Shown here piece after piece: positions 1 to 64,000 of a stretch of 64,000 nt of DNA (the stretch's first letter is position 1; every line of letters starts with the position of its first letter). The notes beneath the pieces were generated by a model. That model was not told the origin of the DNA and ran no database searches. It was given only the letters and a program-made list of their open reading frames with translations. Origin of the DNA: Methylobacterium sp. WL1 (GTDB lineage: Bacteria > Pseudomonadota > Alphaproteobacteria > Rhizobiales > Beijerinckiaceae); the NCBI RefSeq assembly GCF_008000895.1, contig NZ_CP042823.1, forward strand, positions 2,297,001 to 2,361,000, written 5' to 3'. Position numbers and translations under genes: made by a program.

Positions 1-129
1 CGGGCCGGCGCGGCCGCGAAGATGCGCGTCGCCGCCACTCGGACAGGGTATCCTGTAGACAGGGCGTCCTGCCCGCCCGATCTGAGCGGACGACGCAACG
101 CCCCTCGCCGCTCAAGCTTCCGGCAGCCC

Positions 130-1143
130 ATGCTCAGATCCGTCCTCGCCCTCACCCTCCTGGCCGTGGCTATCCCGGCCCTCCCGCTTCCGAGCGCTGC
201 TGCGGCCGAGCCGGCCTACGGGCCCGAACTCGAAGGGTTCGAGTACCCCTTCCCGGTCGAGCGCTTCACCCTCACGTCGCAGCGCCAGGACGTGCAGATG
301 GCCTATCTCGACGTGCGGCCCGCGACGCCGAACGGGCGCACCGCGGTGCTGCTCCACGGCAAGAACTTCTGCGCGGCGACCTGGGAGAGCCAGATCCGGG
401 CGCTGACCGGGGCCGGCTACCGGGTGATCGCCCCGGACCAGATCGGGTTCTGCAAGTCGAGCAAGCCGGCCGCCTATCAGTTCACCTTCCGGCAGCTCGC
501 CGAGAACACCCACGCCCTGCTCGACAAGCTCGGGGTCGCGCGGCCGATCCTGGTGGGGCATTCCACCGGCGGCATGATGGCCGCGCATTACGCCCTGCTC
601 TACCCGAAGGACGTCGCGCAGCTGGTGCTGGTCAACCCGATCGGCCTGGAGGATTGGAGCGCCAAGGGCGTCCCCCCGGTCTCGGTGGAGCAATGGTACC
701 AGCGCGAGCTCAAGGTCTCGGCGGCTTCGATCCGCGCCTACGAGACCGCCACCTACTACGCCGGCCAGTGGGAGCCCCGCTATGAGCCCTGGGTGACGAT
801 GCTGGCCGGGCTCAACGCCGGCCCGGGCAAGGAGGCGGTCGCCTGGGACTCGGCGCTCCTCTACGACATGATCCTGACCCAGCCGGTGGTTTACCGGTTG
901 CCGCAGATCGCGGTGCCGACCCTGCTGATGATCGGCCAGAAGGACAACACGGCGATCGGCAAGGACCTCGCCCCGCCGGACATGCGCAGCAAGCTCGGGA
1001 ACTATCCGGAGCTGGGCAAGGCGGCGGCCAAGGCGATCCCGGGGGCCAGGCTCGTGGAGTTCCCGGCGCTCGGCCACGCGCCGCAGATGTCCGATCCCGA
1101 GGGGTTCAACACGGCGCTGATCGCGGGGATTTCCGCGCCGTGA
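130..1143 (+). CDS. Exported alpha/beta hydrolase
   Basis: Alpha/beta-hydrolase-fold enzyme of about 337 residues; the substrate cannot be told from sequence. The nucleophile elbow GHSTGG places the catalytic Ser near residue 145. The oxyanion-hole segment LLHGKNF lies upstream, and the C-terminal GHAP supplies the likely catalytic His. The frame is open from 22, but the ATG at 130 is preferred because it begins directly with a hydrophobic signal peptide (LALTLLAVAIPALPLPSAAAAE). This implies export to the periplasm. The 129 bases before it show no other gene. It is followed by the convergent amidinotransferase, with no obvious functional link. Confidence 0.8.
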   Translation: MLRSVLALTLLAVAIPALPLPSAAAAEPAYGPELEGFEYPFPVERFTLTSQRQDVQMAYLDVRPATPNGRTAVLLHGKNFCAATWESQIRALTGAGYRVIAPDQIGFCKSSKPAAYQFTFRQLAENTHALLDKLGVARPILVGHSTGGMMAAHYALLYPKDVAQLVLVNPIGLEDWSAKGVPPVSVEQWYQRELKVSAASIRAYETATYYAGQWEPRYEPWVTMLAGLNAGPGKEAVAWDSALLYDMILTQPVVYRLPQIAVPTLLMIGQKDNTAIGKDLAPPDMRSKLGNYPELGKAAAKAIPGARLVEFPALGHAPQMSDPEGFNTALIAGISAP

Positions 1144-1311
1144 CCGGCGGGCGCCACACCGTGAAGCCGCGCGCGTTCTCGCGGGGGTGCCAGCGTTGCA
1201 CGGGCGCTTGAACACCCGCCTCGTCATCCCGAGGCCGCCTGCAGCGCCCCGGGATGACGCGGTAATTTATCCTGCGGACGGCGTTGGACGCCGTCACGCA
1301 GCTCCGAAACC

Positions 1312-2487
1312 CTAGAAATACGACTTCAGCACACCGCGGCGGCGGACGTCGAGGGTTGCGCAGTGGAACGAGCCGCCGAACGGACCGTAGCTGAGGAACG
1401 GCGCCGGGATCGGGTCGAAGCCCCAGTCCTTGAGCGCCTTGATCAGGGTCGGCTGGCTCTGGTCCACGACGATCTTCTTCTCGGTGATCGCCAGGACGTT
1501 GATCGAGGTCCAGGGCGAGCACATCGAGATCTTGCTCATGAAGCCCTCGACCGGGTCGGGGCGCGGGGCGATCAGCACGTCCCACTTCTTGAGCACGGCG
1601 GGCAGCTTCTCGACGTCGATGTAGTCCGGGTTCACCAGTACCTTGCCGGGGGCGAGCGGCATGAACGACGAGTCGATGTGCATCGGCTGCGGGCAGCGGC
1701 TCTCGATCTCGTGGATGCGGAAGCCCGGGCCGAGGTGGCGGCGCAGCCACTCGATGCCCATGAGGTTGGTGACGTTCGAGCGGGTCACGAACAGGTCACG
1801 GCCGCAGCGGACGAAGTCGGCGGCGTCGAAGACCGGCTCGAACTCGTTGACCGTGAACTGCATGGGCTCGCCGGCCTTCAGGTTCGGCACCCGGTAATCG
1901 TAGTTGTAGAGGTCGTCGGTGAGCTGCGGGCGCGGGGCCGAGGTCCAGCGGGCGCCAGCGCGGAAATACTCCTTGAACAGCGACCGGTAGGCGTCGCCCT
2001 CGAAGTAGCGCGAGCGCCAGCACATCGGGCTCTCGATGATCTCGTCGCCGATGACCAGGTACGGGTCGCGCGGGCAGGCGACGCAGAAGCCCCGGGAGGT
2101 CCAGCGCGGCGCCTTGAATTTGCGGGAGAAGTCCACCGCGTCCGGGCGGCGGATCTTGACGCCCTCGCCGGCGAGGATCTTGATGAAGTTGTCGAGCTCC
2201 TGCTGCGCGAGCTTCTTCATGAACTTCGGGTATTTCCAGCCGCTGGCGAAGCGGTAGAACGGCTGGGCCGCCCGCGGCAGGTTGAAGATCACCGTGAGGT
2301 GATGGGTCGGGATGGTGGCGCCGTCGAGGGATCCGACGATCACCTCCTCCAGCGGGTCCCACTCGTTCCAGGCCATGACCGGGGAGTGAGGCGCCGGGAC
2401 GCCGGGCTCCATTCCGCCCCGGAGGCCGCCGGCATGCGTGTCGTCGCTCACGGCCTCAACGGCCGTGATCGGTGATTCGCGCTCCAT
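1312..2487 (-). CDS. Glycine/inosamine-type amidinotransferase, candidate hopanoid guanidinylation enzyme
   Basis: A 391-residue member of the arginine amidinotransferase family (AGAT; StrB1 of streptomycin biosynthesis). These enzymes move an amidino group from arginine to an amine through a Cys-amidino intermediate. Family motifs are intact: FDAADF (221-224), PMHID (His270, Asp272) and GGSFHC with nucleophile Cys376, followed by LDVRRRG as in vertebrate AGAT. The ATG at 2487 has an AGAAGGGG ribosome site; the frame stays open to 2547. It is transcribed divergently from hpnL across about 210 bases and abuts the genes that make the aminocyclitol side chain of hopanoids. StrB1 acts on an aminocyclitol, so the inferred substrate is the amine of bacteriohopanetetrol cyclitol ether. 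Family assignment is firm; the substrate is inference. Confidence 0.88.
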   Translation of the reverse strand: MERESPITAVEAVSDDTHAGGLRGGMEPGVPAPHSPVMAWNEWDPLEEVIVGSLDGATIPTHHLTVIFNLPRAAQPFYRFASGWKYPKFMKKLAQQELDNFIKILAGEGVKIRRPDAVDFSRKFKAPRWTSRGFCVACPRDPYLVIGDEIIESPMCWRSRYFEGDAYRSLFKEYFRAGARWTSAPRPQLTDDLYNYDYRVPNLKAGEPMQFTVNEFEPVFDAADFVRCGRDLFVTRSNVTNLMGIEWLRRHLGPGFRIHEIESRCPQPMHIDSSFMPLAPGKVLVNPDYIDVEKLPAVLKKWDVLIAPRPDPVEGFMSKISMCSPWTSINVLAITEKKIVVDQSQPTLIKALKDWGFDPIPAPFLSYGPFGGSFHCATLDVRRRGVLKSYF

Positions 2488-2697
2488 GACGTGTGCCCCT
2501 TCTGCGACGTGCCGCGGTCTTCTGCGCGGGCTCCTCGGCCCGGCCACCGCTTTGGCCCCCGGTGTGTCAAACGGGTGATAGACACCGGTAATCCGTGCTG
2601 CAACGTGGCAGAAACGTTCTTGGCCGCCCGGACCTATTTCTGCCGCGACCGTGACCGATTTCCCGCATCAAGCCACTTGCGAGCTTGAAAGACCATT

Positions 2698-3834
2698 ATG
2701 AAGCGCCTGACGACCTTGGCCTCGATCGCCGGTCTCTGCACGGTCGTCGGCCTGTTCATGTCCTCCGGCTTGGAGGACGTGTCGGCCGCCGTCATGAGCG
2801 CCGGCTGGGGTGCCGCCCTGGTGGTGGTGGCCCGCCTGGCCGCCGTCGCCTGGGCGGGGCTCGGCTGGCACATCGTGTTCCCCGCGGGCATGGCCCGGCT
2901 CGGCGACTGCGTGTCGCTGCGGTTCGTGCGCGAGGGGATCAACACGCTGCTGCCGGTGGCGACCGTGGGCGGCGATTTCGTCGGCGCACGGCTGATGTCC
3001 AAGCGCGGCGTCCCCGGTGCCATGGCCGGCGCCAGCATGTTCGTGGACCTGATGACGCAGGCGCTGACCCAGCTCCTGTTCACGGTGATCGGCCTCGGCC
3101 TGCTGGTCCTGATCGCGGGCGACGGGCCGATCGCCCGGACGGTGGCGGGTGGCCTGGCCGTCGCTGTGCCGGCGCTGGGCGCCTTCTACCTCATCCAGCG
3201 GCGTGCCGGGCACCGGATCATCCAGGGCCTGATGACCCGCTTCGCCTCCGGCCGTGAATGGCGCGCGTTCGGTGCCATCGACCAGCTCTACGACAGCCTG
3301 CGCCGGATGTACGGCAACCATGGCCGCTTCGTCGCGGCGCTGGCGATCCACCTCGTCGGCTGGGTCATTGGGACCCTCGAAGTTTACATCTGCCTGCATT
3401 TCATGGGTTACCCGGTCGACTTTGCTCAGGCGCTGGTGATCGAGAGCCTGGCCCAGGCGGTCCGCGGCGCGGCCTTCGCGGTGCCGGGCGCGCTCGGCGC
3501 CCAGGAGGGTGGCCTGATCGCGCTCTGCGGCCTGTTCAACATTCCGGCCGAGGCGGCGCTGGCCCTGTCGCTGGTCAAGCGCTTCGCCGATCTCGGCGTC
3601 GGCGTGCCGGGCCTGCTGCTCTGGCACCGGATCGAGGCCAAGCTCGCGGCCGAGACCGCCGCCGAGGTCGCTGCCGAATCCGCCGCCGAGTCCGCCGCCG
3701 AGCCGGGCGCCGGCATCGGCCGCACCGCCAAGCTGGTGCCGCAACCGGCCACGCTCGGCCCGTTCTACAGCTACGCCCCGCCCCGCATGGGTTCGCGGAT
3801 CGGCGACGGCGAGGAGTTGAAGAAGTGCGCCTGA
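2698..3834 (+). CDS. hpnL: Hopanoid-associated membrane protein HpnL
   Basis: A 378-residue integral membrane protein of the lysylphosphatidylglycerol-synthase-like transmembrane family (UPF0104), matching HpnL. Several hydrophobic segments span residues ~5-310. The motif PGALGAQEGG, typical of the family, is at ~262-271. The tail (about 318-340) is a low-complexity run of AAE/SAAE units rich in Ala and Glu. The gene opens an hpnL-hpnM-hpnI-hpnJ-hpnK series on one strand. Its end overlaps the start of hpnM by 10 bases, which indicates translational coupling. Its exact biochemical role is not established; association with hopanoid transport or modification is family knowledge. Confidence 0.9.
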   Translation: MKRLTTLASIAGLCTVVGLFMSSGLEDVSAAVMSAGWGAALVVVARLAAVAWAGLGWHIVFPAGMARLGDCVSLRFVREGINTLLPVATVGGDFVGARLMSKRGVPGAMAGASMFVDLMTQALTQLLFTVIGLGLLVLIAGDGPIARTVAGGLAVAVPALGAFYLIQRRAGHRIIQGLMTRFASGREWRAFGAIDQLYDSLRRMYGNHGRFVAALAIHLVGWVIGTLEVYICLHFMGYPVDFAQALVIESLAQAVRGAAFAVPGALGAQEGGLIALCGLFNIPAEAALALSLVKRFADLGVGVPGLLLWHRIEAKLAAETAAEVAAESAAESAAEPGAGIGRTAKLVPQPATLGPFYSYAPPRMGSRIGDGEELKKCA

Positions 3835-4439
3835 CCCGTCGGCTCGCGGCCGCTGTCCTCCTGGCCGCCCCCCTCTTCGCCCCGGTCTCGGCCTGGGCCG
3901 CGGACGATCCCGCGGTTCAGACCGTGCGCGACCTCTACGCCGCGTTCACCGACGCCCTGAAGGGCGGCCCGAGCCCCCTGCCCGACCGGGTCGCGGCCGT
4001 GGGGCCGGCCTTGGAGAAGGCGTTCGATTTCCCGGCCATGACCCGGATCGCGGTCGGCTCGAAATGGTCGGGCTTCACCCCGGAGCAGCAGGCGGCGGTC
4101 ACCGACGCGTTCAAGCGCAGCCTGACCGTGACCTACGCCAACCGCTTGGCCCGGGCGGCCGGCGGCAAGTTCGACGTGACCCCGAAGGTCGAGGAGCGCG
4201 GCAGCCAGCGCGTGGTGCCCACCCGGGTCACCGCGGCCGACGGCGACGATTCCGCGGTCGATTTCGTGGTCAATGCCGACAACCGGATCCAGGACGTGCT
4301 GCTCAACGGCGACGTCAGCGAGATCGCCGCCCAGCGCAACGCGCTGTCCGCCCCGCTGAAGTCCGGCGGTGCCGACGGGGCGGTGAAGTTCCTCCGGCAG
4401 CGCGCCGACGGCATGCTCGCCGCAAAACCGACACCGTGA
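3825..4439 (+). CDS. hpnM: Hopanoid-associated periplasmic protein HpnM (MlaC/Ttg2D-like)
   Basis: A 204-residue secreted protein of the MlaC/Ttg2D toluene-tolerance family, as HpnM. The GTG at 3825 has GAGGAG eight bases upstream, inside the end of hpnL. A signal peptide (RRLAAAVLLAAPLFAPVSAWA) is followed by the MlaC-type helical domain, including FDFPAMTRIAVGSKW. MlaC proteins shuttle lipids across the periplasm, so carrying hopanoids or phospholipids is plausible and fits the RND partner hpnN nearby. About 100 bases separate it from hpnI. Confidence 0.9.
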   Translation: MRLTRRLAAAVLLAAPLFAPVSAWAADDPAVQTVRDLYAAFTDALKGGPSPLPDRVAAVGPALEKAFDFPAMTRIAVGSKWSGFTPEQQAAVTDAFKRSLTVTYANRLARAAGGKFDVTPKVEERGSQRVVPTRVTAADGDDSAVDFVVNADNRIQDVLLNGDVSEIAAQRNALSAPLKSGGADGAVKFLRQRADGMLAAKPTP

Positions 4440-4541
4440 CTGCCGACGTCGTACTCACAGCCGCTATGCGTGCCGTCCCGATCGGGTCGCACGCGGCGAA
4501 CGCCGCCTGAGGCGGCCGGACGACCGCACGGACCCGACCGG

Positions 4542-5750
4542 ATGGATCTCACCTCGCTGGCGCTCAACGCATTGTCGTGGCTCTCGCTGTTCTGCCTGCT
4601 CCTGGCGGCGGCGGGCTGCCTCTACGCGCTGGCGGCCGCCTACTGCGCCGGCCGGTTCGCCGCGCGTCCCGTGCCTGCGCTGGAGCCGGGCGCGCCCCGC
4701 CCGTCCGTCACGGTGCTGAAGCCGCTCTGCGGCCTCGAGCCCAACCTGTACGAGAATCTCGAGACCGTGCTGCGCCAGGATTACGCCGGCCCGGTCCAGG
4801 TGGTGTTCGGGGTGCAGAAGGCCGCCGACCCGGCCATCGGCGTGGTCGAGCGGCTGAAGCAGGCCTACCCGGCCGCCCGCATCGACCTGGTGATCGACGG
4901 CCGCCAGCACGGCTCGAACCGCAAGGTCTCGAACCTGATCAACATGGCCGAGCGGATCGCCCACGACGTGATCGTGCTGGCCGACAGCGACATGGTGGTC
5001 CGGCCGGATTACCTGGAGCGGCTCGTCGCCGAGCTGTCGCAGGACGGCGTCTCGGGCGTCACCTGCCTGTACCACGGCGTCCCGGCCTTCCGGGGCCTCT
5101 ACGACCAGCTCTCGGCGCTGGCGATCGACGTACAGTTCCTGCCCAACGTGGTGATGGGCCTGAGCCTCGGGCTCGCCAAGCCGTGCTTCGGCTCCACCAT
5201 CGCGTTCACCCGGACGAACCTCGACGCGGTCGGCGGCTTCCGCCGCTTCCGCAACGACCTGGCCGACGACTACGCCATCGGTGCGGCCCTGCGCGGCCTC
5301 GGCGGCCGGGTGGTGATCCCGAGCTTCACCATCGGCCATACCAGCGTCGACACCGACCTCTCCGGCCTGTGGCGGCACGAGCTGCGCTGGAACCGCACCA
5401 TCCGCAACGTCGACCCGGCCGGGTATGCCGGCTCGATCGTCACCCACGCCTTCCCGCTGGCCCTGGTGGGCGCGCTCCTGCCCGGCGCCGGCACCGGCGC
5501 GCTGGTGGTGGCGGGCCTGGCGCTCGCCGGCCGGATCGTCCTGTGCCGGCAGCTCGAGCGGGCCTTCGGCCTCGCCCCGCACCCCTACGGACTGTTGCCG
5601 ATCCGCGACATCCTCTCGTTCCTGAACTTCTCCTGGGCCTTCATGTCGGGGGCGGTGACATGGAAAGGTCATGATTATCACGTGGTTGCGGACGGTACCC
5701 TGATCCCGGACGCCGACCTCGGCCGTGACGCCGGCGCACCCACACGTTGA
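4542..5750 (+). CDS. hpnI: Hopanoid glycosyltransferase HpnI
   Basis: A 402-residue family-2 glycosyltransferase, HpnI, which adds N-acetylglucosamine to bacteriohopanetetrol in the accepted pathway. An N-terminal membrane anchor (~5-40) is followed by the GT-A domain. ADSDMVV carries the nucleotide/metal-binding DSD at 148-150, and HELRWNRTIR supplies the catalytic (Q)xxRW-like motif. Hydrophobic C-terminal segments follow. The ATG at 4542 is chosen over an upstream one at 4470 because the protein then begins with its membrane anchor. Substrate comes from neighbours HpnJ and HpnK, which use the product. Confidence 0.92.
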   Translation: MDLTSLALNALSWLSLFCLLLAAAGCLYALAAAYCAGRFAARPVPALEPGAPRPSVTVLKPLCGLEPNLYENLETVLRQDYAGPVQVVFGVQKAADPAIGVVERLKQAYPAARIDLVIDGRQHGSNRKVSNLINMAERIAHDVIVLADSDMVVRPDYLERLVAELSQDGVSGVTCLYHGVPAFRGLYDQLSALAIDVQFLPNVVMGLSLGLAKPCFGSTIAFTRTNLDAVGGFRRFRNDLADDYAIGAALRGLGGRVVIPSFTIGHTSVDTDLSGLWRHELRWNRTIRNVDPAGYAGSIVTHAFPLALVGALLPGAGTGALVVAGLALAGRIVLCRQLERAFGLAPHPYGLLPIRDILSFLNFSWAFMSGAVTWKGHDYHVVADGTLIPDADLGRDAGAPTR

Positions 5751-5806
5751 ACCCGGCTCTCGCTTCCTCACCCCTCCCCCGGCAACGCCCTGAGGCCTTG
5801 AACCCC

Positions 5807-7240
5807 ATGCGCACGCTCTTCCTCCAGGCCCCCACCTTCGACGGTTTCGACGGCGGTGCCGGCTCCCGTTATCAAGCCAAGCGCGAGATCAAGTCGTTCT
5901 GGTACCCGACCTGGCTGGCCCAGCCGGCCGCCCTGGTGCCGAACTCGAAGCTGATCGACGCGCCCCCGCACAACATCAAGCTCGCCGAGATCGTTGCCCA
6001 GGCCAACGATTTCGACCTCGTGGTGCTCCACACCTCGGTGCCGTCGTTCAAGTCGGACGTGAAGACCGTCGAGGCGCTCAAGGCTGCCAACCCGAAGCTC
6101 AAGGCCGGCCTGATCGGCGCCAAGGTGGCGGTCGACGCCGCCGGCGCCATGGCCCAGGCGCCCTGCATCGATTTCTGCGCCCGCAACGAGTTCGACTTCA
6201 CCGTCAAGGAAGTCGCCGACGGCACGCCGATGTCTGAGATCAAGGGCCTGTCCTATCGCGACGAGAACGGCGTCGTGGTCCATAACGAGGACCGCGAGAT
6301 CATGACGGACATGGACCAGCTGCCGTTCGTCACCAGCGTCTACAAGCGCGATCTGCAGATGGAGAAGTACTTCATCGGCTACCTGAAGCACCCCTACATC
6401 TCGTTCTATTCCGGCCGGGGATGCAAGAGCCGCTGCACCTTCTGCCTGTGGCCGCAGACGGTCGGCGGGCACACCTACCGCACCCGCTCGGTCGCCCACG
6501 TGATCGAGGAGATCAAGTACTGCCTGAAGGAGTTCCCCCAGACCAAGGAGTTCTTCTTCGACGACGACACCTTCACCGACAACCTCCCGCGCGCGGAAGA
6601 GATCGCCCGCGAGCTGGGCAAGCTCGGCGTGACCTGGTCGTGCAACGCCAAGGCGAACGTGCCGCGCGAGACCCTGAAGGTGCTCAAGGAGAACGGCCTG
6701 CGCCTGCTGCTGGTCGGCTACGAGTCCGGCAACCAGCAGATCCTGAACAACATCAAGAAGGGCATGCGCGTCGAGGTGGCCGAGCGGTTCACCAAGGATT
6801 GCCACGACCTCGGCATCGCCATCCATGGCACCTTCATCGTGGGCCTGCCGGGCGAGACCAAGGAGACGATCCAGGAGACGATCGCCTTCGCCAAGCGGAT
6901 CAACCCGCACACGATCCAGGCGTCGCTGGCCGCGCCGTATCCGGGCACGTTCCTGTACAAGCAGGCGGTGGAGAACGGCTGGCTCGACATCGAGAACGCC
7001 GAACTGGTCGATGAGAACGGCGTGCAGATCGCTCCGCTGCACTACCCGCACCTGTCGCATTCCGAAATCTTCGCGGCGGTGGAAGAGTTCTACCGGAAGT
7101 TCTACTTCCGCGCCCCGAAGATCGCCTCCATCGTCAGCGAGATGGTGCGCTCTCCCGACATGATGAAGCGCCGCCTGCGCGAGGGTGTGGAGTTCTACCG
7201 CTTCCTCAAGGAGCGTCAGGGCACCGCCAAGGCGGCGTAA
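5807..7240 (+). CDS. hpnJ: Hopanoid radical SAM/B12 protein HpnJ (cyclitol ether formation)
   Basis: A 477-residue B12-binding-domain radical SAM protein matching HpnJ, which converts the glucosaminyl group on bacteriohopanetetrol to a cyclitol ether by ring contraction. The N-terminal half has the cobalamin-type domain. The cluster motif is Cys206, Cys210, Cys213 (GCKSRCTFC). The segment FFFDDDTFTDN and the glycine-rich VGLPGETKETI are typical of this radical SAM class. The ATG at 5807 was preferred over 5747, which overlaps hpnI by four bases. If the longer start is used the two genes are coupled. Followed by a block of four hairpins before hpnK. Confidence 0.93.
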   Translation: MRTLFLQAPTFDGFDGGAGSRYQAKREIKSFWYPTWLAQPAALVPNSKLIDAPPHNIKLAEIVAQANDFDLVVLHTSVPSFKSDVKTVEALKAANPKLKAGLIGAKVAVDAAGAMAQAPCIDFCARNEFDFTVKEVADGTPMSEIKGLSYRDENGVVVHNEDREIMTDMDQLPFVTSVYKRDLQMEKYFIGYLKHPYISFYSGRGCKSRCTFCLWPQTVGGHTYRTRSVAHVIEEIKYCLKEFPQTKEFFFDDDTFTDNLPRAEEIARELGKLGVTWSCNAKANVPRETLKVLKENGLRLLLVGYESGNQQILNNIKKGMRVEVAERFTKDCHDLGIAIHGTFIVGLPGETKETIQETIAFAKRINPHTIQASLAAPYPGTFLYKQAVENGWLDIENAELVDENGVQIAPLHYPHLSHSEIFAAVEEFYRKFYFRAPKIASIVSEMVRSPDMMKRRLREGVEFYRFLKERQGTAKAA

Positions 7241-7250
7241 GAACCGGGGT

Positions 7251-7340
7251 CCGGGGCCTGCGGCCCCGGCGGGTGCGGGGCAGCGCCCCGCACCCTCCCC
7301 AGGGCTCCGCCCTGGACCCGCGAGAGGGCTCGCCCTCTCG
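7251..7340. repeat. Block of four consecutive perfect hairpins (REP-like)
   Basis: Four back-to-back inverted repeats fill the hpnJ-hpnK gap. Stem 1: 7251-7258 with 7262-7269 (8 bp). Stem 2: 7271-7281 with 7285-7295 (11 bp). Stem 3: 7299-7305 with 7309-7315 (7 bp). Stem 4: 7321-7329 with 7332-7340 (9 bp). Stems 1-3 have 3-base loops and stem 4 a 2-base loop. There is no T tract, so this is not a canonical terminator. It may be an intergenic repeat element that tunes hpnJ/hpnK mRNA stability. I found no second copy in this window. Confidence 0.75.
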
Positions 7341-7360
7341 ACACCCCTTACGAGGTCTTT

Positions 7361-8203
7361 GTGAAGCGTCTTGTCGTTACGGCCGACGATTTCGGGCTGA
7401 GCCTCGAAGTCAACGAGGCCGTCGAGCAGGCTCACCGTGAGGGGATCCTCACCGCGGCGAGCCTGATGGTCTCGGCGCCGGCCGCCGCCGACGCCGTGGC
7501 CCGGGCCAAGCGGATGCCGTCCCTGCGGGTCGGCCTCCATCTCGTGCTGGTGGAGGCCTGGCCGACCCTTCCGGCGGCGCAACTCCCCGACCTCACCGAT
7601 GCGACCGGCCTGATGCGCGCCGACATGGCCCGCGTCGGCCTCGACCTCGCCCGGAAGCCAGCCGCCCGGCGTCAGCTCGCCGCCGAGATCGAGGCGCAGT
7701 TCGAAGCTTACCGGGCGAGCGGCCTAGCCCTCGACCACGTCAACGCCCACAAGCACTTCCACGTCCATCCGCTGATCGCCGGCGCGGTGCTGCGCATCGG
7801 CCGCGGCTACGACATGCGGGCGATCCGTGTGCCCCGCGAGCCTCGCGCGTTGCTCCGCCGGGCCGAGGCCAGCGCCCGGCCCCGGCCGGCCCTGGACATC
7901 GCCCCCTGGGCGGCCCTGCTCGCCGTGCGCGCCCGCCAAGCCGGCCTGCTGATCCCGGACCGGACCCTCGGCCTCGCTTGGTCCGGCGCGATGACGCCGG
8001 CCCGGGTCGCAGCGCTCCTGGCCCATCTCCCGGACGGCCTCACCGAATTGTACACGCACCCGGCCACGGAAGGTGGCTTTGCCGGCGAGGCGCCGGGCTA
8101 CTTCTACGGCGCCGAGCGCGACGCGCTGATCGCCCCCGCCTCCCGGGCGGCCGCCGACGCGTCAGGGGCACTCAGGGGCGGGTTTTCGGACTTTTTGGGC
8201 TAG
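7361..8203 (+). CDS. hpnK: Hopanoid deacetylase HpnK (YdjC-like)
   Basis: A 280-residue YdjC/ChbG-like carbohydrate deacetylase matching HpnK, which removes the acetyl group from N-acetylglucosaminyl bacteriohopanetetrol. Family marks are TADDFG at the N terminus (metal-binding Asp), GLHLVLVEAWP, and DHVNAHKHFHVHP with the metal-binding His residues; the ELYTHPATEGG segment is near the C terminus. It uses a GTG start at 7361 preceded by ACGAGG. It is the last gene of the hpnLMIJK set. A decayed toxin gene lies just downstream on the other strand. Confidence 0.92.
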   Translation: MKRLVVTADDFGLSLEVNEAVEQAHREGILTAASLMVSAPAAADAVARAKRMPSLRVGLHLVLVEAWPTLPAAQLPDLTDATGLMRADMARVGLDLARKPAARRQLAAEIEAQFEAYRASGLALDHVNAHKHFHVHPLIAGAVLRIGRGYDMRAIRVPREPRALLRRAEASARPRPALDIAPWAALLAVRARQAGLLIPDRTLGLAWSGAMTPARVAALLAHLPDGLTELYTHPATEGGFAGEAPGYFYGAERDALIAPASRAAADASGALRGGFSDFLG

Positions 8204-8231
8204 CCTTCGCGGTTTTATCCTCGAAGCGACC

Positions 8232-8505
8232 CGCCGGCGGATGGTCGCGTCGAGCATTGTTCACCGTGACGCGGCGTCGGCCTTCCACGAGGCATCGCGT
8301 TCGCAACATCCTGTCGAACGGAGCGCGTGTCGAGGGTATCGGATCGACGGCCGCGATGGTGTGCGCGGCCGTGACCGGAAGCATCCCGATCCCGACCGCC
8401 TCGAAGAACTCTGCCAACGTCCCGATCGGCATGCCGGGATCGCGCTTTCCGAGACGTGTCTTGGTCGCAATCTCCCAAAGGCTGGCGGCGCTCGCGATTG
8501 ACGAC
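8232..8505 (-). pseudogene. Remnant of a VapC-type PIN-domain toxin
   Basis: The minus frame here reads SAASLWEIATKTRLGK, then LAEFFEAVGIGMLPVTAAHT, then APFDRMLRTRCLVEG and VTVN. These are the ordered landmarks of a VapC PIN domain. The N terminus with the first catalytic Asp is absent, because a TGA lies close upstream near 8528. The segment between the His and the DPFDRML motif is shortened, and the end is garbled. No VapB antitoxin is visible. It is read as a dead toxin fragment left between hpnK and the MarR-GNAT gene; this recognition rests on motifs only. Confidence 0.65.
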
Positions 8506-8533
8506 GCCGATCGTCTGACTAAAGTCAGGTATC

Positions 8534-9409
8534 ATGGCGCCCGACTCCATTGCCCGCTTCCGTCGCTTCGCCCGTGCCGTCACCGCGGAGGTCGGGGCCC
8601 TCGATAGTTCCTTCCTCGGCCGGGGACGTCCCCTTGGGGCGGCCCGTGTGGTCAACGCGATCGGCGCCGGACGGACCGATGTCGCCGAGATCCGCGCTTA
8701 TCTCGACCTCGATTCGGGTCTGATGAGCCGCTTGCTGCGCAGCCTGGAAGAGGAGGGTCTTGTCGCCACCGAGCCCCATCCGGACGATGCCCGCCGCCGG
8801 GTCGCGCATCTGACCGAGGCCGGGCAGCGGGAATTCGTGGCCTACGAGGGCCTGTCCGACGCCCGCGCCTCGGCGGTGCTGACGCGGGCGCCCCGGGTGG
8901 AGGACCTTCTGCGCGCGATGGATCTCGTTGCCCTGATGCTCGGACGCGACAGGATCGCGATCACGGAGGTCGATCCCCGGGGCGAGGCCGCCCGCACCTG
9001 CCTGGAGGCGTACTACGCCGAACTCGCATCCCGATTGCGGACCGGGTTCGACGTCACCCTGTCGCGCGACCCGGAGGCGGCCGCGATGGTCCGGCCGCGC
9101 GGCGCGTTCCTGCTCGCGATGGCCGACGGTCTGCCAGTCGGCTGCGTCGCCCTGAAGGGGAGCGGCGGCCCGGTCGCCGAGGTCAAGCGGCTCTGGATCG
9201 ACCCCGTCGCCCGGGGCCTCGGCGTGGCCGGACGGCTGATGCAGGCCGTCGAGGACAGGGCCCGTGCATTGTCGGTCACGGCGCTGCGCCTGGACACCAA
9301 CAGTGCCCTGCCGGAGGCCCTGGCGCTCTACCGCAAGACGGGCTGGGTCGAGATCGAACGCTTCAACGACGACCCCTACCCCGACCGTTTCTTCGAAAAG
9401 GTGCTCTGA
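8534..9409 (+). CDS. MarR-type HTH / GNAT acetyltransferase fusion
   Basis: A 291-residue two-domain protein. Residues 1-140 form a MarR-like winged helix: DLDSGLMSRLLRSLEEEGLV is the recognition-helix region and the basic wing is HPDDARRRVAHLT. Residues 150-291 form a GNAT acetyltransferase, with VKRLWIDPVARGLGVAGRLM as the acetyl-CoA-binding motif and LRLDTNSALPEALALYRKTGW after it. Such fusions are known in many bacteria, but ligand and substrate are not predictable. It is convergent with hpnN and shares a terminator-like hairpin with it. No link to hopanoids is evident. Confidence 0.85.
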   Translation: MAPDSIARFRRFARAVTAEVGALDSSFLGRGRPLGAARVVNAIGAGRTDVAEIRAYLDLDSGLMSRLLRSLEEEGLVATEPHPDDARRRVAHLTEAGQREFVAYEGLSDARASAVLTRAPRVEDLLRAMDLVALMLGRDRIAITEVDPRGEAARTCLEAYYAELASRLRTGFDVTLSRDPEAAAMVRPRGAFLLAMADGLPVGCVALKGSGGPVAEVKRLWIDPVARGLGVAGRLMQAVEDRARALSVTALRLDTNSALPEALALYRKTGWVEIERFNDDPYPDRFFEKVL

Positions 9410-9411
9410 CC

Positions 9412-9451
9412 GATCGAGAGCCCGGCGCGTCCCCGCACCGGGCTCTCGATC
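9412..9451. terminator. Bidirectional hairpin between MarR-GNAT gene and hpnN
   Basis: A perfect 14-bp inverted repeat, 9412-9425 with 9438-9451, has a 12-base loop. It sits three bases after the MarR-GNAT stop and 28 bases beyond the hpnN stop. There is no clear U tract, so it may act as a transcript-end stabiliser as much as a terminator. Confidence 0.6.
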
Positions 9452-9478
9452 ATGCGCCCCGTCCCTCGGAAGCAGACT

Positions 9479-12145
9479 CTACTTGGCGGGCACCGGATCC
9501 GAGAGGGCGGCGCTCTTCCGAAGCGCGGCCGCCGCGGCCTTCTCGCCCTCCGGGCGGTCGTCGTCGGCTTGCGTGGGCGGTTCGCCCAGGGTCGCCGGCA
9601 CCACGAAGAACGCCGCGATCAGCGTGAAGAACAGCGACAGCGCCAGCAGCTTGCCCATGCTGGCCGTGCCCGGATGGCTCGACAGCACCAGGGACCCGAA
9701 GGCGCTGCCGGTGGTCAGCGCCGAGAAGAAGATCGCCCGGGTCAGGCTGGAGGCCAGCATGTCGGTGACGCCCGCCCGCCATGCGATCACGTAGTAGATG
9801 TGGAACGCGACGCCGACCGCGAGCATCAGCGGCAGGGCGATGATGTTGGCGAAGTTCAGCGGCATGCCGATGATGCGCAGGGCCATCAGGGTCCACAGGG
9901 TCGCGATCACCAGCGGGCCCAGGGTCATCGCCACGTCCCACGGCTTGCGGAGCGCCACGGACAGGATGACGAAGATCAGCACGAACGCCGTGATGGCCGC
10001 CTGAACGAAGGCGCCCAGGATCGTGTAGGTCGACCGCGTCGTCGCCACGGGTGCACCGGTGGCGTGGGGGGCGACCTTCAGCACCTCGTCCGAGAAGGTC
10101 CGCAGCACCTCGTCGTCGTTCGAATCGCCCTTGGGATGCACCTCGATGCGGGCGCGCCCGTCCGCTGCGACCCAATCTGCCTTGAGCTGGGGCGGCAGGT
10201 TGTCGAGCGTGATCCTCTCCGGATGGAGCAGGTCGCGCAGCCGCTGGAGCAGCGGGACGAGGTCCTTCGTGAGGGCGACCGAGGCTGCCTCGCGCATCTG
10301 AACCGGCCCACCGGCGAGCGTGTCGAGGGTGCCGGCAAGCTGCTTGGCGGTCTGCACGCCCGCGGCCCCGCCCTTCCCGTCGCCCGCCACGCCGTTCAGC
10401 GCCGTGGCGGCATCCTTGAGCGCCTTGACGTTCTCGGCATCGGTCGGCGGCGGCGGCTTGCGGCCCGGATTGAGCACCGGATCGAGCAGCTGCGCCGTGT
10501 CGGCGATGGAAGCGAGCTTCTTGTCCTGGTCCCGCGGCACGAAGGTGTCGATGCTGTTGATCGACGAGGTCACCGGCAGCGCCGCCAGCGTCTTCGTGAG
10601 GCCCGGCACCGCGTCCACGTTGGGGGCTAGCACGTCGATGAGGTTCGGGCTGGTCTCGGGGTTCTTGATCAGGTCGAGATAGGTGGCGATCGACTCGGTC
10701 TTGGTGCTGCGCAGGTGCATCGGGTTCGAGTCGAACGGCAGGTGCCAGAGCAGCGGCGCGCCGGCCAGGGTCACGAGGCCCACCGCGATCAGGATCGGCT
10801 TGCGCTTGCGGATGATCCACGGATCGACGCCGACCAGCCATTCGGTCTGCACCGCGGCCTTCTCACCTTTGGGCTTGAACACCGCGATCAGCGCCGGCAG
10901 CAGGGTCAGGGAGAACAGGAAGGCCACGACCATGCCGACGCCGGCGATCAGGCCCAGCTCCGAGACGCCCCGGAACGCGGTCGGCAGGAACGCGAAGAAG
11001 CCCGCCACCAGCGATACGGCGGCCAGCGTCAGCGACCAGCCGACCCCGCGGGCGGCGGCCCGGATCGCGCTCTGGAGCGTCGGCTGCTCGTAGCGGTCGG
11101 CCCGGTAGCGCACCGAGAACTGGATGCCGAAATCGATGCCGAGTCCGACGAACAGGGCCGCGAACGCCACCGAGATCGGGTTCAGCTCCTTGACCATGAC
11201 GAGGCCGAGGGCGGCGGTGACGATGAGGCCCGCGAAGGTCGTGATCAGCACCGCGCCGACGAGCTTGCCGGAGCGCAGGGCCAGCCACAGGAACAGCACG
11301 ATCGCGCCGACGATGATGCTGTTGTTGAGGGCGGCGTCCTCCGAAAGCGTCGCGAACTCCTCGTCCGCCACCGCCACCGTGCCGGTGAGCCGCATGCGCA
11401 GGCCATTCTCGGCGTTGATCTTGAGATCCTGCGCCACGTTGCGGATCAGCTTGGTCGCTTGGTAGCCGGGCTCCAGCGCGTTGAAGTCCAGCACCGGCTG
11501 GATCATCACGAACTTCATCTTGTCCGTGACACTGCTCTCGCCGTTGGCCAGCAGCTCCTGCCAGGACATCCGGGCGGGCTTGCCGTCCAGAACCTTCCGC
11601 AGGGTCGCATCGATCTGCCCCATGGGCTTGTCGAGGTCTTCGAGCTTGGCGTCTCCGGTCTTCACGCCCCGCGCGCCGAGCGACAGCACCCGCATCACGC
11701 CGCGCAGGGACGGGTCGGCCGCAAGCGGGCCGAGCAGGCCCTGCTGCTGGGTCAACTCCTCCAGCGTCTTGTCGAGCTGGGCCTGGGGCATCAGCAGCAG
11801 GCCGTTCTTGTCGAAGAACGGGCCGCCGTCGGGCCGGTAGACGGTCTCGATCAGGTTCTTGTGGGCGCTCAGCGCCTTGGCCAGGTTGGCGGCCGCCTCC
11901 TCGGTCTCCTCGGGCGTCTCGCCGTTGATCACCGCCACGAGGGTGTTGCCGCGCTGCGGGAACGCCTTCTCGAAGTTGATCTCGTCCTGGCGCCAGGGCT
12001 CCTTGGGATCGATCAGCCGCTCGACATCGGTGTTGATGCGGAACAGATGCGCCGCAACCCCGAGGCTCGCGACCGTGACGAACGCCATCAGGGCGATCAC
12101 GATCCACCGATACCGCACCGAGAACGCGACGAGACCTTCGATCAC
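9479..12145 (-). CDS. hpnN: Hopanoid RND transporter HpnN
   Basis: An ~888-residue RND/MMPL-family inner-membrane exporter matching HpnN, which moves hopanoids to the outer membrane in the accepted model. The N terminus (IEGLVAFSVRYRWIVIAL) is the first transmembrane helix, followed by a periplasmic domain, a six-helix bundle with GLGIDFGIQFSVRYR, a second periplasmic domain and a second bundle. GTG at 12145 is preferred (family proteins begin MI...); GTG at 12151 is also possible and the frame stays open to 12316. The gene is divergent from hpnH across ~660 bases. Confidence 0.92.
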   Translation of the reverse strand: MIEGLVAFSVRYRWIVIALMAFVTVASLGVAAHLFRINTDVERLIDPKEPWRQDEINFEKAFPQRGNTLVAVINGETPEETEEAAANLAKALSAHKNLIETVYRPDGGPFFDKNGLLLMPQAQLDKTLEELTQQQGLLGPLAADPSLRGVMRVLSLGARGVKTGDAKLEDLDKPMGQIDATLRKVLDGKPARMSWQELLANGESSVTDKMKFVMIQPVLDFNALEPGYQATKLIRNVAQDLKINAENGLRMRLTGTVAVADEEFATLSEDAALNNSIIVGAIVLFLWLALRSGKLVGAVLITTFAGLIVTAALGLVMVKELNPISVAFAALFVGLGIDFGIQFSVRYRADRYEQPTLQSAIRAAARGVGWSLTLAAVSLVAGFFAFLPTAFRGVSELGLIAGVGMVVAFLFSLTLLPALIAVFKPKGEKAAVQTEWLVGVDPWIIRKRKPILIAVGLVTLAGAPLLWHLPFDSNPMHLRSTKTESIATYLDLIKNPETSPNLIDVLAPNVDAVPGLTKTLAALPVTSSINSIDTFVPRDQDKKLASIADTAQLLDPVLNPGRKPPPPTDAENVKALKDAATALNGVAGDGKGGAAGVQTAKQLAGTLDTLAGGPVQMREAASVALTKDLVPLLQRLRDLLHPERITLDNLPPQLKADWVAADGRARIEVHPKGDSNDDEVLRTFSDEVLKVAPHATGAPVATTRSTYTILGAFVQAAITAFVLIFVILSVALRKPWDVAMTLGPLVIATLWTLMALRIIGMPLNFANIIALPLMLAVGVAFHIYYVIAWRAGVTDMLASSLTRAIFFSALTTGSAFGSLVLSSHPGTASMGKLLALSLFFTLIAAFFVVPATLGEPPTQADDDRPEGEKAAAAALRKSAALSDPVPAK

Positions 12146-12804
12146 GAGCACCCTGCCTGTTCGCCCCGGACGCGCCCCATGCGCGACCGGCTCATCCCAA
12201 ATGCCCCGGCCGGATCGGCCCGACCAGCTTCGAAGACCCGCCGGGCTCGACGGGCCGCGTGAAGTCCGGCCCGAGATACGCCCCGAGGTCCGTGCGCGCG
12301 CAGCTGAGCCGCACAAGCAACCTTCGCGTTCGGGGAACGCCGCACCGCCCGATCTGGTCGCGCCGCGGGCGCGCGCAAGTCGAACCGGTCCGATGCGGGC
12401 CCGCGCGCAGCCGCTCGGTACGGGCCACCCCTTGCATCGCGGCCACAGGGCTCAGTAAAGAGGGCGATCCCAGATTGCAACGCGAAGGCCGGGGCTCGGT
12501 CTTCGCCTGGGCGGATGTGCGATACCGCACTGCAATCTTGGGATCGGGATCAAAATCTTGGGATTTCGGTCGCATTGCGGACGCATTGCGCGTGCTGTCC
12601 TCAACCGTCGGGCGATCCCATCCGTCCTCCCTGCCGATCGCCGCCCATGTGGCGCGGTTGCGTCAGGAACAGAATAAGTCGTCATGGTCCCGCCGAAACG
12701 GGATCATTTCAGATTAGTTCCAAGCTAGAGCGCTGGAATTCGTGTTTTTTTCGCGGTAAGCACCCCGATCGCCCCGGGGCCGACGCAGTCAAGGAGCCGC
12801 AATC
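12146..12804. promoter_or_regulatory. hpnN-hpnH divergent intergenic region with repeated 11-mer
   Basis: No convincing gene is seen in these ~660 bases; open frames here are low complexity. The 11-mer AATCTTGGGAT occurs at 12534-12544 and 12554-12564, exactly 20 bases apart. AATCTTGGG recurs at the hpnH start (12802-12810). A near inverted copy, ATCCCAGATTGCA, is at 12467-12479. CGCATTGCG is also doubled at 12571-12579 and 12582-12590. The same-face spacing of two helical turns suggests a regulator site serving hpnH and perhaps hpnN. No promoter hexamers can be assigned with confidence. Confidence 0.45.
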
Positions 12805-13968
12805 TTGGGTATCCCCCTCCGGTACGTCGCGAAGATCGGCGGCTACATCCTCAAGCAGCACCTCACGGGCCGCAAGCGCTACCCGCTTGTGATGATGATG
12901 GAACCTCTGTTCCGCTGCAATCTCGCATGCGCCGGCTGCGGCAAGATCGATTACCCGGACGAGATCCTCAACAAGCGTCTCCCGGTTGCCGACGCGCTTG
13001 AGTCGGTCCGCGAGTGCGGTGCACCCGTGGTGGTGATCGCCGGCGGCGAGCCGCTGCTGCACAAGGATCTGCCGCAGATCGTGCAAGGCATTATCGACCA
13101 GAAGAAGTTCGCGATCGTCTGCACGAACGCGCTTCTGCTCGAGAAGAAGATCAAGGACTACAAGCCCAGCCCGTACTTCACCTGGTCGATCCACCTGGAC
13201 GGCGACCAGTCGATGCACGACCAGTCGGTGTGCCAGCGCGGCGTCTACGACAAGGCAGTCGCGGCCATCGCCAAGGCCAAGGAGATGGGCTTCCGGGTCA
13301 CCATCAACTGCACCTTCTTCAACAATTCCTCGCCCGAGAAGATCGCCGACTTCTTCGACAGCGTGACCCGGATGGGCATCGACGGCATCACCGTCTCCCC
13401 CGGCTACGCCTACGAGCGCGCCCCCGACCAGAAGCACTTCCTGAACCGGAAGGCGACCAAGGAGCTGTTCCGCGGCGTGTTCCGTCACGGCAAGGAGAAG
13501 GGCCGCGAGAAGTGGACCTTCCAGCAGTCGGGCCTGTTCCTCGACTTCCTGGCCGGGAACCAGACCTACCATTGCACGCCTTGGGGCAACCCGACCCGCA
13601 CCGTGTTCGGCTGGCAGAAGCCCTGCTACCTGCTCGGTGAGGGCTACGCGGCGACCTTCAAGGAGTTGATGGAAGAGACCGACTGGGATTCCTACGGCAC
13701 CGGCAACTACGAAAAGTGCGCCGACTGCATGGTCCACTCGGGCTACGAGGCCTCCTCGGTGGTCGATTCGGTCCGCAAGCCCTGGAAGCCGCTCGTTCAC
13801 GCGATCCGCGGCATCAAGACCGACGGTGCGATGGCCCCCGAGGTCAGCCTGGAGAACCAGCGCCCGGCCGAGTTCGTGTTCTCGCGCAACGTCGCCCAGA
13901 AGCTGTCCGAGATCAAAGCGGCCGGCGTCGATACCAAGCAGGAAGCCCGCAAGCGCACGGCCGCCTGA
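12805..13968 (+). CDS. hpnH: Radical SAM adenosylhopene synthase HpnH
   Basis: A 387-residue radical SAM enzyme matching HpnH, which joins the 5'-deoxyadenosyl radical to diploptene/hopene to give adenosylhopane, the first step to C35 hopanoids. The cluster motif FRCNLACAGC provides Cys38, Cys42, Cys45; the GGEP motif follows at ~86. The start is TTG at 12805 with AAGGAG eight bases upstream. The C-terminal tail carries Cys-rich CADCMVHSGYEA. It is followed by a strong intrinsic terminator, so it is probably monocistronic. Confidence 0.95.
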   Translation: MGIPLRYVAKIGGYILKQHLTGRKRYPLVMMMEPLFRCNLACAGCGKIDYPDEILNKRLPVADALESVRECGAPVVVIAGGEPLLHKDLPQIVQGIIDQKKFAIVCTNALLLEKKIKDYKPSPYFTWSIHLDGDQSMHDQSVCQRGVYDKAVAAIAKAKEMGFRVTINCTFFNNSSPEKIADFFDSVTRMGIDGITVSPGYAYERAPDQKHFLNRKATKELFRGVFRHGKEKGREKWTFQQSGLFLDFLAGNQTYHCTPWGNPTRTVFGWQKPCYLLGEGYAATFKELMEETDWDSYGTGNYEKCADCMVHSGYEASSVVDSVRKPWKPLVHAIRGIKTDGAMAPEVSLENQRPAEFVFSRNVAQKLSEIKAAGVDTKQEARKRTAA

Positions 13969-13993
13969 CCCACCGGTATCGGAGTGTTCTCGA

Positions 13994-14031
13994 AAGACCC
14001 GCGGCCCCACGGCCGCGGGTCTTCTCGTTTT
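13994..14031 (+). terminator. Intrinsic terminator of hpnH
   Basis: A perfect 13-bp stem (13994-14006 with 14011-14023), 4-base loop, followed by TCTCGTTTT. It lies 25 bases after the hpnH stop. The remaining sequence to 14279 holds no other gene I can support. Confidence 0.85.
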
Positions 14032-14279
14032 GGAGACTGCGGTCACCGGCACGCTGTGACCGGGCATGACCAGGCGGGCCGAGCCCGTCGCGCGTTTGGG
14101 CGAAGGCCCTCGGATCGGATGGGCCAGGCCGGTCAAGCTTGACCTTGGACAATCCTTCGTTGCACCTCGGGCGGATATTCGCCCGCACAGGTCGCGAAGA
14201 CGAACCCGCCCCTGGAACGGGTCCTCGTCCCCCGTGGCCGACCGGGCGTCACGGCGGCAGAAGTGCGAGGGAGCAGGCC

Positions 14280-15902
14280 ATGGAAACGATCGGCCCGGAT
14301 CTGCGCGTGATGCAGCGCGTCCCCCTCGCGGCCTCGCATGTCGCCGCGATCAGAGCCGTGGGAGTCCCGCGGCATTACCCGGCCGGGACCGTCCTGGTTC
14401 GCGCCGGCGAGCCGGCGGACCGCTTCGTCTATGTCGAGGACGGCGAGATCGAGGTGGTGAACCCGTTCACGGACGAGCGCCACCTGCCCTCGACCCTGGG
14501 GCCGACGCAGTTCATGGGCGAGATCTCCTTCCTCAACGGCGGCAGCTGGTCGATGCCGATGCGGACGGTCACCGATACGGATGTGATTGAGGTGCCGCGG
14601 GCCGCGATGCTGCGTCTGATGGCCGAGATCCCCGAGATGTCGGACATCGTCATCACGGTCTTGGCGGCACGGCGGCGGCGGCAGCTCGATTCGCGCGACG
14701 GCACGCTCGTCCTGATCGGCGAGGACGACGACCGGGCGGTCCGGCGGATCGCGGAGTTCGCCAGCCGCAACCGCCTGCCCTATCGGTCCTACGCGCTCGG
14801 CAGTCCGGAGGCCGCGGGTGTCGCCACGACCTGTTCGGTTCCCGCCGACCGGCCGGCCGTGATCTTCGGCCGGAACAACGTCGTCGCAGACCCGACGCCC
14901 GACAAGGTCGCGCAGCTGTTCGGCCTGAACTACAACCTGATCGACGACGAGGCTTTCGACGTGCTGATCGTCGGCGGCGGTCCAGCCGGCGTGGCGGCGG
15001 GCGTCTATGCGGGCGCCGAGGGGCTGCGCGCCCTGGTGGTCGAAGACGTCGCGATCGGCGGGCAGGCCGGCACGTCGAGCCGGATCGAGAACTACATGGG
15101 GTTTCCGACCGGGATCTCCGGGGCCGATCTGGTCTGGCGCGGCGAAGTCCAGGCGATGAAGTTCGGCACGCGGTTCGCGATGCCTCGGCGCGTGGCGAAG
15201 CTCGAGCGCCTCGACGACGACGCGTACTGCGCGACCTTCGACAACGGCCAGCGGGTGCGTGGCCAGGCCGTGGTCGTGGCGACCGGCGTCCAGTACCGAC
15301 GCCTGCCGATCGATCGCCTGGAGGCATTCGAGGGGGCGGGCGTCTATTATGCGGCCACCGAAATCGAGGCCCGCTATTGCAAGAACACTGAGACCGTCAT
15401 TGTCGGTGGCGGCAACTCGGCCGGGCAGGCGGCGATGTTCCTCAGCCGCTCCGCCCGGCATGTCCGGCTTCTGGTCCGCGGGCCGTCGCTGGCAACCTCG
15501 ATGTCGCGCTACCTGTCGAGCCGCCTGGAGGCGGATCCGGCCATCACGATCGAGTACGGCGCCGAGCTCAGCGCGCTACATGGGGAGGACGCCCTCGACG
15601 CGGTGTCGATCCGCACCATCGCCGACGGGACGGTCCGGACGATCCAGACCTGCGCGGTGTTCGTCATGGTGGGGGCGGCCCCCAATACCAGCTGGCTGTC
15701 CGGCCTCGTCGAACTCGATCGCAACGGCTTTGTCCTGACCGGGGAAGCCGTCGGCGCCGGCTCGCCCTATGCCACGTCGCAACCGGGCATCTTCGCGGTC
15801 GGCGACGTGCGCGCCGCGTCCGTGAAGCGCGTCGCATCGTCGGTCGGCGAGGGATCGGTCGTCATTTCGAAGGTCTGGGATTACGTCCAGGAACACGGGT
15901 GA
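14280..15902 (+). CDS. Cyclic-nucleotide-binding / thioredoxin-reductase-like flavoprotein lacking the CxxC
   Basis: A 540-residue fusion. Residues ~15-130 are a cNMP-binding (CRP-like) domain. Residues ~140-215 resemble a thioredoxin/glutaredoxin-like linker. From ~220 comes a thioredoxin-reductase-type flavoprotein: FAD motif GGGPAGVAAG, NADPH motif VGGGNSAGQAA and C-terminal FAD motif GDVRAASVKRVA. Where thioredoxin reductase has CATC this protein reads YYAATEIEARYC, so the redox disulfide is absent. The ATG at 14280 follows a GAGGGAG site; the frame is open back to 14139. Likely an oxidoreductase controlled by a small ligand; the real acceptor is unknown. Confidence 0.85.
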   Translation: METIGPDLRVMQRVPLAASHVAAIRAVGVPRHYPAGTVLVRAGEPADRFVYVEDGEIEVVNPFTDERHLPSTLGPTQFMGEISFLNGGSWSMPMRTVTDTDVIEVPRAAMLRLMAEIPEMSDIVITVLAARRRRQLDSRDGTLVLIGEDDDRAVRRIAEFASRNRLPYRSYALGSPEAAGVATTCSVPADRPAVIFGRNNVVADPTPDKVAQLFGLNYNLIDDEAFDVLIVGGGPAGVAAGVYAGAEGLRALVVEDVAIGGQAGTSSRIENYMGFPTGISGADLVWRGEVQAMKFGTRFAMPRRVAKLERLDDDAYCATFDNGQRVRGQAVVVATGVQYRRLPIDRLEAFEGAGVYYAATEIEARYCKNTETVIVGGGNSAGQAAMFLSRSARHVRLLVRGPSLATSMSRYLSSRLEADPAITIEYGAELSALHGEDALDAVSIRTIADGTVRTIQTCAVFVMVGAAPNTSWLSGLVELDRNGFVLTGEAVGAGSPYATSQPGIFAVGDVRAASVKRVASSVGEGSVVISKVWDYVQEHG

Positions 15903-15923
15903 CCCCGCCTCGACCCGGTCCGA

Positions 15924-16726
15924 TCAGGCCGGCCGGGCCGCGGCCGAACGCTTGGCGCGTCGGCGGCGCCCCACGATCAGCCACGGCAGCACGCAGGCCG
16001 CCGACACCGCGATCGACACCGCGTAGGCCGTGACCAGCCCGGTCTGCCCGAGCGACAGGTGCACGCACCCATAAAAGGCCAGCACGCCGAAGGCGCCCTG
16101 GGCGCTGCCGCGCACCACGTCGAGGGAGGCGCGGACGCCGTCCTGGAACCGGGCGAAGGCGATCAGCGGCCAGGAGATGATCGGGATCGGCGCCAGCAGG
16201 CCGCTCAGGCCGGAGCCGAGATACGGCGCGAGGTTGGAGACCAGCAGGACCAGCGCGGTCGCGGCCGCGAGGCGCCGGCATGTCCCACCGCGGCGGATCG
16301 GGCGCGCCGGCGGGCGCGGGTCCGGCGGGCGGTGGGCAGAGCGCCACGCATCCAGGCCATGGCTGGCAGGTCGATCGCCGCCGCGAACCATAGCCCGGGC
16401 CGGATCAGCCCGTGCAGCACGAGACCGCCGAGGACGAAGGCCGACAGGGCGGCGCAGAGGGCCGCGACCGGGCCCATCCGGGGGGCGCAGACCACGTAGG
16501 CGAGATAGCAGAGCGTGACCGCCCCCAGCCCCTCCGCCGAGCCGACGGCGGCATCGGCCGCGAAGGTCTTGCCCTGCTCGAGCGCGAGGTAGATCGAGAT
16601 CGGCGCCGAGGTGAGCGGCAGGCCCGACAGCAGGCCGCCGACCAGGCTGCCCCACCGGCGGGCCGCCGCCGACACGGCCCACATCAGGGCCGGGGTGATG
16701 GCGATCTTGGCGGCGATCAGGCTCAT
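15924..16726 (-). pseudogene. Frameshifted polytopic membrane protein
   Basis: Two minus frames together encode one hydrophobic protein of unknown family. The N-terminal part starts at 16726 with MSLIAAKIAITPALMWAVSA and runs through several membrane segments to about 16340. The C-terminal part resumes in another frame at about 16270 (ATALVLLVSNLAPYLGSGLS) to 15924. The span is not a multiple of three, so at least one indel lies in the GC-rich 16270-16340 stretch. No stop mutation is seen otherwise. It is either recently broken or a sequence error; see the indel-cluster finding. Confidence 0.6.
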
Positions 16727-16771
16727 GCCGGTCTCATGCCGGTCGCATGGCCGGTCTCGACCCGCCGACCC

Positions 16772-16972
16772 TCAAGCCGCCTCCGGCGGTTCGCCATCCT
16801 CCGGCTCCACGGGCGAGTTCAGCATGTCCTCCAATTCGTCCACCAGCCGATCGATCTGATCCTCGGTGGCGAGCACCTTCAGGACCTCACCGGTCTCGGT
16901 TTCCACGGCCAGTTCGATATGCGGCCCGACCCGGCTGGTCAGAACCCGGGCCAGGATCTTGATGGCGCTCAT
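16772..16972 (-). CDS. Small acidic protein coupled to the MfnF-like gene
   Basis: A 66-residue protein starting MSAIKILARVLTSRVGPHIE with a very acidic C terminus (EDQIDRLVDELEDML and EPEDGEPPEA). I do not recognise the family. Its ATG overlaps the TGA of the MfnF-like gene as ATGA (16972-16969), which suggests translational coupling and a shared role. The intact frame and ordered amphipathic sequence argue for a real gene. Confidence 0.5.
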   Translation of the reverse strand: MSAIKILARVLTSRVGPHIELAVETETGEVLKVLATEDQIDRLVDELEDMLNSPVEPEDGEPPEAA

Positions 16973-18003
16973 GCGAATGCGTCCTCCGAGGCGATGAGGC
17001 CGACGGCGACCGCCGGCCCGCAGGTCGAGATCCAGTCGAGCTCTCCGGCGATCCGGCCGCGCAGCAGGCTCACCAGCGGGATGGTCGGCCGCCCGAGCCG
17101 CGCGGCGAGGCGCGGGCCCAGGGCGCCGGCGCCGCACGCGATGAGCGGCGCCCCTGGTGAGATCGGACCGGCTCAGCAGGGTGGCGGCGTCGTGCAGCAG
17201 CCGCAGCTGCGCCTCGGCGAAGTGGCCCGCCAGCAGCGCCCAGGCCTCGGTTCTCCTCGCGGTCCCGCCCGACGATTCGGGCGAGCCGCGTCTCGCTCTC
17301 GGCGACGGACTTGCCCTTGCGATCGCCGCTGGCCTGCTGGTCGGCCCCCTCGGGCAGCAGCCCCAGGATCCGGTAGACGTCGGCCATGTGGGAGAACGTC
17401 TCGGTCATCAGCCGGGTGCGGCGACCGCCGAAGGGGGCGTGGTCGGCGAGCGCGATCACCGGGGTGCGGACGATCCCGGTATAGACGAGCTCCCCGGTTT
17501 CCAGGCGCTCGGCGTCGCTGTAGCCGGCGGCCGCCGGGCGGCCGGCGACGATCGGGATCAGGTCGGCAGTGGTCGAGCCGACATCGATCAGGAGCGCGTC
17601 CGGCGCATGCTGCCCGGCGAGCGCCGCCGTGGCGTGCCAATTGGCCGAGGCGACGTCCGCGAAAACCTCCGCTGCCGCGTTCGGGGCCACGAGGCCTGAG
17701 CGGCCGGCGAATCCGCACCGGGCCGGCGAGGTGCCGCTCGGCCCAGCCCGAGAGCGCTGCCACGCCTTCCCGGCGGCCGGCGAAGCAGTCGGTCAACTCG
17801 CCCGTCATGGTGACCGCGTGCCGGGCCTCGCCGCGCGCCCAGTCGGGCAAGGTCGCCAGGGACCCGTCCAGGGCCGGGACGCCCTGCCAGAGCGGGCACG
17901 GGACCTGGGCCGCCGCCACGACCCGGCCATCCTCGACCAGCGCGGCCTTGACGTGGACCCCACCGAGGTCCCACCCGATCTGCTTTGGGACTGGCATGGG
18001 CAT
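16969..18003 (-). pseudogene. MfnF-like H4MPT/methanofuran-linked C1 protein, three frameshifts
   Basis: Belongs to the hydantoinase/oxoprolinase-like ASKHA family described as H4MPT-linked C1-transfer protein, whose archaeal member MfnF acts in methanofuran synthesis. The protein begins PKQIGWDLGGVHVKAALVEDG. It continues in a second frame from about 17715 (LVAPNAAAEVFADV, IDVGSTTADLIPI), a third from about 17250 (AWALLAGHFAEAQLRLLHDA) and a fourth from about 17155 (APLIACGAGALG). The total is 345 codons, a normal family length. Protein sequence between the shifts is well preserved, with no nonsense codons. Role in methylofuran or dephospho-H4MPT metabolism is inferred from family. Confidence 0.7.
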
Positions 18004-18722
18004 ATGACCGCGACGCGCGCCTCGATGGATGACGGACTCGGGCGCCCCGGCTTCGCGGTGATCCCGGTGCTCGACCTGCGCGGCGGCCGCGTGGTGCGGG
18101 CGCGCCGCGGCGAGCGCTCCTCCTATGCCCCGATCGAGACGCCCTTGGCAAAGGGCTCCGCGCCCGATGCGATCGCGCGCGGTCTTCTCGACGCGTGGCC
18201 CGCCCAAACGCTTTACGTCGCCGATCTCGACGCGATCATCGACGGGATCAGGCCGGACCTCCGGGCCCTGGAGGCGATCGCCCGCGCATGCCCGGGACTC
18301 GGCCTGTGGGTCGATGCGGGCTTTTCCGAATCGGCGGGCGTCGCGGCGTTCCTCGCCGCCGGCCTCGGGCGGCCCGTGATCGGCAGCGAGAGCCAGCACG
18401 ATACCGGGCTCGTCACCGATCTCGGCGAACGCGCCGTGCTGTCCCTCGATACGCGCGGATCCGAGCGCCTCGGCCCGGCCGCGCTCCACGACGATCCGGG
18501 CTCTGGCCGCCGGACGTGATCGCGATGACGCTGGCCCGGGCGGCGCCGGTGGCCCGACCTCGACGCGCTCCGGCCGTGGCTCGGCCGCCGGGTCTACGCG
18601 GCCGGCGGGTGCGCGGGCGGACGACCTGCGGGCCCTGCGCGGCCGGGATCGCCGGGGCGCTGGTCGCCTCGGCGCTCCACGACGGCACCCTGCGGAGCGC
18701 CGAGGCCGGGGATCTGGCCTGA
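18004..18722 (+). pseudogene. HisA-like (ProFAR isomerase-related) C1-cluster protein, multiple frameshifts
   Basis: A TIM-barrel protein related to HisA but of the C1-cluster subgroup: FAVIPVLDLRGGRVVRARRGER at the N terminus and YVADLDAIIDG in the middle. From about 18480 the rest of the barrel is found only by changing frame repeatedly (LWPPDVIAMTLAR; DLDALRPWLGRRVYAAGG; GIAGALVASALHDGTLRSAE). At least four or five 1-2 base losses in G/C runs are needed. Its ATG and the divergent MfnF-like ATG share the hexamer CATATG (18001-18006). Pairing with the MfnF-like gene matches clusters for tetrahydromethanopterin or methylofuran cofactors. Confidence 0.65.
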
Positions 18723-18791
18723 CGCTTCCGACCCGCCGCCGAGGCTGCTAAACCGGCGCCAGACCGTGCCTTCACCAAGAGCCTGCAGACG

Positions 18792-19394
18792 ATGGAAAAA
18801 TTCACCACGCTGGAGGGCGTCGCGGCGCCCATGCGGATCATCAACGTCGACACCGACCGGATCATCCCGAAGCAGTACCTGAAGACGATCAAGCGGACCG
18901 GCCTGGGCAAGGGCCTGTTCGCCGAGATGCGCTACAAGGACGACGGCTCCGAAAACCCGGACTTCGTGCTCAACAAGCCGGCCTACCGGAACGCGAAGAT
19001 CCTGGTGTGCGGCGACAATTTCGGCTGCGGCTCGTCCCGGGAGCACGCCCCCTGGGCGCTGGCCGATTTCGGCATCCGCTGCGTGATCTCCACGAGCTTC
19101 GCCGACATCTTCTTCAACAACTGCGCGAAGAACGGCATCCTGGCGATCACGGTCGCTCCGGACGACCTTGAGAAGCTGTTCGAGGACGCCGAGCGCGGCT
19201 CGAACGCGACCCTGTCGGTCGATCTCGACGCCCAGACCATCAAAGGGCCGGACGGCGGCACCCTGCATTTCGACATCGACGGCGGCCTCAAGCACAGCCT
19301 GCTCAACGGCCTCGACGAGATCGGCCTGACCCTGCAGCGCGCCGCCGCGATCGACGCCTACGAGCAGAAGCTCGCCGCTCGGGAATGGGCCTGA
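18792..19394 (+). CDS. leuD: 3-isopropylmalate dehydratase small subunit
   Basis: A 200-residue LeuD, the swivel-domain subunit of the [4Fe-4S] isomerase converting 2- to 3-isopropylmalate in leucine biosynthesis. The family core [14 protein letters not shown] and the [17 protein letters not shown] loop are intact. LeuC is not in the window. It is the first undamaged gene after the indel cluster. The chemoreceptor downstream is convergent, about 43 bases away. Confidence 0.96.
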
Positions 19395-19437
19395 GCGGGC
19401 GACGCGAAAGCTCTCGCACGTCTGAGCGGACCTCCGC

Positions 19438-21120
19438 TTAGGCCGCCTTCACGTCCGCCAGGAACGTCGCGACCGCGCGGGTGAGGTCGTTCGAGTTCTG
19501 GGAGAGGCCGCGCGCTGCGCCCAGCACCTGGGTCGCCGCGGAGCCGGTCTCGCCGGCGGCGCGCTTGACGTCGACGATGTTGCCGGTGACCCGCTCGGTC
19601 CCGGAGGCGGCCTGCTGGACGTTGCGGGCGATCTCCTGGGTGGCCGCCCCCTGCTCCTCGATCGCGGCCGCGATCGCGGTGGAGCTGGTGGCGATCTCGC
19701 CGACGATGCGGGCGATCGACCGGATCGCCGAGACCGCGTGGCCGGTGGCCGTCTGGATCGCGCCGATCTGCGCGCCGATCTCCTCGGTGGCGCGGGTGGT
19801 CTGGCCGGCCAGCTCCTTGACCTCGCTGGCGACCACCGCGAAGCCGCGGCCGGCATCGCCGGCCCGGGCGGCCTCGATGGTGGCGTTGAGCGCCAGCAGG
19901 TTGGTCTGCCCGGCGATCTGCGAGATCAACGCGATGACGCTGCCGATCTTCTCCGCGCTCTCGGCGAGCACCTGTACGGCCCCGTCGGTCTGGATCGCCT
20001 CGTCGGAGGCCGCGCTCGCGGCCTGGGCCGCCCGGGTGACCTGGCTGTTGATCTCCCGGATCGAGATCGACAGCTCCTCGGTGGCGGCGGCCACCGTCTG
20101 CACGTTCGAGGAGGCCTGCTCGGCGGCGCCCGCCACCGTCTGCGCCTGCGCGTCGGTCTCTTCGGCGATGCCGGTCATCGACTGCGCCGTCGCTTCGAGT
20201 TCGGTGGCGGCCCCGGCCATGGCTTGGGTGAGGCCGGACACCTCGGTCTCGAACCGCGTCACCACGGCGTCGAGATGGGCGGCGCGGCGGGCCTTGGCAT
20301 CCGCTTCCCGGGCGGTCGCGGCGTCGCCTGACCGCTTGGCGATCAGCGCGGCCTTGAACACCTCGACCGCCGCCGCCATGCCGCCGATCTCGTCGCGCCG
20401 GTCGCTGCTCGGGACGGTGACGTCGAGATTGTCCCGGGCCAGCTCCCCCATCACCAGCGTCATCGTGCGCGTCGGGATGGCGATGAGCTTGGTCAGCAGG
20501 AAGGCGCCCGCGATGGCGGTCGCCAGGAGGGCGACGAGGGACAGCAGCGTAGCCGCGTAGGATGTCGAGAAGGCGTCGGCCTCGTCGGCCTGCCGGGCCG
20601 TCAGCAGGGTGCGCTCGGTCGCCTCGATCTCCCCACCCTTGGCGCGAATGGCGTCCATGAGCGCCCGGCCGGCGCCGCCCCCCACGCGTGCGCGGGCCTC
20701 CGCCTGGGTACTCGGCTGACCCATCAGGCCGATCTCCGGCTCGGCGATGTCGGCCTGCCAGCGCTTCGCCAGGGTCTCGACCTCGGCGATGCGGGCCTGC
20801 TGCGCCGGATTGTCCGATGTCAGCGTCCGAAGCCGCTGTAGATTCGCGTCGAAGGCCTGCGTGCCGCTGCGATACGGCGCGAGGAACGCCGGGTCTGCGG
20901 TCACCAGATAGCCCCGCAGGCCGGTCTCGCGATCGACCATCGTGGTGATCAGGGACGCGTTCACGTTCAGGACGTCGTAGGTATGCTCCGACCATCCAAT
21001 CGACGATTGGATGAACGATAGTTTCCGATGATTGATAACCGCGCTTACCAGCGCGATAATTATTAAAACAGCGAATGAACCAACGACTTTCTTCGCAATC
21101 GATAGATCTACCAGGCGCAT
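19438..21120 (-). CDS. Methyl-accepting chemotaxis protein (CHASE3-like sensor)
   Basis: A 560-residue chemoreceptor. An N-terminal membrane helix ([18 protein letters not shown]) precedes a CHASE3-type periplasmic helical domain ([21 protein letters not shown]). A second helix follows at ~187-208, then HAMP and the signalling coiled coil with tip [22 protein letters not shown]. The ATG at 21120 has AGGAAA upstream; the frame is open to 21204. No C-terminal CheR-binding pentapeptide is evident. The first codons and upstream region are AT-rich relative to the body. Confidence 0.93.
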
Positions 21121-21518
21121 GGTCCAGATTTCCTGCCGTCGTCCAAAAACTGATTCCGTCTTATATGAACAGTCGTGGGTTAATAAGTTGCCGTCAAGAA
21201 TCACATCGTTCCGAGCGGATTGCCGATTGAATAGGCGGGAATATTCTAATATATTGCTGCATTTGTGAAGTATTAGAAGATATTAATTAGCAACAACCAA
21301 GGCATCGATTGTCGGAAAACTAAAGCCGCCGCCAAATCTATTTCCGTACTGACACCGCGACCGGACGATTGAATTTCACGGTCCGGACTTCGGGCGCAGC
21401 GCGGCGGCGTCCGGGCCCGTCGGGCGGGCCGGTGGATTCGGTGCGGCCTAACCGCTCCTTAACCCTGGTGTTGCCTGATTCGAAGTTCATGCAACGGACG
21501 TCGAACGGGATCGCCAGG
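21121..21518. promoter_or_regulatory. AT-rich divergent region with CtrA-like site
   Basis: About 400 bases separate the chemoreceptor from the transglycosylase. The left ~240 bases are strikingly AT-rich for this genome and probably hold the chemoreceptor promoter. CTAA-N7-TTAACC at 21448-21464 is one mismatch from the CtrA consensus TTAA-N7-TTAA and lies about 55 bases before the transglycosylase start. No gene is supported here. Confidence 0.45.
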
Positions 21519-22718
21519 ATGCGGATTCACTCCCTCGGATCGGGCGTCGCGCTCGGGGTCGGTCTGCTCGCCGGCCTCGCCGCGGTGCCGGCGCGCGCCG
21601 ATTTCGATTCGTGCCTCGCCGGCATCCAGAGGCAGGCGGCGGCGGCCGGGGTGTCGGCCCAGGCCTTCCAGGCGGCCACCCGCGGCATCAGCTTCGACGA
21701 CAAGGTGATCGAGCTCTCGCAGGCGCAGCCCGAGTTCAAGACGCCGATCTGGGACTACATGGCGGCGCTCGTGGACGATGAGCGGGTCGAGGACGGACGC
21801 GCGGCCATGCGCCAGAATGCGTCCGCCCTGGCCCAGGCCGAGGCGCGCTACGGGGTCGACCGCTACACCATCGCGGCGGTCTGGGGCGTCGAGTCCAACT
21901 TCGGCAAGAACCTCGGCAAGATGCCGCTGGTGCAGTCGCTGGCGACGCTCGCCTGCTCGAGCAATCGCCGCCGGGACTTCTTCCGCGGCGAGTTGATCGC
22001 CACCCTGCGGATCATCGAGCGCGGCGACATCGCGCCGGAGAGGCTCACCGGCTCCTGGGCCGGCGCCTTCGGCCAGACCCAGTTCATGCCGACCACCTAT
22101 CAAAGGCTCGCGGTGGACGGTGACGGCGACGGCCGGCGGGACGTGGTCGATTCGGTGGCCGATGCTGTCGGCTCCACGGCGAACTTCCTGCACGTGGCCA
22201 AGTGGCAGAACGGCCAGGTCTGGGGCTACGAGGTCAAGCTGCCCCGCGGCTTCAGCGTCGCCTCCGCCGGCCGGAAGAACAAGAAGCCGATCGCCCACTG
22301 GGCCGCGCTCGGCGTGACCCGGGCGGATGGCCGCTCGCTCTCGGGCGAGGGACTGGCCGGCATCATCGCACCCGCCGGCATCGACGGACCGGCCTTCCTG
22401 GTCACCCGGAACTTCGACGCGATCTACTCCTACAACGCGGCCGAATCCTACGGTCTCGCCATCGCGGTCCTGTCGGACCGGCTGCGCGGCAAGGCCGGCG
22501 TCCAGGCAGCCTGGCCGACCGACGACCCGCCCCTGTCCCGGGCCGAGCGGCGGGACCTCCAGACCCGGCTGGCCGCCCGCGGCTACGATGTCGGGGAGCC
22601 GGACGGCAAGGTCGGCCAGAAGACCCGCGACGCGATCAAGGACGTCGAGCGCAAGCTCGGCATGACTCCGACGGGCCGCCCCGGCGGCAAGGTGCTGGAA
22701 GCCCTGCGCGGAAGCTGA
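21519..22718 (+). CDS. Lytic murein transglycosylase (MltB family) with peptidoglycan-binding domain
   Basis: A ~399-residue exported GH103 transglycosylase that cleaves glycan strands to 1,6-anhydromuropeptides. A signal peptide (GVALGVGLLAGLAAVPARA) is followed by the catalytic domain with the Glu in WGVESNFGKN, then GAFGQTQFMPTTY. A C-terminal PG_binding_1 domain (LQTRLAARGYDVGEPDGKVG) ends the protein. ATG 21519 fits the signal peptide; 21489 and 21369 are alternative starts. It may be periplasmic or outer-membrane linked; no lipobox is visible. Confidence 0.92.
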   Translation: MRIHSLGSGVALGVGLLAGLAAVPARADFDSCLAGIQRQAAAAGVSAQAFQAATRGISFDDKVIELSQAQPEFKTPIWDYMAALVDDERVEDGRAAMRQNASALAQAEARYGVDRYTIAAVWGVESNFGKNLGKMPLVQSLATLACSSNRRRDFFRGELIATLRIIERGDIAPERLTGSWAGAFGQTQFMPTTYQRLAVDGDGDGRRDVVDSVADAVGSTANFLHVAKWQNGQVWGYEVKLPRGFSVASAGRKNKKPIAHWAALGVTRADGRSLSGEGLAGIIAPAGIDGPAFLVTRNFDAIYSYNAAESYGLAIAVLSDRLRGKAGVQAAWPTDDPPLSRAERRDLQTRLAARGYDVGEPDGKVGQKTRDAIKDVERKLGMTPTGRPGGKVLEALRGS

Positions 22719-23416
22719 GAGGGTGTAGGCCGCTTGGGTCTCCACGCACGGCGGCCGACGCGGTGTTTTTCGCGGGGAGTCATCCTGGCTCGCCAAGGAA
22801 GTCATCCCGGCTCGCCAAGAGAGGCAGGATGGTCCCCGAAGGTTTGGGGCCGGAATCGACGCGAGAGCGCAGTGACGCCCCCCCCCGCTCCGGAAAGGAG
22901 CGGGGTGAGGGACCGGGGTTCGGTGGAACAGGTGCACCCTGTCTCGGTCTCGGATCGGACGGGAGACCCGCATCCTGCCCTTCGCCGCTGGTCGGCCCCG
23001 CGCCGCCCGGAGTATCGCGCGCTCGAGGGCGTTGGAGGGTGACCGCCACGGCCATCGGCGCGGCTTGCCCCCTTGTGGCGCACGGCTCCTGCTCGAACGG
23101 TCCCTGCGGGCCAGGCCTGTCCCGCCGCCACGATCCGCACGCTCACATTCACCATCGCGGATCTGCCATGCCGCGATGAGATGGATCGGCTGCACTGTAT
23201 CCGAACTGTCGTACTCTCCAATATAAATTGTTGATATGATCTGCGTTTGATCGACCGATTACCGAAGACAAAATAATGATTGTCGGTATTTAATCGTACT
23301 ACGGTTGCAAATATAGAAATTATTTTACTGTTCGGGAAAGGTTTTTTGATAGAAAATCTTGAGTTATGCGTTGCGCTGAGCATATTGATCCTCAATCGTA
23401 TAGGATAAAGATCGAT
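22719..23416. other. Intergenic region with a 22-bp tandem repeat and an AT-rich promoter zone
   Basis: No gene is supported in these ~700 bases. A 22-bp unit is repeated in tandem at 22778-22799 and 22800-22821 with three differences. A hairpin-forming GCTCCGGAAAGGAGC lies near 22889. From about 23190 to the chemoreceptor start the sequence becomes AT-rich, unlike its surroundings, and probably holds that gene's promoter. Confidence 0.5.
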
Positions 23417-25105
23417 ATGCGCTTTTCTCTCGCGAATTTGACGCTGTCACGCAAGCTTTCGCTTCTCACGATACTGACGTGTCTGATTATTGCTACGATC
23501 GGTGGCTTGGGCCTCAATCTATTTCACCGTGAAATGCTGGACGAGCGCGTCCAGTCGCTGCGCGCCATGGTCGAGCTGATCCAGTCGCACGCCCAGGCCC
23601 TCGACGAGCGGGTCAAGGCCGGGACCATGACCAAGGAAGCGGCCCTGACCGAGCTGGCCGAATCGACCATGGCGATGCGCTACAGCGGCGGAACCAACTA
23701 CATATCGATCTACGCGATGGACGGCAGGACCATCGCCGCGCCGAACCGGAAGGACGTCGGCAAGAACCAGCTGGATCTCACGGTCAACGGCATACCGATC
23801 ATTCGCGCCTTCATCGCTGGCCTGAGATCGTCCGACTCGACGATGCTGGAATACACCTACCTCCGGCCCGGACGGGAGGGCGTCTTTCCGAAGGTGTCCG
23901 TGGCGTCCCGCTTCGCACCCTGGGACATCTTCATCGTCACCGGCGCCTATACCGACGAAATCGCGGCCGCGTTCCGGTCGCTGGCGATCACAGTGGTGGG
24001 CCTGCTCCTGGGCATCGTCGGCGTCTCGGTGCTCGGCTCGCTGCTGATCGGGCGCAGCATCACCCGGCCGCTCGGCCGCCTGCACCGGAGGATGCAGGCC
24101 CTGGCGGAGGGTGACATCACGAGCCCGGTCTCCGATAGCGAGCGGCGCGACGAGATCGGCCGGATGTCCGCCACCGTCGAGGTGTTCCGCCAGGCCCTGG
24201 TCGCCAAGGGCGAGATGGACGTCGCGGCCGCCCGGGATGCCGAGGCCAAGATCGAGCGCGCTCAGGCTCTCGATGCCCTGACCCGGCAGTTCGAGGGAGG
24301 TGCCGGGACCCTGATGCGGGGCCTGACCTCCGCCGCCACGGCGATGCAGGCCAACGCCGCCACGATGGCGCAGAGCGCGACGCGGACGAGCGCGCGCTCC
24401 GCCCAGGTCGCCGAGGCCGCGCAGGAGACCTCCGCCAGCGTGCAGACCGTGGCCGCTGCGACCGAGGAGATGTCGACGACCATCCGGGAGATCTCCGGCC
24501 AGATGGCGCGCTCGTCGGCCATGATCGGCCAGGCGGCCACGGAGGCGCAGCGGACCGACGCGATCGTGCGCGACCTCGCCGAGGGCGCGGAGAAGATCGG
24601 CGCGGTGGCCAGCATGATCGCGGCGATCGCCAGCCAGACGAACCTCCTCGCGCTCAACGCCACGATCGAGGCGGCCCGCGCCGGCGAGGCCGGGCGCGGC
24701 TTCGCGGTGGTGGCCAGCGAGGTGAAGGAACTGGCCAACCAGACCGCGCAGGCGACGGCGGAGATCGCGACCCGGGTCGGCGCCGTGCAGGTCTCGACCC
24801 GGCAGGCCGTGGAGGCGATCCAGGAGATCGGCCGCACGGTCACCGAGGTCAACACGCTGGCCACCAGCGTCGCGGCCGCGATCGAGGAGCAGGAGGCGAC
24901 CACCGGCGAGATCGTGCGCAGCGTGGCGCAGGCGGCGGACGGCACCAGCACGGTGACCGGCAACATCGCCGAGGTCTCGACCGCCGCCCAGGAATCCGGG
25001 GGCGCGGCCGAGCAGGTGCTCGGTGCCGCCGCCGAACTGTCGCAGAAGTCCAGGCTGCTCTCCGCGGAGATCACCCACTTCCTCGATCGGGTCCGGGCCG
25101 CCTGA
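23417..25105 (+). CDS. Methyl-accepting chemotaxis protein (single Cache sensor)
   Basis: A 562-residue chemoreceptor. The N-terminal helix ([20 protein letters not shown]) leads to a periplasmic single-Cache-type domain ([41 protein letters not shown]). A second helix is at ~198-220, then HAMP and a signalling domain with tip [22 protein letters not shown]. The ATG at 23417 has an AGGAT site. The signalling domain is very similar to that of the receptor at 19438-21120, while the sensors differ. Small carboxylates are common ligands for this domain type, but none can be assigned. Confidence 0.93.
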
Positions 25106-25116
25106 GCCGCTTGCAT

Positions 25117-25151
25117 GAAAAAACCGGCCAGGCTGAGCCGGGCCGGTTGAA
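25117..25151 (-). terminator. Intrinsic terminator of rplS
   Basis: Read on the minus strand, AACCGGCC (25148-25141) pairs with GGCCGGTT (25129-25122) and is followed by a T run (from 25123). A second 8-bp hairpin, 25163-25170 with 25174-25181, lies between it and the rplS stop. Confidence 0.75.
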
Positions 25152-25193
25152 AACTGCGGGTTCCCCGGCTGCGAGCCGGGGTACCCGAGGGCC

Positions 25194-25595
25194 TTACTCG
25201 GCGGCGGCGGGGGCCGCCTTCGGGGTATCCTTGGACTTGTAGCGATCGGTGCGCTCGACGATGCGGGCCGATTTCCCGCGGCGGTCGCGCAGGTAGTACA
25301 GCTTGGCCCGGCGCACCTTGCCCCGGCGGACGACCTTGATCGAATCGATCATCGGCGAATGCACCGGGAAGACGCGCTCGACGCCCTCGCCGTAGGAGAT
25401 CTTGCGGACCGTGAAGCTCTCGTTGAGGCCGCCGCCCTGGCGACCGATGCAGACGCCCTCGTAGGCCTGGACGCGGGTGCGCTCGCCTTCCTTGACGCGG
25501 ACGTTGACGATGAGCGTGTCACCCGGCTCGAAATCGGGAATGGTCTTGGCGAGGCGCGCGACTTCCTCGCGCTCCAGCTGCTCGATGATGTTCAT
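25194..25595 (-). CDS. rplS: 50S ribosomal protein L19
   Basis: A 133-residue L19 with the family core [23 protein letters not shown] (in part), [10 protein letters not shown] and [18 protein letters not shown]. The C-terminal tail ([12 protein letters not shown]) is an alphaproteobacterial extension. The usual partner trmD is not adjacent; instead a HAD phosphatase lies upstream on the same strand, 135 bases away. It is followed by its own intrinsic terminator. Confidence 0.97.
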
Positions 25596-25730
25596 GGCAT
25601 AGCTCCAGCCGTTGCGCCGTGCCGCCCCTCATGGGCGTCCGGCACCAGGATTTCGGCGATCCTGTTGTGAGTTGCGCAGCCCTCTACAGGATCCCCGACG
25701 GCTTGTCGATTGCCGATGCCGGCCGTCGCG

Positions 25731-26486
25731 TCAGGGGCGATCCGCGGCCGTTGAGCCCCGCGTGGCCTCGGGCAGCACGCAGGCCGACAGGAAGGCGGCC
25801 AGATCGTCCGTGATGTGGTCGATATGCGGCTCGCGCACCGCCTCCTGCTCGAAGGCCTCGCGGTAGGGGTCGACGATCTTGGGGACGACCAGCACGGTGG
25901 CCATGCCGAGATCGTGCGGTACCGCGAGGTTGCGGGCGATGTCCTCGAAGAGGACGGCGCGAGTCGGCTCGACCCCGTGGGCGTCCAGGAACCGTTCGTA
26001 GGTCGAGCGCTCGGGTTTCGGCACGAAGTTGGCGGCTGCGATGTCGAACACGTCCTCGAAATGGTCGAGGATACCGAGCTTGGCCGCGACGTTCTCGGCA
26101 TGGCGGCGCGACCCGTTGGTCAGGATCAGCTTGCGCCCGGGCAGCCGCTCGATCGCGTCGCCGAGGCTCTGGTCGAGCTTGATCGTCGAGTGGTCGATGT
26201 CGTGGGCGAAATCGAGGAAGTCGTGCGGATCGACCCCCTCCTCCGTCAGCAGCGCCGTCAGGGTCGTGCCGTAGCGGTGGTAGAAGTATTTCTGCAGGGC
26301 GCGGGCCGAGATGCCATCGATCCCATAGAGCCGCATGACATAGAGCGTGATGCGCTCGTCCACCTGCGGCCAGACCTGCGCGTCGCTCGGATAGAGCGTG
26401 TTGTCGAGGTCGAACACCCAGGTGTCGACATCGGCAAACCCACGGGAGGCGGGTGTGGTGAACTGGGCTTTCTCCGGGTGGTGCAC
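25731..26486 (-). CDS. HAD-family pyrimidine 5'-nucleotidase
   Basis: A 251-residue HAD hydrolase of the pyrimidine 5'-nucleotidase (Sdt1/YjjG-like) group. Motif I is FDLDNTLYP (nucleophile Asp26, acid Asp28), motif II LILTNGS, motif III Lys in FVPKPERS, and motif IV VLFEDIARNL. It probably dephosphorylates pyrimidine nucleotides or damaged analogues in the cytoplasm. It stands between rplS and argB on the same strand with ~240 bases to argB. Confidence 0.9.
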   Translation of the reverse strand: MHHPEKAQFTTPASRGFADVDTWVFDLDNTLYPSDAQVWPQVDERITLYVMRLYGIDGISARALQKYFYHRYGTTLTALLTEEGVDPHDFLDFAHDIDHSTIKLDQSLGDAIERLPGRKLILTNGSRRHAENVAAKLGILDHFEDVFDIAAANFVPKPERSTYERFLDAHGVEPTRAVLFEDIARNLAVPHDLGMATVLVVPKIVDPYREAFEQEAVREPHIDHITDDLAAFLSACVLPEATRGSTAADRP

Positions 26487-26727
26487 CGTGTCCCTTTGAG
26501 ATCCTGAACCTGAGGGATTCTAGGGCCAGGCCCGATCGCGTTGCAATCGGATGCAGCCCAAAACCCTCGGTGCGATGCGGGCCCGGCCGACGATCCCTCC
26601 GGAATCGGCGCCCTGGAGCGGTCAGGCTTGCAGCGCGGGCTTGCGCGAGGCTGAGCCGGGACGACGACAATGCGCGAGCGGCGCGGGCGTTGCCGCGTCC
26701 GATCCGCCCATCGCCGTCCCAGGGAGA

Positions 26728-27621
26728 TCAGCTCCGGCGGATCAGGGTGCCGGCACCGTAATCGGTGAACAGCTCCAGCAGCACCGCGTGGTTGACCTTG
26801 CCGTCCAGAATGACGACCGCCTCCACACCCCGCTCGATTGCGTACATGCAGGTCTCGATCTTCGGGATCATGCCGCCCGTGATCGTGCCGTCGGCGATCA
26901 GGCGCCGGCAATCCTCCACGGTCAGCTCGGGGATCAGCTTCTTGTCCTTGTCGAGCACGCCCGGGACATCGGTGAGCAGCAGCAGCCGCTTGGCCCGCAG
27001 AGCCCCCGCGATGGCACCCGCGAAGGTGTCGGCGTTGACGTTGTAGGTCTGCCCGTCGGCCCCGTAGGCCACCGGCGCGAGGACCGGGATCAGCTCGGCC
27101 TTCAGCACCGCGTCGAGGACGCCGCGCTCGACATGGTCCGGCTCGCCGACCAGGCCGAGATCGACGGTCTGCTCGGTGTGATTCTCGGGATCGATGACGG
27201 TCTTCATCGCCCGCTTGGCGCGGACCATGTTGCCGTCCTTGCCGCACAGGCCGATGGCCCGGCCGCCCTCCGCTGAGATCCAGCCGACGATCTGCTTGTT
27301 GATCGAGCCGGCCAGGACCATCTCGACCACCTCGACGGTGGCCTCGTCGGTGACCCGCAGGCCACCGCGGAACTCGGACTGGATGCCGAGCCGGTCCAGC
27401 ATCTTGCCGATCTGCGGGCCGCCGCCGTGCACCACGATCGGCTTCACGCCGGATTGCTCCAGGAGGACGATGTCCTCGGCGAAATCCTCGGCCGCGGCGC
27501 GGTCGCCCATGGCGTGGCCGCCATACTTGATGACCACGATCTCCTGGTCGTAGCGCTGCATGTGGGGCAGCGCTTGGGCCAGGATTTCGGCGCGCACGTG
27601 CACGTTCGGCAATTCGGTCAT
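26728..27621 (-). CDS. argB: Acetylglutamate kinase
   Basis: A 297-residue ArgB, catalysing ATP-dependent phosphorylation of N-acetylglutamate in arginine biosynthesis. The amino-acid-kinase motifs [24 protein letters not shown] and [15 protein letters not shown] are intact. The N-terminal helix ([20 protein letters not shown]) is typical of the hexameric, arginine-inhibited type. Arginine is also the amidino donor used by the amidinotransferase at 1.3-2.5 kb, though the two genes are far apart. Confidence 0.97.
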
Positions 27622-27932
27622 CGCGGTCCTTCGCCGATCCTATGTATGGGGCCTGGCGGCGCCCGGCCTCGTTCGGCCGGCGGGCGCGCTTCTACAGGAA
27701 GCCGACCGCGCTGCGAAGCCGCGAACGCGCCTGCGGAAGGCCCGCGCCGGCGACAAGCTCCGGCCCCCGTCAAGCTGCGAGCGTCGACGCTGTCAAAAAA
27801 CAGTCGTGTTTCCGCGGTGTTGCATGCGCATGATAGAAATGGGCGCTGCCGAGCGGCCCGGGTTGCATCGTCGCTGGTCTCGGATCATGCTGCAGTGCAA
27901 CGAGCCGCACGGCGGGTCGCCGGGAGGGCCGT
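27622..27932. promoter_or_regulatory. argB-ugd divergent region
   Basis: About 310 bases hold the divergent promoters of argB and the UDP-glucose dehydrogenase gene. I see no additional gene, hairpin terminator or recognisable operator. Confidence 0.35.
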
Positions 27933-29288
27933 ATGCGGATTGCGATGATTGGGGCCGGGTATGTGGGCCTGGTGTCCGGGGCCTGCCTGGCCGATTTCGG
28001 CCACAGCGTGGTCTGCATCGACCGCGACCCGGACAAGATCGCGAGCCTGAACGCCGGCCGCATGCCGATCTACGAGCCCGGGCTCGACGCCCTCGTCGCC
28101 GAGAACGTCCGCCAGGGCCGCCTCGCCTTCGGCTCCAGCCTGCAGGACGCCGTGGCCGAGGCCGACGCGGTGTTCATCGCGGTGGGGACCCCCTCGCGGC
28201 GCGGCGACGGCTTCGCCGACCTGTCCTTCGTGTTCGATGCCGCCCGGGAGATCGCCGGGGCGCTCTCGGGCTTCACCGTGGTGGTGACGAAGTCGACGGT
28301 CCCGGTGGGCACCGGCGACGAGGTCGAGCGCATCATCCGTGACTTGCGGCCCGAGGCGGATGTCGCCGTGGCGTCGAACCCGGAATTCCTGCGCGAGGGC
28401 GCGGCGATCTCCGACTTCAAGCGTCCGGACCGGATCGTGGTCGGCAGCGAGGATCCCCGCGCCGAGGCGGTGATGCGCGAGGTCTACCGGCCGCTCTATC
28501 TCAACGCCGCGCCGATCGTGGTGACCAGTCGCCGCACGGCGGAGCTGACCAAGTACGCCGCCAACGCATTCCTGGCCGCCAAGATCACCTTCATCAACGA
28601 GATCGCCGACCTGTGCGAGGAGGTCGGCGCCGATGTGCAGCAGGTGGCCCGCGGCATCGGCCTCGACAACCGGATCGGCAGCAAGTTCCTGCATGCCGGC
28701 CCTGGCTACGGCGGCTCGTGCTTCCCGAAGGACACGCTGGCTCTGGTCAAGACCGCCCAGGATGCCGGCACGCCGCTGCGGCTGGTCGAGACCGTGGTGG
28801 CGGTCAACGATCAGCGCAAGCGCGCCATGGCCCGCAAGGTGATCAAGGCCTGCGGCGGCAGCGTCCGGGGCAAGACCGTGTCGCTGCTCGGCCTGACCTT
28901 CAAGCCCGACACCGACGACATGCGCGAGGCGCCGTCCCTGTCGATCGTGGCCGGCCTTCAGGATGCCGGCGCCAAGGTGCGCGCCTATGACCCGGAGGGG
29001 ATGGAGCAGGCCCGGCCGCTTTTGCCGGGGGTGGACTTCGCGCAAGACGCCTACGCTTGCGCGGATGGCGCGGACGCCTTGGTGATCGTCACCGAGTGGA
29101 ACGCGTTCCGGGCGCTCGATCTCGACCGGCTGCGGCAGATCATGGCGCCGGCCGGGTCCGCGCCCGTGCTCATCGACCTGCGCAACATCTACGATCCCGA
29201 GACGGCCGAGCGCCACGGTTTCACCTATCGCGGCGTCGGACGATCCAAGGATAGCGCCAAGGATTATGCCGCTCCGGGCACGTCTTGA
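27933..29288 (+). CDS. ugd: UDP-glucose 6-dehydrogenase (RkpK-like)
   Basis: A 451-residue enzyme that oxidises UDP-glucose to UDP-glucuronate with two NAD+. The Rossmann motif GAGYVGLVSG opens the protein, and the catalytic thiol is Cys263 in GYGGSCFPKD. The middle helix TAELTKYAANAFLAAKITFINE is intact. The family includes RkpK of rhizobial K-antigen synthesis; here it precedes the PKS and capsule genes, so it probably supplies a uronic acid for the capsule. Confidence 0.95.
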   Translation: MRIAMIGAGYVGLVSGACLADFGHSVVCIDRDPDKIASLNAGRMPIYEPGLDALVAENVRQGRLAFGSSLQDAVAEADAVFIAVGTPSRRGDGFADLSFVFDAAREIAGALSGFTVVVTKSTVPVGTGDEVERIIRDLRPEADVAVASNPEFLREGAAISDFKRPDRIVVGSEDPRAEAVMREVYRPLYLNAAPIVVTSRRTAELTKYAANAFLAAKITFINEIADLCEEVGADVQQVARGIGLDNRIGSKFLHAGPGYGGSCFPKDTLALVKTAQDAGTPLRLVETVVAVNDQRKRAMARKVIKACGGSVRGKTVSLLGLTFKPDTDDMREAPSLSIVAGLQDAGAKVRAYDPEGMEQARPLLPGVDFAQDAYACADGADALVIVTEWNAFRALDLDRLRQIMAPAGSAPVLIDLRNIYDPETAERHGFTYRGVGRSKDSAKDYAAPGTS

Positions 29289-29657
29289 GCGTTGGCGGAC
29301 CAGCGATGAGCCGTCCCGTTGCGGTTCTAGATCTGCAGGCTGCTGCAAAGATCTCTTTGGAAAACCCTCGCGGCCCGGGTAGACGGGCTCCGTCCGCCGA
29401 CGCGCAACTGTGGCATTTCGATGGTCGCGCGACCGTCTCAACAGGCCGTCATGCCGAGCAAACTTGGCATTTCGGCCGCCGGCACTGGACTGCAGTCTGA
29501 TGAATACATGTCACAGCGCGGCGCAATCTGGCCGGGCGGGGATGACCTTGCCTGGGGGCAGGTTGGACACCGCAATGGTGCCACAGTAAGGGGTGAGACG
29601 GTACTCACTCGTCGCGAGCCGAGCCGACTTCCGATAACGAGCGTGTGCGAACCGAAC
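29289..29657. promoter_or_regulatory. Leader of the polyketide synthase gene with repeated motif
   Basis: About 370 bases lie between ugd and the conserved PKS start. The PKS frame stays open here to 29421, but the encoded residues look non-conserved. TGGCATTTCG is present at 29411-29420 and again about 53 bases later. A small palindrome GTGAG-N6-CTCAC lies at 29593-29608. These may be regulator sites; the evidence is weak. Confidence 0.3.
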
Positions 29658-32600
29658 GTGACACAACGTACAGACATTGCGATCGTCGGACGCGCATGCC
29701 GACTGCCCGGGGCCCCCAGCGTCGATGGGCTATGGCAACTCCTGTCCGAGGGACGCTGCGCCGTCAGCAAGGTTCCCAGTGACCGCTTCTCCCTCGACCG
29801 GTTCGCGCATCCGCGCGCCCAGGAGCGCGGGAAGAGCTACACCTGGGCCGCGGGCGTCATCGACGATATCTGGTCGTTCGACCCGGCCGTGTTCGGCATC
29901 TCGCCCCGCGAGGCCGAGCAGATGGATCCGCAGCAGCGGATGCTGCTGGAGCTGACCTGGGAAGCCCTCGAGGATGCAGGCCTGCGCCCGTCGAGCGTGG
30001 CCGGCAGCAACATCGGCGTGTTCGTCGGCGCCTCGTCGCTCGATTACGGCAACCTGCGCATCCTCGACGCGGCCTCCGGCGACGCCTACGCGGCCACCGG
30101 CAACACGCTCTCGATCATCTCGAACCGCATCTCGTATATCTTCGATCTGAAGGGCCCGAGCTTCACGGTCGACACGGCCTGCTCGTCCTCCCTCGTCGCC
30201 TTCGACAACGCCGTGCAGGCGATCCAGTCGGGCCGCGTTGACACCGCGGTCGTGGCCGGCGTCAACGTGCTGGCGAGCCCGTTCAACTTCATCTGCTTCT
30301 CCACCGCGCAGATGCTCTCGCGCACCGGCCTGTGCCAGGCGTTCTCGAAGAACGCAGACGGCTACGTGCGCTCCGAGGGTGGCGTGGTGTTCGTGCTGCA
30401 ATCGGCCGAGGCCGCGCGGCGCAACGGCGCCACCGTGCGCGCCCGGATCGTGGCCTCGGGCATCAATTCCGACGGTCGCACCACCGGCATCTCGCTGCCG
30501 TCGGGCTACGCCCAGGGTGCCCTGCTGGAGCGGGTGTACCGCGACGCGGAGATCGGCCTCGACGACCTCGCCTTCATGGAGGCGCACGGCACCGGCACCC
30601 CGGTGGGCGACCCGATCGAGGCCTCGGCCATCGGGACCAAGCTCGGGCGCGGCCGTCAGGCGCCGCTGCCGATCGGCTCGATCAAGACGAATATCGGCCA
30701 CACCGAGCCGGTTTCCGGCCTCGCCGGCCTGATGAAGGCGACGCTGGCGCTGGAGCACAATCTCGTGCCGCCCTCGCTGCACGCGGCCGAGCTGAATCCC
30801 GACATCCCGTTCGACGAGTTGAACCTCAGCGTCGTCCGCGAGGCGCTGCCGATCACCCGCGGTCCGCGCGAGCGCTACGCGGGCGTGAACTCCTTCGGCT
30901 TCGGCGGCACCAACGCGCACGTCGTGATCACCGACGGCAACGTCGGCACGCAGGCGGCGGAGGCCACCCCGGCGCCGTCCGCGCAGGTTCTGCTGCTCTC
31001 GGCCCAGACCCGCGCCGCGCTGAACGAGCTCGCCCTCGACTATGCCGAGCGGCTCGAAGCCGAGCCCGGCCGGATCGCCACGGTGGCCGCCGCGGTCGCG
31101 CACCGGCGCGAGCGCCTGCCCGCCCGCCTGGCGATCACGCTGGACGGCAAGACCGACGTGGCCGCCGCCCTGCGCGCCGTAGGCGAGGGCGAGGATGCCC
31201 AGGACGCCTTCACCGGCACCGCGGTCGACCGCGCCGCCGAGGTGGCGTTCGTCTATTCCGGCAATGGTAGCCAGTGGGCCGGCATGGGCCGCGAGGCCTA
31301 CGAGGAGAACCCGACCTTCCGGGCCGCCTTCGACCGGGTCGACACCCTGTTCCAGGCCTATGCCGACTGGTCGCTGAAGCAGGCCCTCTACGCCGAGGAC
31401 CTCGACGAGCGCCTGGCGCTCACCAGCGTCTCGCAGCCGCTGATCTTCGCCATCGAGAGCGCCTCGACGGCGGCCCTCAAGGCCAAGGGCCTGATCCCCT
31501 CTTACGTGCTCGGCCACAGCGTCGGCGAGATCGCCGCCGCCGAGGCGGCCGGCGTCCTGAGCCTCGAGGACGCGGTCCGAGTCATCTACTATCGCAGCCA
31601 CCACCAGGAGACGACGCACGGCCAGGGTACCATGGCGGTGCTGCTGATGCCGTCCGAGGAGGTCGAGGCTTTCCTCAAGGACTACCCGTCCCTCGACATC
31701 GCCGCCTACAATAGCCCGAAGGCCGTCACGGTCGCCGGGCCGGTGGCCGACATCGAGGCCGCCCTGAAGGCGCTGTCGCGCAAGCGCCGTCGCGGCCGCA
31801 AGCTCGACCTGGCCTACGCCTTCCACGGGCGCCTGATGGACCCGACCGAGAAGCCGCTGCTGCGCGATCTCGCCGGGCTGAAGGCGAAGGCCGGCACCAC
31901 CGCGATGGTCTCCACCGTCACCGGCAGCGTGCTGGAGGGCGACAATTTCGGCGCCGGCTACTGGTGGCGCAACATCCGTGAGCCGGTGCGCTTCAGCGAG
32001 GCCGTGCAGGATGCCACCCGCCGCGGCGCCCGCGTGTTCGTCGAGGTCGGCCCGCGCGCGACGCTGATGTCCCATGTCGGCGACGCGGTCGAGCCGCTCG
32101 GCATCGAGACCGCCACGGTCGGCGTCATGCACCGCAAGGCGTCGGGCGGCGACCCGATCGCCAAGGCGGTCAGCGCCGCCCTGGTCCAGGGCGCGCAGGT
32201 CGACGAATCCCTGCTCTTCGGCGACGCCCCCCGGGGCGACGTGCGCCTGCCGACCTATCCGTGGCAGCGGCGTCCGTTCCGCCTGGCCGACACCCCGGAG
32301 AGCGTCGGCGCGATGAGCGCCCGCCCCTACCACCCGCTGATCGGATCGCGGACCACCTTCGACGGCCTGGAGTGGAACGGCTTCGTCGATCCGGCCACCC
32401 TGCCCGAGCTGGAGGATCATCGGGTCGACGGCCAGGTGATCATGCCCGGCGCCGGCTTCGTCGAGATGGCGCTGGCCTGCGTCCGCGAGGCGATGCGCCA
32501 CGACGAGGTGGTGCTGGCCGATTTCGAGATCCTGTCGCCCATGGTGTTCGCCGAGGAGGCCCTGCGCGAGGTCGCGGTGCGTCTGTCGGGGACCGGCAAC

Positions 32601-35600
32601 GGCATCCAGGTCCTCAGCCGCCCGCGCCTGACCCAGACCCCCTGGCAGCTCCACGCCCAGGCCAAGATCGTCGACGGCACGTTCACGGCTCCGAAGGCGC
32701 CCGACCTGAACGGGTTCGACTTCGACACCGCCGGCGAGCAGGTCCTGTCCGGCGACGCGCTCTACGGCCGCGCCCGGGCCTCGGGCCTCGGCTTCGGCCC
32801 GAGCTTCCAGCAGGTCGCCATGAGCGCCCGGCTGGATGATACCACCATCGTGTCCGACCTGCTGCCGGCCGTGGCCGACGACCGGTTCACCCTGGTCCCG
32901 GCCCGCCTCGACGCCTGCTTCCACGGGCTGATCCTGCTGTTCGCCGACCTGCTCGGCGAGAACGCCGGCAAGGCCTACATCCCGGTGCGCTTCGGCGAGG
33001 TGCGGCTTCTGCGCCCCGGTGCGGTGATCGCCCGTTCGATCATCCGGACGCGCCGCTGCAACGAGCGCTCGATCCTGGCCGACTTCACCCTGCTCGACGC
33101 CGACGGCGCAGTGGTCGCCACGATCCGCGAGGGCCGTTTCCAGGCCCTGCGCGCCAAGGGCGGCGGCGACCTCTCGGCCTTCGCGATCTCGCAGGTGCCG
33201 GAACTCGCCACCGAGCCGACCGCGATCCCGATGGAGCGCCGGCCGAGCGTGGCCGCCCGCCTGCGTCCGCTCACCGCCGAGGCGAAGGGGCCGGCCGACG
33301 CCGCCCTGTCCCCGGGCCACCTCCTGCTGGAGGGTTGGGCGACCTCGCTGGCCTATCGTCTCGCCTCCGGGCTGGCCGAGGGCGGGACCGTCTCGGTCGC
33401 CGACCGGCGGGTGCCCGAGGCCCTGCGCCCCTGGGTGCTGAACGCGCTCTACGCCCTGGAGAGCAGCGGCCTGGCCGAACGTGCCGGCCAGAACTGGACC
33501 CTGGGCGAAGACGGCTCGGCGCTGCCGGCTCCCGACGAGATCATGCGCTGGATCGCGGGCGACCACCCGGATCTCTCCGCCGAACTGGTGCTGATTGCCG
33601 ATGTCGGCGCCATGGTCGATCGGCTGCTCGCGGGCAAGCTGACCGAGGCCCCGGCCTTGCCTCAGGGCGCGATCGACGCCTTCGTCATGCGCTCGGCCAC
33701 CGCCCGCCACACGGCCGACGTGGTCGCCGGCCTGATCGAGGCCAGCCGCGGACACCTACCGAAGGAGCGCGCCCTGCGGGTCCTGCAGGTCGGCTTCGGC
33801 CCGCTCTCCGCCCAGGCTGCGGCCTTCGCCGCCGCGGCCGAGGCCCGGCTGACCGTGTTCGAGGCGGATCGCCGGCTCGCCGAGCGTGCCCGCCTGTCGC
33901 TCACCAACGGCGCCGCCGTCGTCGAGGCTGCCGACGAACTCGCCCCCGGCAGCTTCGACCTGATCCTGGCGGCCGGCAGCCTGCATCGCGGCGACCGCGC
34001 CCTGCCGGGGCAGCTCTCCGGGGCGCTCGCCACCGGTGGCCTGCTGGTGGCCGTGGAGCCGGGCGCGTCCCTGTTCCGCGACCTCGTGTTCGGCCTCACG
34101 GGCGGCTGGTTCGAGGAGGCCGTGGGCGGCATGCCCGTCGGCCGCCTCGAGGATATCGAGGGCTGGCAGCGCACGCTCAGCGCCCACGGCCTGGTCAAGG
34201 TCGCGGTGGAGCGCGCGGCGTCGGCCAACGGCGACGACCTGCTGCTGGTCGCCGAGGCCCCGGTGCGTCCGGGCCCCGCCCCGGCGCAGAGCTTCGCCTT
34301 CGTGATCGGCTCGGACGACGAGTTCGCGGCCGAGACGGCCTCGTCCCTGGCGACCCTGCTGGTCGCGGGCGGCGTGCACGTCTCGATCATCCTCGACTCC
34401 GAGACGTCGCTGATGGAGCTGGAGAAGGAGACCCCCGACACGGTGGTGTTCCTGGCCGGCGCCTTCACCCGCGGCGGCGAGGCGTCCGAGCGGCTGCGCG
34501 ACCGCTGCCTCAGCCTGAAGCGCTGCACGGAGCATCTCGGTGCCCGCCAGACCCGCCTGTGGGTCGTGGCGCCGGGCGCGACCCGCGACCGCGGCGGCCA
34601 GACCACCAACATCGAGGCCGGCGTGTGGGCGTTCTCCCGGACGCTCGCCAACGAGGCGCCGAACCTCGACGTGCGCCGCATCGACCTCTCGCCCGAGATG
34701 TCGTCGAAGCGGGCATCCGAGCGCCTGCGCGACCTCATCCTCTCCGGTACGCCGGAGACCGAGATCGTCCTCGACGACGAGCGGACGCAGGTCGTGCGCT
34801 TCCATGCCGGCCGGCCGAAGCACCGGGATCCGGCGGATGCCGTCCCGGCCGAGGCCGCGCGCCTGGAGCGCAGCAACACCGGCGGCCTCAACGAGATGGT
34901 TTGGGGTCCGGCCGAGCGCCGCACCCCCGGCAAGGGTGAGATCGAGATCGCGGTCGAGGCCACCGGCCTGAACTTCCGCGACGTCCTATGGGCGCTCTCG
35001 ATGCTGCCCGAGGAGATCCTGGAGGACGGCTTCGCCGGCCCCCGCCTTGGCCTCGAATGCGCCGGCCGCGTCACCGCCGTCGGCCCCGGCGTGAAGGGCG
35101 TCAAGGCCGGCGACCCGGTCGTCGCCTTCGCCCAATCGGGCTTCGCCACCCACATCGTGGTGCCCGAGATCGTCGTCGCGCCGAGTCCGCAGGGCCTGGA
35201 CCCGATGGCGGCCGCGACCGTCCCGGTGGCGTTCCTGACCGCCTATTACGGCCTCGTCTCCTGCGCCCGGATGCGGCGCGGCGAGTGGGTGCTGGTCCAT
35301 GGCGGCGCGGGCGGCGTCGGCCTTGCCGCGCTGCAGATCGCCAAGCTGAAGGGCGCGCGGGTCATCGCCACCGCCGGCTCCCGCGAGAAGCGGGCCCTGG
35401 TGAAGGCGCTGGGCGCCGAGCACGTGCTCGATTCCCGCTCCCTCGCCTTCGTGGACGAGATCCGGGCGATCACCGGCGACGGCGTCGACATCGTGCTGAA
35501 CAGCCTGTTCGGCGAGGCGATGGAGCGCTCGCTCAACGCCCTCCGGCCGTTCGGCCGCTTCGTCGAGCTGGGCAAGCGCGACTACGTCGCCAACACCCAT

Positions 35601-37103
35601 ATCGGCCTGCGTCCGTTCCGGCGGAACCTCAGCTACTTCGGCGTCGACCTGGATCAAGTGATCCAGCACCAGGGCGACGACGGCGCGCGGATGTTCCGGG
35701 AGGTCATGGCCCTGTTCAACGACGGCGGCCTCAAGCCCCTGCCCTACCAGCCGTTCACGGCGGCCGAGACCTCCGACGCGTTCCGGCTGATGCAGCAATC
35801 GGGTCACATCGGTAAGATCGTGATCAGCCCGCCCAAGGCCGGCACGATCATCAAGGAGACCAAGCGGCCGTTCACGGTCTCGGAGACCGGCGTCCACCTC
35901 GTGACCGGCGGCCTCGGCGGCTTCGGCCTGGAGGCGGCCCGCTGGCTCGTCGACAAGGGCGCCCGGCACCTCGTTCTCGCCGGCCGCAAGGGCGCGACCA
36001 CCGATGAGGCCAAGGCGATCGTCGCCGAACTCGCCGGGCGCGGCGTCAAGGTCGAGGCCAAGGCCGTCGACATCACCAGCCGTTCGGCGGTGGATCGCCT
36101 GATCGTGGAGATCGAGCAGGGTGGAAAGACGCTCGCGGGCGTTCTCCACGCCGCGGCGGTGCTTCAGGACGGCCTGATCGCCAACATCGACGCGGCGGCG
36201 CTGGACGCCGTGATCGGCCCGAAGGTGGTCGGCGCCCAGCACCTGGACGCCGCCACCCGGGACCGCAGCCTCGACTACTTCGTGATGTTCTCGTCGGCGA
36301 CGACGTTCATCGGCAACCCCGGCCAGGGCTCCTACGTCGCCGCCAACGGCTTCATGGAAGGCCTGGCCCGGCAGCGCCGTCGTCGCGGCCTGCCCGCGCT
36401 GGCGGTGGCCTGGGGCGCGATCGGCGATGTCGGCATGCTCGCCCGCAACAAGGCGGTCATGGAAGGCCTCGCCGGCCGTGTCGGCGTCACCCCGATGGAG
36501 GCGCGACGCTGCCTCGAGCTGATGGCGGACGCCTTGGAAAGCCAGGGGACCTCGCCGGACGAGGCGGTGATCGCCATCGCGGCGATGCATTGGGGCAAGG
36601 CGCGCGAGCGGCTCGCCACGATGCGCTCGCCGAGCTACGCCGGTCTCGGGTCGGATCAGCAGGCGGAGGCCGGCGGCGTCCAGGCGATCAACATCGGCGC
36701 GCTCCTCAAGGGAGGCGACGTGGATGCGGTCCGCAAGACGGTGTCGGACGCGATCGTCGAGGACATCGCGCGCATCCTGCGCCTGCCCAAGGACGATATC
36801 AGCCGCGTGCGCCAGCTCTCCGAGATCGGCCTCGACTCACTGATGGGCGTCGAACTCGGCGCCAGCCTGCAGGAGCGCTTCGCCCTCGATGCGCCGCCCG
36901 CCGGCCTGTCGTCCGGCATGACGGTCAACGAGTTGTCGGAGTCCTTAATTCAGGCGGTTTCCGCGCCCATGGATGAAGCGGCCGGTGTCGCGATGAGCCT
37001 CGTCTCGAAGCATATCGGTGGTGAGATCGACGCGCAGATGATGGCGCCGCTCAGGGAACTCATCGAGAAGACCAACAGCGAGCTCAAAGAGACCAACTCA
37101 TGA
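29658..37103 (+). CDS. Fully reducing type I polyketide synthase (RkpA-like), KS-AT-DH-(MT)-ER-KR-ACP
   Basis: A single-module iterative-type PKS of ~2,481 residues from the GTG at 29658; the frame is open to 29421, so the start is uncertain. KS triad: Cys175 (DTACSSS), His310 (EAHGTGTP), His348 (NIGH). AT: Ser621 in GHSVGEIAA. DH: His921 in HRVDGQVIMP. A degenerate methyltransferase-like stretch spans ~1335-1550. ER has GGAGGVG at ~1882-1888; KR has GGLGGFG at ~2084-2090 and Tyr2226 (GSYVAANG). ACP: Ser2394 in GLDSL. There is no thioesterase. The stop overlaps the oxoamine synthase ATG, so release is probably by condensation with an amino acid. The layout matches rhizobial RkpA of K-antigen loci. 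Confidence 0.92.
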   Translation: MTQRTDIAIVGRACRLPGAPSVDGLWQLLSEGRCAVSKVPSDRFSLDRFAHPRAQERGKSYTWAAGVIDDIWSFDPAVFGISPREAEQMDPQQRMLLELTWEALEDAGLRPSSVAGSNIGVFVGASSLDYGNLRILDAASGDAYAATGNTLSIISNRISYIFDLKGPSFTVDTACSSSLVAFDNAVQAIQSGRVDTAVVAGVNVLASPFNFICFSTAQMLSRTGLCQAFSKNADGYVRSEGGVVFVLQSAEAARRNGATVRARIVASGINSDGRTTGISLPSGYAQGALLERVYRDAEIGLDDLAFMEAHGTGTPVGDPIEASAIGTKLGRGRQAPLPIGSIKTNIGHTEPVSGLAGLMKATLALEHNLVPPSLHAAELNPDIPFDELNLSVVREALPITRGPRERYAGVNSFGFGGTNAHVVITDGNVGTQAAEATPAPSAQVLLLSAQTRAALNELALDYAERLEAEPGRIATVAAAVAHRRERLPARLAITLDGKTDVAAALRAVGEGEDAQDAFTGTAVDRAAEVAFVYSGNGSQWAGMGREAYEENPTFRAAFDRVDTLFQAYADWSLKQALYAEDLDERLALTSVSQPLIFAIESASTAALKAKGLIPSYVLGHSVGEIAAAEAAGVLSLEDAVRVIYYRSHHQETTHGQGTMAVLLMPSEEVEAFLKDYPSLDIAAYNSPKAVTVAGPVADIEAALKALSRKRRRGRKLDLAYAFHGRLMDPTEKPLLRDLAGLKAKAGTTAMVSTVTGSVLEGDNFGAGYWWRNIREPVRFSEAVQDATRRGARVFVEVGPRATLMSHVGDAVEPLGIETATVGVMHRKASGGDPIAKAVSAALVQGAQVDESLLFGDAPRGDVRLPTYPWQRRPFRLADTPESVGAMSARPYHPLIGSRTTFDGLEWNGFVDPATLPELEDHRVDGQVIMPGAGFVEMALACVREAMRHDEVVLADFEILSPMVFAEEALREVAVRLSGTGNGIQVLSRPRLTQTPWQLHAQAKIVDGTFTAPKAPDLNGFDFDTAGEQVLSGDALYGRARASGLGFGPSFQQVAMSARLDDTTIVSDLLPAVADDRFTLVPARLDACFHGLILLFADLLGENAGKAYIPVRFGEVRLLRPGAVIARSIIRTRRCNERSILADFTLLDADGAVVATIREGRFQALRAKGGGDLSAFAISQVPELATEPTAIPMERRPSVAARLRPLTAEAKGPADAALSPGHLLLEGWATSLAYRLASGLAEGGTVSVADRRVPEALRPWVLNALYALESSGLAERAGQNWTLGEDGSALPAPDEIMRWIAGDHPDLSAELVLIADVGAMVDRLLAGKLTEAPALPQGAIDAFVMRSATARHTADVVAGLIEASRGHLPKERALRVLQVGFGPLSAQAAAFAAAAEARLTVFEADRRLAERARLSLTNGAAVVEAADELAPGSFDLILAAGSLHRGDRALPGQLSGALATGGLLVAVEPGASLFRDLVFGLTGGWFEEAVGGMPVGRLEDIEGWQRTLSAHGLVKVAVERAASANGDDLLLVAEAPVRPGPAPAQSFAFVIGSDDEFAAETASSLATLLVAGGVHVSIILDSETSLMELEKETPDTVVFLAGAFTRGGEASERLRDRCLSLKRCTEHLGARQTRLWVVAPGATRDRGGQTTNIEAGVWAFSRTLANEAPNLDVRRIDLSPEMSSKRASERLRDLILSGTPETEIVLDDERTQVVRFHAGRPKHRDPADAVPAEAARLERSNTGGLNEMVWGPAERRTPGKGEIEIAVEATGLNFRDVLWALSMLPEEILEDGFAGPRLGLECAGRVTAVGPGVKGVKAGDPVVAFAQSGFATHIVVPEIVVAPSPQGLDPMAAATVPVAFLTAYYGLVSCARMRRGEWVLVHGGAGGVGLAALQIAKLKGARVIATAGSREKRALVKALGAEHVLDSRSLAFVDEIRAITGDGVDIVLNSLFGEAMERSLNALRPFGRFVELGKRDYVANTHIGLRPFRRNLSYFGVDLDQVIQHQGDDGARMFREVMALFNDGGLKPLPYQPFTAAETSDAFRLMQQSGHIGKIVISPPKAGTIIKETKRPFTVSETGVHLVTGGLGGFGLEAARWLVDKGARHLVLAGRKGATTDEAKAIVAELAGRGVKVEAKAVDITSRSAVDRLIVEIEQGGKTLAGVLHAAAVLQDGLIANIDAAALDAVIGPKVVGAQHLDAATRDRSLDYFVMFSSATTFIGNPGQGSYVAANGFMEGLARQRRRRGLPALAVAWGAIGDVGMLARNKAVMEGLAGRVGVTPMEARRCLELMADALESQGTSPDEAVIAIAAMHWGKARERLATMRSPSYAGLGSDQQAEAGGVQAINIGALLKGGDVDAVRKTVSDAIVEDIARILRLPKDDISRVRQLSEIGLDSLMGVELGASLQERFALDAPPAGLSSGMTVNELSESLIQAVSAPMDEAAGVAMSLVSKHIGGEIDAQMMAPLRELIEKTNSELKETNS

Positions 37104-38467
37104 CCGATACGGCACGGCCTGACGGCGGGCGCGCGGCGCTCGCCGGCTTCGTGACGAACCGCCTCGGACGCGCGACGCCGCGCCCGGCGCCCGTCAAGGC
37201 GGCTTCGCCAGCCGGGCAATCGGCCGCACAGAACTTCGAGAACCTGCCGGGCTACCGCGAGCTGCAGCTGCAGCGCCAGGCGGCGCAGCTGATCGGGCTG
37301 GGCAACCCGTTCTTTCGCGTCCACGACGCGAAGGCCGGTGCGACCACGCGGATCGACCAGAAGACCTTCACCAACTTCTCGTCCTACGACTATCTCGGCC
37401 TGAACGGGCATCCCCGGGTCAGCAACGCGGCCCGGGAGGCGATCGACGCCTACGGCACCTCCGCGTCGGCGAGCCGTGTGGTGGCGGGCGAGCGGCCGGG
37501 CCATATCAGCCTCGAGCAGGCCCTGGCCAAGCACTACCGCACCGAAGGCTGCATCGTGATGGTGAGCGGCCACGCCACCAACGTCACGACCATCGGGGCG
37601 CTCCTGGAAGCCGGCGACGTGATCTTCCACGACGCGCTGTCCCACAACAGCATCGTCACCGGCGCGCAGCTCTCCGGCGCCCAGCGCCGCTCCTTCGCGC
37701 ATAACGACCTCGACGCCCTGGAGAGCCTGCTCCAGAACACCCGCCACGAGCACCGCCGGGCGCTGATCGTGGTCGAGGGCCTGTACAGCATGGACGGCGA
37801 CGCGCCGGACCTCGCGGGTCTCGTCGCGCTCAAGAAGCGCTACGATGCGTGGCTTATGGTCGACGAGGCGCACGGCCTCGGCGTCACCGGCCGCACCGGG
37901 GCGGGCCTGTTCGAGCATTGCGGCGTCGACCCGAAGGAGGTCGACCTCTGGATGGGCACGCTGTCGAAGACGCTGTCGACCTGCGGCGGCTATATCTGCG
38001 GCCCGATCGCGCTGATCGAGTACCTCAAGCACACGGCGGGCGGCTTCGTGTACAGCGTCGGCATGTCGCCGCCCCTCGCCGCCGCCGCCGAGGCGGCGCT
38101 GGCGGTGATGCATGCCGAGCCGGAGCGGGTCGAGCGCCTGCGCCAGAACGGCACGCTGTTCCTCGCCACCGCCAAGAAGCTCGGCCTCGATACCGGCTTC
38201 AGCCTCGGCCTCGCGGTGGTGCCGATCATCGTGGGCGACTCCCTCAAGGCCGTGACCCTGTCGGACCGCCTGTTCCGCCGCGGCATCAACGTGCAGCCGA
38301 TCATCCACCCGGCCGTGCCCGAGCGGGCCTCGCGCCTGCGCTTCTTCCTCACCTCCGAGCACACCGCGGACCAGATCCGCGACACCGTGAACGCGGTGGC
38401 CGAGGAGATGATGGCGATCGACAAGGGCGGCTCGCTGATCGAGCAGCTTCTGGCCAAGCGCGGCTGA
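37100..38467 (+). CDS. Alpha-oxoamine synthase (RkpG-like; serine palmitoyltransferase/KBL family)
   Basis: A 455-residue PLP enzyme that condenses an acyl thioester with an amino acid, losing CO2. The PLP Lys290 sits in TLSKTLST, Asp255 and His258 in VDEAHGLG. FSSYDYLGLNGHP and YGTSASASRVVAGER are family hallmarks. Its ATG overlaps the PKS TGA (ATGA). A ~60-residue N-terminal extension may dock to the PKS ACP. Expected product: a 2-amino-3-ketone with the PKS chain, comparable to 3-ketosphinganine. The amino acid used cannot be read from sequence. Confidence 0.92.
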   Translation: MTDTARPDGGRAALAGFVTNRLGRATPRPAPVKAASPAGQSAAQNFENLPGYRELQLQRQAAQLIGLGNPFFRVHDAKAGATTRIDQKTFTNFSSYDYLGLNGHPRVSNAAREAIDAYGTSASASRVVAGERPGHISLEQALAKHYRTEGCIVMVSGHATNVTTIGALLEAGDVIFHDALSHNSIVTGAQLSGAQRRSFAHNDLDALESLLQNTRHEHRRALIVVEGLYSMDGDAPDLAGLVALKKRYDAWLMVDEAHGLGVTGRTGAGLFEHCGVDPKEVDLWMGTLSKTLSTCGGYICGPIALIEYLKHTAGGFVYSVGMSPPLAAAAEAALAVMHAEPERVERLRQNGTLFLATAKKLGLDTGFSLGLAVVPIIVGDSLKAVTLSDRLFRRGINVQPIIHPAVPERASRLRFFLTSEHTADQIRDTVNAVAEEMMAIDKGGSLIEQLLAKRG

Positions 38468-38505
38468 GCATCCGGACCGCGCCGGTCACGGCGCGTTCCA
38501 CCACC

Positions 38506-38556
38506 CCCACATGCAAACAGGGCGCGGATGGCATCCGCGCCCTGTTTGCATGTGGG
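38506..38556. terminator. 25-bp perfect inverted repeat between convergent oxoamine synthase and wza genes
   Basis: Arms 38506-38530 and 38532-38556 are exact complements around a single central base, an unusually long perfect stem. It lies 39 bases beyond the oxoamine synthase stop and 44 beyond the wza stop on the other strand. It is probably a bidirectional terminator; TTTGCATGT follows the stem core in one direction. Confidence 0.8.
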
Positions 38557-38599
38557 CTCCGGATCCCACGCCGGCCCGGAGGCCGGCGTGTCGGCCAGC

Positions 38600-39784
38600 C
38601 TACTTGGCGTAGGCGTAGGCGGTGGCCGCGGAGCTGAGCGGGCCGGTGACGCCGCTGAAGGCGGTCAGCACCTTCTGGACCTCGGTGAACGGGGCGTTCG
38701 AGACGTAGATCAGGTCGCGGTTGCGCATGCGGAACGCCTGGGTGGTGAACAGGCTGTTGGGGTCGCGCATGTTGATCCGGTACACCACCGGCACCAGCGG
38801 GGTGCCGGTGAGCTTGGTGGCCGGGTTGAGGCGGCGCACCACGCTGGCGGGCTCGAACCGGAAGATGAAGGTGCCGGCCGGGTCGGCGGCGAAGTCCGAG
38901 AGGCCGCGCGCCTTGGCGAGCGCCTGGGCCAGGGTGATCCCGTCGGCCTGGAACGGCAGCTCGGTCGCCTGGCCGAGCGCGCCCACCGCCAGGAAGGTCT
39001 GCGGATCGCGCACCAGGGTCAGCACGTCGTTGGGCCGCAGGTAGATGTTCTCCTTAGGGTTCGACACCACCGTGGTCAGCGGCACCGTGGCGGTGACCGG
39101 CCCGCGCGACAGGCGCACGAAGGTCTCCGAGACCGGCGAGCGGTTGCCGCCCGCCGACGCGATGACGTCGAGGATGCGGTCGCCGTGGCCCGACAACGGC
39201 AGGCGCGCGCCGGCGGCGCCCTCGCCGGTGACGGTCACCGCCTGGCTGATCGGCCGGGTGACCGAGACCAGCACCTGCGGCTGGATCGCCTTGCCGGCGA
39301 GCTCGTTCTCGATCAGGCCCTGGACGTCCTGGGGCCGGCGGCCGGCGACCTTGATGCGCCCGGCATAGGGCACCGAGATCGCGCCATCGCGGCCGACCGG
39401 CTGCTCGGGGATGAGGGCGGACTTGGAGCCGGCGGAGAAGCGGTCGGCCACCAGCGGGCCGGAGAACAGGCCGCCGGAGCCGGCCTCCCAGACCGAGACC
39501 GAGACCATGTCGCCGATGCCGATCACCGGCTCGGTGGAGGGGCGGTGGTCACCGAAGGAGGCGAGCAGGCTGTCGAGGGGCCGGCCGCGCAGGGCCTCGA
39601 CCACGGATGGGGTGACGTCGATGATTTCGTAGCGGGCGAGCACGCCGCCGTCGGCGGTGGCGACTTCCGCGCCAGCCTCGATCGCGCTGGCCGTCGGACC
39701 CGCCGCGGGCAGGTACGTGCAGCCGCCGATGGACCCTGCCGCGAGGGCGGCCATCAGCGCTGAGAGCGCCGTCTTACGCAGCAT
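38600..39784 (-). CDS. Wza/KpsD-type polysaccharide export lipoprotein
   Basis: A 394-residue outer-membrane polysaccharide export protein. The lipoprotein signal ends at Cys22 (GSIGGC), preceded by a hydrophobic helix. A Poly_export (PES) domain follows at ~90-180 (IGIGDMVSVSVWEAG, GRDGAISVPYAGRIKVAG), then SLBB-like repeats (VTVTGEG; NIYLRPNDVLTLV). The ATG at 39784 has an AGGAGA site. It presumably forms the outer-membrane channel for the capsule made by neighbouring genes. A Wzc/KpsE-type inner partner is not in the window. Confidence 0.92.
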   Translation of the reverse strand: MLRKTALSALMAALAAGSIGGCTYLPAAGPTASAIEAGAEVATADGGVLARYEIIDVTPSVVEALRGRPLDSLLASFGDHRPSTEPVIGIGDMVSVSVWEAGSGGLFSGPLVADRFSAGSKSALIPEQPVGRDGAISVPYAGRIKVAGRRPQDVQGLIENELAGKAIQPQVLVSVTRPISQAVTVTGEGAAGARLPLSGHGDRILDVIASAGGNRSPVSETFVRLSRGPVTATVPLTTVVSNPKENIYLRPNDVLTLVRDPQTFLAVGALGQATELPFQADGITLAQALAKARGLSDFAADPAGTFIFRFEPASVVRRLNPATKLTGTPLVPVVYRINMRDPNSLFTTQAFRMRNRDLIYVSNAPFTEVQKVLTAFSGVTGPLSSAATAYAYAK

Positions 39785-39989
39785 CACAGAGACTTCTCCT
39801 CGCCGGCCTCCGCGCCATCGCTGGCTCGGACCGGGACATCCATGGTGACCGCCAAACGCTGCGATCGCTTTAACGGCCGCGTCGAACAGGCGGGCGCCGT
39901 GCGGAACCCACTTCTCGGACAGCTTCGCTATCGGCCGGCAATGCGTCACCAGCGTGGCACTGCCGAGCTTGTTGCCGTCAAGCTTAACC

Positions 39990-41483
39990 TTATCGCGTCC
40001 TTGCCGGCATGTCCGCAAGGGCGCCAGCCAGGGTGGACCGCAGCTCCCGCCCCAGGGCATCGGCAGCGATGTCCCGTCGCTTCGGCGGGACAGGGGGCCC
40101 GCCGAAGCGGAACAGGGCGTAATCGGTCGCCTGACCGCCGAACCCGGGCTTGCAGGTCGGCAGCGAGGGGGCGTGGTCCCCGAAGACGCAGAGCGTGACG
40201 GTCTGGCCGCGCTCGCGCGCCAGGGCGTCGAGCCCGGCCACCAGGTTCTCGACCATCCGCCCTGTATTGACCACGTGGTGGAGGTACTGCGCCTCCGGGG
40301 CGTCGATCCCGGGCAGCCGACCGGGCTTCCACGGTCCGTGATTCTCCATCGTGACGCAGAATAGGAACAGCGGGGTGCGCCGCCCCCGGACCTCGTCGAG
40401 CAGACGCTCCCCGAGGGCGACGTCGCCGACATAGGGGCCGATGCGGGGGGCGGCCGCGAATGTTTCGCCCATCACCAGGTCGCCGAAGCCGAAGGCCTGC
40501 ATGACCTTCGCCCGGCGAAAGAAATCCCGGTGGAACGGGTGCAGGAACAGGGTGCCGTAACCCCGGCTCCGGGCCAGCCGGGCGAGGCTGGTCGGCTCGT
40601 CGCCGCTGCGGGAGGTATAGGGATCGTACCGGCCGAAGCCGAGGCTTTCGGAGGGGCGGCCCGTGAGCACGGCGTGCTCGCTGCGCATGGTGTAGGCGCC
40701 GTGCGCCGGGACCCGCAGCCGGCCGTATTGCGCAGCCCGGGTGCGGAACAGCTCCATCGCGGGCAGTGCCGGGCCGCCGAGGCGCTCCGGGTCGATGAAC
40801 GATTCGAGCTGGATCACCACGACCACGTCGTCGCCCGGGCCGGCCTGCAGCACCGGCACGTCCGGGACCGGGGCGCTGCCCGCCAGCGCCCGGGCCGTGT
40901 AGCCGAGCAGGCTCGCCGGCAGGCCGACCCGCGCGACATCGGCCTCCAGGTCGGGCTCCGGGAACCATTGCGCGACGAGGCCAGCGAGCGGCGGCCGGGA
41001 CGCGGCGCGGAACAGGATCCACAGGGCGAGCGGCAAGCCGAGCAGCGCCGCGACGCGCAGGAGCGGCCCGCCCGGCAAGACGCTGGGCTCGGTCCGGTAC
41101 CAGATCACCGTCGCGATCAGGGTCAGGATCACCGGGACCGCGATGCGCGGATCCCAGAGCGGCGGGATGTAGTAGAGCTGCGGGTGTCGCGGCACCTGCG
41201 GCAGCAGGACGAAGTCGCTGAACAGCAGCGGCTCGCCGATCACCGATCGCTTCGCGCGGCTGACATAGATCAGCGCCGCCACGGAGACCACGCAGGTCAG
41301 GGCAGCCAGCCACGGCCGCCACGAGAAGCAGAACCAGAACAGCAGGATCAGCGAGTAGCCGAGCAACCGCAGGGCGAGATCGCCCGGCGCGAGACTGGCC
41401 CGGGTGAGCGAATCGCCGACGAAGACTTCGAGGGCGAGGCAGAGGGCCAGCGCGAGGCTGGCGGCGGTGAGGAACGTCGTCAA
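39990..41483 (-). CDS. LtaS-like sulfatase-fold membrane enzyme (RkpI-like)
   Basis: About 497 residues if started at the TTG at 41483; the frame is open to 41807 and the true start is unclear. Five hydrophobic segments (for example SLALALCLALEVFV and LLGYSLILLFWFCF) precede an alkaline-phosphatase/sulfatase-type domain. That domain has VVIQLESF, the nucleophile region HGAYTMRSEHAVLTG, TMENHGPW and CVFGDHAPSLP as metal-binding landmarks. LtaS-type enzymes transfer phosphoglycerol or phosphoethanolamine; here it may decorate or assemble the capsule. It lies downstream of the kpsC-like gene on the same strand. Confidence 0.8.
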   Translation of the reverse strand: MTTFLTAASLALALCLALEVFVGDSLTRASLAPGDLALRLLGYSLILLFWFCFSWRPWLAALTCVVSVAALIYVSRAKRSVIGEPLLFSDFVLLPQVPRHPQLYYIPPLWDPRIAVPVILTLIATVIWYRTEPSVLPGGPLLRVAALLGLPLALWILFRAASRPPLAGLVAQWFPEPDLEADVARVGLPASLLGYTARALAGSAPVPDVPVLQAGPGDDVVVVIQLESFIDPERLGGPALPAMELFRTRAAQYGRLRVPAHGAYTMRSEHAVLTGRPSESLGFGRYDPYTSRSGDEPTSLARLARSRGYGTLFLHPFHRDFFRRAKVMQAFGFGDLVMGETFAAAPRIGPYVGDVALGERLLDEVRGRRTPLFLFCVTMENHGPWKPGRLPGIDAPEAQYLHHVVNTGRMVENLVAGLDALARERGQTVTLCVFGDHAPSLPTCKPGFGGQATDYALFRFGGPPVPPKRRDIAADALGRELRSTLAGALADMPARTR

Positions 41484-41697
41484 GGTCCTGGAACTCGGAG
41501 AGGGGCAAGCGCGCGAGCGAGCGATACGGCATCCGACCCGGCACGGAAGAACATGTTGAAACAAGGGCTTCGGGACGTTCCCTGAAGCGGGGGCCTCGGC
41601 GTCACCCCCTCTTCCGCTACAAGAGAAGCCGGCCCTATCCCCGTTTGCGGGCTCGAAAAATCCGGGACACCGGATGTCACGGCGGTGCTCCCTGCCC

Positions 41698-43194
41698 TCA
41701 GCGCGGTCCAGCCTCGCGGCCGACGCCGCGGCGCCGGCGCAACGCCCGCACGATCGGATTGAACAAGCCGTAGCGGGCGCGCATGACCCAATGGGCGGTG
41801 CGGCCAATCGAGAGCGCGCTGCGCGGTGCGGCCTCGCGGGCGGCGCTCAGCCGGTCGAGAAGCTGCTCGGGGCTGCAGGGTTTCATCGCTACGGGGTCGA
41901 GGTAGCGCGAATAGAGGATCATCGCCCCGGCTACCAACTCGTCCAGGGTGAGCTTGCGGCCACGGTCGGCTCCCGGCGCCAGATCCTCGGACAGGCCCCA
42001 GCCCGAGTAGAACGGACGGCCATGAGTGGCCACGGTGAGCCCGCGGATCAGCGCCTCGAAGCCCGCGAGCGAGGTCATGGTCTCGACGTGGTGGACCCGG
42101 TCGAGCAGGTCGACGATGCTGACCCCCGCCACGATCCGGTCGGCGAGCGCCAGCACCTCCGCCTCCGGGATGATGCCGGGGCGAAACCCCGCCTCGACGT
42201 CGGGATGGGGCTTGTAGAGCAGGAAGGCGTCGGGGTTGCGCCGCCGGGCGGCCTCGAGCAGCGCCCGGTTGGACCGGACCAGCGGCGAGCCGTGCTGCAC
42301 CGAGGCGTCGTCCTCCACCTGTCCCGGCACCAGCACGATCCTGCGGCCGGCCGGCCAATCGAGCGATGCGGCGTCCAGGCCAACATTGTACTTGCTGAGG
42401 CGGCGGGCCACGACCTCCTCACGCAGGCGCTTAGCCCGGCTCACGAGTTCGGGCGGGAAATCCGATTCGGCCAGCAGCCGTTGCAGGCGGCTCTCCCTGC
42501 GGGGATCGTAGTAGATGCCGAGGTCGTCGACCACGATCGAGGCGCCGGGCTGCAAGCTCGCCCCGAGGCCCACCGAGCGTAGGAATCCGTCCTCCACCCG
42601 GGCGAGCGGCAGGCCGGCCAGCGTGCAGGCGTCTTCAAGCTTGCCCGGGGCCCGCGTCGCCCAGGCGAGGATCCGGCCGTGATGGCGCTGGCCCGCTTCG
42701 ACCGCGGCCTCGGCCGTCATGGTGTGGACCGGGCGCCCGGCGGGCCCGGTGCCGAGCACGTCGAGGGCCGTCCTCTTCCAGCGTGACATGCCGACATAGA
42801 CGACGCGCCGGTCGTTCTCGGCGAAGCGTGCGGCGAGCCAGGCCACCGCCTCGGCGCAGGCCTCGCGGCCGATCGGCGCGCGGGTCCAGGGATCGAGGTA
42901 GTGGATGCCGCCCTCCCCGCCGAGCGGCACGTCGTCGAGGCTGATCCGCAAAGATGCGAAGCCCGTCTCCGGCCGATCGTACGGGCTGACCAGGGGACCC
43001 GGCGCGACGACGAGCCTGCGCCGGCCGGTCAGCGCGAGCAGCCGCGCCGCCAGGCTTCCCGCCTGCCAGACGGCGCCGACTGCACCGGGCCGCACCGGCC
43101 CGAAGGCGAGACCCGTCGCGGCCTCGATCTCCGTCCGCAGGCGGTGGATCGTCCGGCCGGTCGCATAGAGCGACGGGGTCGGTTCAAGGGACAT
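41698..43194 (-). CDS. KpsC-like capsule glycosyltransferase, single-domain version
   Basis: A 498-residue capsule polysaccharide protein of the KpsC/LipA family. In group 2 capsules KpsC adds the beta-Kdo linker to the lipid terminus. The signature EDGFLRSVGLG...DDLGIYYDP is found once, whereas full KpsC has two such modules. FLLYKPHPDVEAGFR and THGRPFYSGWGLSED are also family features. The ATG at 43194 begins MSLEPTPSLYATG; longer starts are possible. It is divergent from the kpsS-like gene. Together they imply a lipid-linked capsule, but Kdo use is not proven. Confidence 0.85.
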   Translation of the reverse strand: MSLEPTPSLYATGRTIHRLRTEIEAATGLAFGPVRPGAVGAVWQAGSLAARLLALTGRRRLVVAPGPLVSPYDRPETGFASLRISLDDVPLGGEGGIHYLDPWTRAPIGREACAEAVAWLAARFAENDRRVVYVGMSRWKRTALDVLGTGPAGRPVHTMTAEAAVEAGQRHHGRILAWATRAPGKLEDACTLAGLPLARVEDGFLRSVGLGASLQPGASIVVDDLGIYYDPRRESRLQRLLAESDFPPELVSRAKRLREEVVARRLSKYNVGLDAASLDWPAGRRIVLVPGQVEDDASVQHGSPLVRSNRALLEAARRRNPDAFLLYKPHPDVEAGFRPGIIPEAEVLALADRIVAGVSIVDLLDRVHHVETMTSLAGFEALIRGLTVATHGRPFYSGWGLSEDLAPGADRGRKLTLDELVAGAMILYSRYLDPVAMKPCSPEQLLDRLSAAREAAPRSALSIGRTAHWVMRARYGLFNPIVRALRRRRGVGREAGPR

Positions 43195-43544
43195 GATGGG
43201 GCGCCCGGCTCCGGTCATCTGACTCGTTCGGGCCGTCGTGTAGCGCATTTTCTCCGGCATGGGATGGCCGGCCCAAAACCACCGAAATCACAGGGACAAG
43301 CGCGTCCGTTCGCGCAAAGCGTCACGTCGCGGAAAGGATTTGGACATATCGTCGCCGTGATTGACCCTTCAATCCAGGCGGGGGCCGCGAAAGTGCGACC
43401 GTTGCAGACGGGCCACGCCGGAGCGGAAACGCCCTCCTGCGACGCGGCCTCGGATTGCCGGCTCGCGCCGAGGCGTGCCACCTCAGGTCAGTCTTTCCGG
43501 TCCGGCTCCGTCCGGCCGAGGGTCAAGGATAGAAGCGCCGCGGA
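43195..43544. promoter_or_regulatory. Divergent region between kpsC- and kpsS-like genes
   Basis: 350 bases presumably contain both divergent promoters. I see no further gene, riboswitch-like structure or clear operator. Confidence 0.35.
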
Positions 43545-44852
43545 ATGCATAAGACCGCCCCCGACGCCCTCCGCGACCGCCCCGCAACCTTTCTGTTCCT
43601 GCAGGGCATCGCGTCTCCGTTCTTCTCCGATCTCGGCACGGCGCTGCGCGCCCGGGGACACGAGGTCCGGCGCATCAACCTGTGCCCCGGCGACTGGCTG
43701 TTCTGGAACGGTAAGGCGGACAATTACCGCGGCCGCCGCGAGGCGTGGGGCACGTATCTCGAATCATATCTCGACCGCGAGGCCGTCACGGACATCGTGC
43801 TGTTCGGCGATTGCCGGCCGTTCCACCGGGCGGCCCGGATGATCGCGGAGGTCCGCGGCCTGCGCGTCCACGTGTTCGAGGAAGGCTACATCCGTCCCAA
43901 CTGGATCACCTGCGAGCTCGGCGGGGTGAACGGCTTCTCGTCCCTGCCCCGCACGGCGGCCGAAGTCCGCGCGCTGGCGCGCCGCCTGCCCCAGCCCGGC
44001 CGGGCAATGCCCTCAACCGGCGATATGGCCCGCCGCAGCGTCTGGGATGTCGGCTACAACATCGCCAACATCGCCTTCCCTTATCTCTTCCCACATTTCC
44101 GCAGCCACCGGCCGACCCATATCGCGGCCGAGTACGCGGGCTGGATCAAGAAGTTCAGCCGCCGCTCCCACACCCGCCGCGAGGCAGCGCGCTGCGACGA
44201 GATCTACCGTGCGGTCGGCTGCGACTACTTCCTTCTGCCGCTCCAGCTCGACAGCGACTACCAGATCCGGGTGCACTCGCCGTTCCTGGGCGTCGAAGGC
44301 TTCATGGACCGGGTGATCAAGTCCTTCGCGGACGCGTCCTCGGCGCCGACGCGCCTCCTCGTGAAGCTGCATCCGCTGGACAGCGGCCTGATCAACTGGC
44401 GCAAGTTCGCCCGTGCCTCGGCCCGGCGCCACGGCGTCAGCGACCGGCTCGACTTCATCGACGGCGGCGACCTTCCGTCGCTGATCAAGGGCGCCCGCGG
44501 CGTCGTGATCGTCAACTCGACCGTCGGCATGCTGTCGCTGGAGATGGGCCGGCCGACTCATGCGGTCGGCACCGCGATCTACAACATGGCCGGACTGACC
44601 CATCAGGCCGACCTCGATGGGTTCTGGACGAACCCGACCCCGCCGGACATGGGCCTGATGGCCGATTTCCGCCGCGTGGTGCTACACCGGACACAGGTCA
44701 ACGGCGGCTTCTTCTCCAAGGGGGCGATCGAGCGGGCGGTGGCCGGCTCGGTGCCGCGGATGGAATCCGCCCTCCCCGATTCGATGCTGGCCGCCGCGCG
44801 GGTGATCCGCGAAGGCGGCGAGAGCGACGGGCAACTCGCGCCCGTCTACTGA
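43545..44852 (+). CDS. KpsS-like capsule polysaccharide protein
   Basis: A 435-residue member of the KpsS/LipB family, the partner Kdo transferase that acts first on the lipid acceptor in group 2 capsules. Landmarks are FLFLQGIASPFFSDLG, RINLCPGDWLFW, VLFGDCRPFHRAA, VFEEGYIRPNWIT and LLVKLHPLDSG. If it acts like KpsS, its acceptor would be the capsule's lipid anchor, which makes the nearby PKS/oxoamine synthase set meaningful. It begins a run of three genes with the reductase and formyltransferase. Confidence 0.88.
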   Translation: MHKTAPDALRDRPATFLFLQGIASPFFSDLGTALRARGHEVRRINLCPGDWLFWNGKADNYRGRREAWGTYLESYLDREAVTDIVLFGDCRPFHRAARMIAEVRGLRVHVFEEGYIRPNWITCELGGVNGFSSLPRTAAEVRALARRLPQPGRAMPSTGDMARRSVWDVGYNIANIAFPYLFPHFRSHRPTHIAAEYAGWIKKFSRRSHTRREAARCDEIYRAVGCDYFLLPLQLDSDYQIRVHSPFLGVEGFMDRVIKSFADASSAPTRLLVKLHPLDSGLINWRKFARASARRHGVSDRLDFIDGGDLPSLIKGARGVVIVNSTVGMLSLEMGRPTHAVGTAIYNMAGLTHQADLDGFWTNPTPPDMGLMADFRRVVLHRTQVNGGFFSKGAIERAVAGSVPRMESALPDSMLAAARVIREGGESDGQLAPVY

Positions 44853-44973
44853 AGCGTGGCGGCAAACGTGTCGGTTCCGGCTGACAGTTTCCGGGGCCGG
44901 CCGACCCATTAAGTCACCGAAGAGCCGTCACCGGCCTTGATTTGTCCGTGCTCCGCGGCGTAGCACCCGCACC

Positions 44974-45741
44974 ATGCCCCGCATTCTGATCACTGGCGCG
45001 TCGAGCGGTATCGGCGCTGCGCTCGCACGCCACTACGCGCGTGCCGACGCAAGCCTCATCCTCGTCGGACGCAACGTCGAGCGGCTCGAAGCCGTGGCCC
45101 GGGATTGCCGGGCGAGCGGCGCGACCGTCGAGCCCGTGCGGCTCGACACCCGTGACCGGGCCGCCGCGATCGCCCTGATCCACAGGCTTCACGCGGCGCA
45201 GCCGCTGGACCTCGTGATCGCCAACGCGGCCGTGAACGGCGGTAACCAGAAGGGCGAGGTCGAGTCCGAGGAGACGGCCTTCGAGACCTCCGACATCAAT
45301 TACACGGGCTCTCTCAACATCGTGCTGCCCACCCTGACGTTGATGCTTCAGCGCGGCAGCGGCCAGATCGTGCTCGTCTCCTCCCTGGCGGCCTACGCGC
45401 CGCTGCAGGATGCCCCGGCCTATAGCGGCGCCAAGGCCGCCCTGGTCGCCCACGGGCTGGCCTTGCGCCAGAAGGTCGGGCCACGGGGCGTGAAGGTCAA
45501 CGTCGTTGCGCCGGGCTACGTGAAGACCCCGATGGGCGGCGAGCTGAAGGGCTGGCGGCCCCTGGAGATGAGCGCCGAGCAGGCTGCCCTGCGCATCGCC
45601 AAGGGCGTCGCCAAGGATCGCGACGTGATCGCCTTCCCGTTCGCGCTGGCGGCCTTGGCCAGGACCGTCCTACTTCTTCCTGAGAGCATTCGCCGGGCCG
45701 GGCTCTACGCCTTCCGGTTCCAGCGGCGGCCGCGCCGCTGA
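44974..45741 (+). CDS. Short-chain dehydrogenase/reductase (RkpH-like)
   Basis: A 255-residue classical SDR. The cofactor motif TGASSGIG is at residues 7-14; NAA follows at ~82, and the catalytic Tyr150 and Lys154 are in YSGAK with SS upstream. The C-terminal region (LPESIRRAGLYAFRFQRR) is basic and may touch the membrane. In rhizobial rkp loci the SDR RkpH accompanies RkpA and RkpG; 3-ketodihydrosphingosine reductases are from the same broad family. The likely job is reducing the keto group made by the oxoamine synthase. Its TGA overlaps the formyltransferase ATG. Confidence 0.85.
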   Translation: MPRILITGASSGIGAALARHYARADASLILVGRNVERLEAVARDCRASGATVEPVRLDTRDRAAAIALIHRLHAAQPLDLVIANAAVNGGNQKGEVESEETAFETSDINYTGSLNIVLPTLTLMLQRGSGQIVLVSSLAAYAPLQDAPAYSGAKAALVAHGLALRQKVGPRGVKVNVVAPGYVKTPMGGELKGWRPLEMSAEQAALRIAKGVAKDRDVIAFPFALAALARTVLLLPESIRRAGLYAFRFQRRPRR

Positions 45742-46601
45742 TGAGCCGCGCCCGGATCGCCCTGTTCGTGCTGGAGGCGCTGCCGAATGCCCGGGTGGTG
45801 CGCCGGTTCGTGGCCGATCACAGCGCCGACATCGCCTTCGTCGGGCTCTCGAACGCGGAGCGGCCGTCAAGCGGCGGGCTGACCGGGCAGGTCCGGCGCC
45901 ACCTCACGCGGTCGGGGACCGGGATCCTTCCGTATCTGGCGGTGAATTTCGGGCTGCCCGACCTGCTGCGGCCGCTGGCGCCCCTGACCCAGGCCGTGGC
46001 CGGCAGCGGCGACGCGCCGGAATCGACGCCGCTCAAGACCCTGTGTCGGCGCCTCGGCATCCCGACCCTGACGGTGGACGACGTCAACGGTCCCGAGGTC
46101 GCACAGAGGGTGCGCGAGACCGCCCCCGACCTGATCCTGACCTATCATTTCGATCAGATCCTGAAGGCCGAGACCATCGGGTTGGCGCGGCTCGGCGGCA
46201 TCAACGGCCATCCCGGGCTGCTGCCGCGCCATCGCGGGCCGGTCCCGACGATCCACGCCCTAGCGGACGGCCCGGGCGCCTTCGGCATGACCCTGCACTG
46301 GCTCGCCGCCACGATCGACACCGGGGCTATCCTCGCCCAGGAGGCCGTGCCGCTGCCCGCGGACACCACCGCCACCCGGGCGGCCTTGGCGCTCCACGCC
46401 CATGGCCGCGGACTGCTGGACCGCCTGCTCGATGAGATCGCCCGCACCGGCCGCATGCCCGAGGGCCGCAGCACCGCCGTCCTGCCCTACTGTCCGTTTC
46501 CGGATCGCGCGCTGCTCGCCTCCCTGCGCCGGAGGGGCCTGCGCCTGACCGACGGACGGGACCTGCGCGAGGCGGTGAGCCTGTCTGGCCGGGCCGGTTA
46601 A
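45741..46601 (+). CDS. Formyltransferase-family protein in the capsule locus
   Basis: A 286-residue folate-type formyltransferase. The N-H-D catalytic set is visible: Asn155 and His157 in INGHPGLLPRHRGP, Asp193 in ATIDTGAIL. The C-terminal part is not the Fmt tRNA-binding domain, so this is not methionyl-tRNA formyltransferase; small-molecule or sugar N-formylation is likely. TGATG overlap with the reductase indicates coupling. A candidate substrate is the amine of the PKS/oxoamine product or an aminosugar of the capsule. This component is not one I know from described rkp loci. Confidence 0.8.
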   Translation: MSRARIALFVLEALPNARVVRRFVADHSADIAFVGLSNAERPSSGGLTGQVRRHLTRSGTGILPYLAVNFGLPDLLRPLAPLTQAVAGSGDAPESTPLKTLCRRLGIPTLTVDDVNGPEVAQRVRETAPDLILTYHFDQILKAETIGLARLGGINGHPGLLPRHRGPVPTIHALADGPGAFGMTLHWLAATIDTGAILAQEAVPLPADTTATRAALALHAHGRGLLDRLLDEIARTGRMPEGRSTAVLPYCPFPDRALLASLRRRGLRLTDGRDLREAVSLSGRAG

Positions 46602-46612
46602 CCGACCCTTAA
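46598..46612 (+). promoter_or_regulatory. CtrA-type site TTAA-N7-TTAA before flgC-like gene
   Basis: TTAA (46598-46601), seven bases, TTAA (46609-46612) exactly match the core CtrA consensus of alphaproteobacteria. It overlaps the formyltransferase stop and lies ~58 bases before the flagellar ATG. CtrA controls flagellar genes in many members of the class. Confidence 0.6.
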
Positions 46613-46669
46613 GCCTGTTTCGAGAAGGATCGGTCAGCCCAACGTCCCGTTCCGACCGAGCCTGTTCGC

Positions 46670-47080
46670 ATGCCGGATACAAGCCCCCTCAAGGCGGCCA
46701 CCGATGCGTTGGCCTACGGCCGCCGGATCCAGAGCGGCCAGATCCGTGCGATCTCCGAGAACATCGCGAACGCCGATTCGGTCCCGGCCAATCCCAATGG
46801 GGCGCCCTACGCCCGGAAGATCGCGGTGTTCCGTCCGGTCGATGTCGAGGCGGGGCGCGAGCTGGTCGGCCGCATCGTGCGCGATTCGAGCGACTTCCGC
46901 AGGCGTTACGACCCGACCAACGTGTCCGCCGATCGGCAAGGTTATGTCCGCCTGCCCAACGTCAACGTCGCCCTCGAATCGGCCGACCTGCAGCGCGTGA
47001 TCCGCAACTACGAGCTGAACCTCAGCGCCGAGGCGTCGATCGACACGGTGAGCCGGGCGACGCTCAACCTTCTCGGGTGA
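46670..47080 (+). CDS. flgC: Flagellar basal-body rod protein FlgC
   Basis: A 136-residue rod protein. ISENIANADS, LPNVNVALESADL and RNYELNLSAEASID are FlgC landmarks, with the usual N- and C-terminal helices. It is an orphan: no flgB, fliE or other flagellar gene is near. The preceding CtrA-type site supports real flagellar or cell-cycle control. Its last 17 bases overlap the convergent permease gene. A specialised paralogue of FlgC rather than the main one is possible. Confidence 0.85.
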   Translation: MPDTSPLKAATDALAYGRRIQSGQIRAISENIANADSVPANPNGAPYARKIAVFRPVDVEAGRELVGRIVRDSSDFRRRYDPTNVSADRQGYVRLPNVNVALESADLQRVIRNYELNLSAEASIDTVSRATLNLLG

Positions 47081-48467
47081 GCCGGGCGTTGCGGCGGCCG
47101 TAGCCGGCGTAGATCGCCAGCCCGATCACCAGCCAGAGTGCGAGCCTGATCCAGGTGTCCGGCGGCAGCGAAGCCATCAGGATCACGCAAGACAGGATGC
47201 CGAGCACGGCGATCGGGGTCGCCGCCGGGACTCGGAACGGCCGGGGCCTGCCTGGGTCCGTGCGGCGCAGGATCAGCACGATCGCGCAGACGAGGCTGAA
47301 GGCCAGGAGCGTGCCGATGCTGACGAGCTCGCCAAGGATGTCGATCGGCACCAGCCCGGCCACCGCCGCCGTGAACAGTCCGATCACCACCTGGCTCGAC
47401 ACCGGCGCCCGGGTCGCCGGATCGACCCGGCAGAACAGGGGCGGCAGCAGCCCGTCCCGGGCCATGGCGAAGAAGATCCGGCCCTGCCCGTAGAGCGCGG
47501 TGAGCGCCGAGGTGGTCAGCCCGATCAGCGCACCGATCTTGATGACGATGGCGAAGCTGGGCAGCGCCAGCCGGTCGATCGCCTTGGCGATCGGGTCGGC
47601 GACGTCGAGCTCCCGGTAGGGCACGAGGCCGGTGAGCACCGCCGCCACCGCCACGTACAGGACCGTGCTGATCGCCAGCGAGCCGATCAGCCCGGCCGGC
47701 GCGTCGCGTTGGGGCGCCCGGCACTCGCCCGCCGCGGTGGCCACGGTCTCGAAGCCGATGAAGGCGAAGAACACCACCGCGGCCCCGCGGAACACGCCGC
47801 TCCAGCCGTAGCTGCCGAAGGTGCCGGCGTTCTCGGGCACGAACGGGTGCCACAGCGCCGGCTGCAGATGGACGGCGCCGACGCCCACGAAGGCCAGGAT
47901 GATCGCGATCTTGGCAACCACCAGGAGCCCGTTGATCAGGGAGGCGTCCCGGGTCGAGCGGGTCAAGAGCGCGGTCAGCGCCAACACGATGCCGACCGCC
48001 GGCAGGTTCAACCAGCCGCCATCTCCCGGCGCCCCCGACAGCGCGGCCGGCAGCGTCAGGCCGAAATCCGCCGCGAGCGACTGCGCATAGCCGGACCATC
48101 CCACCGCCACCGTGGCCGCCGCCAGGGCGAATTCGAGCACGAGGTCCCAGCCGATGATCCAGGCCGGGAAAACCCCAAGGGTCGCCCGGGTGTAGGTGTA
48201 GGTCGATCCCGCCTCCGACATCATGGCGGCCAGCTCGGCGTAGCACAGGCCGACGAAGCCGCAGGCGATGCCGCCGATCACGAAGGACAGACTGAGGGCC
48301 GGCCCAGCATATTGCGCCGCCGCGGTTCCTGTCAGAACGAAGATGCCGGCGCCGATCGTGGCGCCGAGCCCGATGGCGATGAGGCCGGGGGCCGTAAGGC
48401 TCCGCGCGAGTTCGGGATGACCGTTCGCCGGGCTCTCGATCCGGGCGATTGCAGCGGTGTCGGTCAT
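47064..48467 (-). CDS. APC-superfamily amino acid permease (cationic amino acid type)
   Basis: A ~467-residue polytopic transporter of the APC superfamily, CAT/YfnA-like. It has IGLGATIGAGIFVLTGTAA in the first helix, CYAELAAMMSEAGSTYTY, and FFAFIGFETVATAAGECR in helix six; about twelve membrane segments are seen. ATG at 48467 is preferred; a GTG at 48479 is possible. It probably imports a cationic or branched amino acid by proton symport. Its 3' end overlaps the flgC-like gene in convergent orientation. Confidence 0.9.
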   Translation of the reverse strand: MTDTAAIARIESPANGHPELARSLTAPGLIAIGLGATIGAGIFVLTGTAAAQYAGPALSLSFVIGGIACGFVGLCYAELAAMMSEAGSTYTYTRATLGVFPAWIIGWDLVLEFALAAATVAVGWSGYAQSLAADFGLTLPAALSGAPGDGGWLNLPAVGIVLALTALLTRSTRDASLINGLLVVAKIAIILAFVGVGAVHLQPALWHPFVPENAGTFGSYGWSGVFRGAAVVFFAFIGFETVATAAGECRAPQRDAPAGLIGSLAISTVLYVAVAAVLTGLVPYRELDVADPIAKAIDRLALPSFAIVIKIGALIGLTTSALTALYGQGRIFFAMARDGLLPPLFCRVDPATRAPVSSQVVIGLFTAAVAGLVPIDILGELVSIGTLLAFSLVCAIVLILRRTDPGRPRPFRVPAATPIAVLGILSCVILMASLPPDTWIRLALWLVIGLAIYAGYGRRNARLTREG

Positions 48468-48539
48468 GTCGCGGCTCACGGTCGTCCGGCATCAGCTGTG
48501 TCGGATGGGAGCCCGGTGAGCAAGATCCGAGCCGCGACG

Positions 48540-49255
48540 TCAAGCCGCACGTACGGCGTTCAGGACGCCGCCGGCTTCGGCGCGCAGGCTCGTGAAAACC
48601 TGCGGCAGGTCCGTGACCGAGGCGAGCACGGGGCCGGCCTCTGAGCCCGTGACCTGCACGTCTCCGGTGACGACGCTCAGGGTGGCGGTGATCGCGCCGG
48701 TGCCAATGACGGCCTCCGAGACGGTCCTTAGGATGTCCCGGGTTGCCACGCCCTGCTCCTCGACCACTGTGGTAATCGCCGGGGCGACGCCGCTCATGTC
48801 GCGCATCCGTACGGTGATGCCGTCCACGGCCGTGATGGCCTGCTCGGTCGAGGTCTGGATGCGGTGGACCTGCGTGGCGATCGCCTGCGTCACCCGGGCC
48901 GTCTGCTGGTCGCGTTCCTGGACCTCGGCGTTCACAACCGCGAAGCCCCGGCCCGTGCCGCTTCGACCCTGGCGCTTTGAGCCAGCAATTGGGTCTGTCC
49001 CGCGATGTCCGAGATCAGCGCCGCCACGTCGCCGACGCGCCCACCTGCCGGCCGAGCTCGACGATCGACGAACCCAGCTCCGCGGCGGCCGCAGAGGCCC
49101 GCTGGACCTCGAAGGCGGCATCCCCCGCGTAGGCCGCCACCGACAGGGACCGGTCCGCCTTCGTGGCCACGGTGCCGGCCGCCAGACTCGACGGCGCCGG
49201 GGTCGAGGATCCCGCCGACCTGGCGAGGATCACGCGTCCTGCTTGGTGCACCGGA
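48540..49255 (-). pseudogene. Decayed chemoreceptor signalling domain
   Basis: Three minus frames give pieces of a methyl-accepting protein in order: LAAGTVATKADRSLSVAAYA with SSIVELGRQVGAS, then DVAALISDIAGQTQLLAQSARVEAARAG, then RGFAVVNAEV through ITTVVEEQGVATRDI to the C terminus VRAA. The tip is strongly altered compared with the two intact receptors, and sensor, membrane helices and HAMP are missing. Frameshifts near 49030 and 48960 plus substitutions indicate true decay, not just a read error. Confidence 0.75.
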
Positions 49256-49477
49256 TCCCACTTGAGATCACGAGTGCAATGCACCAATGAAATTCAACCC
49301 CTATTATAACTCAGTAAAATCTTTGATTGATCACGCAATTTTATCAATGTAATTTTTTGGTGTTTGATCGGGTTCTGGTATCGAATAGATTTTTATACCA
49401 AAATGAACTACAAAATATGCAAAGGTCGAATTTTTAGGCACATTGAAGCTTTCTGCTTCTTGGTGCCGGCGTCGTGT

Positions 49478-50098
49478 TCATGGCGTTGCCTTGTCCGAGG
49501 CCGGCGGCTGTACCTCGACCATCCGCGGATCGGTCCGGAAGAGTCGGGCCACGGAGGCCGAGAATTTGATGAAGGCGCGGCCCTGCGGGGTGATCACGTA
49601 GCCGTCCCCGGACGGCGCGACGTTGCCAGAGGCGGTCTGCTCCGCCAGGCGCCGCTCGATCTGCCGGTACTCCCCGAGATAGACCGATTCGAACAAGGCG
49701 CGCGCGCGCGCGGCGCTGAATCTCTCCTCGGGACGGGCCGCCATCTGGCCGAGCAGGAAGACGCTGATCGAGCGGTCGATCGTCACCGGAAGAATCACGA
49801 ACACGCTGAGGTTCAGGGCGAGCGATAGCACGCAGGCTCCCAGAGCATCCCTGCGATGCAGGCCCCAGGGACGGCCGAGGCCGGCAAGCGTCGTCATCGC
49901 GCCGGCCGTGACCGCGAAAGCCACCAGCAGCAGGATCAGGCCGCGATAGAACAGGATCGTCACGTTGGATGCGAGGTCCGTCCGGAACAGCAGCACGAAG
50001 CAGCCGAACCCGATGAGGATTGCTCCGGCATGCAGCGCCCCTTGGGCCGCGAGCCAGCGCAGCGCCCCATTCAGACGTGCGGGGGCGGGCCGGGTCAT
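49478..50098 (-). CDS. Hypothetical membrane protein
   Basis: A 206-residue protein of unknown family with about four hydrophobic segments in the N-terminal two-thirds (for example HAGAILIGFGCFVLLF and GLILLLVAFAVTAGAM). The remainder is soluble (RQIERRLAEQTASGNVAPS). Its ATG overlaps the TGA of the large membrane protein upstream (ATGA at 50098-50095), indicating one operon and a probable joint function. An AT-rich stretch lies downstream at ~49270-49460. Confidence 0.65.
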   Translation of the reverse strand: MTRPAPARLNGALRWLAAQGALHAGAILIGFGCFVLLFRTDLASNVTILFYRGLILLLVAFAVTAGAMTTLAGLGRPWGLHRRDALGACVLSLALNLSVFVILPVTIDRSISVFLLGQMAARPEERFSAARARALFESVYLGEYRQIERRLAEQTASGNVAPSGDGYVITPQGRAFIKFSASVARLFRTDPRMVEVQPPASDKATP

Positions 50099-52115
50099 CG
50101 CGCTGCCCCGCTTGGGTCCTGGCTGAGATCCTGAACGGACAGGATCCGGACCAACGGCGACGCGTAGAGCGGCCGGCTCCGCCAGACCCAGGAATCAGGG
50201 TCCGTCCAGGGGGCGTCTCGGGCGGTGACGATGAGTGCGCCGATGCCGGCGGCGGCGGCCCGGCGCCGGACGTCGTCTGCCCCGAGGGTCTCGGAGAAGA
50301 TCGGCCCGACCTGCGCGAGCCGCGCCGCGACCGCTTCGGGGGAGGCCCCGAACAGCCGCGCCTCCCGGTCGGCCACCGCGACCGGCTGGCGTCCGTAGAG
50401 GCCGAAGTCGAACACGCGCGGTTCGGCGGCCGCGTGCTGAAGCACGAGACTCCGCGGCAGATGCGTGCCGGCCCATTCATAGGCCATCCGCAGGGCACGA
50501 TCGATGTCGGGGCGTGCGTTGAGGAACGCGAAGCTCGGATGGCCGGAGATGCGGTAGGCCCGCATCCCGGCGAAGCCGTAGAGCGTCGTCGCATAGCCGA
50601 GCAGGAGCAGCGCCGCGAGCAGGCCGGGCAGCCGGAGCCGCGTGCCGGCGCCCGCGCCAGCGCCGCGACGGTCCAGGCCAGGGCGGCGACCTGCGCCAGC
50701 AACACCACGCGCCAGCCCAGGTCGTTGTAGAGGATCGCCGAGCGCAGGAAGCCGCCGATCAGCAGGGACGACGCCGCCACGATGGTGAGCAGGCGTCCCG
50801 CCTCGCGCGCATGCGCAGCGCGCCGGGGGACGACACGCCAGAACAGGAACGCGCCGGCGGCGAAGACGCCGAAGGCCAGGTAGTAGTTGACCGGCAGCAG
50901 GATCAGGCGGAGCAGGCTCAGGAGCGGCCCGTCCGCGAATCCCTCCAGGGGGCCGAAGCTCCGGACCGCCAGGACGATCGCTTGCCCGGCCTCATGCCGG
51001 CTCGCAACGAGCCCGGACAGGTAGGGTGCTGCGAGGAGTGCGGCGACGAGCCCGGCCGCGACCAGCCGTCCGGCATCGCGCCAGCGGCGCTCGAGCGCGA
51101 GCAGCGTCAGCCAGGTTCCGGCCGCCGCGACCGCGCCCAGGCACACCCAGACCGACAGGCCCGCGCAGGCCGCGAAGGCGATGCCCGCCACCGCGACCGC
51201 GACGCCCGGTGCGCGCCGGGTGCCGTCCGCCGCCTCCGCGAGGATCAGAAGCCCGAGCCAGGCCGCAAGGGTGGCGGCGACGTGGTGCGGGACCCAGACC
51301 AGGGAGCTCGGCCAATTCAGGACCTGGTCGTTCAGCCATTCCGGCATCGGGATCCAGAGCCCGGTGGCGATCCGGTCGCGGAGGACCAGCAGGATGTCGA
51401 GCCCGGCCGCCGGCAGCAGCAGGAGGGTCGCACGGCGTACGAGGCGCGGGGAGGCCTCCCGCACCAGGCCGGTGGCGGCGAGCAACCGGTCCAACAGGCC
51501 GAGCAGCCCGACCCCGGTCCAGAACGCGAGCCCCGCGAAGGCGGTGCGCCCGTCCACGTGCGTTCCGCCGGCCCGGTCGATCAGGGCGCACAGCGTGTAG
51601 AAGAAGTAATAGTAGCCGGCGCGCTCGGGCCGGGCGAAGAACGGATCGACCGGCGGCAGGCCGTCCTGGACGATCGCGCGGGTCAGGCTTGCGTGCTTCA
51701 CGAGGTCGATGACGGTGACGGGCTGGTACAGGCCCGTGCCGGTATCGATGTCGATCAGCGCGTAACCGACGATCCCGAGCCAGAGCCCGGCGAGCGCCAG
51801 GCCGTACGCCGCGGCGGAGAGATCGATCCTGCCCCGCAGCGCGCGGATCGCCGGCACCAGCCCGGCCAGCCCCAGCGCGAGGTTGGCCAGCGCGGCGGCC
51901 GGGATGCCGGCGGCCTGGACCAGCAGGCTGTCGAGAACCGGCAGCAGGCCGATGCCCAGCAGAGCCGCGCACAGGAGCCGATCGCCGGGCGAGAGGGCGC
52001 GGAAGCCGAGGATCCCGGTCAGAGCGCCCAGCGCGTAGCCCGGCAGCAGCAGCAGGGGGACACCGAGCAGCGTCGCCGCCAGGATCCCGCACGCGTCCGT
52101 GAGACTGGCGTTCAT
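50095..52115 (-). pseudogene. Large polytopic membrane protein (glycosyltransferase-C-like), one frameshift
   Basis: From 52115 the product MNASLTDACGILAATLLGVP continues for ~480 residues with about a dozen hydrophobic segments and loops such as ARPERAGYYYFFYTLCALID. It resembles GT-C-type membrane enzymes, but I cannot name a family. Near 50650 the reading frame must shift by one base to continue as RLRLPGLLAALLLLGYATT and a soluble tail with FLNARPDIDRALRMAYEWAG to 50095. The shift lies in a GC run, and the rest is intact. It may be a sequence error or a recent mutation. Confidence 0.6.
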
Positions 52116-52470
52116 CGGCGGGCCGCTCTGCGTCGGGCCTTCCCGCCCCAGCCTCGTCCCGGCAGCCGGGATGAAGCCGTAAGTGTCTGATCCTGCATCG
52201 TCTTTGTCCGAAAGCCGGCGGCAACCTTTCGGGACGATGCTCTAGCACGCCGGTGTTAAACCTTCCCTCGGCGGACCGCCCGGGCCCGGGGCTGGTTTAT
52301 CCGGTGGTTTCGTGTATGGATCGCGCAGCCTCGGCCCGGGTTACCGGGCGGGGTTTGAGCCGCTTGGCGCTGTGACCGTGCTGGACGACATCCCGGCACC
52401 GGCCGAACGCCGAGCTCGAGCGCCCCGATCGGGGCGCCGCATCTGACCTGCACAACCCGAAAGGTATGCG
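52116..52470. promoter_or_regulatory. Region upstream of rpsO
   Basis: 355 bases lie between the divergent membrane-protein gene and rpsO. They should contain the rpsO promoter and 5' leader, but no hexamers or structure stand out. No further gene is supported. Confidence 0.35.
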
Positions 52471-52740
52471 ATGTCGATCACGGCAGAGCGCAAGACCGCG
52501 CTCATCAAGGAACACCGCAAGGACGCCAAGGACACCGGGTCCCCCGAGGTCCAGGTCGCGATCCTCACCGAGCGGATCACCAACCTGACCGGCCACTTCA
52601 AGACCCACGGCAAGGACAACCACTCCCGCCGGGGCCTGCTGAAGATGGTCTCGCAGCGCCGCTCGCTGCTCGACTACGTCAAGCGCAAGGACGAGGCCCG
52701 CTACCGCGCCCTCATCGAGCGCCTCGGCATCCGCCGCTAA
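52471..52740 (+). CDS. rpsO: 30S ribosomal protein S15
   Basis: An 89-residue S15 with conserved [15 protein letters not shown] and [15 protein letters not shown]15 binds 16S rRNA early in 30S assembly. The gene order rpsO-pnp is conserved in many bacteria. A short hairpin (52759-52765 with 52767-52773) follows the stop and may give partial termination before pnp. Confidence 0.98.
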
Positions 52741-52845
52741 GTCCGACCACGCGCGGTTCCGAGCCCGGCTCGGGGCCGCGTTTCACAATCTCGGGCTGCC
52801 GGAATGGGTCCGGCCGCTCGAAAACGGGCCGCTTCGAGGCGCCAG

Positions 52846-52907
52846 CGTCGGGGCAGGATCGCGAGACACTTCATTGGACGAAGTGTCTCGCCGTCTTGCC
52901 CCCGACG
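52846..52907 (+). promoter_or_regulatory. Long stem-loop in the pnp leader (RNase III-type)
   Basis: A perfect 12-bp stem (52861-52872 with 52880-52891, 7-base loop) is extended by an outer stem with small bulges (52846-52855 with 52897-52907). It lies 40 bases before the pnp start. In E. coli pnp mRNA is cut by RNase III in such a leader hairpin as the first step of PNPase autoregulation; the same is inferred here. Confidence 0.7.
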
Positions 52908-52947
52908 GCGCCGGGCCGGGCCCGCCGAAGGTAAGGAAGAGACAAGA

Positions 52948-55170
52948 ATGTTCGACGTTCAACGTGAAGAGCTGATGTGGGGCGACCGCAAGCTCGTCCT
53001 GGAGACCGGCAAGGTTGCCCGGCAGGCTGACGGCGCCGTGATCGCCACCTACGGCGAGACCTCAGTGCTCGCCACCGTGGTCGCCACCAAGGAGCCGAAG
53101 CCCGGCATCGACTTCCTCCCGCTCACCGTGAACTACCAGGAGCGCGCCTACGCCGCCGGCCGGATCCCGGGCGGCTACTTCAAGCGCGAGGGCCGTCCCT
53201 CCGAGAAGGAGACCCTGGTCTCCCGCCTGATCGACCGCCCGATCCGCCCGCTGTTCATCAACGGCTGGCGCAACGACACCCAGGTCGTCATCACGGTCCT
53301 GACCCACGACCTCGAGAACGATCCCGACATCGTGTCGATGGTCGCCGCCTCCGCCGCCCTGACCCTGTCGGGCGTGCCGTTCATGGGCCCGATCGGCGCC
53401 GCCCGCGTCGGCTACATCAACGGCGGCTACCGGCTGAACCCGCTGGTCACCGAGACCAAGGAGGAGTCGAGCCTCGACCTCGTCGTCGCCGGCACCCAGG
53501 ACGCCGTCCTGATGGTCGAGTCGGAGGCCAAGGAGCTGTCCGAGGACGTGATGCTCGGCGCCGTGATGTTCGGCCACAAGCACTTCCAGCCGGTCATCGA
53601 GGCGATCATCCGCCTGGCCGAGAAGGCCGCCAAGGAGCCGCGCGACTTCAAGGCCCCCGAGAACGCCGACGTCGAGAAGGCCGTCCTCGAGGTCTGCGAG
53701 ACCGAGCTGCGCGCCGCCTACACCAAGACCGTCAAGCAGGAGCGCTACGCCGCCGTCGACGCCGTGAAGGCGACGGTGATGGCCGCCCTCTGCGCCGAGG
53801 GCGCCGAGAAGTTCCCGGCCGAGAAGGTCAAGGCCGCCTTCAAGGAGGCGCAGTCGAAGGTCGTGCGCTGGAACGTGCTCGACACCGGCTCGCGCATCGA
53901 CGGCCGCGACCTGAAGACGGTCCGCCCGATCGTCTCCGAGGTCGGCGTGCTGCCCCGCGCCCACGGCTCGTCGCTGTTCACCCGCGGCGAGACACAGGCC
54001 CTCGTGGTCGCCACGCTGGGCACCGGCGAGGACGAGCAGTTCATCGACTCGCTGGACGGCACCTACAAGGAGCGCTTCCTGCTCCACTACAACTTCCCTC
54101 CCTATTCGGTGGGCGAGACCGGCCGCATGGGCTCCCCGGGCCGTCGCGAGATCGGCCACGGCAAGCTGGCGTGGCGGGCGATCCGGCCGGTCCTGCCGCC
54201 GGCCCACGAGTTCCCGTATACGATCCGCGTCGTGTCCGAGATCACCGAGTCCAACGGCTCGTCCTCGATGGCCTCGGTCTGCGGCGGCTCGCTGTCGCTG
54301 ATGGATGCCGGCGTACCCCTGCGCCGCCCGGTGGCCGGCATCGCCATGGGCCTCATCCTCGAGGGTGAGCGCTTCGCGGTCCTGTCCGACATCCTGGGCG
54401 ACGAGGATCACCTCGGCGACATGGACTTCAAGGTGGCCGGCACGGACGAGGGCGTGACCTCGCTCCAGATGGACATCAAGATCGCCGGCATCACCGAGGA
54501 GATCATGCGGGTCGCCCTCGACCAGGCGAAGGACGGGCGCGCCCACATCCTGCAGGAGATGGCCAAGGCCCTCACCGACGCCCGGCCGGAGCTGGGCGAA
54601 TACGCCCCGCGCATCGAGACGATGCAGATCCCGACCGACAAGATCCGCGACGTGATCGGCACCGGCGGCAAGGTGATCCGCGAGATCGTCGAGAAGACCG
54701 GCGCCAAGATCAACATCGAGGACACCGGCATCGTGAAGATCGCCTCGGCCGACGGCAAGGCGATCAAGGCGGCCTATAACTGGATCCGCTCGATCGTCGC
54801 CGAGCCCGAGAACGGCATGATCTACGACGGCACGATCGTGAAGTGCATGGAGTTCGGTGCCTTCGTGAACTTCTTCGGCGCCAAGGACGGCCTCGTCCAC
54901 ATCTCGGAGCTCGCCGCCCAGCGGGTCGCCAAGGTGACGGACGTCGTCAAGGAAGGCGACAAGGTCAAGGTGAAGTTCCTCGGTCAGGACGACCGCGGAA
55001 AGATTCGCCTGTCCATGCGCGTCGTCGATCAGCAGACCGGCGAGGACATCACCGAGAAGGTGAAGTCCGAGCGCGATTCCAGCCGCAGCGACCGGGACGG
55101 CGAGCCCCGGCGCGAGGATAACGGCGGCCGCCACCGTGGCGAGCGTCGCCGCGAACCCACCGGCGAGTAA
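52948..55170 (+). CDS. pnp: Polyribonucleotide nucleotidyltransferase (PNPase)
   Basis: A 740-residue 3'-5' phosphorolytic exoribonuclease. Two RNase PH domains are joined by a helical domain; the active core includes [14 protein letters not shown] [15 protein letters not shown] and [19 protein letters not shown] domain ([12 protein letters not shown]) and an S1 domain ([17 protein letters not shown]) follow, then a charged Arg/Asp tail. The ATG at 52948 has an AAGGAAGAG site; the frame is open to 52804. Followed by two hairpins, the second a canonical terminator. Confidence 0.97.
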
Positions 55171-55184
55171 TCGCTTGAGACATT

Positions 55185-55251
55185 CCCGTGCGGGCTTTGG
55201 CCCGCACGGGTACGATGCGCGAGGCGCGGTCCCCCGGGGCCGCGCCTTTTT
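55185..55251 (+). terminator. Tandem hairpins ending the rpsO-pnp transcript
   Basis: An 11-bp perfect stem (55185-55195 with 55200-55210) is followed by an 8-bp stem (55222-55229 with 55240-55247) running into five T residues. The second is a canonical intrinsic terminator. Confidence 0.8.
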
Positions 55252-55479
55252 CATGCGTGACGACGCATGTCTGCCGCGGTGAGGCCGATTTCTGACCGCA
55301 CCGCGTCACGGCCGACGCGCAGCCGGCACCGCCGCCGTCCCGGGGCCGAGATTGCCGGCCGCGTTCAGCTGCGACGACTGATCGCCGTGCGCGATATGCA
55401 GCGCTCCATCGTGCGGCGCGGACGGAACGCTGGCTCCGCGCCCGCGTTCGCACCGCGATCTCACAACGGGAAGCGTTTC

Positions 55480-55701
55480 ATGGCCAACGATATGATCAAC
55501 GACATCTTCAGTGGGCAGCCGAACCTGTCCACCACCGAGCGGGCCGTGTCGGTCGCGCTCGGTCTGGGGATCGCCGCGGCGGCCGCGCAGCCCCGGCCGA
55601 ACAAGATCCTCAGCCTGCTGGCGCTGGTCGTCGGCGTCGGCCTGGCAGTGCGCGGCGCCACCGGCCACTGCGCCGTCAAGGCGGCCGCCGATCACCTCTG
55701 A
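55480..55701 (+). CDS. Small DUF2892-like membrane protein
   Basis: A 73-residue protein, MANDMINDIFSGQPNLSTTER at the N terminus, followed by two hydrophobic helices (AVSVALGLGIAAAAA and LSLLALVVGVGLAVRGATG). This matches small DUF2892/YgaP-tail-type inner-membrane proteins of unknown function. The ATG at 55480 has GGGAAG upstream; the frame is open to 55267. A shared terminator hairpin separates it from the convergent GlsB-like gene. Confidence 0.7.
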   Translation: MANDMINDIFSGQPNLSTTERAVSVALGLGIAAAAAQPRPNKILSLLALVVGVGLAVRGATGHCAVKAAADHL

Positions 55702-55730
55702 GGGTCCGACCGGATCGACCGGCCACAAAA

Positions 55731-55762
55731 AAGGGGCGCCCCGCGGGGCGCCCCTTCGTTTT
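55731..55762. terminator. Bidirectional intrinsic terminator
   Basis: A perfect 12-bp stem (55731-55742 with 55745-55756) has A residues on its left and CGTTTT on its right. It serves the convergent DUF2892-like and GlsB-like genes. Confidence 0.8.
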
Positions 55763-55780
55763 CCGATGTGCCGGAATCGG

Positions 55781-56044
55781 TCAGATGGTCGTGCGGCGGC
55801 GGCCGGCGATCATGCCGTAGATGAACAGCACCACGACGGCGCCCACGATGGCTCCTATGAAGCCCGCTCCCTGGTTCGGTCCGTACCAGCCGATAGCCTG
55901 GCCCAGGAAGGTCGCCACGAAGGCGCCGACGATGCCCAGGATGGTGGTGAGGATGAAGCCCGACGGCTCGTTCGGTCCGGGCATGAGGAACTTCGCGATG
56001 ATTCCAGCGAGGAACCCGATGATGATGGTCCAGAGAATACCCAT
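55781..56044 (-). CDS. GlsB/YeaQ/YmgE-family membrane protein
   Basis: An 87-residue, very hydrophobic protein with three membrane segments. GFLAGIIAKFLMPGPNEPSG and the glycine-rich TTILGIVGAFVATFLG are hallmarks of the transglycosylase-associated/GlsB family, often induced by stress. Precise function is unknown. The ATG at 56044 starts MGILWTIIIG. Confidence 0.9.
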   Translation of the reverse strand: MGILWTIIIGFLAGIIAKFLMPGPNEPSGFILTTILGIVGAFVATFLGQAIGWYGPNQGAGFIGAIVGAVVVLFIYGMIAGRRRTTI

Positions 56045-56224
56045 GACGAACCCCAAGGCGTGACAAGCGATGCCGTGTGAACGCACGTCGGTCGGCACCG
56101 GTTGCTCGCAACTGCACACGAAGGGAGAATTTTCCGCCGGTTCCCGCGGCGCGTCGGCGCGCGGCCCTTTACGATCGGCCCGGAGCCGCGGCAGATACCG
56201 GCGTTTCGCCGGCTGGAGACTTGA

Positions 56225-56581
56225 ATGAGCATCGAACGGATCGAACCGGGCTCGCGGATGTCGCAGGGCGCCATCCACGGCAACACCATCTACCTTGCCG
56301 GCCAGGTTGCATCCGACCCGGTCGGCACCGGGGTCACCGCCCAGACCCAGAATATCCTGGACCAGATCGACCGCCTGCTCGCGGCCGCCGGCAGCGACAA
56401 GGATCACATCCTCACGGCAACGATCTACCTCGCCGACATCGGCCATTTCGCTGAGATGAACGCCGCCTGGGATGCCTGGGTGTCCAAGGATCATCCGCCG
56501 GCGCGTGCCACCGTTGAGGCGCGGCTGTGCGATCCGCAATATCTGGTCGAGATCGTGGTCGTCGCGGCGAGGCTGGCGTGA
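56225..56581 (+). CDS. RidA-family protein
   Basis: A 118-residue RidA/YjgF-type protein. Canonical RidA deaminates reactive enamine/imine intermediates of PLP enzymes. IYLAGQVASD and the Arg of HPPARATVEARLCDPQYLVEI are family landmarks. Its stop overlaps the GTG of the polyamine-type binding protein (GTGA), so the two are co-translated; a role in amine catabolism is plausible. Confidence 0.92.
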   Translation: MSIERIEPGSRMSQGAIHGNTIYLAGQVASDPVGTGVTAQTQNILDQIDRLLAAAGSDKDHILTATIYLADIGHFAEMNAAWDAWVSKDHPPARATVEARLCDPQYLVEIVVVAARLA

Positions 56582-57768
56582 TCGCGGCCGGGACGGGCCG
56601 GGTCGGACGATCGCTCCGGCGCCTCGTCCCGGCCCGCCGCTGGGCGGCTGCGCGCTCGGAGAGCGGCTTGCGGACCAGGATGGCAGCGCTGCTCGCCGCC
56701 CTCCTCGTCCTCGGCCCCGCCGCGCCCGTGCGGGCCGCGGACGAGCGGGTCGTCAACATCTACAACTGGTCGGACTACATCGACCCGAAGGTGCTCGACG
56801 CCTTCACCCGGGAGACCGGGATCAAGGTCGTCTACGACACCTACGACAACAACGAGATCTTGGAGACCAAGCTGCTGGCCGGCCGCTCCGGATATGACAT
56901 CGTCGTGCCGTCGGGGCCCTATCTCCAGCGGCTGATCCGGGCCGGCGCATTCCTGCCCCTCGACAAGGCGAAGCTGAAGAACCTTGGCAATCTCTGGCCG
57001 GAGATCGCGGGCCGGCTGGCCGTCTACGACCCCGGCAACACCTACGCGGTCGACTACATGTGGGGCACCACCGGCATCGGCTACAACGTCGCCGCCGTGC
57101 GCGAGCGACTGGGTGTCAACGCGGCGCTGAACTCCTGGACCGTCGTCCTCAATCCCGCATCCGCGAACAAGCTCAAGGATTGCGGGATCATGATGCTCGA
57201 CAGTCCCGAGGATCTGATCCCCAGCATGCTGCCGGTCTTCGGCGCGAAGGCCGATTCCAAGCGCTTGGACGACCTGACCCTGGTCACCGACGCGCTCTAC
57301 AAGGTCCGGGGCACCGTGCGGAAGTTCCACGCATCGGAATACATCCAGGCGCTCGCCAACGGCGATATCTGTGTTGCGGTCGGCTATTCGGGCGACGTGC
57401 TGCAGGCCAAGCGCCGAGCCGAGGAGGCCAAGAACGGCATCGAGATCGCGTATGTCGTGCCCAAGGAGGGCGCGCTGATGTGGTTCGACTCCTTCGCGAT
57501 CCCGAAGGATGCCGCCCACCCGGCCGAGGCCCTGGCCTTCATCGACTACATGCTGCGGCCCGAGGTGGCGGCGGCCAACACCAACTTCGTGGCCTATGCC
57601 AGCGGCAACCTCGCGGCGAAGAAGTTCGTGAAACCGGAGATCCTGAGCAACCCCGGCATCTACCCGGACGAGGCGACGATGCAGCGCCTGTCGATCAACA
57701 CCGCCTGGGACGACCGGACGCAGCGCTACGTCACCCGGCTCTGGACCCGGGTCCGCACCGGGCGCTGA
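56578..57768 (+). CDS. Polyamine-type ABC transporter substrate-binding protein (PotF/PotD-like)
   Basis: A ~396-residue periplasmic binding protein. A hydrophobic export signal (AALLAALLVLGPAAPVRAA) is followed by the PotF landmark VNIYNWSDYIDPKVLDAFTR. YDIVVPSGPYLQRLI and VDYMWGTTGIGYN are also typical. The GTG start at 56578 overlaps the RidA stop; the signal may begin further in at an internal Met. No ABC permease or ATPase gene follows, so it must pair with components elsewhere. Confidence 0.92.
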   Translation: MIAAGTGRVGRSLRRLVPARRWAAARSESGLRTRMAALLAALLVLGPAAPVRAADERVVNIYNWSDYIDPKVLDAFTRETGIKVVYDTYDNNEILETKLLAGRSGYDIVVPSGPYLQRLIRAGAFLPLDKAKLKNLGNLWPEIAGRLAVYDPGNTYAVDYMWGTTGIGYNVAAVRERLGVNAALNSWTVVLNPASANKLKDCGIMMLDSPEDLIPSMLPVFGAKADSKRLDDLTLVTDALYKVRGTVRKFHASEYIQALANGDICVAVGYSGDVLQAKRRAEEAKNGIEIAYVVPKEGALMWFDSFAIPKDAAHPAEALAFIDYMLRPEVAAANTNFVAYASGNLAAKKFVKPEILSNPGIYPDEATMQRLSINTAWDDRTQRYVTRLWTRVRTGR

Positions 57769-57772
57769 AAGA

Positions 57773-57820
57773 AAGGCCCGGCGCCGCTCGATGCGCCGGG
57801 CCTTCAGGTCTCGGTTTTAG
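57773..57820. terminator. Hairpin between the binding protein and DUF3597 genes
   Basis: A perfect 12-bp stem (57773-57784 with 57793-57804), 8-base loop, followed within 12 bases by TTTT. It lies between convergent genes and could serve both. Confidence 0.65.
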
Positions 57821-58221
57821 TTCTTCAGGTCTTCCGGAACCTTGCCGCCGTTCTCAGCGAGCTTCTTCATCACCTGCTTGTGCAGCCAGATGTTCATCGA
57901 AGCCGAGTCATCCTTGTCGCCGGTGTAGTGCAGCTCGTCGGCGAGCTGCTTCCGCTCGGTCAGGCTCGACTCGAGGCCGAGCAGCTTCATCAGGTCCACG
58001 ATCGAGTGGCGCCAGTCGAGCTTCTGCCCGTTCTTCTCGGCGAGGCCGGTGAGCACCGCCTCCACGTCCACGGGCTCGCCGCCCGCGCTGCCTGGGGCCG
58101 AAGCCGTGCCCGAGGCGGTCGAGCCGCTCGCGGAGCCCGACGTGGACGCGGGCGCGGCGTCCGCGGAACCGCCGCCGAACGGATGGAGGATCTTGCCGAC
58201 GATGCTGCCGAGGAGGCTCAT
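57817..58221 (-). CDS. DUF3597 protein
   Basis: A 134-residue protein starting MSLLGSIVGKILHPFGGG. A Ser/Ala/Gly-rich linker (~20-50) is followed by a helical domain with LDWRHSIVDLMKLLGLESS and LADELHYTGDKDDSASMN, typical of DUF3597. Function unknown. The domain resembles small stress-associated proteins of alphaproteobacteria. Confidence 0.88.
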   Translation of the reverse strand: MSLLGSIVGKILHPFGGGSADAAPASTSGSASGSTASGTASAPGSAGGEPVDVEAVLTGLAEKNGQKLDWRHSIVDLMKLLGLESSLTERKQLADELHYTGDKDDSASMNIWLHKQVMKKLAENGGKVPEDLKN

Positions 58222-58321
58222 AGGTCCGCTCCGATAATCGAGGCCCGACCTGTGCGCCGGGCGGGCTGTAAACCGGTTGTCGGCCCAGGCGTTCCGAGAA
58301 TCGGTTTGCGCGGCGCCGAGA

Positions 58322-58474
58322 CTAGCCGCGGGCGCCGTGCAGCGCGATCCCCAGCAGGGTCAGCCCGAGCACCAGGAAGATGCCGCTCCAGCGTTCGAGG
58401 ACGACGGCGCGCGCCGGGTCGCGCAGCGAAAGACCCGCCAGACCCACACTGCAGACTAAGCACCCCAGGCTCAT
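58322..58474 (-). other. Possible 50-residue membrane peptide or transporter remnant
   Basis: The minus frame gives a 50-residue product beginning MSLGCLVCSVGLAGLS and ending with a helix (SGIFLVLGLTLLGIALHGARG). The second half resembles the last helix of LysE/RhtB-type exporters, so it may be a remnant rather than a gene. No ribosome site is evident before the ATG. Confidence 0.3.
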
Positions 58475-58801
58475 TACGATAACCGGCACGTTCCTCGTGG
58501 TCCGAACTCGACGGGTCCAGCCTTAGTCAGATCTGGGCGCTGTGCGGTACCGAAGGCCACGTAGTCAACGGGAAATGCACAGGGTTCGATCTGAGCAGAC
58601 TCGGTCGATGTAGAACCTCTGACGCTCTCAATTTGAATATCGGGCGGAAAATCAATCCTGTCACACCGCATTTGAAGGATATGTCGGTCGGATATTCGGT
58701 CTTGGTTCCCCGATAGGGTCGGCAGCAGACATCAGCAGGGTTGGCCGACCGGCTGAGGACCGGAACCCTCCCCTGCCCCACGACGACCGTGAGTTCGACG
58801 C
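58475..58801. other. Intergenic stretch with reduced GC, no gene supported
   Basis: About 330 bases of somewhat lower GC content. One 65-codon frame (58474-58671, minus) has no recognisable motif. I see no repeat, terminator or promoter that I can defend. Confidence 0.35.
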
Positions 58802-59125
58802 TCAATCCGCGCCCGACAGGGCGGCGGCGAGCTCCGCGCGTTCCTCGGCGAGCGTGCCGCGCGGCACCGGGCGGCCGGCGCGGTCGTACCAGTAGCGCGC
58901 ATTGCCGGCATCGCCCTCGATCCGGTGGAGATGGGCGTGGACCCAGGCGGCGTCCGGCCCGGAGGCGTCCTGGACGAGGGCATGCGCCCGTGCCCAGGCA
59001 GCGTCGGCGGTCTCGGTGCCATCCTTGGCGAGCCACCAGAGGGCGGCGCGCGGCGCCGGCCAGGCGGAAGGCGGCTCGGGCTCGGTCAGCGTCGCCGCGA
59101 AGGCGGCCGGCAGGGTCTCGGTCAT
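58802..59125 (-). CDS. Hypothetical protein downstream of the helicase
   Basis: A 107-residue soluble protein of unknown family. It is Ala- and Trp-rich, with ALWWLAKDGTETADAAWARA and WVHAHLHRIEGDAGNARYWY, a tetratricopeptide-like helical look. It starts 28 bases after the helicase stop on the same strand, so they are probably co-transcribed. Confidence 0.65.
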   Translation of the reverse strand: MTETLPAAFAATLTEPEPPSAWPAPRAALWWLAKDGTETADAAWARAHALVQDASGPDAAWVHAHLHRIEGDAGNARYWYDRAGRPVPRGTLAEERAELAAALSGAD

Positions 59126-59152
59126 CGGGCACTCCTCCCCATCCGCGACGGG

Positions 59153-61003
59153 TCAGCGTCCAGCGGCGCGCTCCGGCAGCCAGCGGCTGCGGCGCTGGCG
59201 GGCGGACCACGCGTAGCGGGTATCGCCGTCGAGGCGGTCGAGATGGTCCGAAAGCCGGTTGCGTTCAAGCCAGGCGAGCGCGGCCTCAAGTTCGGGCAGG
59301 GTCATGGTCGCGCGACCCTTGCCGAGCACGCGTTTCAGCACCGCGTTATAGCGATGCGCGAGGTTGCTGCCGCGGGGAACGCGCAGCGACGCCTCGTCTT
59401 CCACGGCTTGGCTCGCCACCGCGACGGCCAGCCGCTGGCGCAGGGTCCGCTCCGTGACCGACGGCGGCTCGGGCGCCGGCGCCACCGGGGCGGGTTCGGC
59501 GAGGCGCGGGCGCAGCAGAGCGTAGCGCAGCCCGATCGCATTGCTCTCCAGCGGCGTGATCCCCCCGGGATCCTCGTCCCGCCACGGGGTCCGCTCCGGC
59601 ACGAGCGCGGTGGCCGGCCGCTCGCGCTTGGGCCGTACGCTGCTGCCCTGCTCGGTCTCCAGCTCCAGGCGGAACCGGGCGAAGAGCGGGTCGTCCGGGT
59701 GGAAGATCAGCGCCTGCTGGGACTCGTAGGGTCCCGCATGCGGATCGACCCGGGTTGCCCGGGCCAGCATCTGCTCGAGCCAGGGCCGGGAGCGGATATG
59801 GGTGAGAGCCGCCACCACGGCGACCTCGGGGGCGTCGAGCCCCTCGTAGGCCATCGCCACGGTGACCAGCACGGCCGGCTCCGCGGTCAGGCGGAACGCC
59901 GCCAGGGCCGCATGGGCATCGCCCTGCCCCGACGTTGCCAGGCGGACGTCGCGCTCGCCCTGCCCGGCCGGCATCCAGCTCCGCAAGGTCGTCAGGTAGG
60001 CGCGCGCGCTGGCCTGGTCCGGGGCGACCACCAGGAGCTTGCCGAGTCCCCGTGCCATCTCGCCGGCCGGCAGGTCGCGTTCGAGCCGGCGCCGAGCGCG
60101 CAGGCGCTTGGTGGCGAAGAAGGATTCGCTGAGGAGATCCCGGGCGAAGCCGGTTCGCAGGGCCGTGAACAGGGCCGGCCGGGTGGTGACCCGCACCGAG
60201 CCGGCGCCCAGCCGGTGCGGCCCGACCCGGGGGCTGTCGCCCGCGATGCGGCCGCCTTCGAGCCAGCTCGCCTCGCCGTCGATCGCCCCGAAGGTGACCG
60301 GGAGCACCGCCCGCTCGGCCAGCGCCTGCGAACGCGAGTAGCCGATCACCGCGAGCCCCGGCGCTTCCAGCTCCAGTTCCGGCCCGCGACCGAGGGCGGA
60401 CGGCCGGTAGGGCAGGCCGAGGATGCGCCGCCCGTCCGCCCGCTCCAGGGTGCCGGACAGGAACAGGCCGATCTCGGCCGCCTCCATCACGGGTAGCATC
60501 GCCCGGGACCACGCCCCGGCCTCGGCCTCCTCGGTGGAGGATTCCTCCGCGCCGGGACGTCCCGGGACCGGCAGGTGGTGGACCTCGTCGACCACCAGCA
60601 GGGTGCGGTGGGCCCGCGCCTCCGCGAGGTGCAGCGCCGGGGCAGCCGCCACCGCCTGATAGGTGGTGACGTAGCCGGCCAGGCCCCGGGCGGGATCGCG
60701 CTCGTTGTCGGCCGCGCGCACGCTGAGCGCATGCCCGAACGTCGCCCGCCAAAGCGGATCGGCGAAGGCCTCCTCGGCCTGGAGGCGCAGGGAGTCCCGC
60801 GGCACCACCCAGACCACGCGGTCCACCCGGCCCGCGGCGATCAGCGTATGCGCCGCAATCACCGGGAGCAGCGACTTGCCGCCGCCAGGCGTCACCGCCG
60901 CCAGGATCTTCTGGACATGCCCCGCCTGCCCGCTCGCCATGGCCGCGACGAGGGCCATCAACGTACGCTGGTGCGACCGCAGGGATGGGGCGGGACGGGT
61001 CAA
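59153..61003 (-). CDS. DEAD/DEAH-type superfamily 2 helicase
   Basis: About 616 residues from the TTG at 61003; the frame is open to 61276 and the start is uncertain. Motif I is TPGGGKS, preceded by the SHQRTLMALV segment. Motif II is VVDEVHHLPV (DEVH variant), motif III LSGTLER. Motif VI lies around LARATRVDPH, in the helicase C domain at ~330-430. The C-terminal ~200 residues are not recognisable. The architecture is like restriction or repair helicases, but no nuclease or methylase gene is adjacent. The nucleic acid substrate is unknown. Confidence 0.8.
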   Translation of the reverse strand: MTRPAPSLRSHQRTLMALVAAMASGQAGHVQKILAAVTPGGGKSLLPVIAAHTLIAAGRVDRVVWVVPRDSLRLQAEEAFADPLWRATFGHALSVRAADNERDPARGLAGYVTTYQAVAAAPALHLAEARAHRTLLVVDEVHHLPVPGRPGAEESSTEEAEAGAWSRAMLPVMEAAEIGLFLSGTLERADGRRILGLPYRPSALGRGPELELEAPGLAVIGYSRSQALAERAVLPVTFGAIDGEASWLEGGRIAGDSPRVGPHRLGAGSVRVTTRPALFTALRTGFARDLLSESFFATKRLRARRRLERDLPAGEMARGLGKLLVVAPDQASARAYLTTLRSWMPAGQGERDVRLATSGQGDAHAALAAFRLTAEPAVLVTVAMAYEGLDAPEVAVVAALTHIRSRPWLEQMLARATRVDPHAGPYESQQALIFHPDDPLFARFRLELETEQGSSVRPKRERPATALVPERTPWRDEDPGGITPLESNAIGLRYALLRPRLAEPAPVAPAPEPPSVTERTLRQRLAVAVASQAVEDEASLRVPRGSNLAHRYNAVLKRVLGKGRATMTLPELEAALAWLERNRLSDHLDRLDGDTRYAWSARQRRSRWLPERAAGR

Positions 61004-61415
61004 GGGCCGGCGAAGCAGGGCGACATCGGCGCACCGTGGCCGATCCGGATTCCTTTGTGAATCCCTCGGGACGCGGAACGTTCGCGTTTTCTTCCCGGGC
61101 GCTGTGGTCGCTGGCGCAGGTTCGTTCGGACTGAGCCGCTGCGCGGGGCATCCCATGCTGGGTTCCGGGCCACATTCCGCGGCCGCTGCAGGCGCCCGGG
61201 AAAGCGGCGTTTCATCCTGCACCGCCGCTTTCCCGGAGATGTGGAGCGGAACCTGATCCGGGACCCAGCACCGCATGCGCCGCGCAGCGGTTCGGCCCCC
61301 TCAACCCCGCAGAAGTGTCGTAAACCCAGCCCGGGAGGCGGGATCCGGCCACGACAAGCGTTGACACCCGGCCAGCCCCTCACCATAAGGGCGCCGCGGG
61401 TGAGAAACCTGCCTT
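61004..61415. other. Region between helicase and tRNA-Tyr with a 14-bp hairpin
   Basis: About 410 bases without a convincing gene. A perfect 14-bp inverted repeat, 61196-61209 with 61223-61236, has a 13-base loop and no T tract. It probably contains the tRNA promoter (left of 61416) and the helicase promoter. Confidence 0.4.
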
Positions 61416-61499
61416 GGGGGAATGTCCCGAGCGGCAAAGGGGGCGGACTGTAAATCCGCTGCGTAAGCTTCGTAGGTTCGAGTCCTACTTCCCCCACCA
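61416..61499 (+). tRNA. tRNA-Tyr (GUA)
   Basis: Acceptor stem 61416-61422 pairs with 61489-61495. The anticodon stem GCGGA/TCCGC encloses loop CTGTAAA with anticodon GTA. A type II extra arm is present, as expected for bacterial tRNA-Tyr. The T arm is GTAGG-TTCGAGT-CCTAC. The discriminator A and CCA are encoded (to 61499). Convergent with ruvC. Confidence 0.95.
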
Positions 61500-61522
61500 A
61501 GCTTTCTGAAGATCCTGCCCGA

Positions 61523-62146
61523 TCAGACCTGCTTCGCCAGGGCCGCCTCGATGCGCGCGGCGGCCGCGGCCGAGAATCCCTTTCCGGCCAGCCCCTGCCC
61601 AGCGGCCGCCTGTCCGTTGAGGTTGCGCCGCTTGCCCTCCGGCAGGTGCGTCTTGCGCAGGGCGTGCGCGTCGCGGTGGCTGGCATGAGTGATCGCGATG
61701 GCCAGCGCGTCGGCGGCGTCGGCGACACGGAATTCGGCCTTCGGGAGCAGGAAGCGGACCATCGCCTGGATCTGCACCTTCTCGGCGTGGCCGGAGCCCG
61801 CCACGGTCTTCTTGATCAGGTTGGCGGCGTACTCGAACACCGGGAGGCCGGCGAGCGCCGGCACCACCAGCGCCATGGCCCGGGCATGGCCCAGCTTGAG
61901 TGTCGCCTGGGCGTCCTTGTTGACGAAGGTCTCCTCCACGGCGACCTCGTCGGGTGTCTGCGCCGCCACGATGCGCCCGATCCCTTCGAACAGCTCGCGC
62001 AGGCGCAGCGCAAGCGGCAGGTCGCCGTCCGAGGTGACGACCCCGCAATCGCCGTAGCTCAGCTTGCTGCCCTGCGCGGTGATCAGGCCCCAGCCGGTGC
62101 GGCGGAGCCCCGGGTCGATCCCCAGGATGCGGACGATGCTGCTCAT
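61523..62146 (-). CDS. ruvC: Holliday junction resolvase RuvC
   Basis: A 207-residue endonuclease that cuts Holliday junctions as part of RuvABC. ILGIDPGLRRTGWG holds the first catalytic Asp11; VAVEETFVN supplies the Glu; DAADALAIAITHA gives the C-terminal acidic pair. The ATG at 62146 has a TGGAG site; the frame is open to 62314. The C-terminal tail is longer than in E. coli. ruvA and ruvB are not in the window. Confidence 0.96.
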   Translation of the reverse strand: MSSIVRILGIDPGLRRTGWGLITAQGSKLSYGDCGVVTSDGDLPLALRLRELFEGIGRIVAAQTPDEVAVEETFVNKDAQATLKLGHARAMALVVPALAGLPVFEYAANLIKKTVAGSGHAEKVQIQAMVRFLLPKAEFRVADAADALAIAITHASHRDAHALRKTHLPEGKRRNLNGQAAAGQGLAGKGFSAAAAARIEAALAKQV

Positions 62147-62298
62147 GACGCTCCAGGGCTTTTTGTCTCGTCCATCGTCGTGTTCCGAAAGGCGGCCGCA
62201 TCCTATCGGCCGTCCGCCCTCGACGATCTGCCCGAGCGTGCCGTACGTATCGTGAACGCCCGGTTTCACCAAGGGACCGGGATTCAGGGAGCCCGACC

Positions 62299-62871
62299 AT
62301 GAGCGCGTCAGCACCGATCAGCCGCTTCCCGGTGCCGAAGCTGTCCGAGATGCCCGAGGATCTGCGCGCCCGCATCGCCCTGGTGCAGGAGAAGGCGGGC
62401 TTCGTGCCCAACATCTTCCTGGCGTTGGCGCACCGCCCGGACGAGTTCCGCGCCTTCATGGCCTATCACGACGCGCTGATGGACAAGCCCGGCGGCCTGA
62501 CCAAGGCCGAGCGCGAGATGATCGTGGTCGCCACCAGCGCGGCCAACAACTGCCTCTACTGCGTGATCGCCCACGGGGCGATCCTGCGGGTCCGCGCCAA
62601 GAACCCGCTGCTCGCCGACCAGGTCGCGGTCGCCTACGCCAAGGCCGACATCACCCCGCGCCAGCGCGCGATGCTGGCCTTCGCGCTCAAGGTGGCCCAG
62701 GCGGCCCACACGGTCGAGGCCGAGGACCATGACGTGCTGGCGGGCCACGGCTTCAGCCCCGACGACATCTGGGACATCGCCGCGATCACCGCATTGTTCG
62801 CCCTGTCGAACCGACTGGCCAGCGTGACGGATCTGCGGCCCAACGACGAGTTCTACACGATGGGGCGATGA
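62299..62871 (+). CDS. AhpD-like peroxidase-related enzyme
   Basis: A 190-residue carboxymuconolactone-decarboxylase/AhpD-fold protein. Cys85 and Cys88 in CLYC with His92 (VIAHGA) form the peroxidase-type active site. The N-terminal arm (FPVPKLSEMPEDLRARI) and KAGFVPNIFLALAHRP match the 'peroxidase-related enzyme' family. Likely reduces organic peroxides or acts as a disulfide relay. It is divergent from ruvC and convergent with ynfA. Confidence 0.92.
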   Translation: MSASAPISRFPVPKLSEMPEDLRARIALVQEKAGFVPNIFLALAHRPDEFRAFMAYHDALMDKPGGLTKAEREMIVVATSAANNCLYCVIAHGAILRVRAKNPLLADQVAVAYAKADITPRQRAMLAFALKVAQAAHTVEAEDHDVLAGHGFSPDDIWDIAAITALFALSNRLASVTDLRPNDEFYTMGR

Positions 62872-62878
62872 GGCGCCC

Positions 62879-63199
62879 TCACCCCCGCCGCCCGAGCAAA
62901 ATGATTGCCGTGCCGGCGAGGCAGACGGCGCTGCCGGCGAGGTCCCAGCGGTCCGGCCGCTGCCCTTCCGCGAGCCACAACCACAGCACCGAGGCGGCCA
63001 CGTAGACTCCGCCATAAGCCGCGAAGGCGCGCCCCGCCGCCGGGCTGTCCACCAGGGTCAGCAGGCCGGCGAACGCCACCAGGGAGGCGGTCCCCGGCAG
63101 CGCCCACCAGGCCGAGCGGCCGAGCCGAAGCCAGGCCCAGAAGGCGAAGCATCCAGCGATTTCTGCGAGGGCGGCGCCGGCATAGACGAGGAGCGTCAT
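62879..63199 (-). CDS. UPF0060/YnfA-family membrane protein
   Basis: A 106-residue protein with four membrane helices. [17 protein letters not shown] and [21 protein letters not shown] are signature segments of the YnfA family, which resembles small multidrug resistance pumps. The ATG at 63199 is chosen over an upstream start at 63265. Confidence 0.92.
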
Positions 63200-63379
63200 C
63201 GCACGAGCCTTGGCATGGGTATCGACCAGGGGCGAGGTGAGATGGACAAGCGGGCGACGCCGCATCCTCGGAAAACCTTACCCCGAAGTGCAAGATGCTC
63301 ACGCGCGCAAGATCGGCTAAGACCTGTCCCGATCGCTTCCGCGTGCTTCCCGGGCCCCGCCCGATCCACCACCCCGGCC

Positions 63380-64000
63380 ATGTCAGACCCGATCGAGACC
63401 GCCCGCCTCCAGGTCCTCCACAGCTACGGTATCCTCGATACGCCGCGCGAGCCGGCCTTCGACGACATCGTCACGCTGGCGACGCAGATCTGCGCGGTGC
63501 CGGTGGGCCTCGTCAGCCTCGTCGCGGCCGACCGGCAATGGTTCAAGGCTCAATGCGGCTTCCCATCCTGCGAGACGCCCTTGAGCCAGTCGGTCTGCGC
63601 CCATGCGCTGACCGCCGAGGACGGGCTGCTGGTGATCCCCGACCTGACGGCCGATCCGCGCACCCGCGAGAACACGCTGGTGACGGAAACGCCGTTCATC
63701 CGGTTCTATGCCGGGGCTGTGCTGCGGACCGATGACGGCGTCTCGCTCGGAACCCTGTGCGTGATCGACACGAAACCTCGGCCGGACGGGCTGAAGCCGG
63801 ATCAGGCCTTCGCACTGCGGGCCCTGGCGCGGCAGGTGATGGCGCAGCTCGAACTGCGCCGCGCGGTCCGGGAGCGGGAGGCGGCGCTGGCGGCCGAGCG
63901 CCTGGTCCGCGACGCCCTGGCGGTCTCCGAGGAGCGTTACCGCCTCTCGTCGCGGGCGACCACGGACCTGATCTGGGACTGGAACCCGCAGACGGGCCGG
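63380..64000 (+). CDS. GAF-PAS sensor protein, truncated by the window end
   Basis: The first 207 residues of a cytoplasmic sensor that runs off the window. A GAF domain spans ~5-160 (SYGILDTPREPAFDDIVTLA, VCAHALTAEDGLLVIPDL, FYAGAVLRTDDGVSLGTLCV). A helical linker precedes the start of a PAS domain (SEERYRLSSRATTDLIWDWN). Most proteins with this start are hybrid histidine kinases or diguanylate cyclases, but the output domain is not visible. Confidence 0.85.
   Translation, partial: MSDPIETARLQVLHSYGILDTPREPAFDDIVTLATQICAVPVGLVSLVAADRQWFKAQCGFPSCETPLSQSVCAHALTAEDGLLVIPDLTADPRTRENTLVTETPFIRFYAGAVLRTDDGVSLGTLCVIDTKPRPDGLKPDQAFALRALARQVMAQLELRRAVREREAALAAERLVRDALAVSEERYRLSSRATTDLIWDWNPQTGR

What the first reader, a model, noticed from the sequence alone, without database searches (positions are those of the whole stretch)
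29658..46601. Capsule locus that appears to build its own sphingoid-like amino-lipid anchor
A fully reducing PKS without thioesterase is coupled by ATGA overlap to an alpha-oxoamine synthase. An SDR and a formyltransferase lie with KpsS/KpsC-like, Wza-like and LtaS-like genes, next to UDP-glucose dehydrogenase. Known: rhizobial rkp loci have RkpA/G/H/K counterparts; serine palmitoyltransferase is an oxoamine synthase and its product is reduced by an SDR. Inference: the set makes a 2-amino-3-hydroxy long-chain lipid that KpsS/KpsC use as capsule acceptor.
Basis: partly seen in the sequence, partly recalled or inferred. Interest (0 to 1): 0.88.

Follow-up and report, generated by a model that had tools for sequence, protein, structure and literature searches.

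The report
Sphingolipid anchor for a bacterial capsule
A Methylobacterium gene cluster appears to make its own sphingolipid-type tail, probably carrying a phosphoglycerol head, on which the cell builds its sugar capsule; this would be a different anchor from the phospholipid known in E. coli and could explain a capsule-lipid gene set of root-nodule bacteria whose product is unsettled.

Summary
The window (Methylobacterium by AOS identity; 6.25 Mb genome) carries a fully reducing PKS without thioesterase overlapping (ATGA) an alpha-oxoamine synthase (AOS), then Wza-, LtaS- and KpsC-like genes on the minus strand and KpsS-SDR-formyltransferase on the plus strand. It is an rkp-1-like set. The chemistry is well founded: in Pseudomonas MYb115 a PKS/AOS/SDR set makes C24-C28 sphinganines and, by exact mass, phosphoglycerol-sphinganines (PMC12134224; no hit for 'capsul'). 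Here: (1) strong AOS relatives co-occur with Capsule_synth in 14 of 16 genomes (59 of 398 overall); (2) the LtaS-like protein resembles phosphoglycerol transferases best; (3) KpsS from AOS genomes forms one clade apart from E. coli KpsS, across alpha-, beta- and gammaproteobacteria; the three AOS-free genomes inside it (of 18 tested) all encode canonical serine palmitoyltransferase, against 1 of 15 outside. Best reading: KpsS/KpsC build on a phosphoglycerol-sphinganine, a lyso-PG mimic, here probably N-formylated. No lipid was measured; acceptor use, phosphoglycerol transfer and N-formylation are inferred, LtaS-like or Kps genes are missing near several related loci, and the LtaS-like active site faces the wrong side of the membrane unless the lipid flips.

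The parts
27933..29288 (+). UDP-glucose 6-dehydrogenase (RkpK-like); supplies UDP-glucuronate; just upstream of the finding
   Evidence: Pfam UDPG_MGDP_dh domains, TIGR03026 451 bits
29421..37103 (+). Fully reducing iterative type I PKS KS-AT-DH-(unassigned, about 590 aa)-ER-KR-ACP, no thioesterase (RkpA/SgaA-like); in-frame GTG at 29658 is an alternative start
   Evidence: Pfam, motifs, starts
37100..38467 (+). alpha-oxoamine synthase, PLP-dependent (RkpG/SgaB-like); overlaps the PKS stop (ATGA)
   Evidence: (nearest solved: serine palmitoyltransferase 3a2b/8guh)
38600..39784 (-). outer-membrane polysaccharide export (Wza/KpsD-like) protein; ATG 39784 or GTG 39787 as likely start inside the 38600-40432 ORF
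   Evidence: Poly_export + SLBB_2, starts
39990..41564 (-). LtaS/GacH-like membrane phosphoglycerol transferase (RkpI-like); start uncertain (TTG 41564 or 41483)
41698..43260 (-). KpsC-like protein with a single Kdo-transferase module; ATG 43194 possible
   Evidence: Capsule_synth; KpsC 6mgd E 5.6e-61
43545..44852 (+). KpsS-like initiating Kdo transferase, of the clade found in sphingoid-base-making genomes
   Evidence: Capsule_synth 266 bits, NF050054 KpsS 241 bits, below its cut-off of 600, no solved relative at E <= 0.01, trees
44974..45741 (+). short-chain dehydrogenase (RkpH/SgaC-like candidate 3-ketosphinganine reductase)
   Evidence: adh_short; recurs near PKS-AOS in other loci; by sequence alone a generic SDR
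45741..46601 (+). N-formyltransferase with hydrophobic helical insert; start overlaps the SDR stop (TGATG)

Best explanation
The cluster makes a sphingoid-base lipid that serves as the acceptor of an ABC-transporter-dependent capsule. Steps: (1) the fully reducing PKS builds a long saturated acyl chain on its ACP; (2) the AOS, replacing a thioesterase, releases it by decarboxylative condensation with an amino acid, most likely L-serine, giving a 3-ketosphinganine; (3) the SDR reduces it to sphinganine; (4) the LtaS/GacH-like enzyme transfers phosphoglycerol from phosphatidylglycerol to a hydroxyl, giving a single-chain phosphoglycerol lipid that mimics lyso-PG; (5) in this lineage the formyltransferase caps the amine (N-formyl), where some beta/gamma loci carry a GNAT acetyltransferase instead; (6) KpsS puts the first Kdo on the glycerol, KpsC extends it, and the polymer leaves through KpsMTE (candidates encoded elsewhere in this genome) and the Wza-like protein. 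Shown elsewhere, for the Pseudomonas set: steps 1-2 and the sphinganine product; a phosphoglycerol-sphinganine by exact mass. Inferred here: that the window enzymes do the same, step 3 for this SDR, and steps 4, 5, 6.
For: PfSgaA/B (PKS + AOS) with SDR PfSgaC: C24/C26/C28 sphinganines, lost in both gene knock-outs; PfSgaB is L-Ser-specific; compounds 154 Da heavier read as phosphoglycerol-sphingolipids (PMC12134224 sections 7, 8; 154.003 and m/z 386.4/414.4/442.4 reproduced). Window AOS: nearest solved structures are SPTs; the genome's other three family members are one BioF-like and two ALAS enzymes, and no canonical SPT was found. Co-occurrence: 14 of 16 high-scoring AOS genomes carry Capsule_synth, against 59 of 398 in all (Fisher 5.6e-11; without the window's genus 8 of 10, 2.5e-6). 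One-strand KpsC-KpsS-SDR-LtaS-PKS-AOS runs in three genomes of another class (G609, G528, G281). LtaS-like gene in 5 of the 6 annotated records fetched (not Planktothrix) and beside PKS-AOS-SDR even without capsule genes (G543); GacH is its best relative. KpsS tree: AOS-genome rows need 3 label changes against a shuffled mean of 15; the 35-row clade has 96/90 support; the 3 AOS-free members all have canonical SPT far from KpsS, against 1 of 15 outside (p 0.005); E. coli KpsS falls outside and all 44 newly drawn rows inside. Formyltransferase beside this pathway in three different arrangements.
Against: No capsule or lipid of this organism was analysed. LtaS-family active sites are extracytoplasmic (recalled) whereas KpsS/KpsC work in the cytoplasm, so the lipid would have to flip back or be modified later. 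No LtaS-like gene was found within the fetched flanks in 15 of 15 Roseibium-type, 9 of 9 Acetobacteraceae, 9 of 9 Reyranella-type and 8 of 14 sampled high-scoring loci; no SDR in 9 of 9 Acetobacteraceae; no KpsS in 9 of 9 Reyranella-type loci; genome-wide presence was not tested for these. G543 and G189 have strong AOS genes but no Capsule_synth match. 6 of 17 Methylobacterium loci have no capsule gene within the fetched flank, though the six genomes of this genus all have Capsule_synth. Lower-scoring AOS genomes: 1 of 7 has Capsule_synth. G329 has SPT but a KpsS of the other clade. AOS and KpsS genes may travel together by linkage. Inducing sgaAB in MYb115 did not raise phosphoglycerol lipids 4 and 5.
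Confidence: 0.58

Rival explanations
1. The PKS-AOS-SDR-LtaS genes make a free membrane sphingolipid (or a host-active metabolite, as in MYb115), and KpsS/KpsC use ordinary lyso-PG. The two sets are neighbours only because both serve the cell envelope.
For: MYb115 makes free sphinganines and phosphoglycerol-sphinganines and its paper treats them as secondary metabolites; G543 has SDR-LtaS-PKS-LpxC-AOS-GNAT and no Capsule_synth match; 6 of 17 Methylobacterium loci have PKS-AOS without capsule genes nearby.
Against: Does not predict that KpsS sequence type follows sphingoid-base synthesis, including in SPT genomes where KpsS and SPT are unlinked, nor the one-strand KpsC-KpsS-SDR-LtaS-PKS-AOS runs. 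In Rm1021 rkp-1 is reported as needed for secretion of the Kdo capsule (title of Muller 2009 in a reference list; same statement in PMC4881576).
Confidence: 0.27
2. The AOS product is not a sphinganine but a 1-deoxy or 2-aminoketone lipid from alanine or glycine (fumonisin-like logic), used as the anchor or otherwise.
For: The AOS scores highest with the BioF (alanine) model, 363 bits, against 302 and 270 for SPT models, all below their cut-offs.
Against: Nearest solved structures are SPTs; PfSgaB shows almost exclusive preference for L-serine; two other PKS-linked AOS (L084, L085) show the same BioF-over-SPT model pattern, so model rank is hardly informative.
Confidence: 0.12
3. The formyltransferase and the LtaS-like enzyme act on the capsule sugar (N-formylation of an amino sugar; phosphoglycerol decoration) and not on the lipid.
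For: Sugar N-formyltransferases (ArnA, WbkC) are among the best fold matches; GacH decorates a polysaccharide (recalled); no nucleotide-amino-sugar pathway was searched for here.
Against: The formyltransferase abuts the AOS in five Acetobacteraceae loci, lies next to the PKS in five Reyranella-type loci and next to the SDR in Methylobacterium; a hydrophobic helical insert (residues about 46-87) is kept in the 15 aligned relatives; the LtaS-like gene stays with PKS-AOS-SDR where capsule genes were not found (G543).
Confidence: 0.25

Closest known systems
rhizobial rkp-1 region (Sinorhizobium K-antigen; rkpA, G, H, I, J; letters recalled)
   Same: S. meliloti Ak57 record L084: Wza-like / PKS-AOS-SDR-(LtaS-like, not annotated in the record)-capsule gene-KpsF, i.e. 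the same enzymes in one block. A review says rkp-1 products make and modify a 'specific lipid carrier' (PMC4881576).
   Different: Gene order, linked KpsS/KpsC pair and the formyltransferase differ; the published idea is a lipid carrier, with no sphingoid chemistry in what I could read.
PfSgaABC sphingolipid cluster of Pseudomonas fluorescens MYb115 (PMC12134224)
   Same: Iterative type I PKS + AOS + SDR; phosphoglycerol-sphinganines match the expected product of adding an LtaS-like enzyme.
   Different: Described as a secondary-metabolite cluster; its main text has no hit for capsul, rkp or polysaccharide, nor for LTA or sulfatase, and the parts I read name no phosphoglycerol transferase. I had no SgaA/B sequences, so sequence identity was not measured.
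Group 2 / ABC-transporter-dependent capsules (E. coli KpsS-KpsC on (lyso-)PG; PMC7694667, PMC11041684, passages)
   Same: KpsS, KpsC and a Wza/KpsD-like protein; KpsM-, KpsT- and KpsE-like genes elsewhere in the genome.
   Different: KpsC is single-module; KpsS lies in another clade than E. coli KpsS; lipid-making genes are part of the locus.
LtaS / GacH phosphoglycerol transferases
   Same: Fold and catalytic residues.
   Different: Gram-negative, linked to sphingoid-lipid genes; about 20% identity to GacH.
Fumonisin/sphingofungin-type fungal clusters (PKS-derived, with KDSR homologues FUM13/SphF, cited in PMC12134224)
   Same: Polyketide chain joined to an amino acid by an AOS (recalled), then reduced.
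   Different: Fungal toxins; no link to capsules.

Membership tests
rkp-1-type capsule-lipid region | PKS/FAS-like RkpA overlapping or adjoining AOS-like RkpG | tested here: met
   ATGA overlap; same pair in S. meliloti L084
rkp-1-type capsule-lipid region | SDR, LtaS-like and KpsC/KpsS-like genes in the same block | tested here: met
   gene names RkpH/I/J are recalled
rkp-1-type capsule-lipid region | needed for capsule secretion | not testable with these tools
   needs mutants
PfSgaABC sphingolipid synthesis | fully reducing PKS adjacent to AOS, with SDR | tested here: met
   the SDR is 6.5 kb away
PfSgaABC sphingolipid synthesis | sequence orthology to SgaA/SgaB of MYb115 | not tested
   MYb115 sequences were not reached; a Pseudomonas plasmid AOS (L085) is 53% identical
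PfSgaABC sphingolipid synthesis | L-serine specificity and sphinganine product | not testable with these tools
   biochemistry
Canonical serine palmitoyltransferase | score over the curated cut-off of NF047599/NF047600/NF047603 | tested here: not met
   270/500, 302/640, 203/670 bits; separate from five SPTs in the tree
Group 2 ABC-dependent capsule | KpsS and KpsC (Capsule_synth) | tested here: met
   NCBI KpsS equivalog cut-off not reached (241 of 600)
Group 2 ABC-dependent capsule | dual-module KpsC | tested here: not met
   one module of about 300 residues
Group 2 ABC-dependent capsule | KpsMT-KpsE export | tested here: inconclusive
   not in the locus; KpsM-like 179 bits at C2:1.778 Mb, KpsT- and KpsE-like neighbours at C2:3.544 Mb
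Group 2 ABC-dependent capsule | lyso-PG as reducing-end acceptor | not testable with these tools
   the point in question
LtaS/GacH phosphoglycerol transferase | alkaline-phosphatase fold with nucleophile Thr, metal Glu/Asp/His | tested here: met
LtaS/GacH phosphoglycerol transferase | donor phosphatidylglycerol, acceptor | not testable with these tools
   biochemistry
Folate-dependent N-formyltransferase | N-H-D catalytic triad in a Fmt/ArnA fold | tested here: met

The most novel reading that the evidence does not exclude
KpsS enzymes fall into two lineages by acceptor lipid: the E. coli type on (lyso-)PG, and a lineage across alpha-, beta- and gammaproteobacteria that starts capsules on phosphoglycerol-sphinganine, the sphingoid base coming from a PKS-AOS pair or from canonical SPT, and its amine being capped by formyl- or acetyltransferases in some branches. 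Rhizobial rkp-1 would then be a sphingolipid pathway, and the S. meliloti KPS anchor reported as phosphoglycerol with a hydroxy-C28 acid (recalled from an abstract) might be C28 sphinganine-phosphoglycerol, about 1.03 Da heavier (595.458 against 594.426).
Probability: 0.42. Interest if true: 0.92.

Novelty: new variant of a known kind. Interest (0 to 1): 0.8.

Why it matters
It joins two subjects that I found nowhere joined (paper searches): capsule-lipid genes of rhizobia (a 'specific lipid carrier') and PKS-derived sphingolipids. If true, capsule anchors of this pathway are not always glycerophospholipids, bacterial PKS-derived sphingolipids have a structural role, an LtaS-like enzyme is the missing phosphoglycerol transferase, and the type of KpsS in a genome would predict its anchor. 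One mass-spectrometry experiment on a laboratory strain would go far to decide it.

Tried and rejected
Paper searches: rkpA+rkpG+rkpH gave nothing. Searches joining capsule terms with sphinganine, SPT or PKS terms listed no paper proposing a sphingoid capsule anchor; one search found 112 papers and I saw only the first 15 in the listing. A 2025 review of capsule attachment has 0 hits for sphing, Sinorhizobium and polyketide (passages). So 'not in print' means only: not met in this CC-licensed library by these searches.

NCBIfam ranking of the AOS (BioF first) was dropped as a guide to the amino acid, because two other PKS-linked AOS show it too. A search of 240 Alphaproteobacteria for the formyltransferase gave, besides the window, 6 matches of at most 70 bits, so close orthologues look lineage-restricted in this sample. 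Eight loci of lower-scoring AOS (six of the seven lower-scoring genomes, G140, and the second copy in G484) had no capsule gene nearby, though 5 had an SDR match and 1 an LtaS-like match; the fused gene of G393 (L106) also had none. So the capsule link belongs to the high-scoring group; the split at 590 bits was set after seeing the scores. Over all 23 AOS genomes, 15 have Capsule_synth.

Considered and set aside: 'secreted small molecule' (the neighbours are capsule genes; inference) and 'artefact' (recurs across genera). Foldseek/VIA cannot tell lipid from sugar substrates for the formyltransferase.

Rows left out: one search used only loci with enough flank; of the 80 loci many, mostly Methylobacterium on short contigs (and L051, L057, L065, L071, L074, L080), were not counted. 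The annotated Planktothrix record (L089) was left out of its plasmid group; I count it as the sixth. The KpsS tree used 18 of 44 AOS-free Capsule_synth genomes (15 of 19 outside family f23, 3 of 25 in f23). Of 46 matches, G643 (stop inside) was left out and G536 was already in. 43 rows, mostly near-copies, were dropped, whose groups were defined, so it tests robustness only. AOS/SPT status of the genomes of the 44 new rows was not tested; that family f27 is Acetobacteraceae is inferred from nested Roseomonas rows.
Full report
WHAT IS THERE. The window is G000:C2:2297001-2361000 of a 6.25 Mb genome. Its AOS is 98-100% identical to AOS genes of Methylobacterium mesophilicum, pseudosasicola and brachiatum. 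PKS motifs for KS, AT, DH, ER, KR and ACP are intact, and only 53 residues follow the ACP match, so release must come from another protein. The KpsC-like protein has one Kdo-transferase module. KpsM-, KpsT- and KpsE-like genes lie elsewhere in the genome.

WHAT THE CHEMISTRY PROBABLY IS. Peters et al. 2025 (PMC12134224; I read the abstract, sections 7, 8 and 15, and passages) showed that in P. [quoted passage not shown] They also saw three compounds 154 Da heavier, read as phosphoglycerol-sphingolipids; I found no enzyme named for that step, and the main text has 0 hits for capsul, rkp and polysaccharide. They counted 6101 homologous clusters, dominantly in Burkholderia. My arithmetic reproduces their masses. 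The window has all three enzyme types. Its AOS has SPTs as nearest solved structures, and the genome's other three family members are one BioF-like and two ALAS enzymes, with no canonical SPT found.

THE CAPSULE LINK. (a) Local. Among loci with usable flanks: KpsS-type Capsule_synth in 11 of 17 Methylobacterium, 15 of 15 Roseibium-type, 7 of 9 Acetobacteraceae, 0 of 9 Reyranella-type loci, and in 4 of the 6 annotated records (found in S. meliloti, Pseudomonas, Paraburkholderia, Shinella; not in Caballeronia, which has KpsD/M/T/E-like genes, nor in Planktothrix). Three genomes of another class (G609, G528, G281; their AOS group with Nitrincola) carry KpsC-KpsS-SDR-LtaS-PKS-AOS on one strand (G281 was fetched as two pieces). 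(b) Genome-wide. Of 398 Pseudomonadota genomes, 23 have AOS at E <= 1e-120 and 59 have Capsule_synth at E <= 1e-25. Of the 16 AOS genomes above 590 bits 14 have Capsule_synth (Fisher 5.6e-11; leaving out the window's genus 8 of 10, 2.5e-6); of the 7 below, 1. In 240 Alphaproteobacteria, 6 of the 7 genomes with AOS above 440 bits have Capsule_synth, against 39 of 240 in all. Exceptions: G189, whose one AOS sits by KpsM/T/E-like genes, and G543, with SDR-LtaS-PKS-LpxC-AOS-GNAT and no capsule gene found.

THE KpsS TEST. I built a tree of KpsS from AOS loci or genomes (32 rows) and from 18 AOS-free genomes. The label needs 3 changes against a shuffled mean of 15 (0 of 500 shuffles as low). Taxonomy does not explain it: window and G070 share a family but lie apart; so do G487 and G606; Paraburkholderia (L086) and Pseudomonas (L085) sit with the alphaproteobacterial AOS rows while G547, G588 and, in the later tree, E. 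coli do not. Three AOS-free genomes (G536, G523, G546) sat inside the AOS clade. I asked whether they make sphingoid bases by another route and searched all 18 for canonical SPT: those three have it over the curated cut-off, and only 1 of the other 15 (G329) does (p 0.0049). Their SPT genes are not near KpsS, so physical linkage cannot account for this. The careful tree gives the 35-row clade 96/90 support. A further draw from the order of G536 (100 genomes, 45 with matches) put 44 of 44 added KpsS rows inside, while E. coli KpsS, whose acceptor is (lyso-)PG (PMC7694667 passages), fell outside; the sphingoid status of those 44 rows' genomes was not tested. A thinned tree gave 100/98 for the split.

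PRIOR WORK AND NOVELTY. Rhizobial rkp-1 is the same gene set, and a 'specific lipid carrier' was already proposed for it (PMC4881576 passage citing Kiss 1997). That S. meliloti 1021 KPS has a phospholipid anchor is in the title of Fraysse 2005 (reference list); 'phosphoglycerol bearing a hydroxy-octacosanoic acid' is my recall of its abstract, which I could not open. C28 sphinganine-phosphoglycerol is 595.458, that structure 594.426: close enough that re-measurement is worthwhile. Burkholderia wcb capsule genes are, as recalled, the same set; I fetched no named record of a listed species. What appears new is the identity of the lipid in the capsule, the role of the LtaS-like enzyme, the amine cap, and the KpsS split.

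VERDICT. Observation confirmed; interpretation partly supported and sharpened. Chemistry (PKS-AOS-SDR gives a sphingoid base): likely, about 0.85. Use as capsule acceptor: about 0.6. Phosphoglycerol by the LtaS-like enzyme: about 0.65. N-formylation: about 0.5.

Noticed in passing
window 2698-13968: Genes with LPG_synthase_TM, glycosyltransferase 21, radical SAM with B12-binding, YdjC, MMPL and radical SAM with DUF3463 domains: looks like a hopanoid (hpn) modification cluster (names recalled).
   Followed up: no
L086:14926-15840, L088:14940-15866, L099 about 13.3 kb: An LpxC-like deacetylase (PF03331, 220 bits in L086) sits between PKS and AOS in these Burkholderiaceae-type loci; role unknown, perhaps an amide hydrolase acting on the lipid.
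   Followed up: partly
L085:21240-22283: A phytanoyl-CoA dioxygenase-like gene beside AOS and KpsC on a Pseudomonas plasmid could hydroxylate the sphingoid chain (guess).
   Followed up: no
L089 (Planktothrix plasmid), L106 (G393): PKS and AOS fused in one polypeptide, with no KpsS- or KpsC-type match within the fetched flanks: a non-capsule branch of the family.
   Followed up: partly
L099/L127 (G543): SDR-LtaS-PKS-LpxC-AOS-GNAT with no capsule genes found: probably a free phosphoglycerol-sphingolipid producer.
   Followed up: partly
L128 (G321): The Wza-LtaS-KpsC/KpsS-SDR block in window order lies on a different contig from PKS-AOS, so the two halves can separate and still co-occur.
   Followed up: yes
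G329 (KpsS L143): Canonical SPT present but KpsS belongs to the E. coli-type clade: the one exception seen to the KpsS/sphingoid pattern.
   Followed up: partly
window 49434-52115 (-): 893-aa ORF without any Pfam match at E <= 0.001, N-terminus hydrophobic.
   Followed up: no
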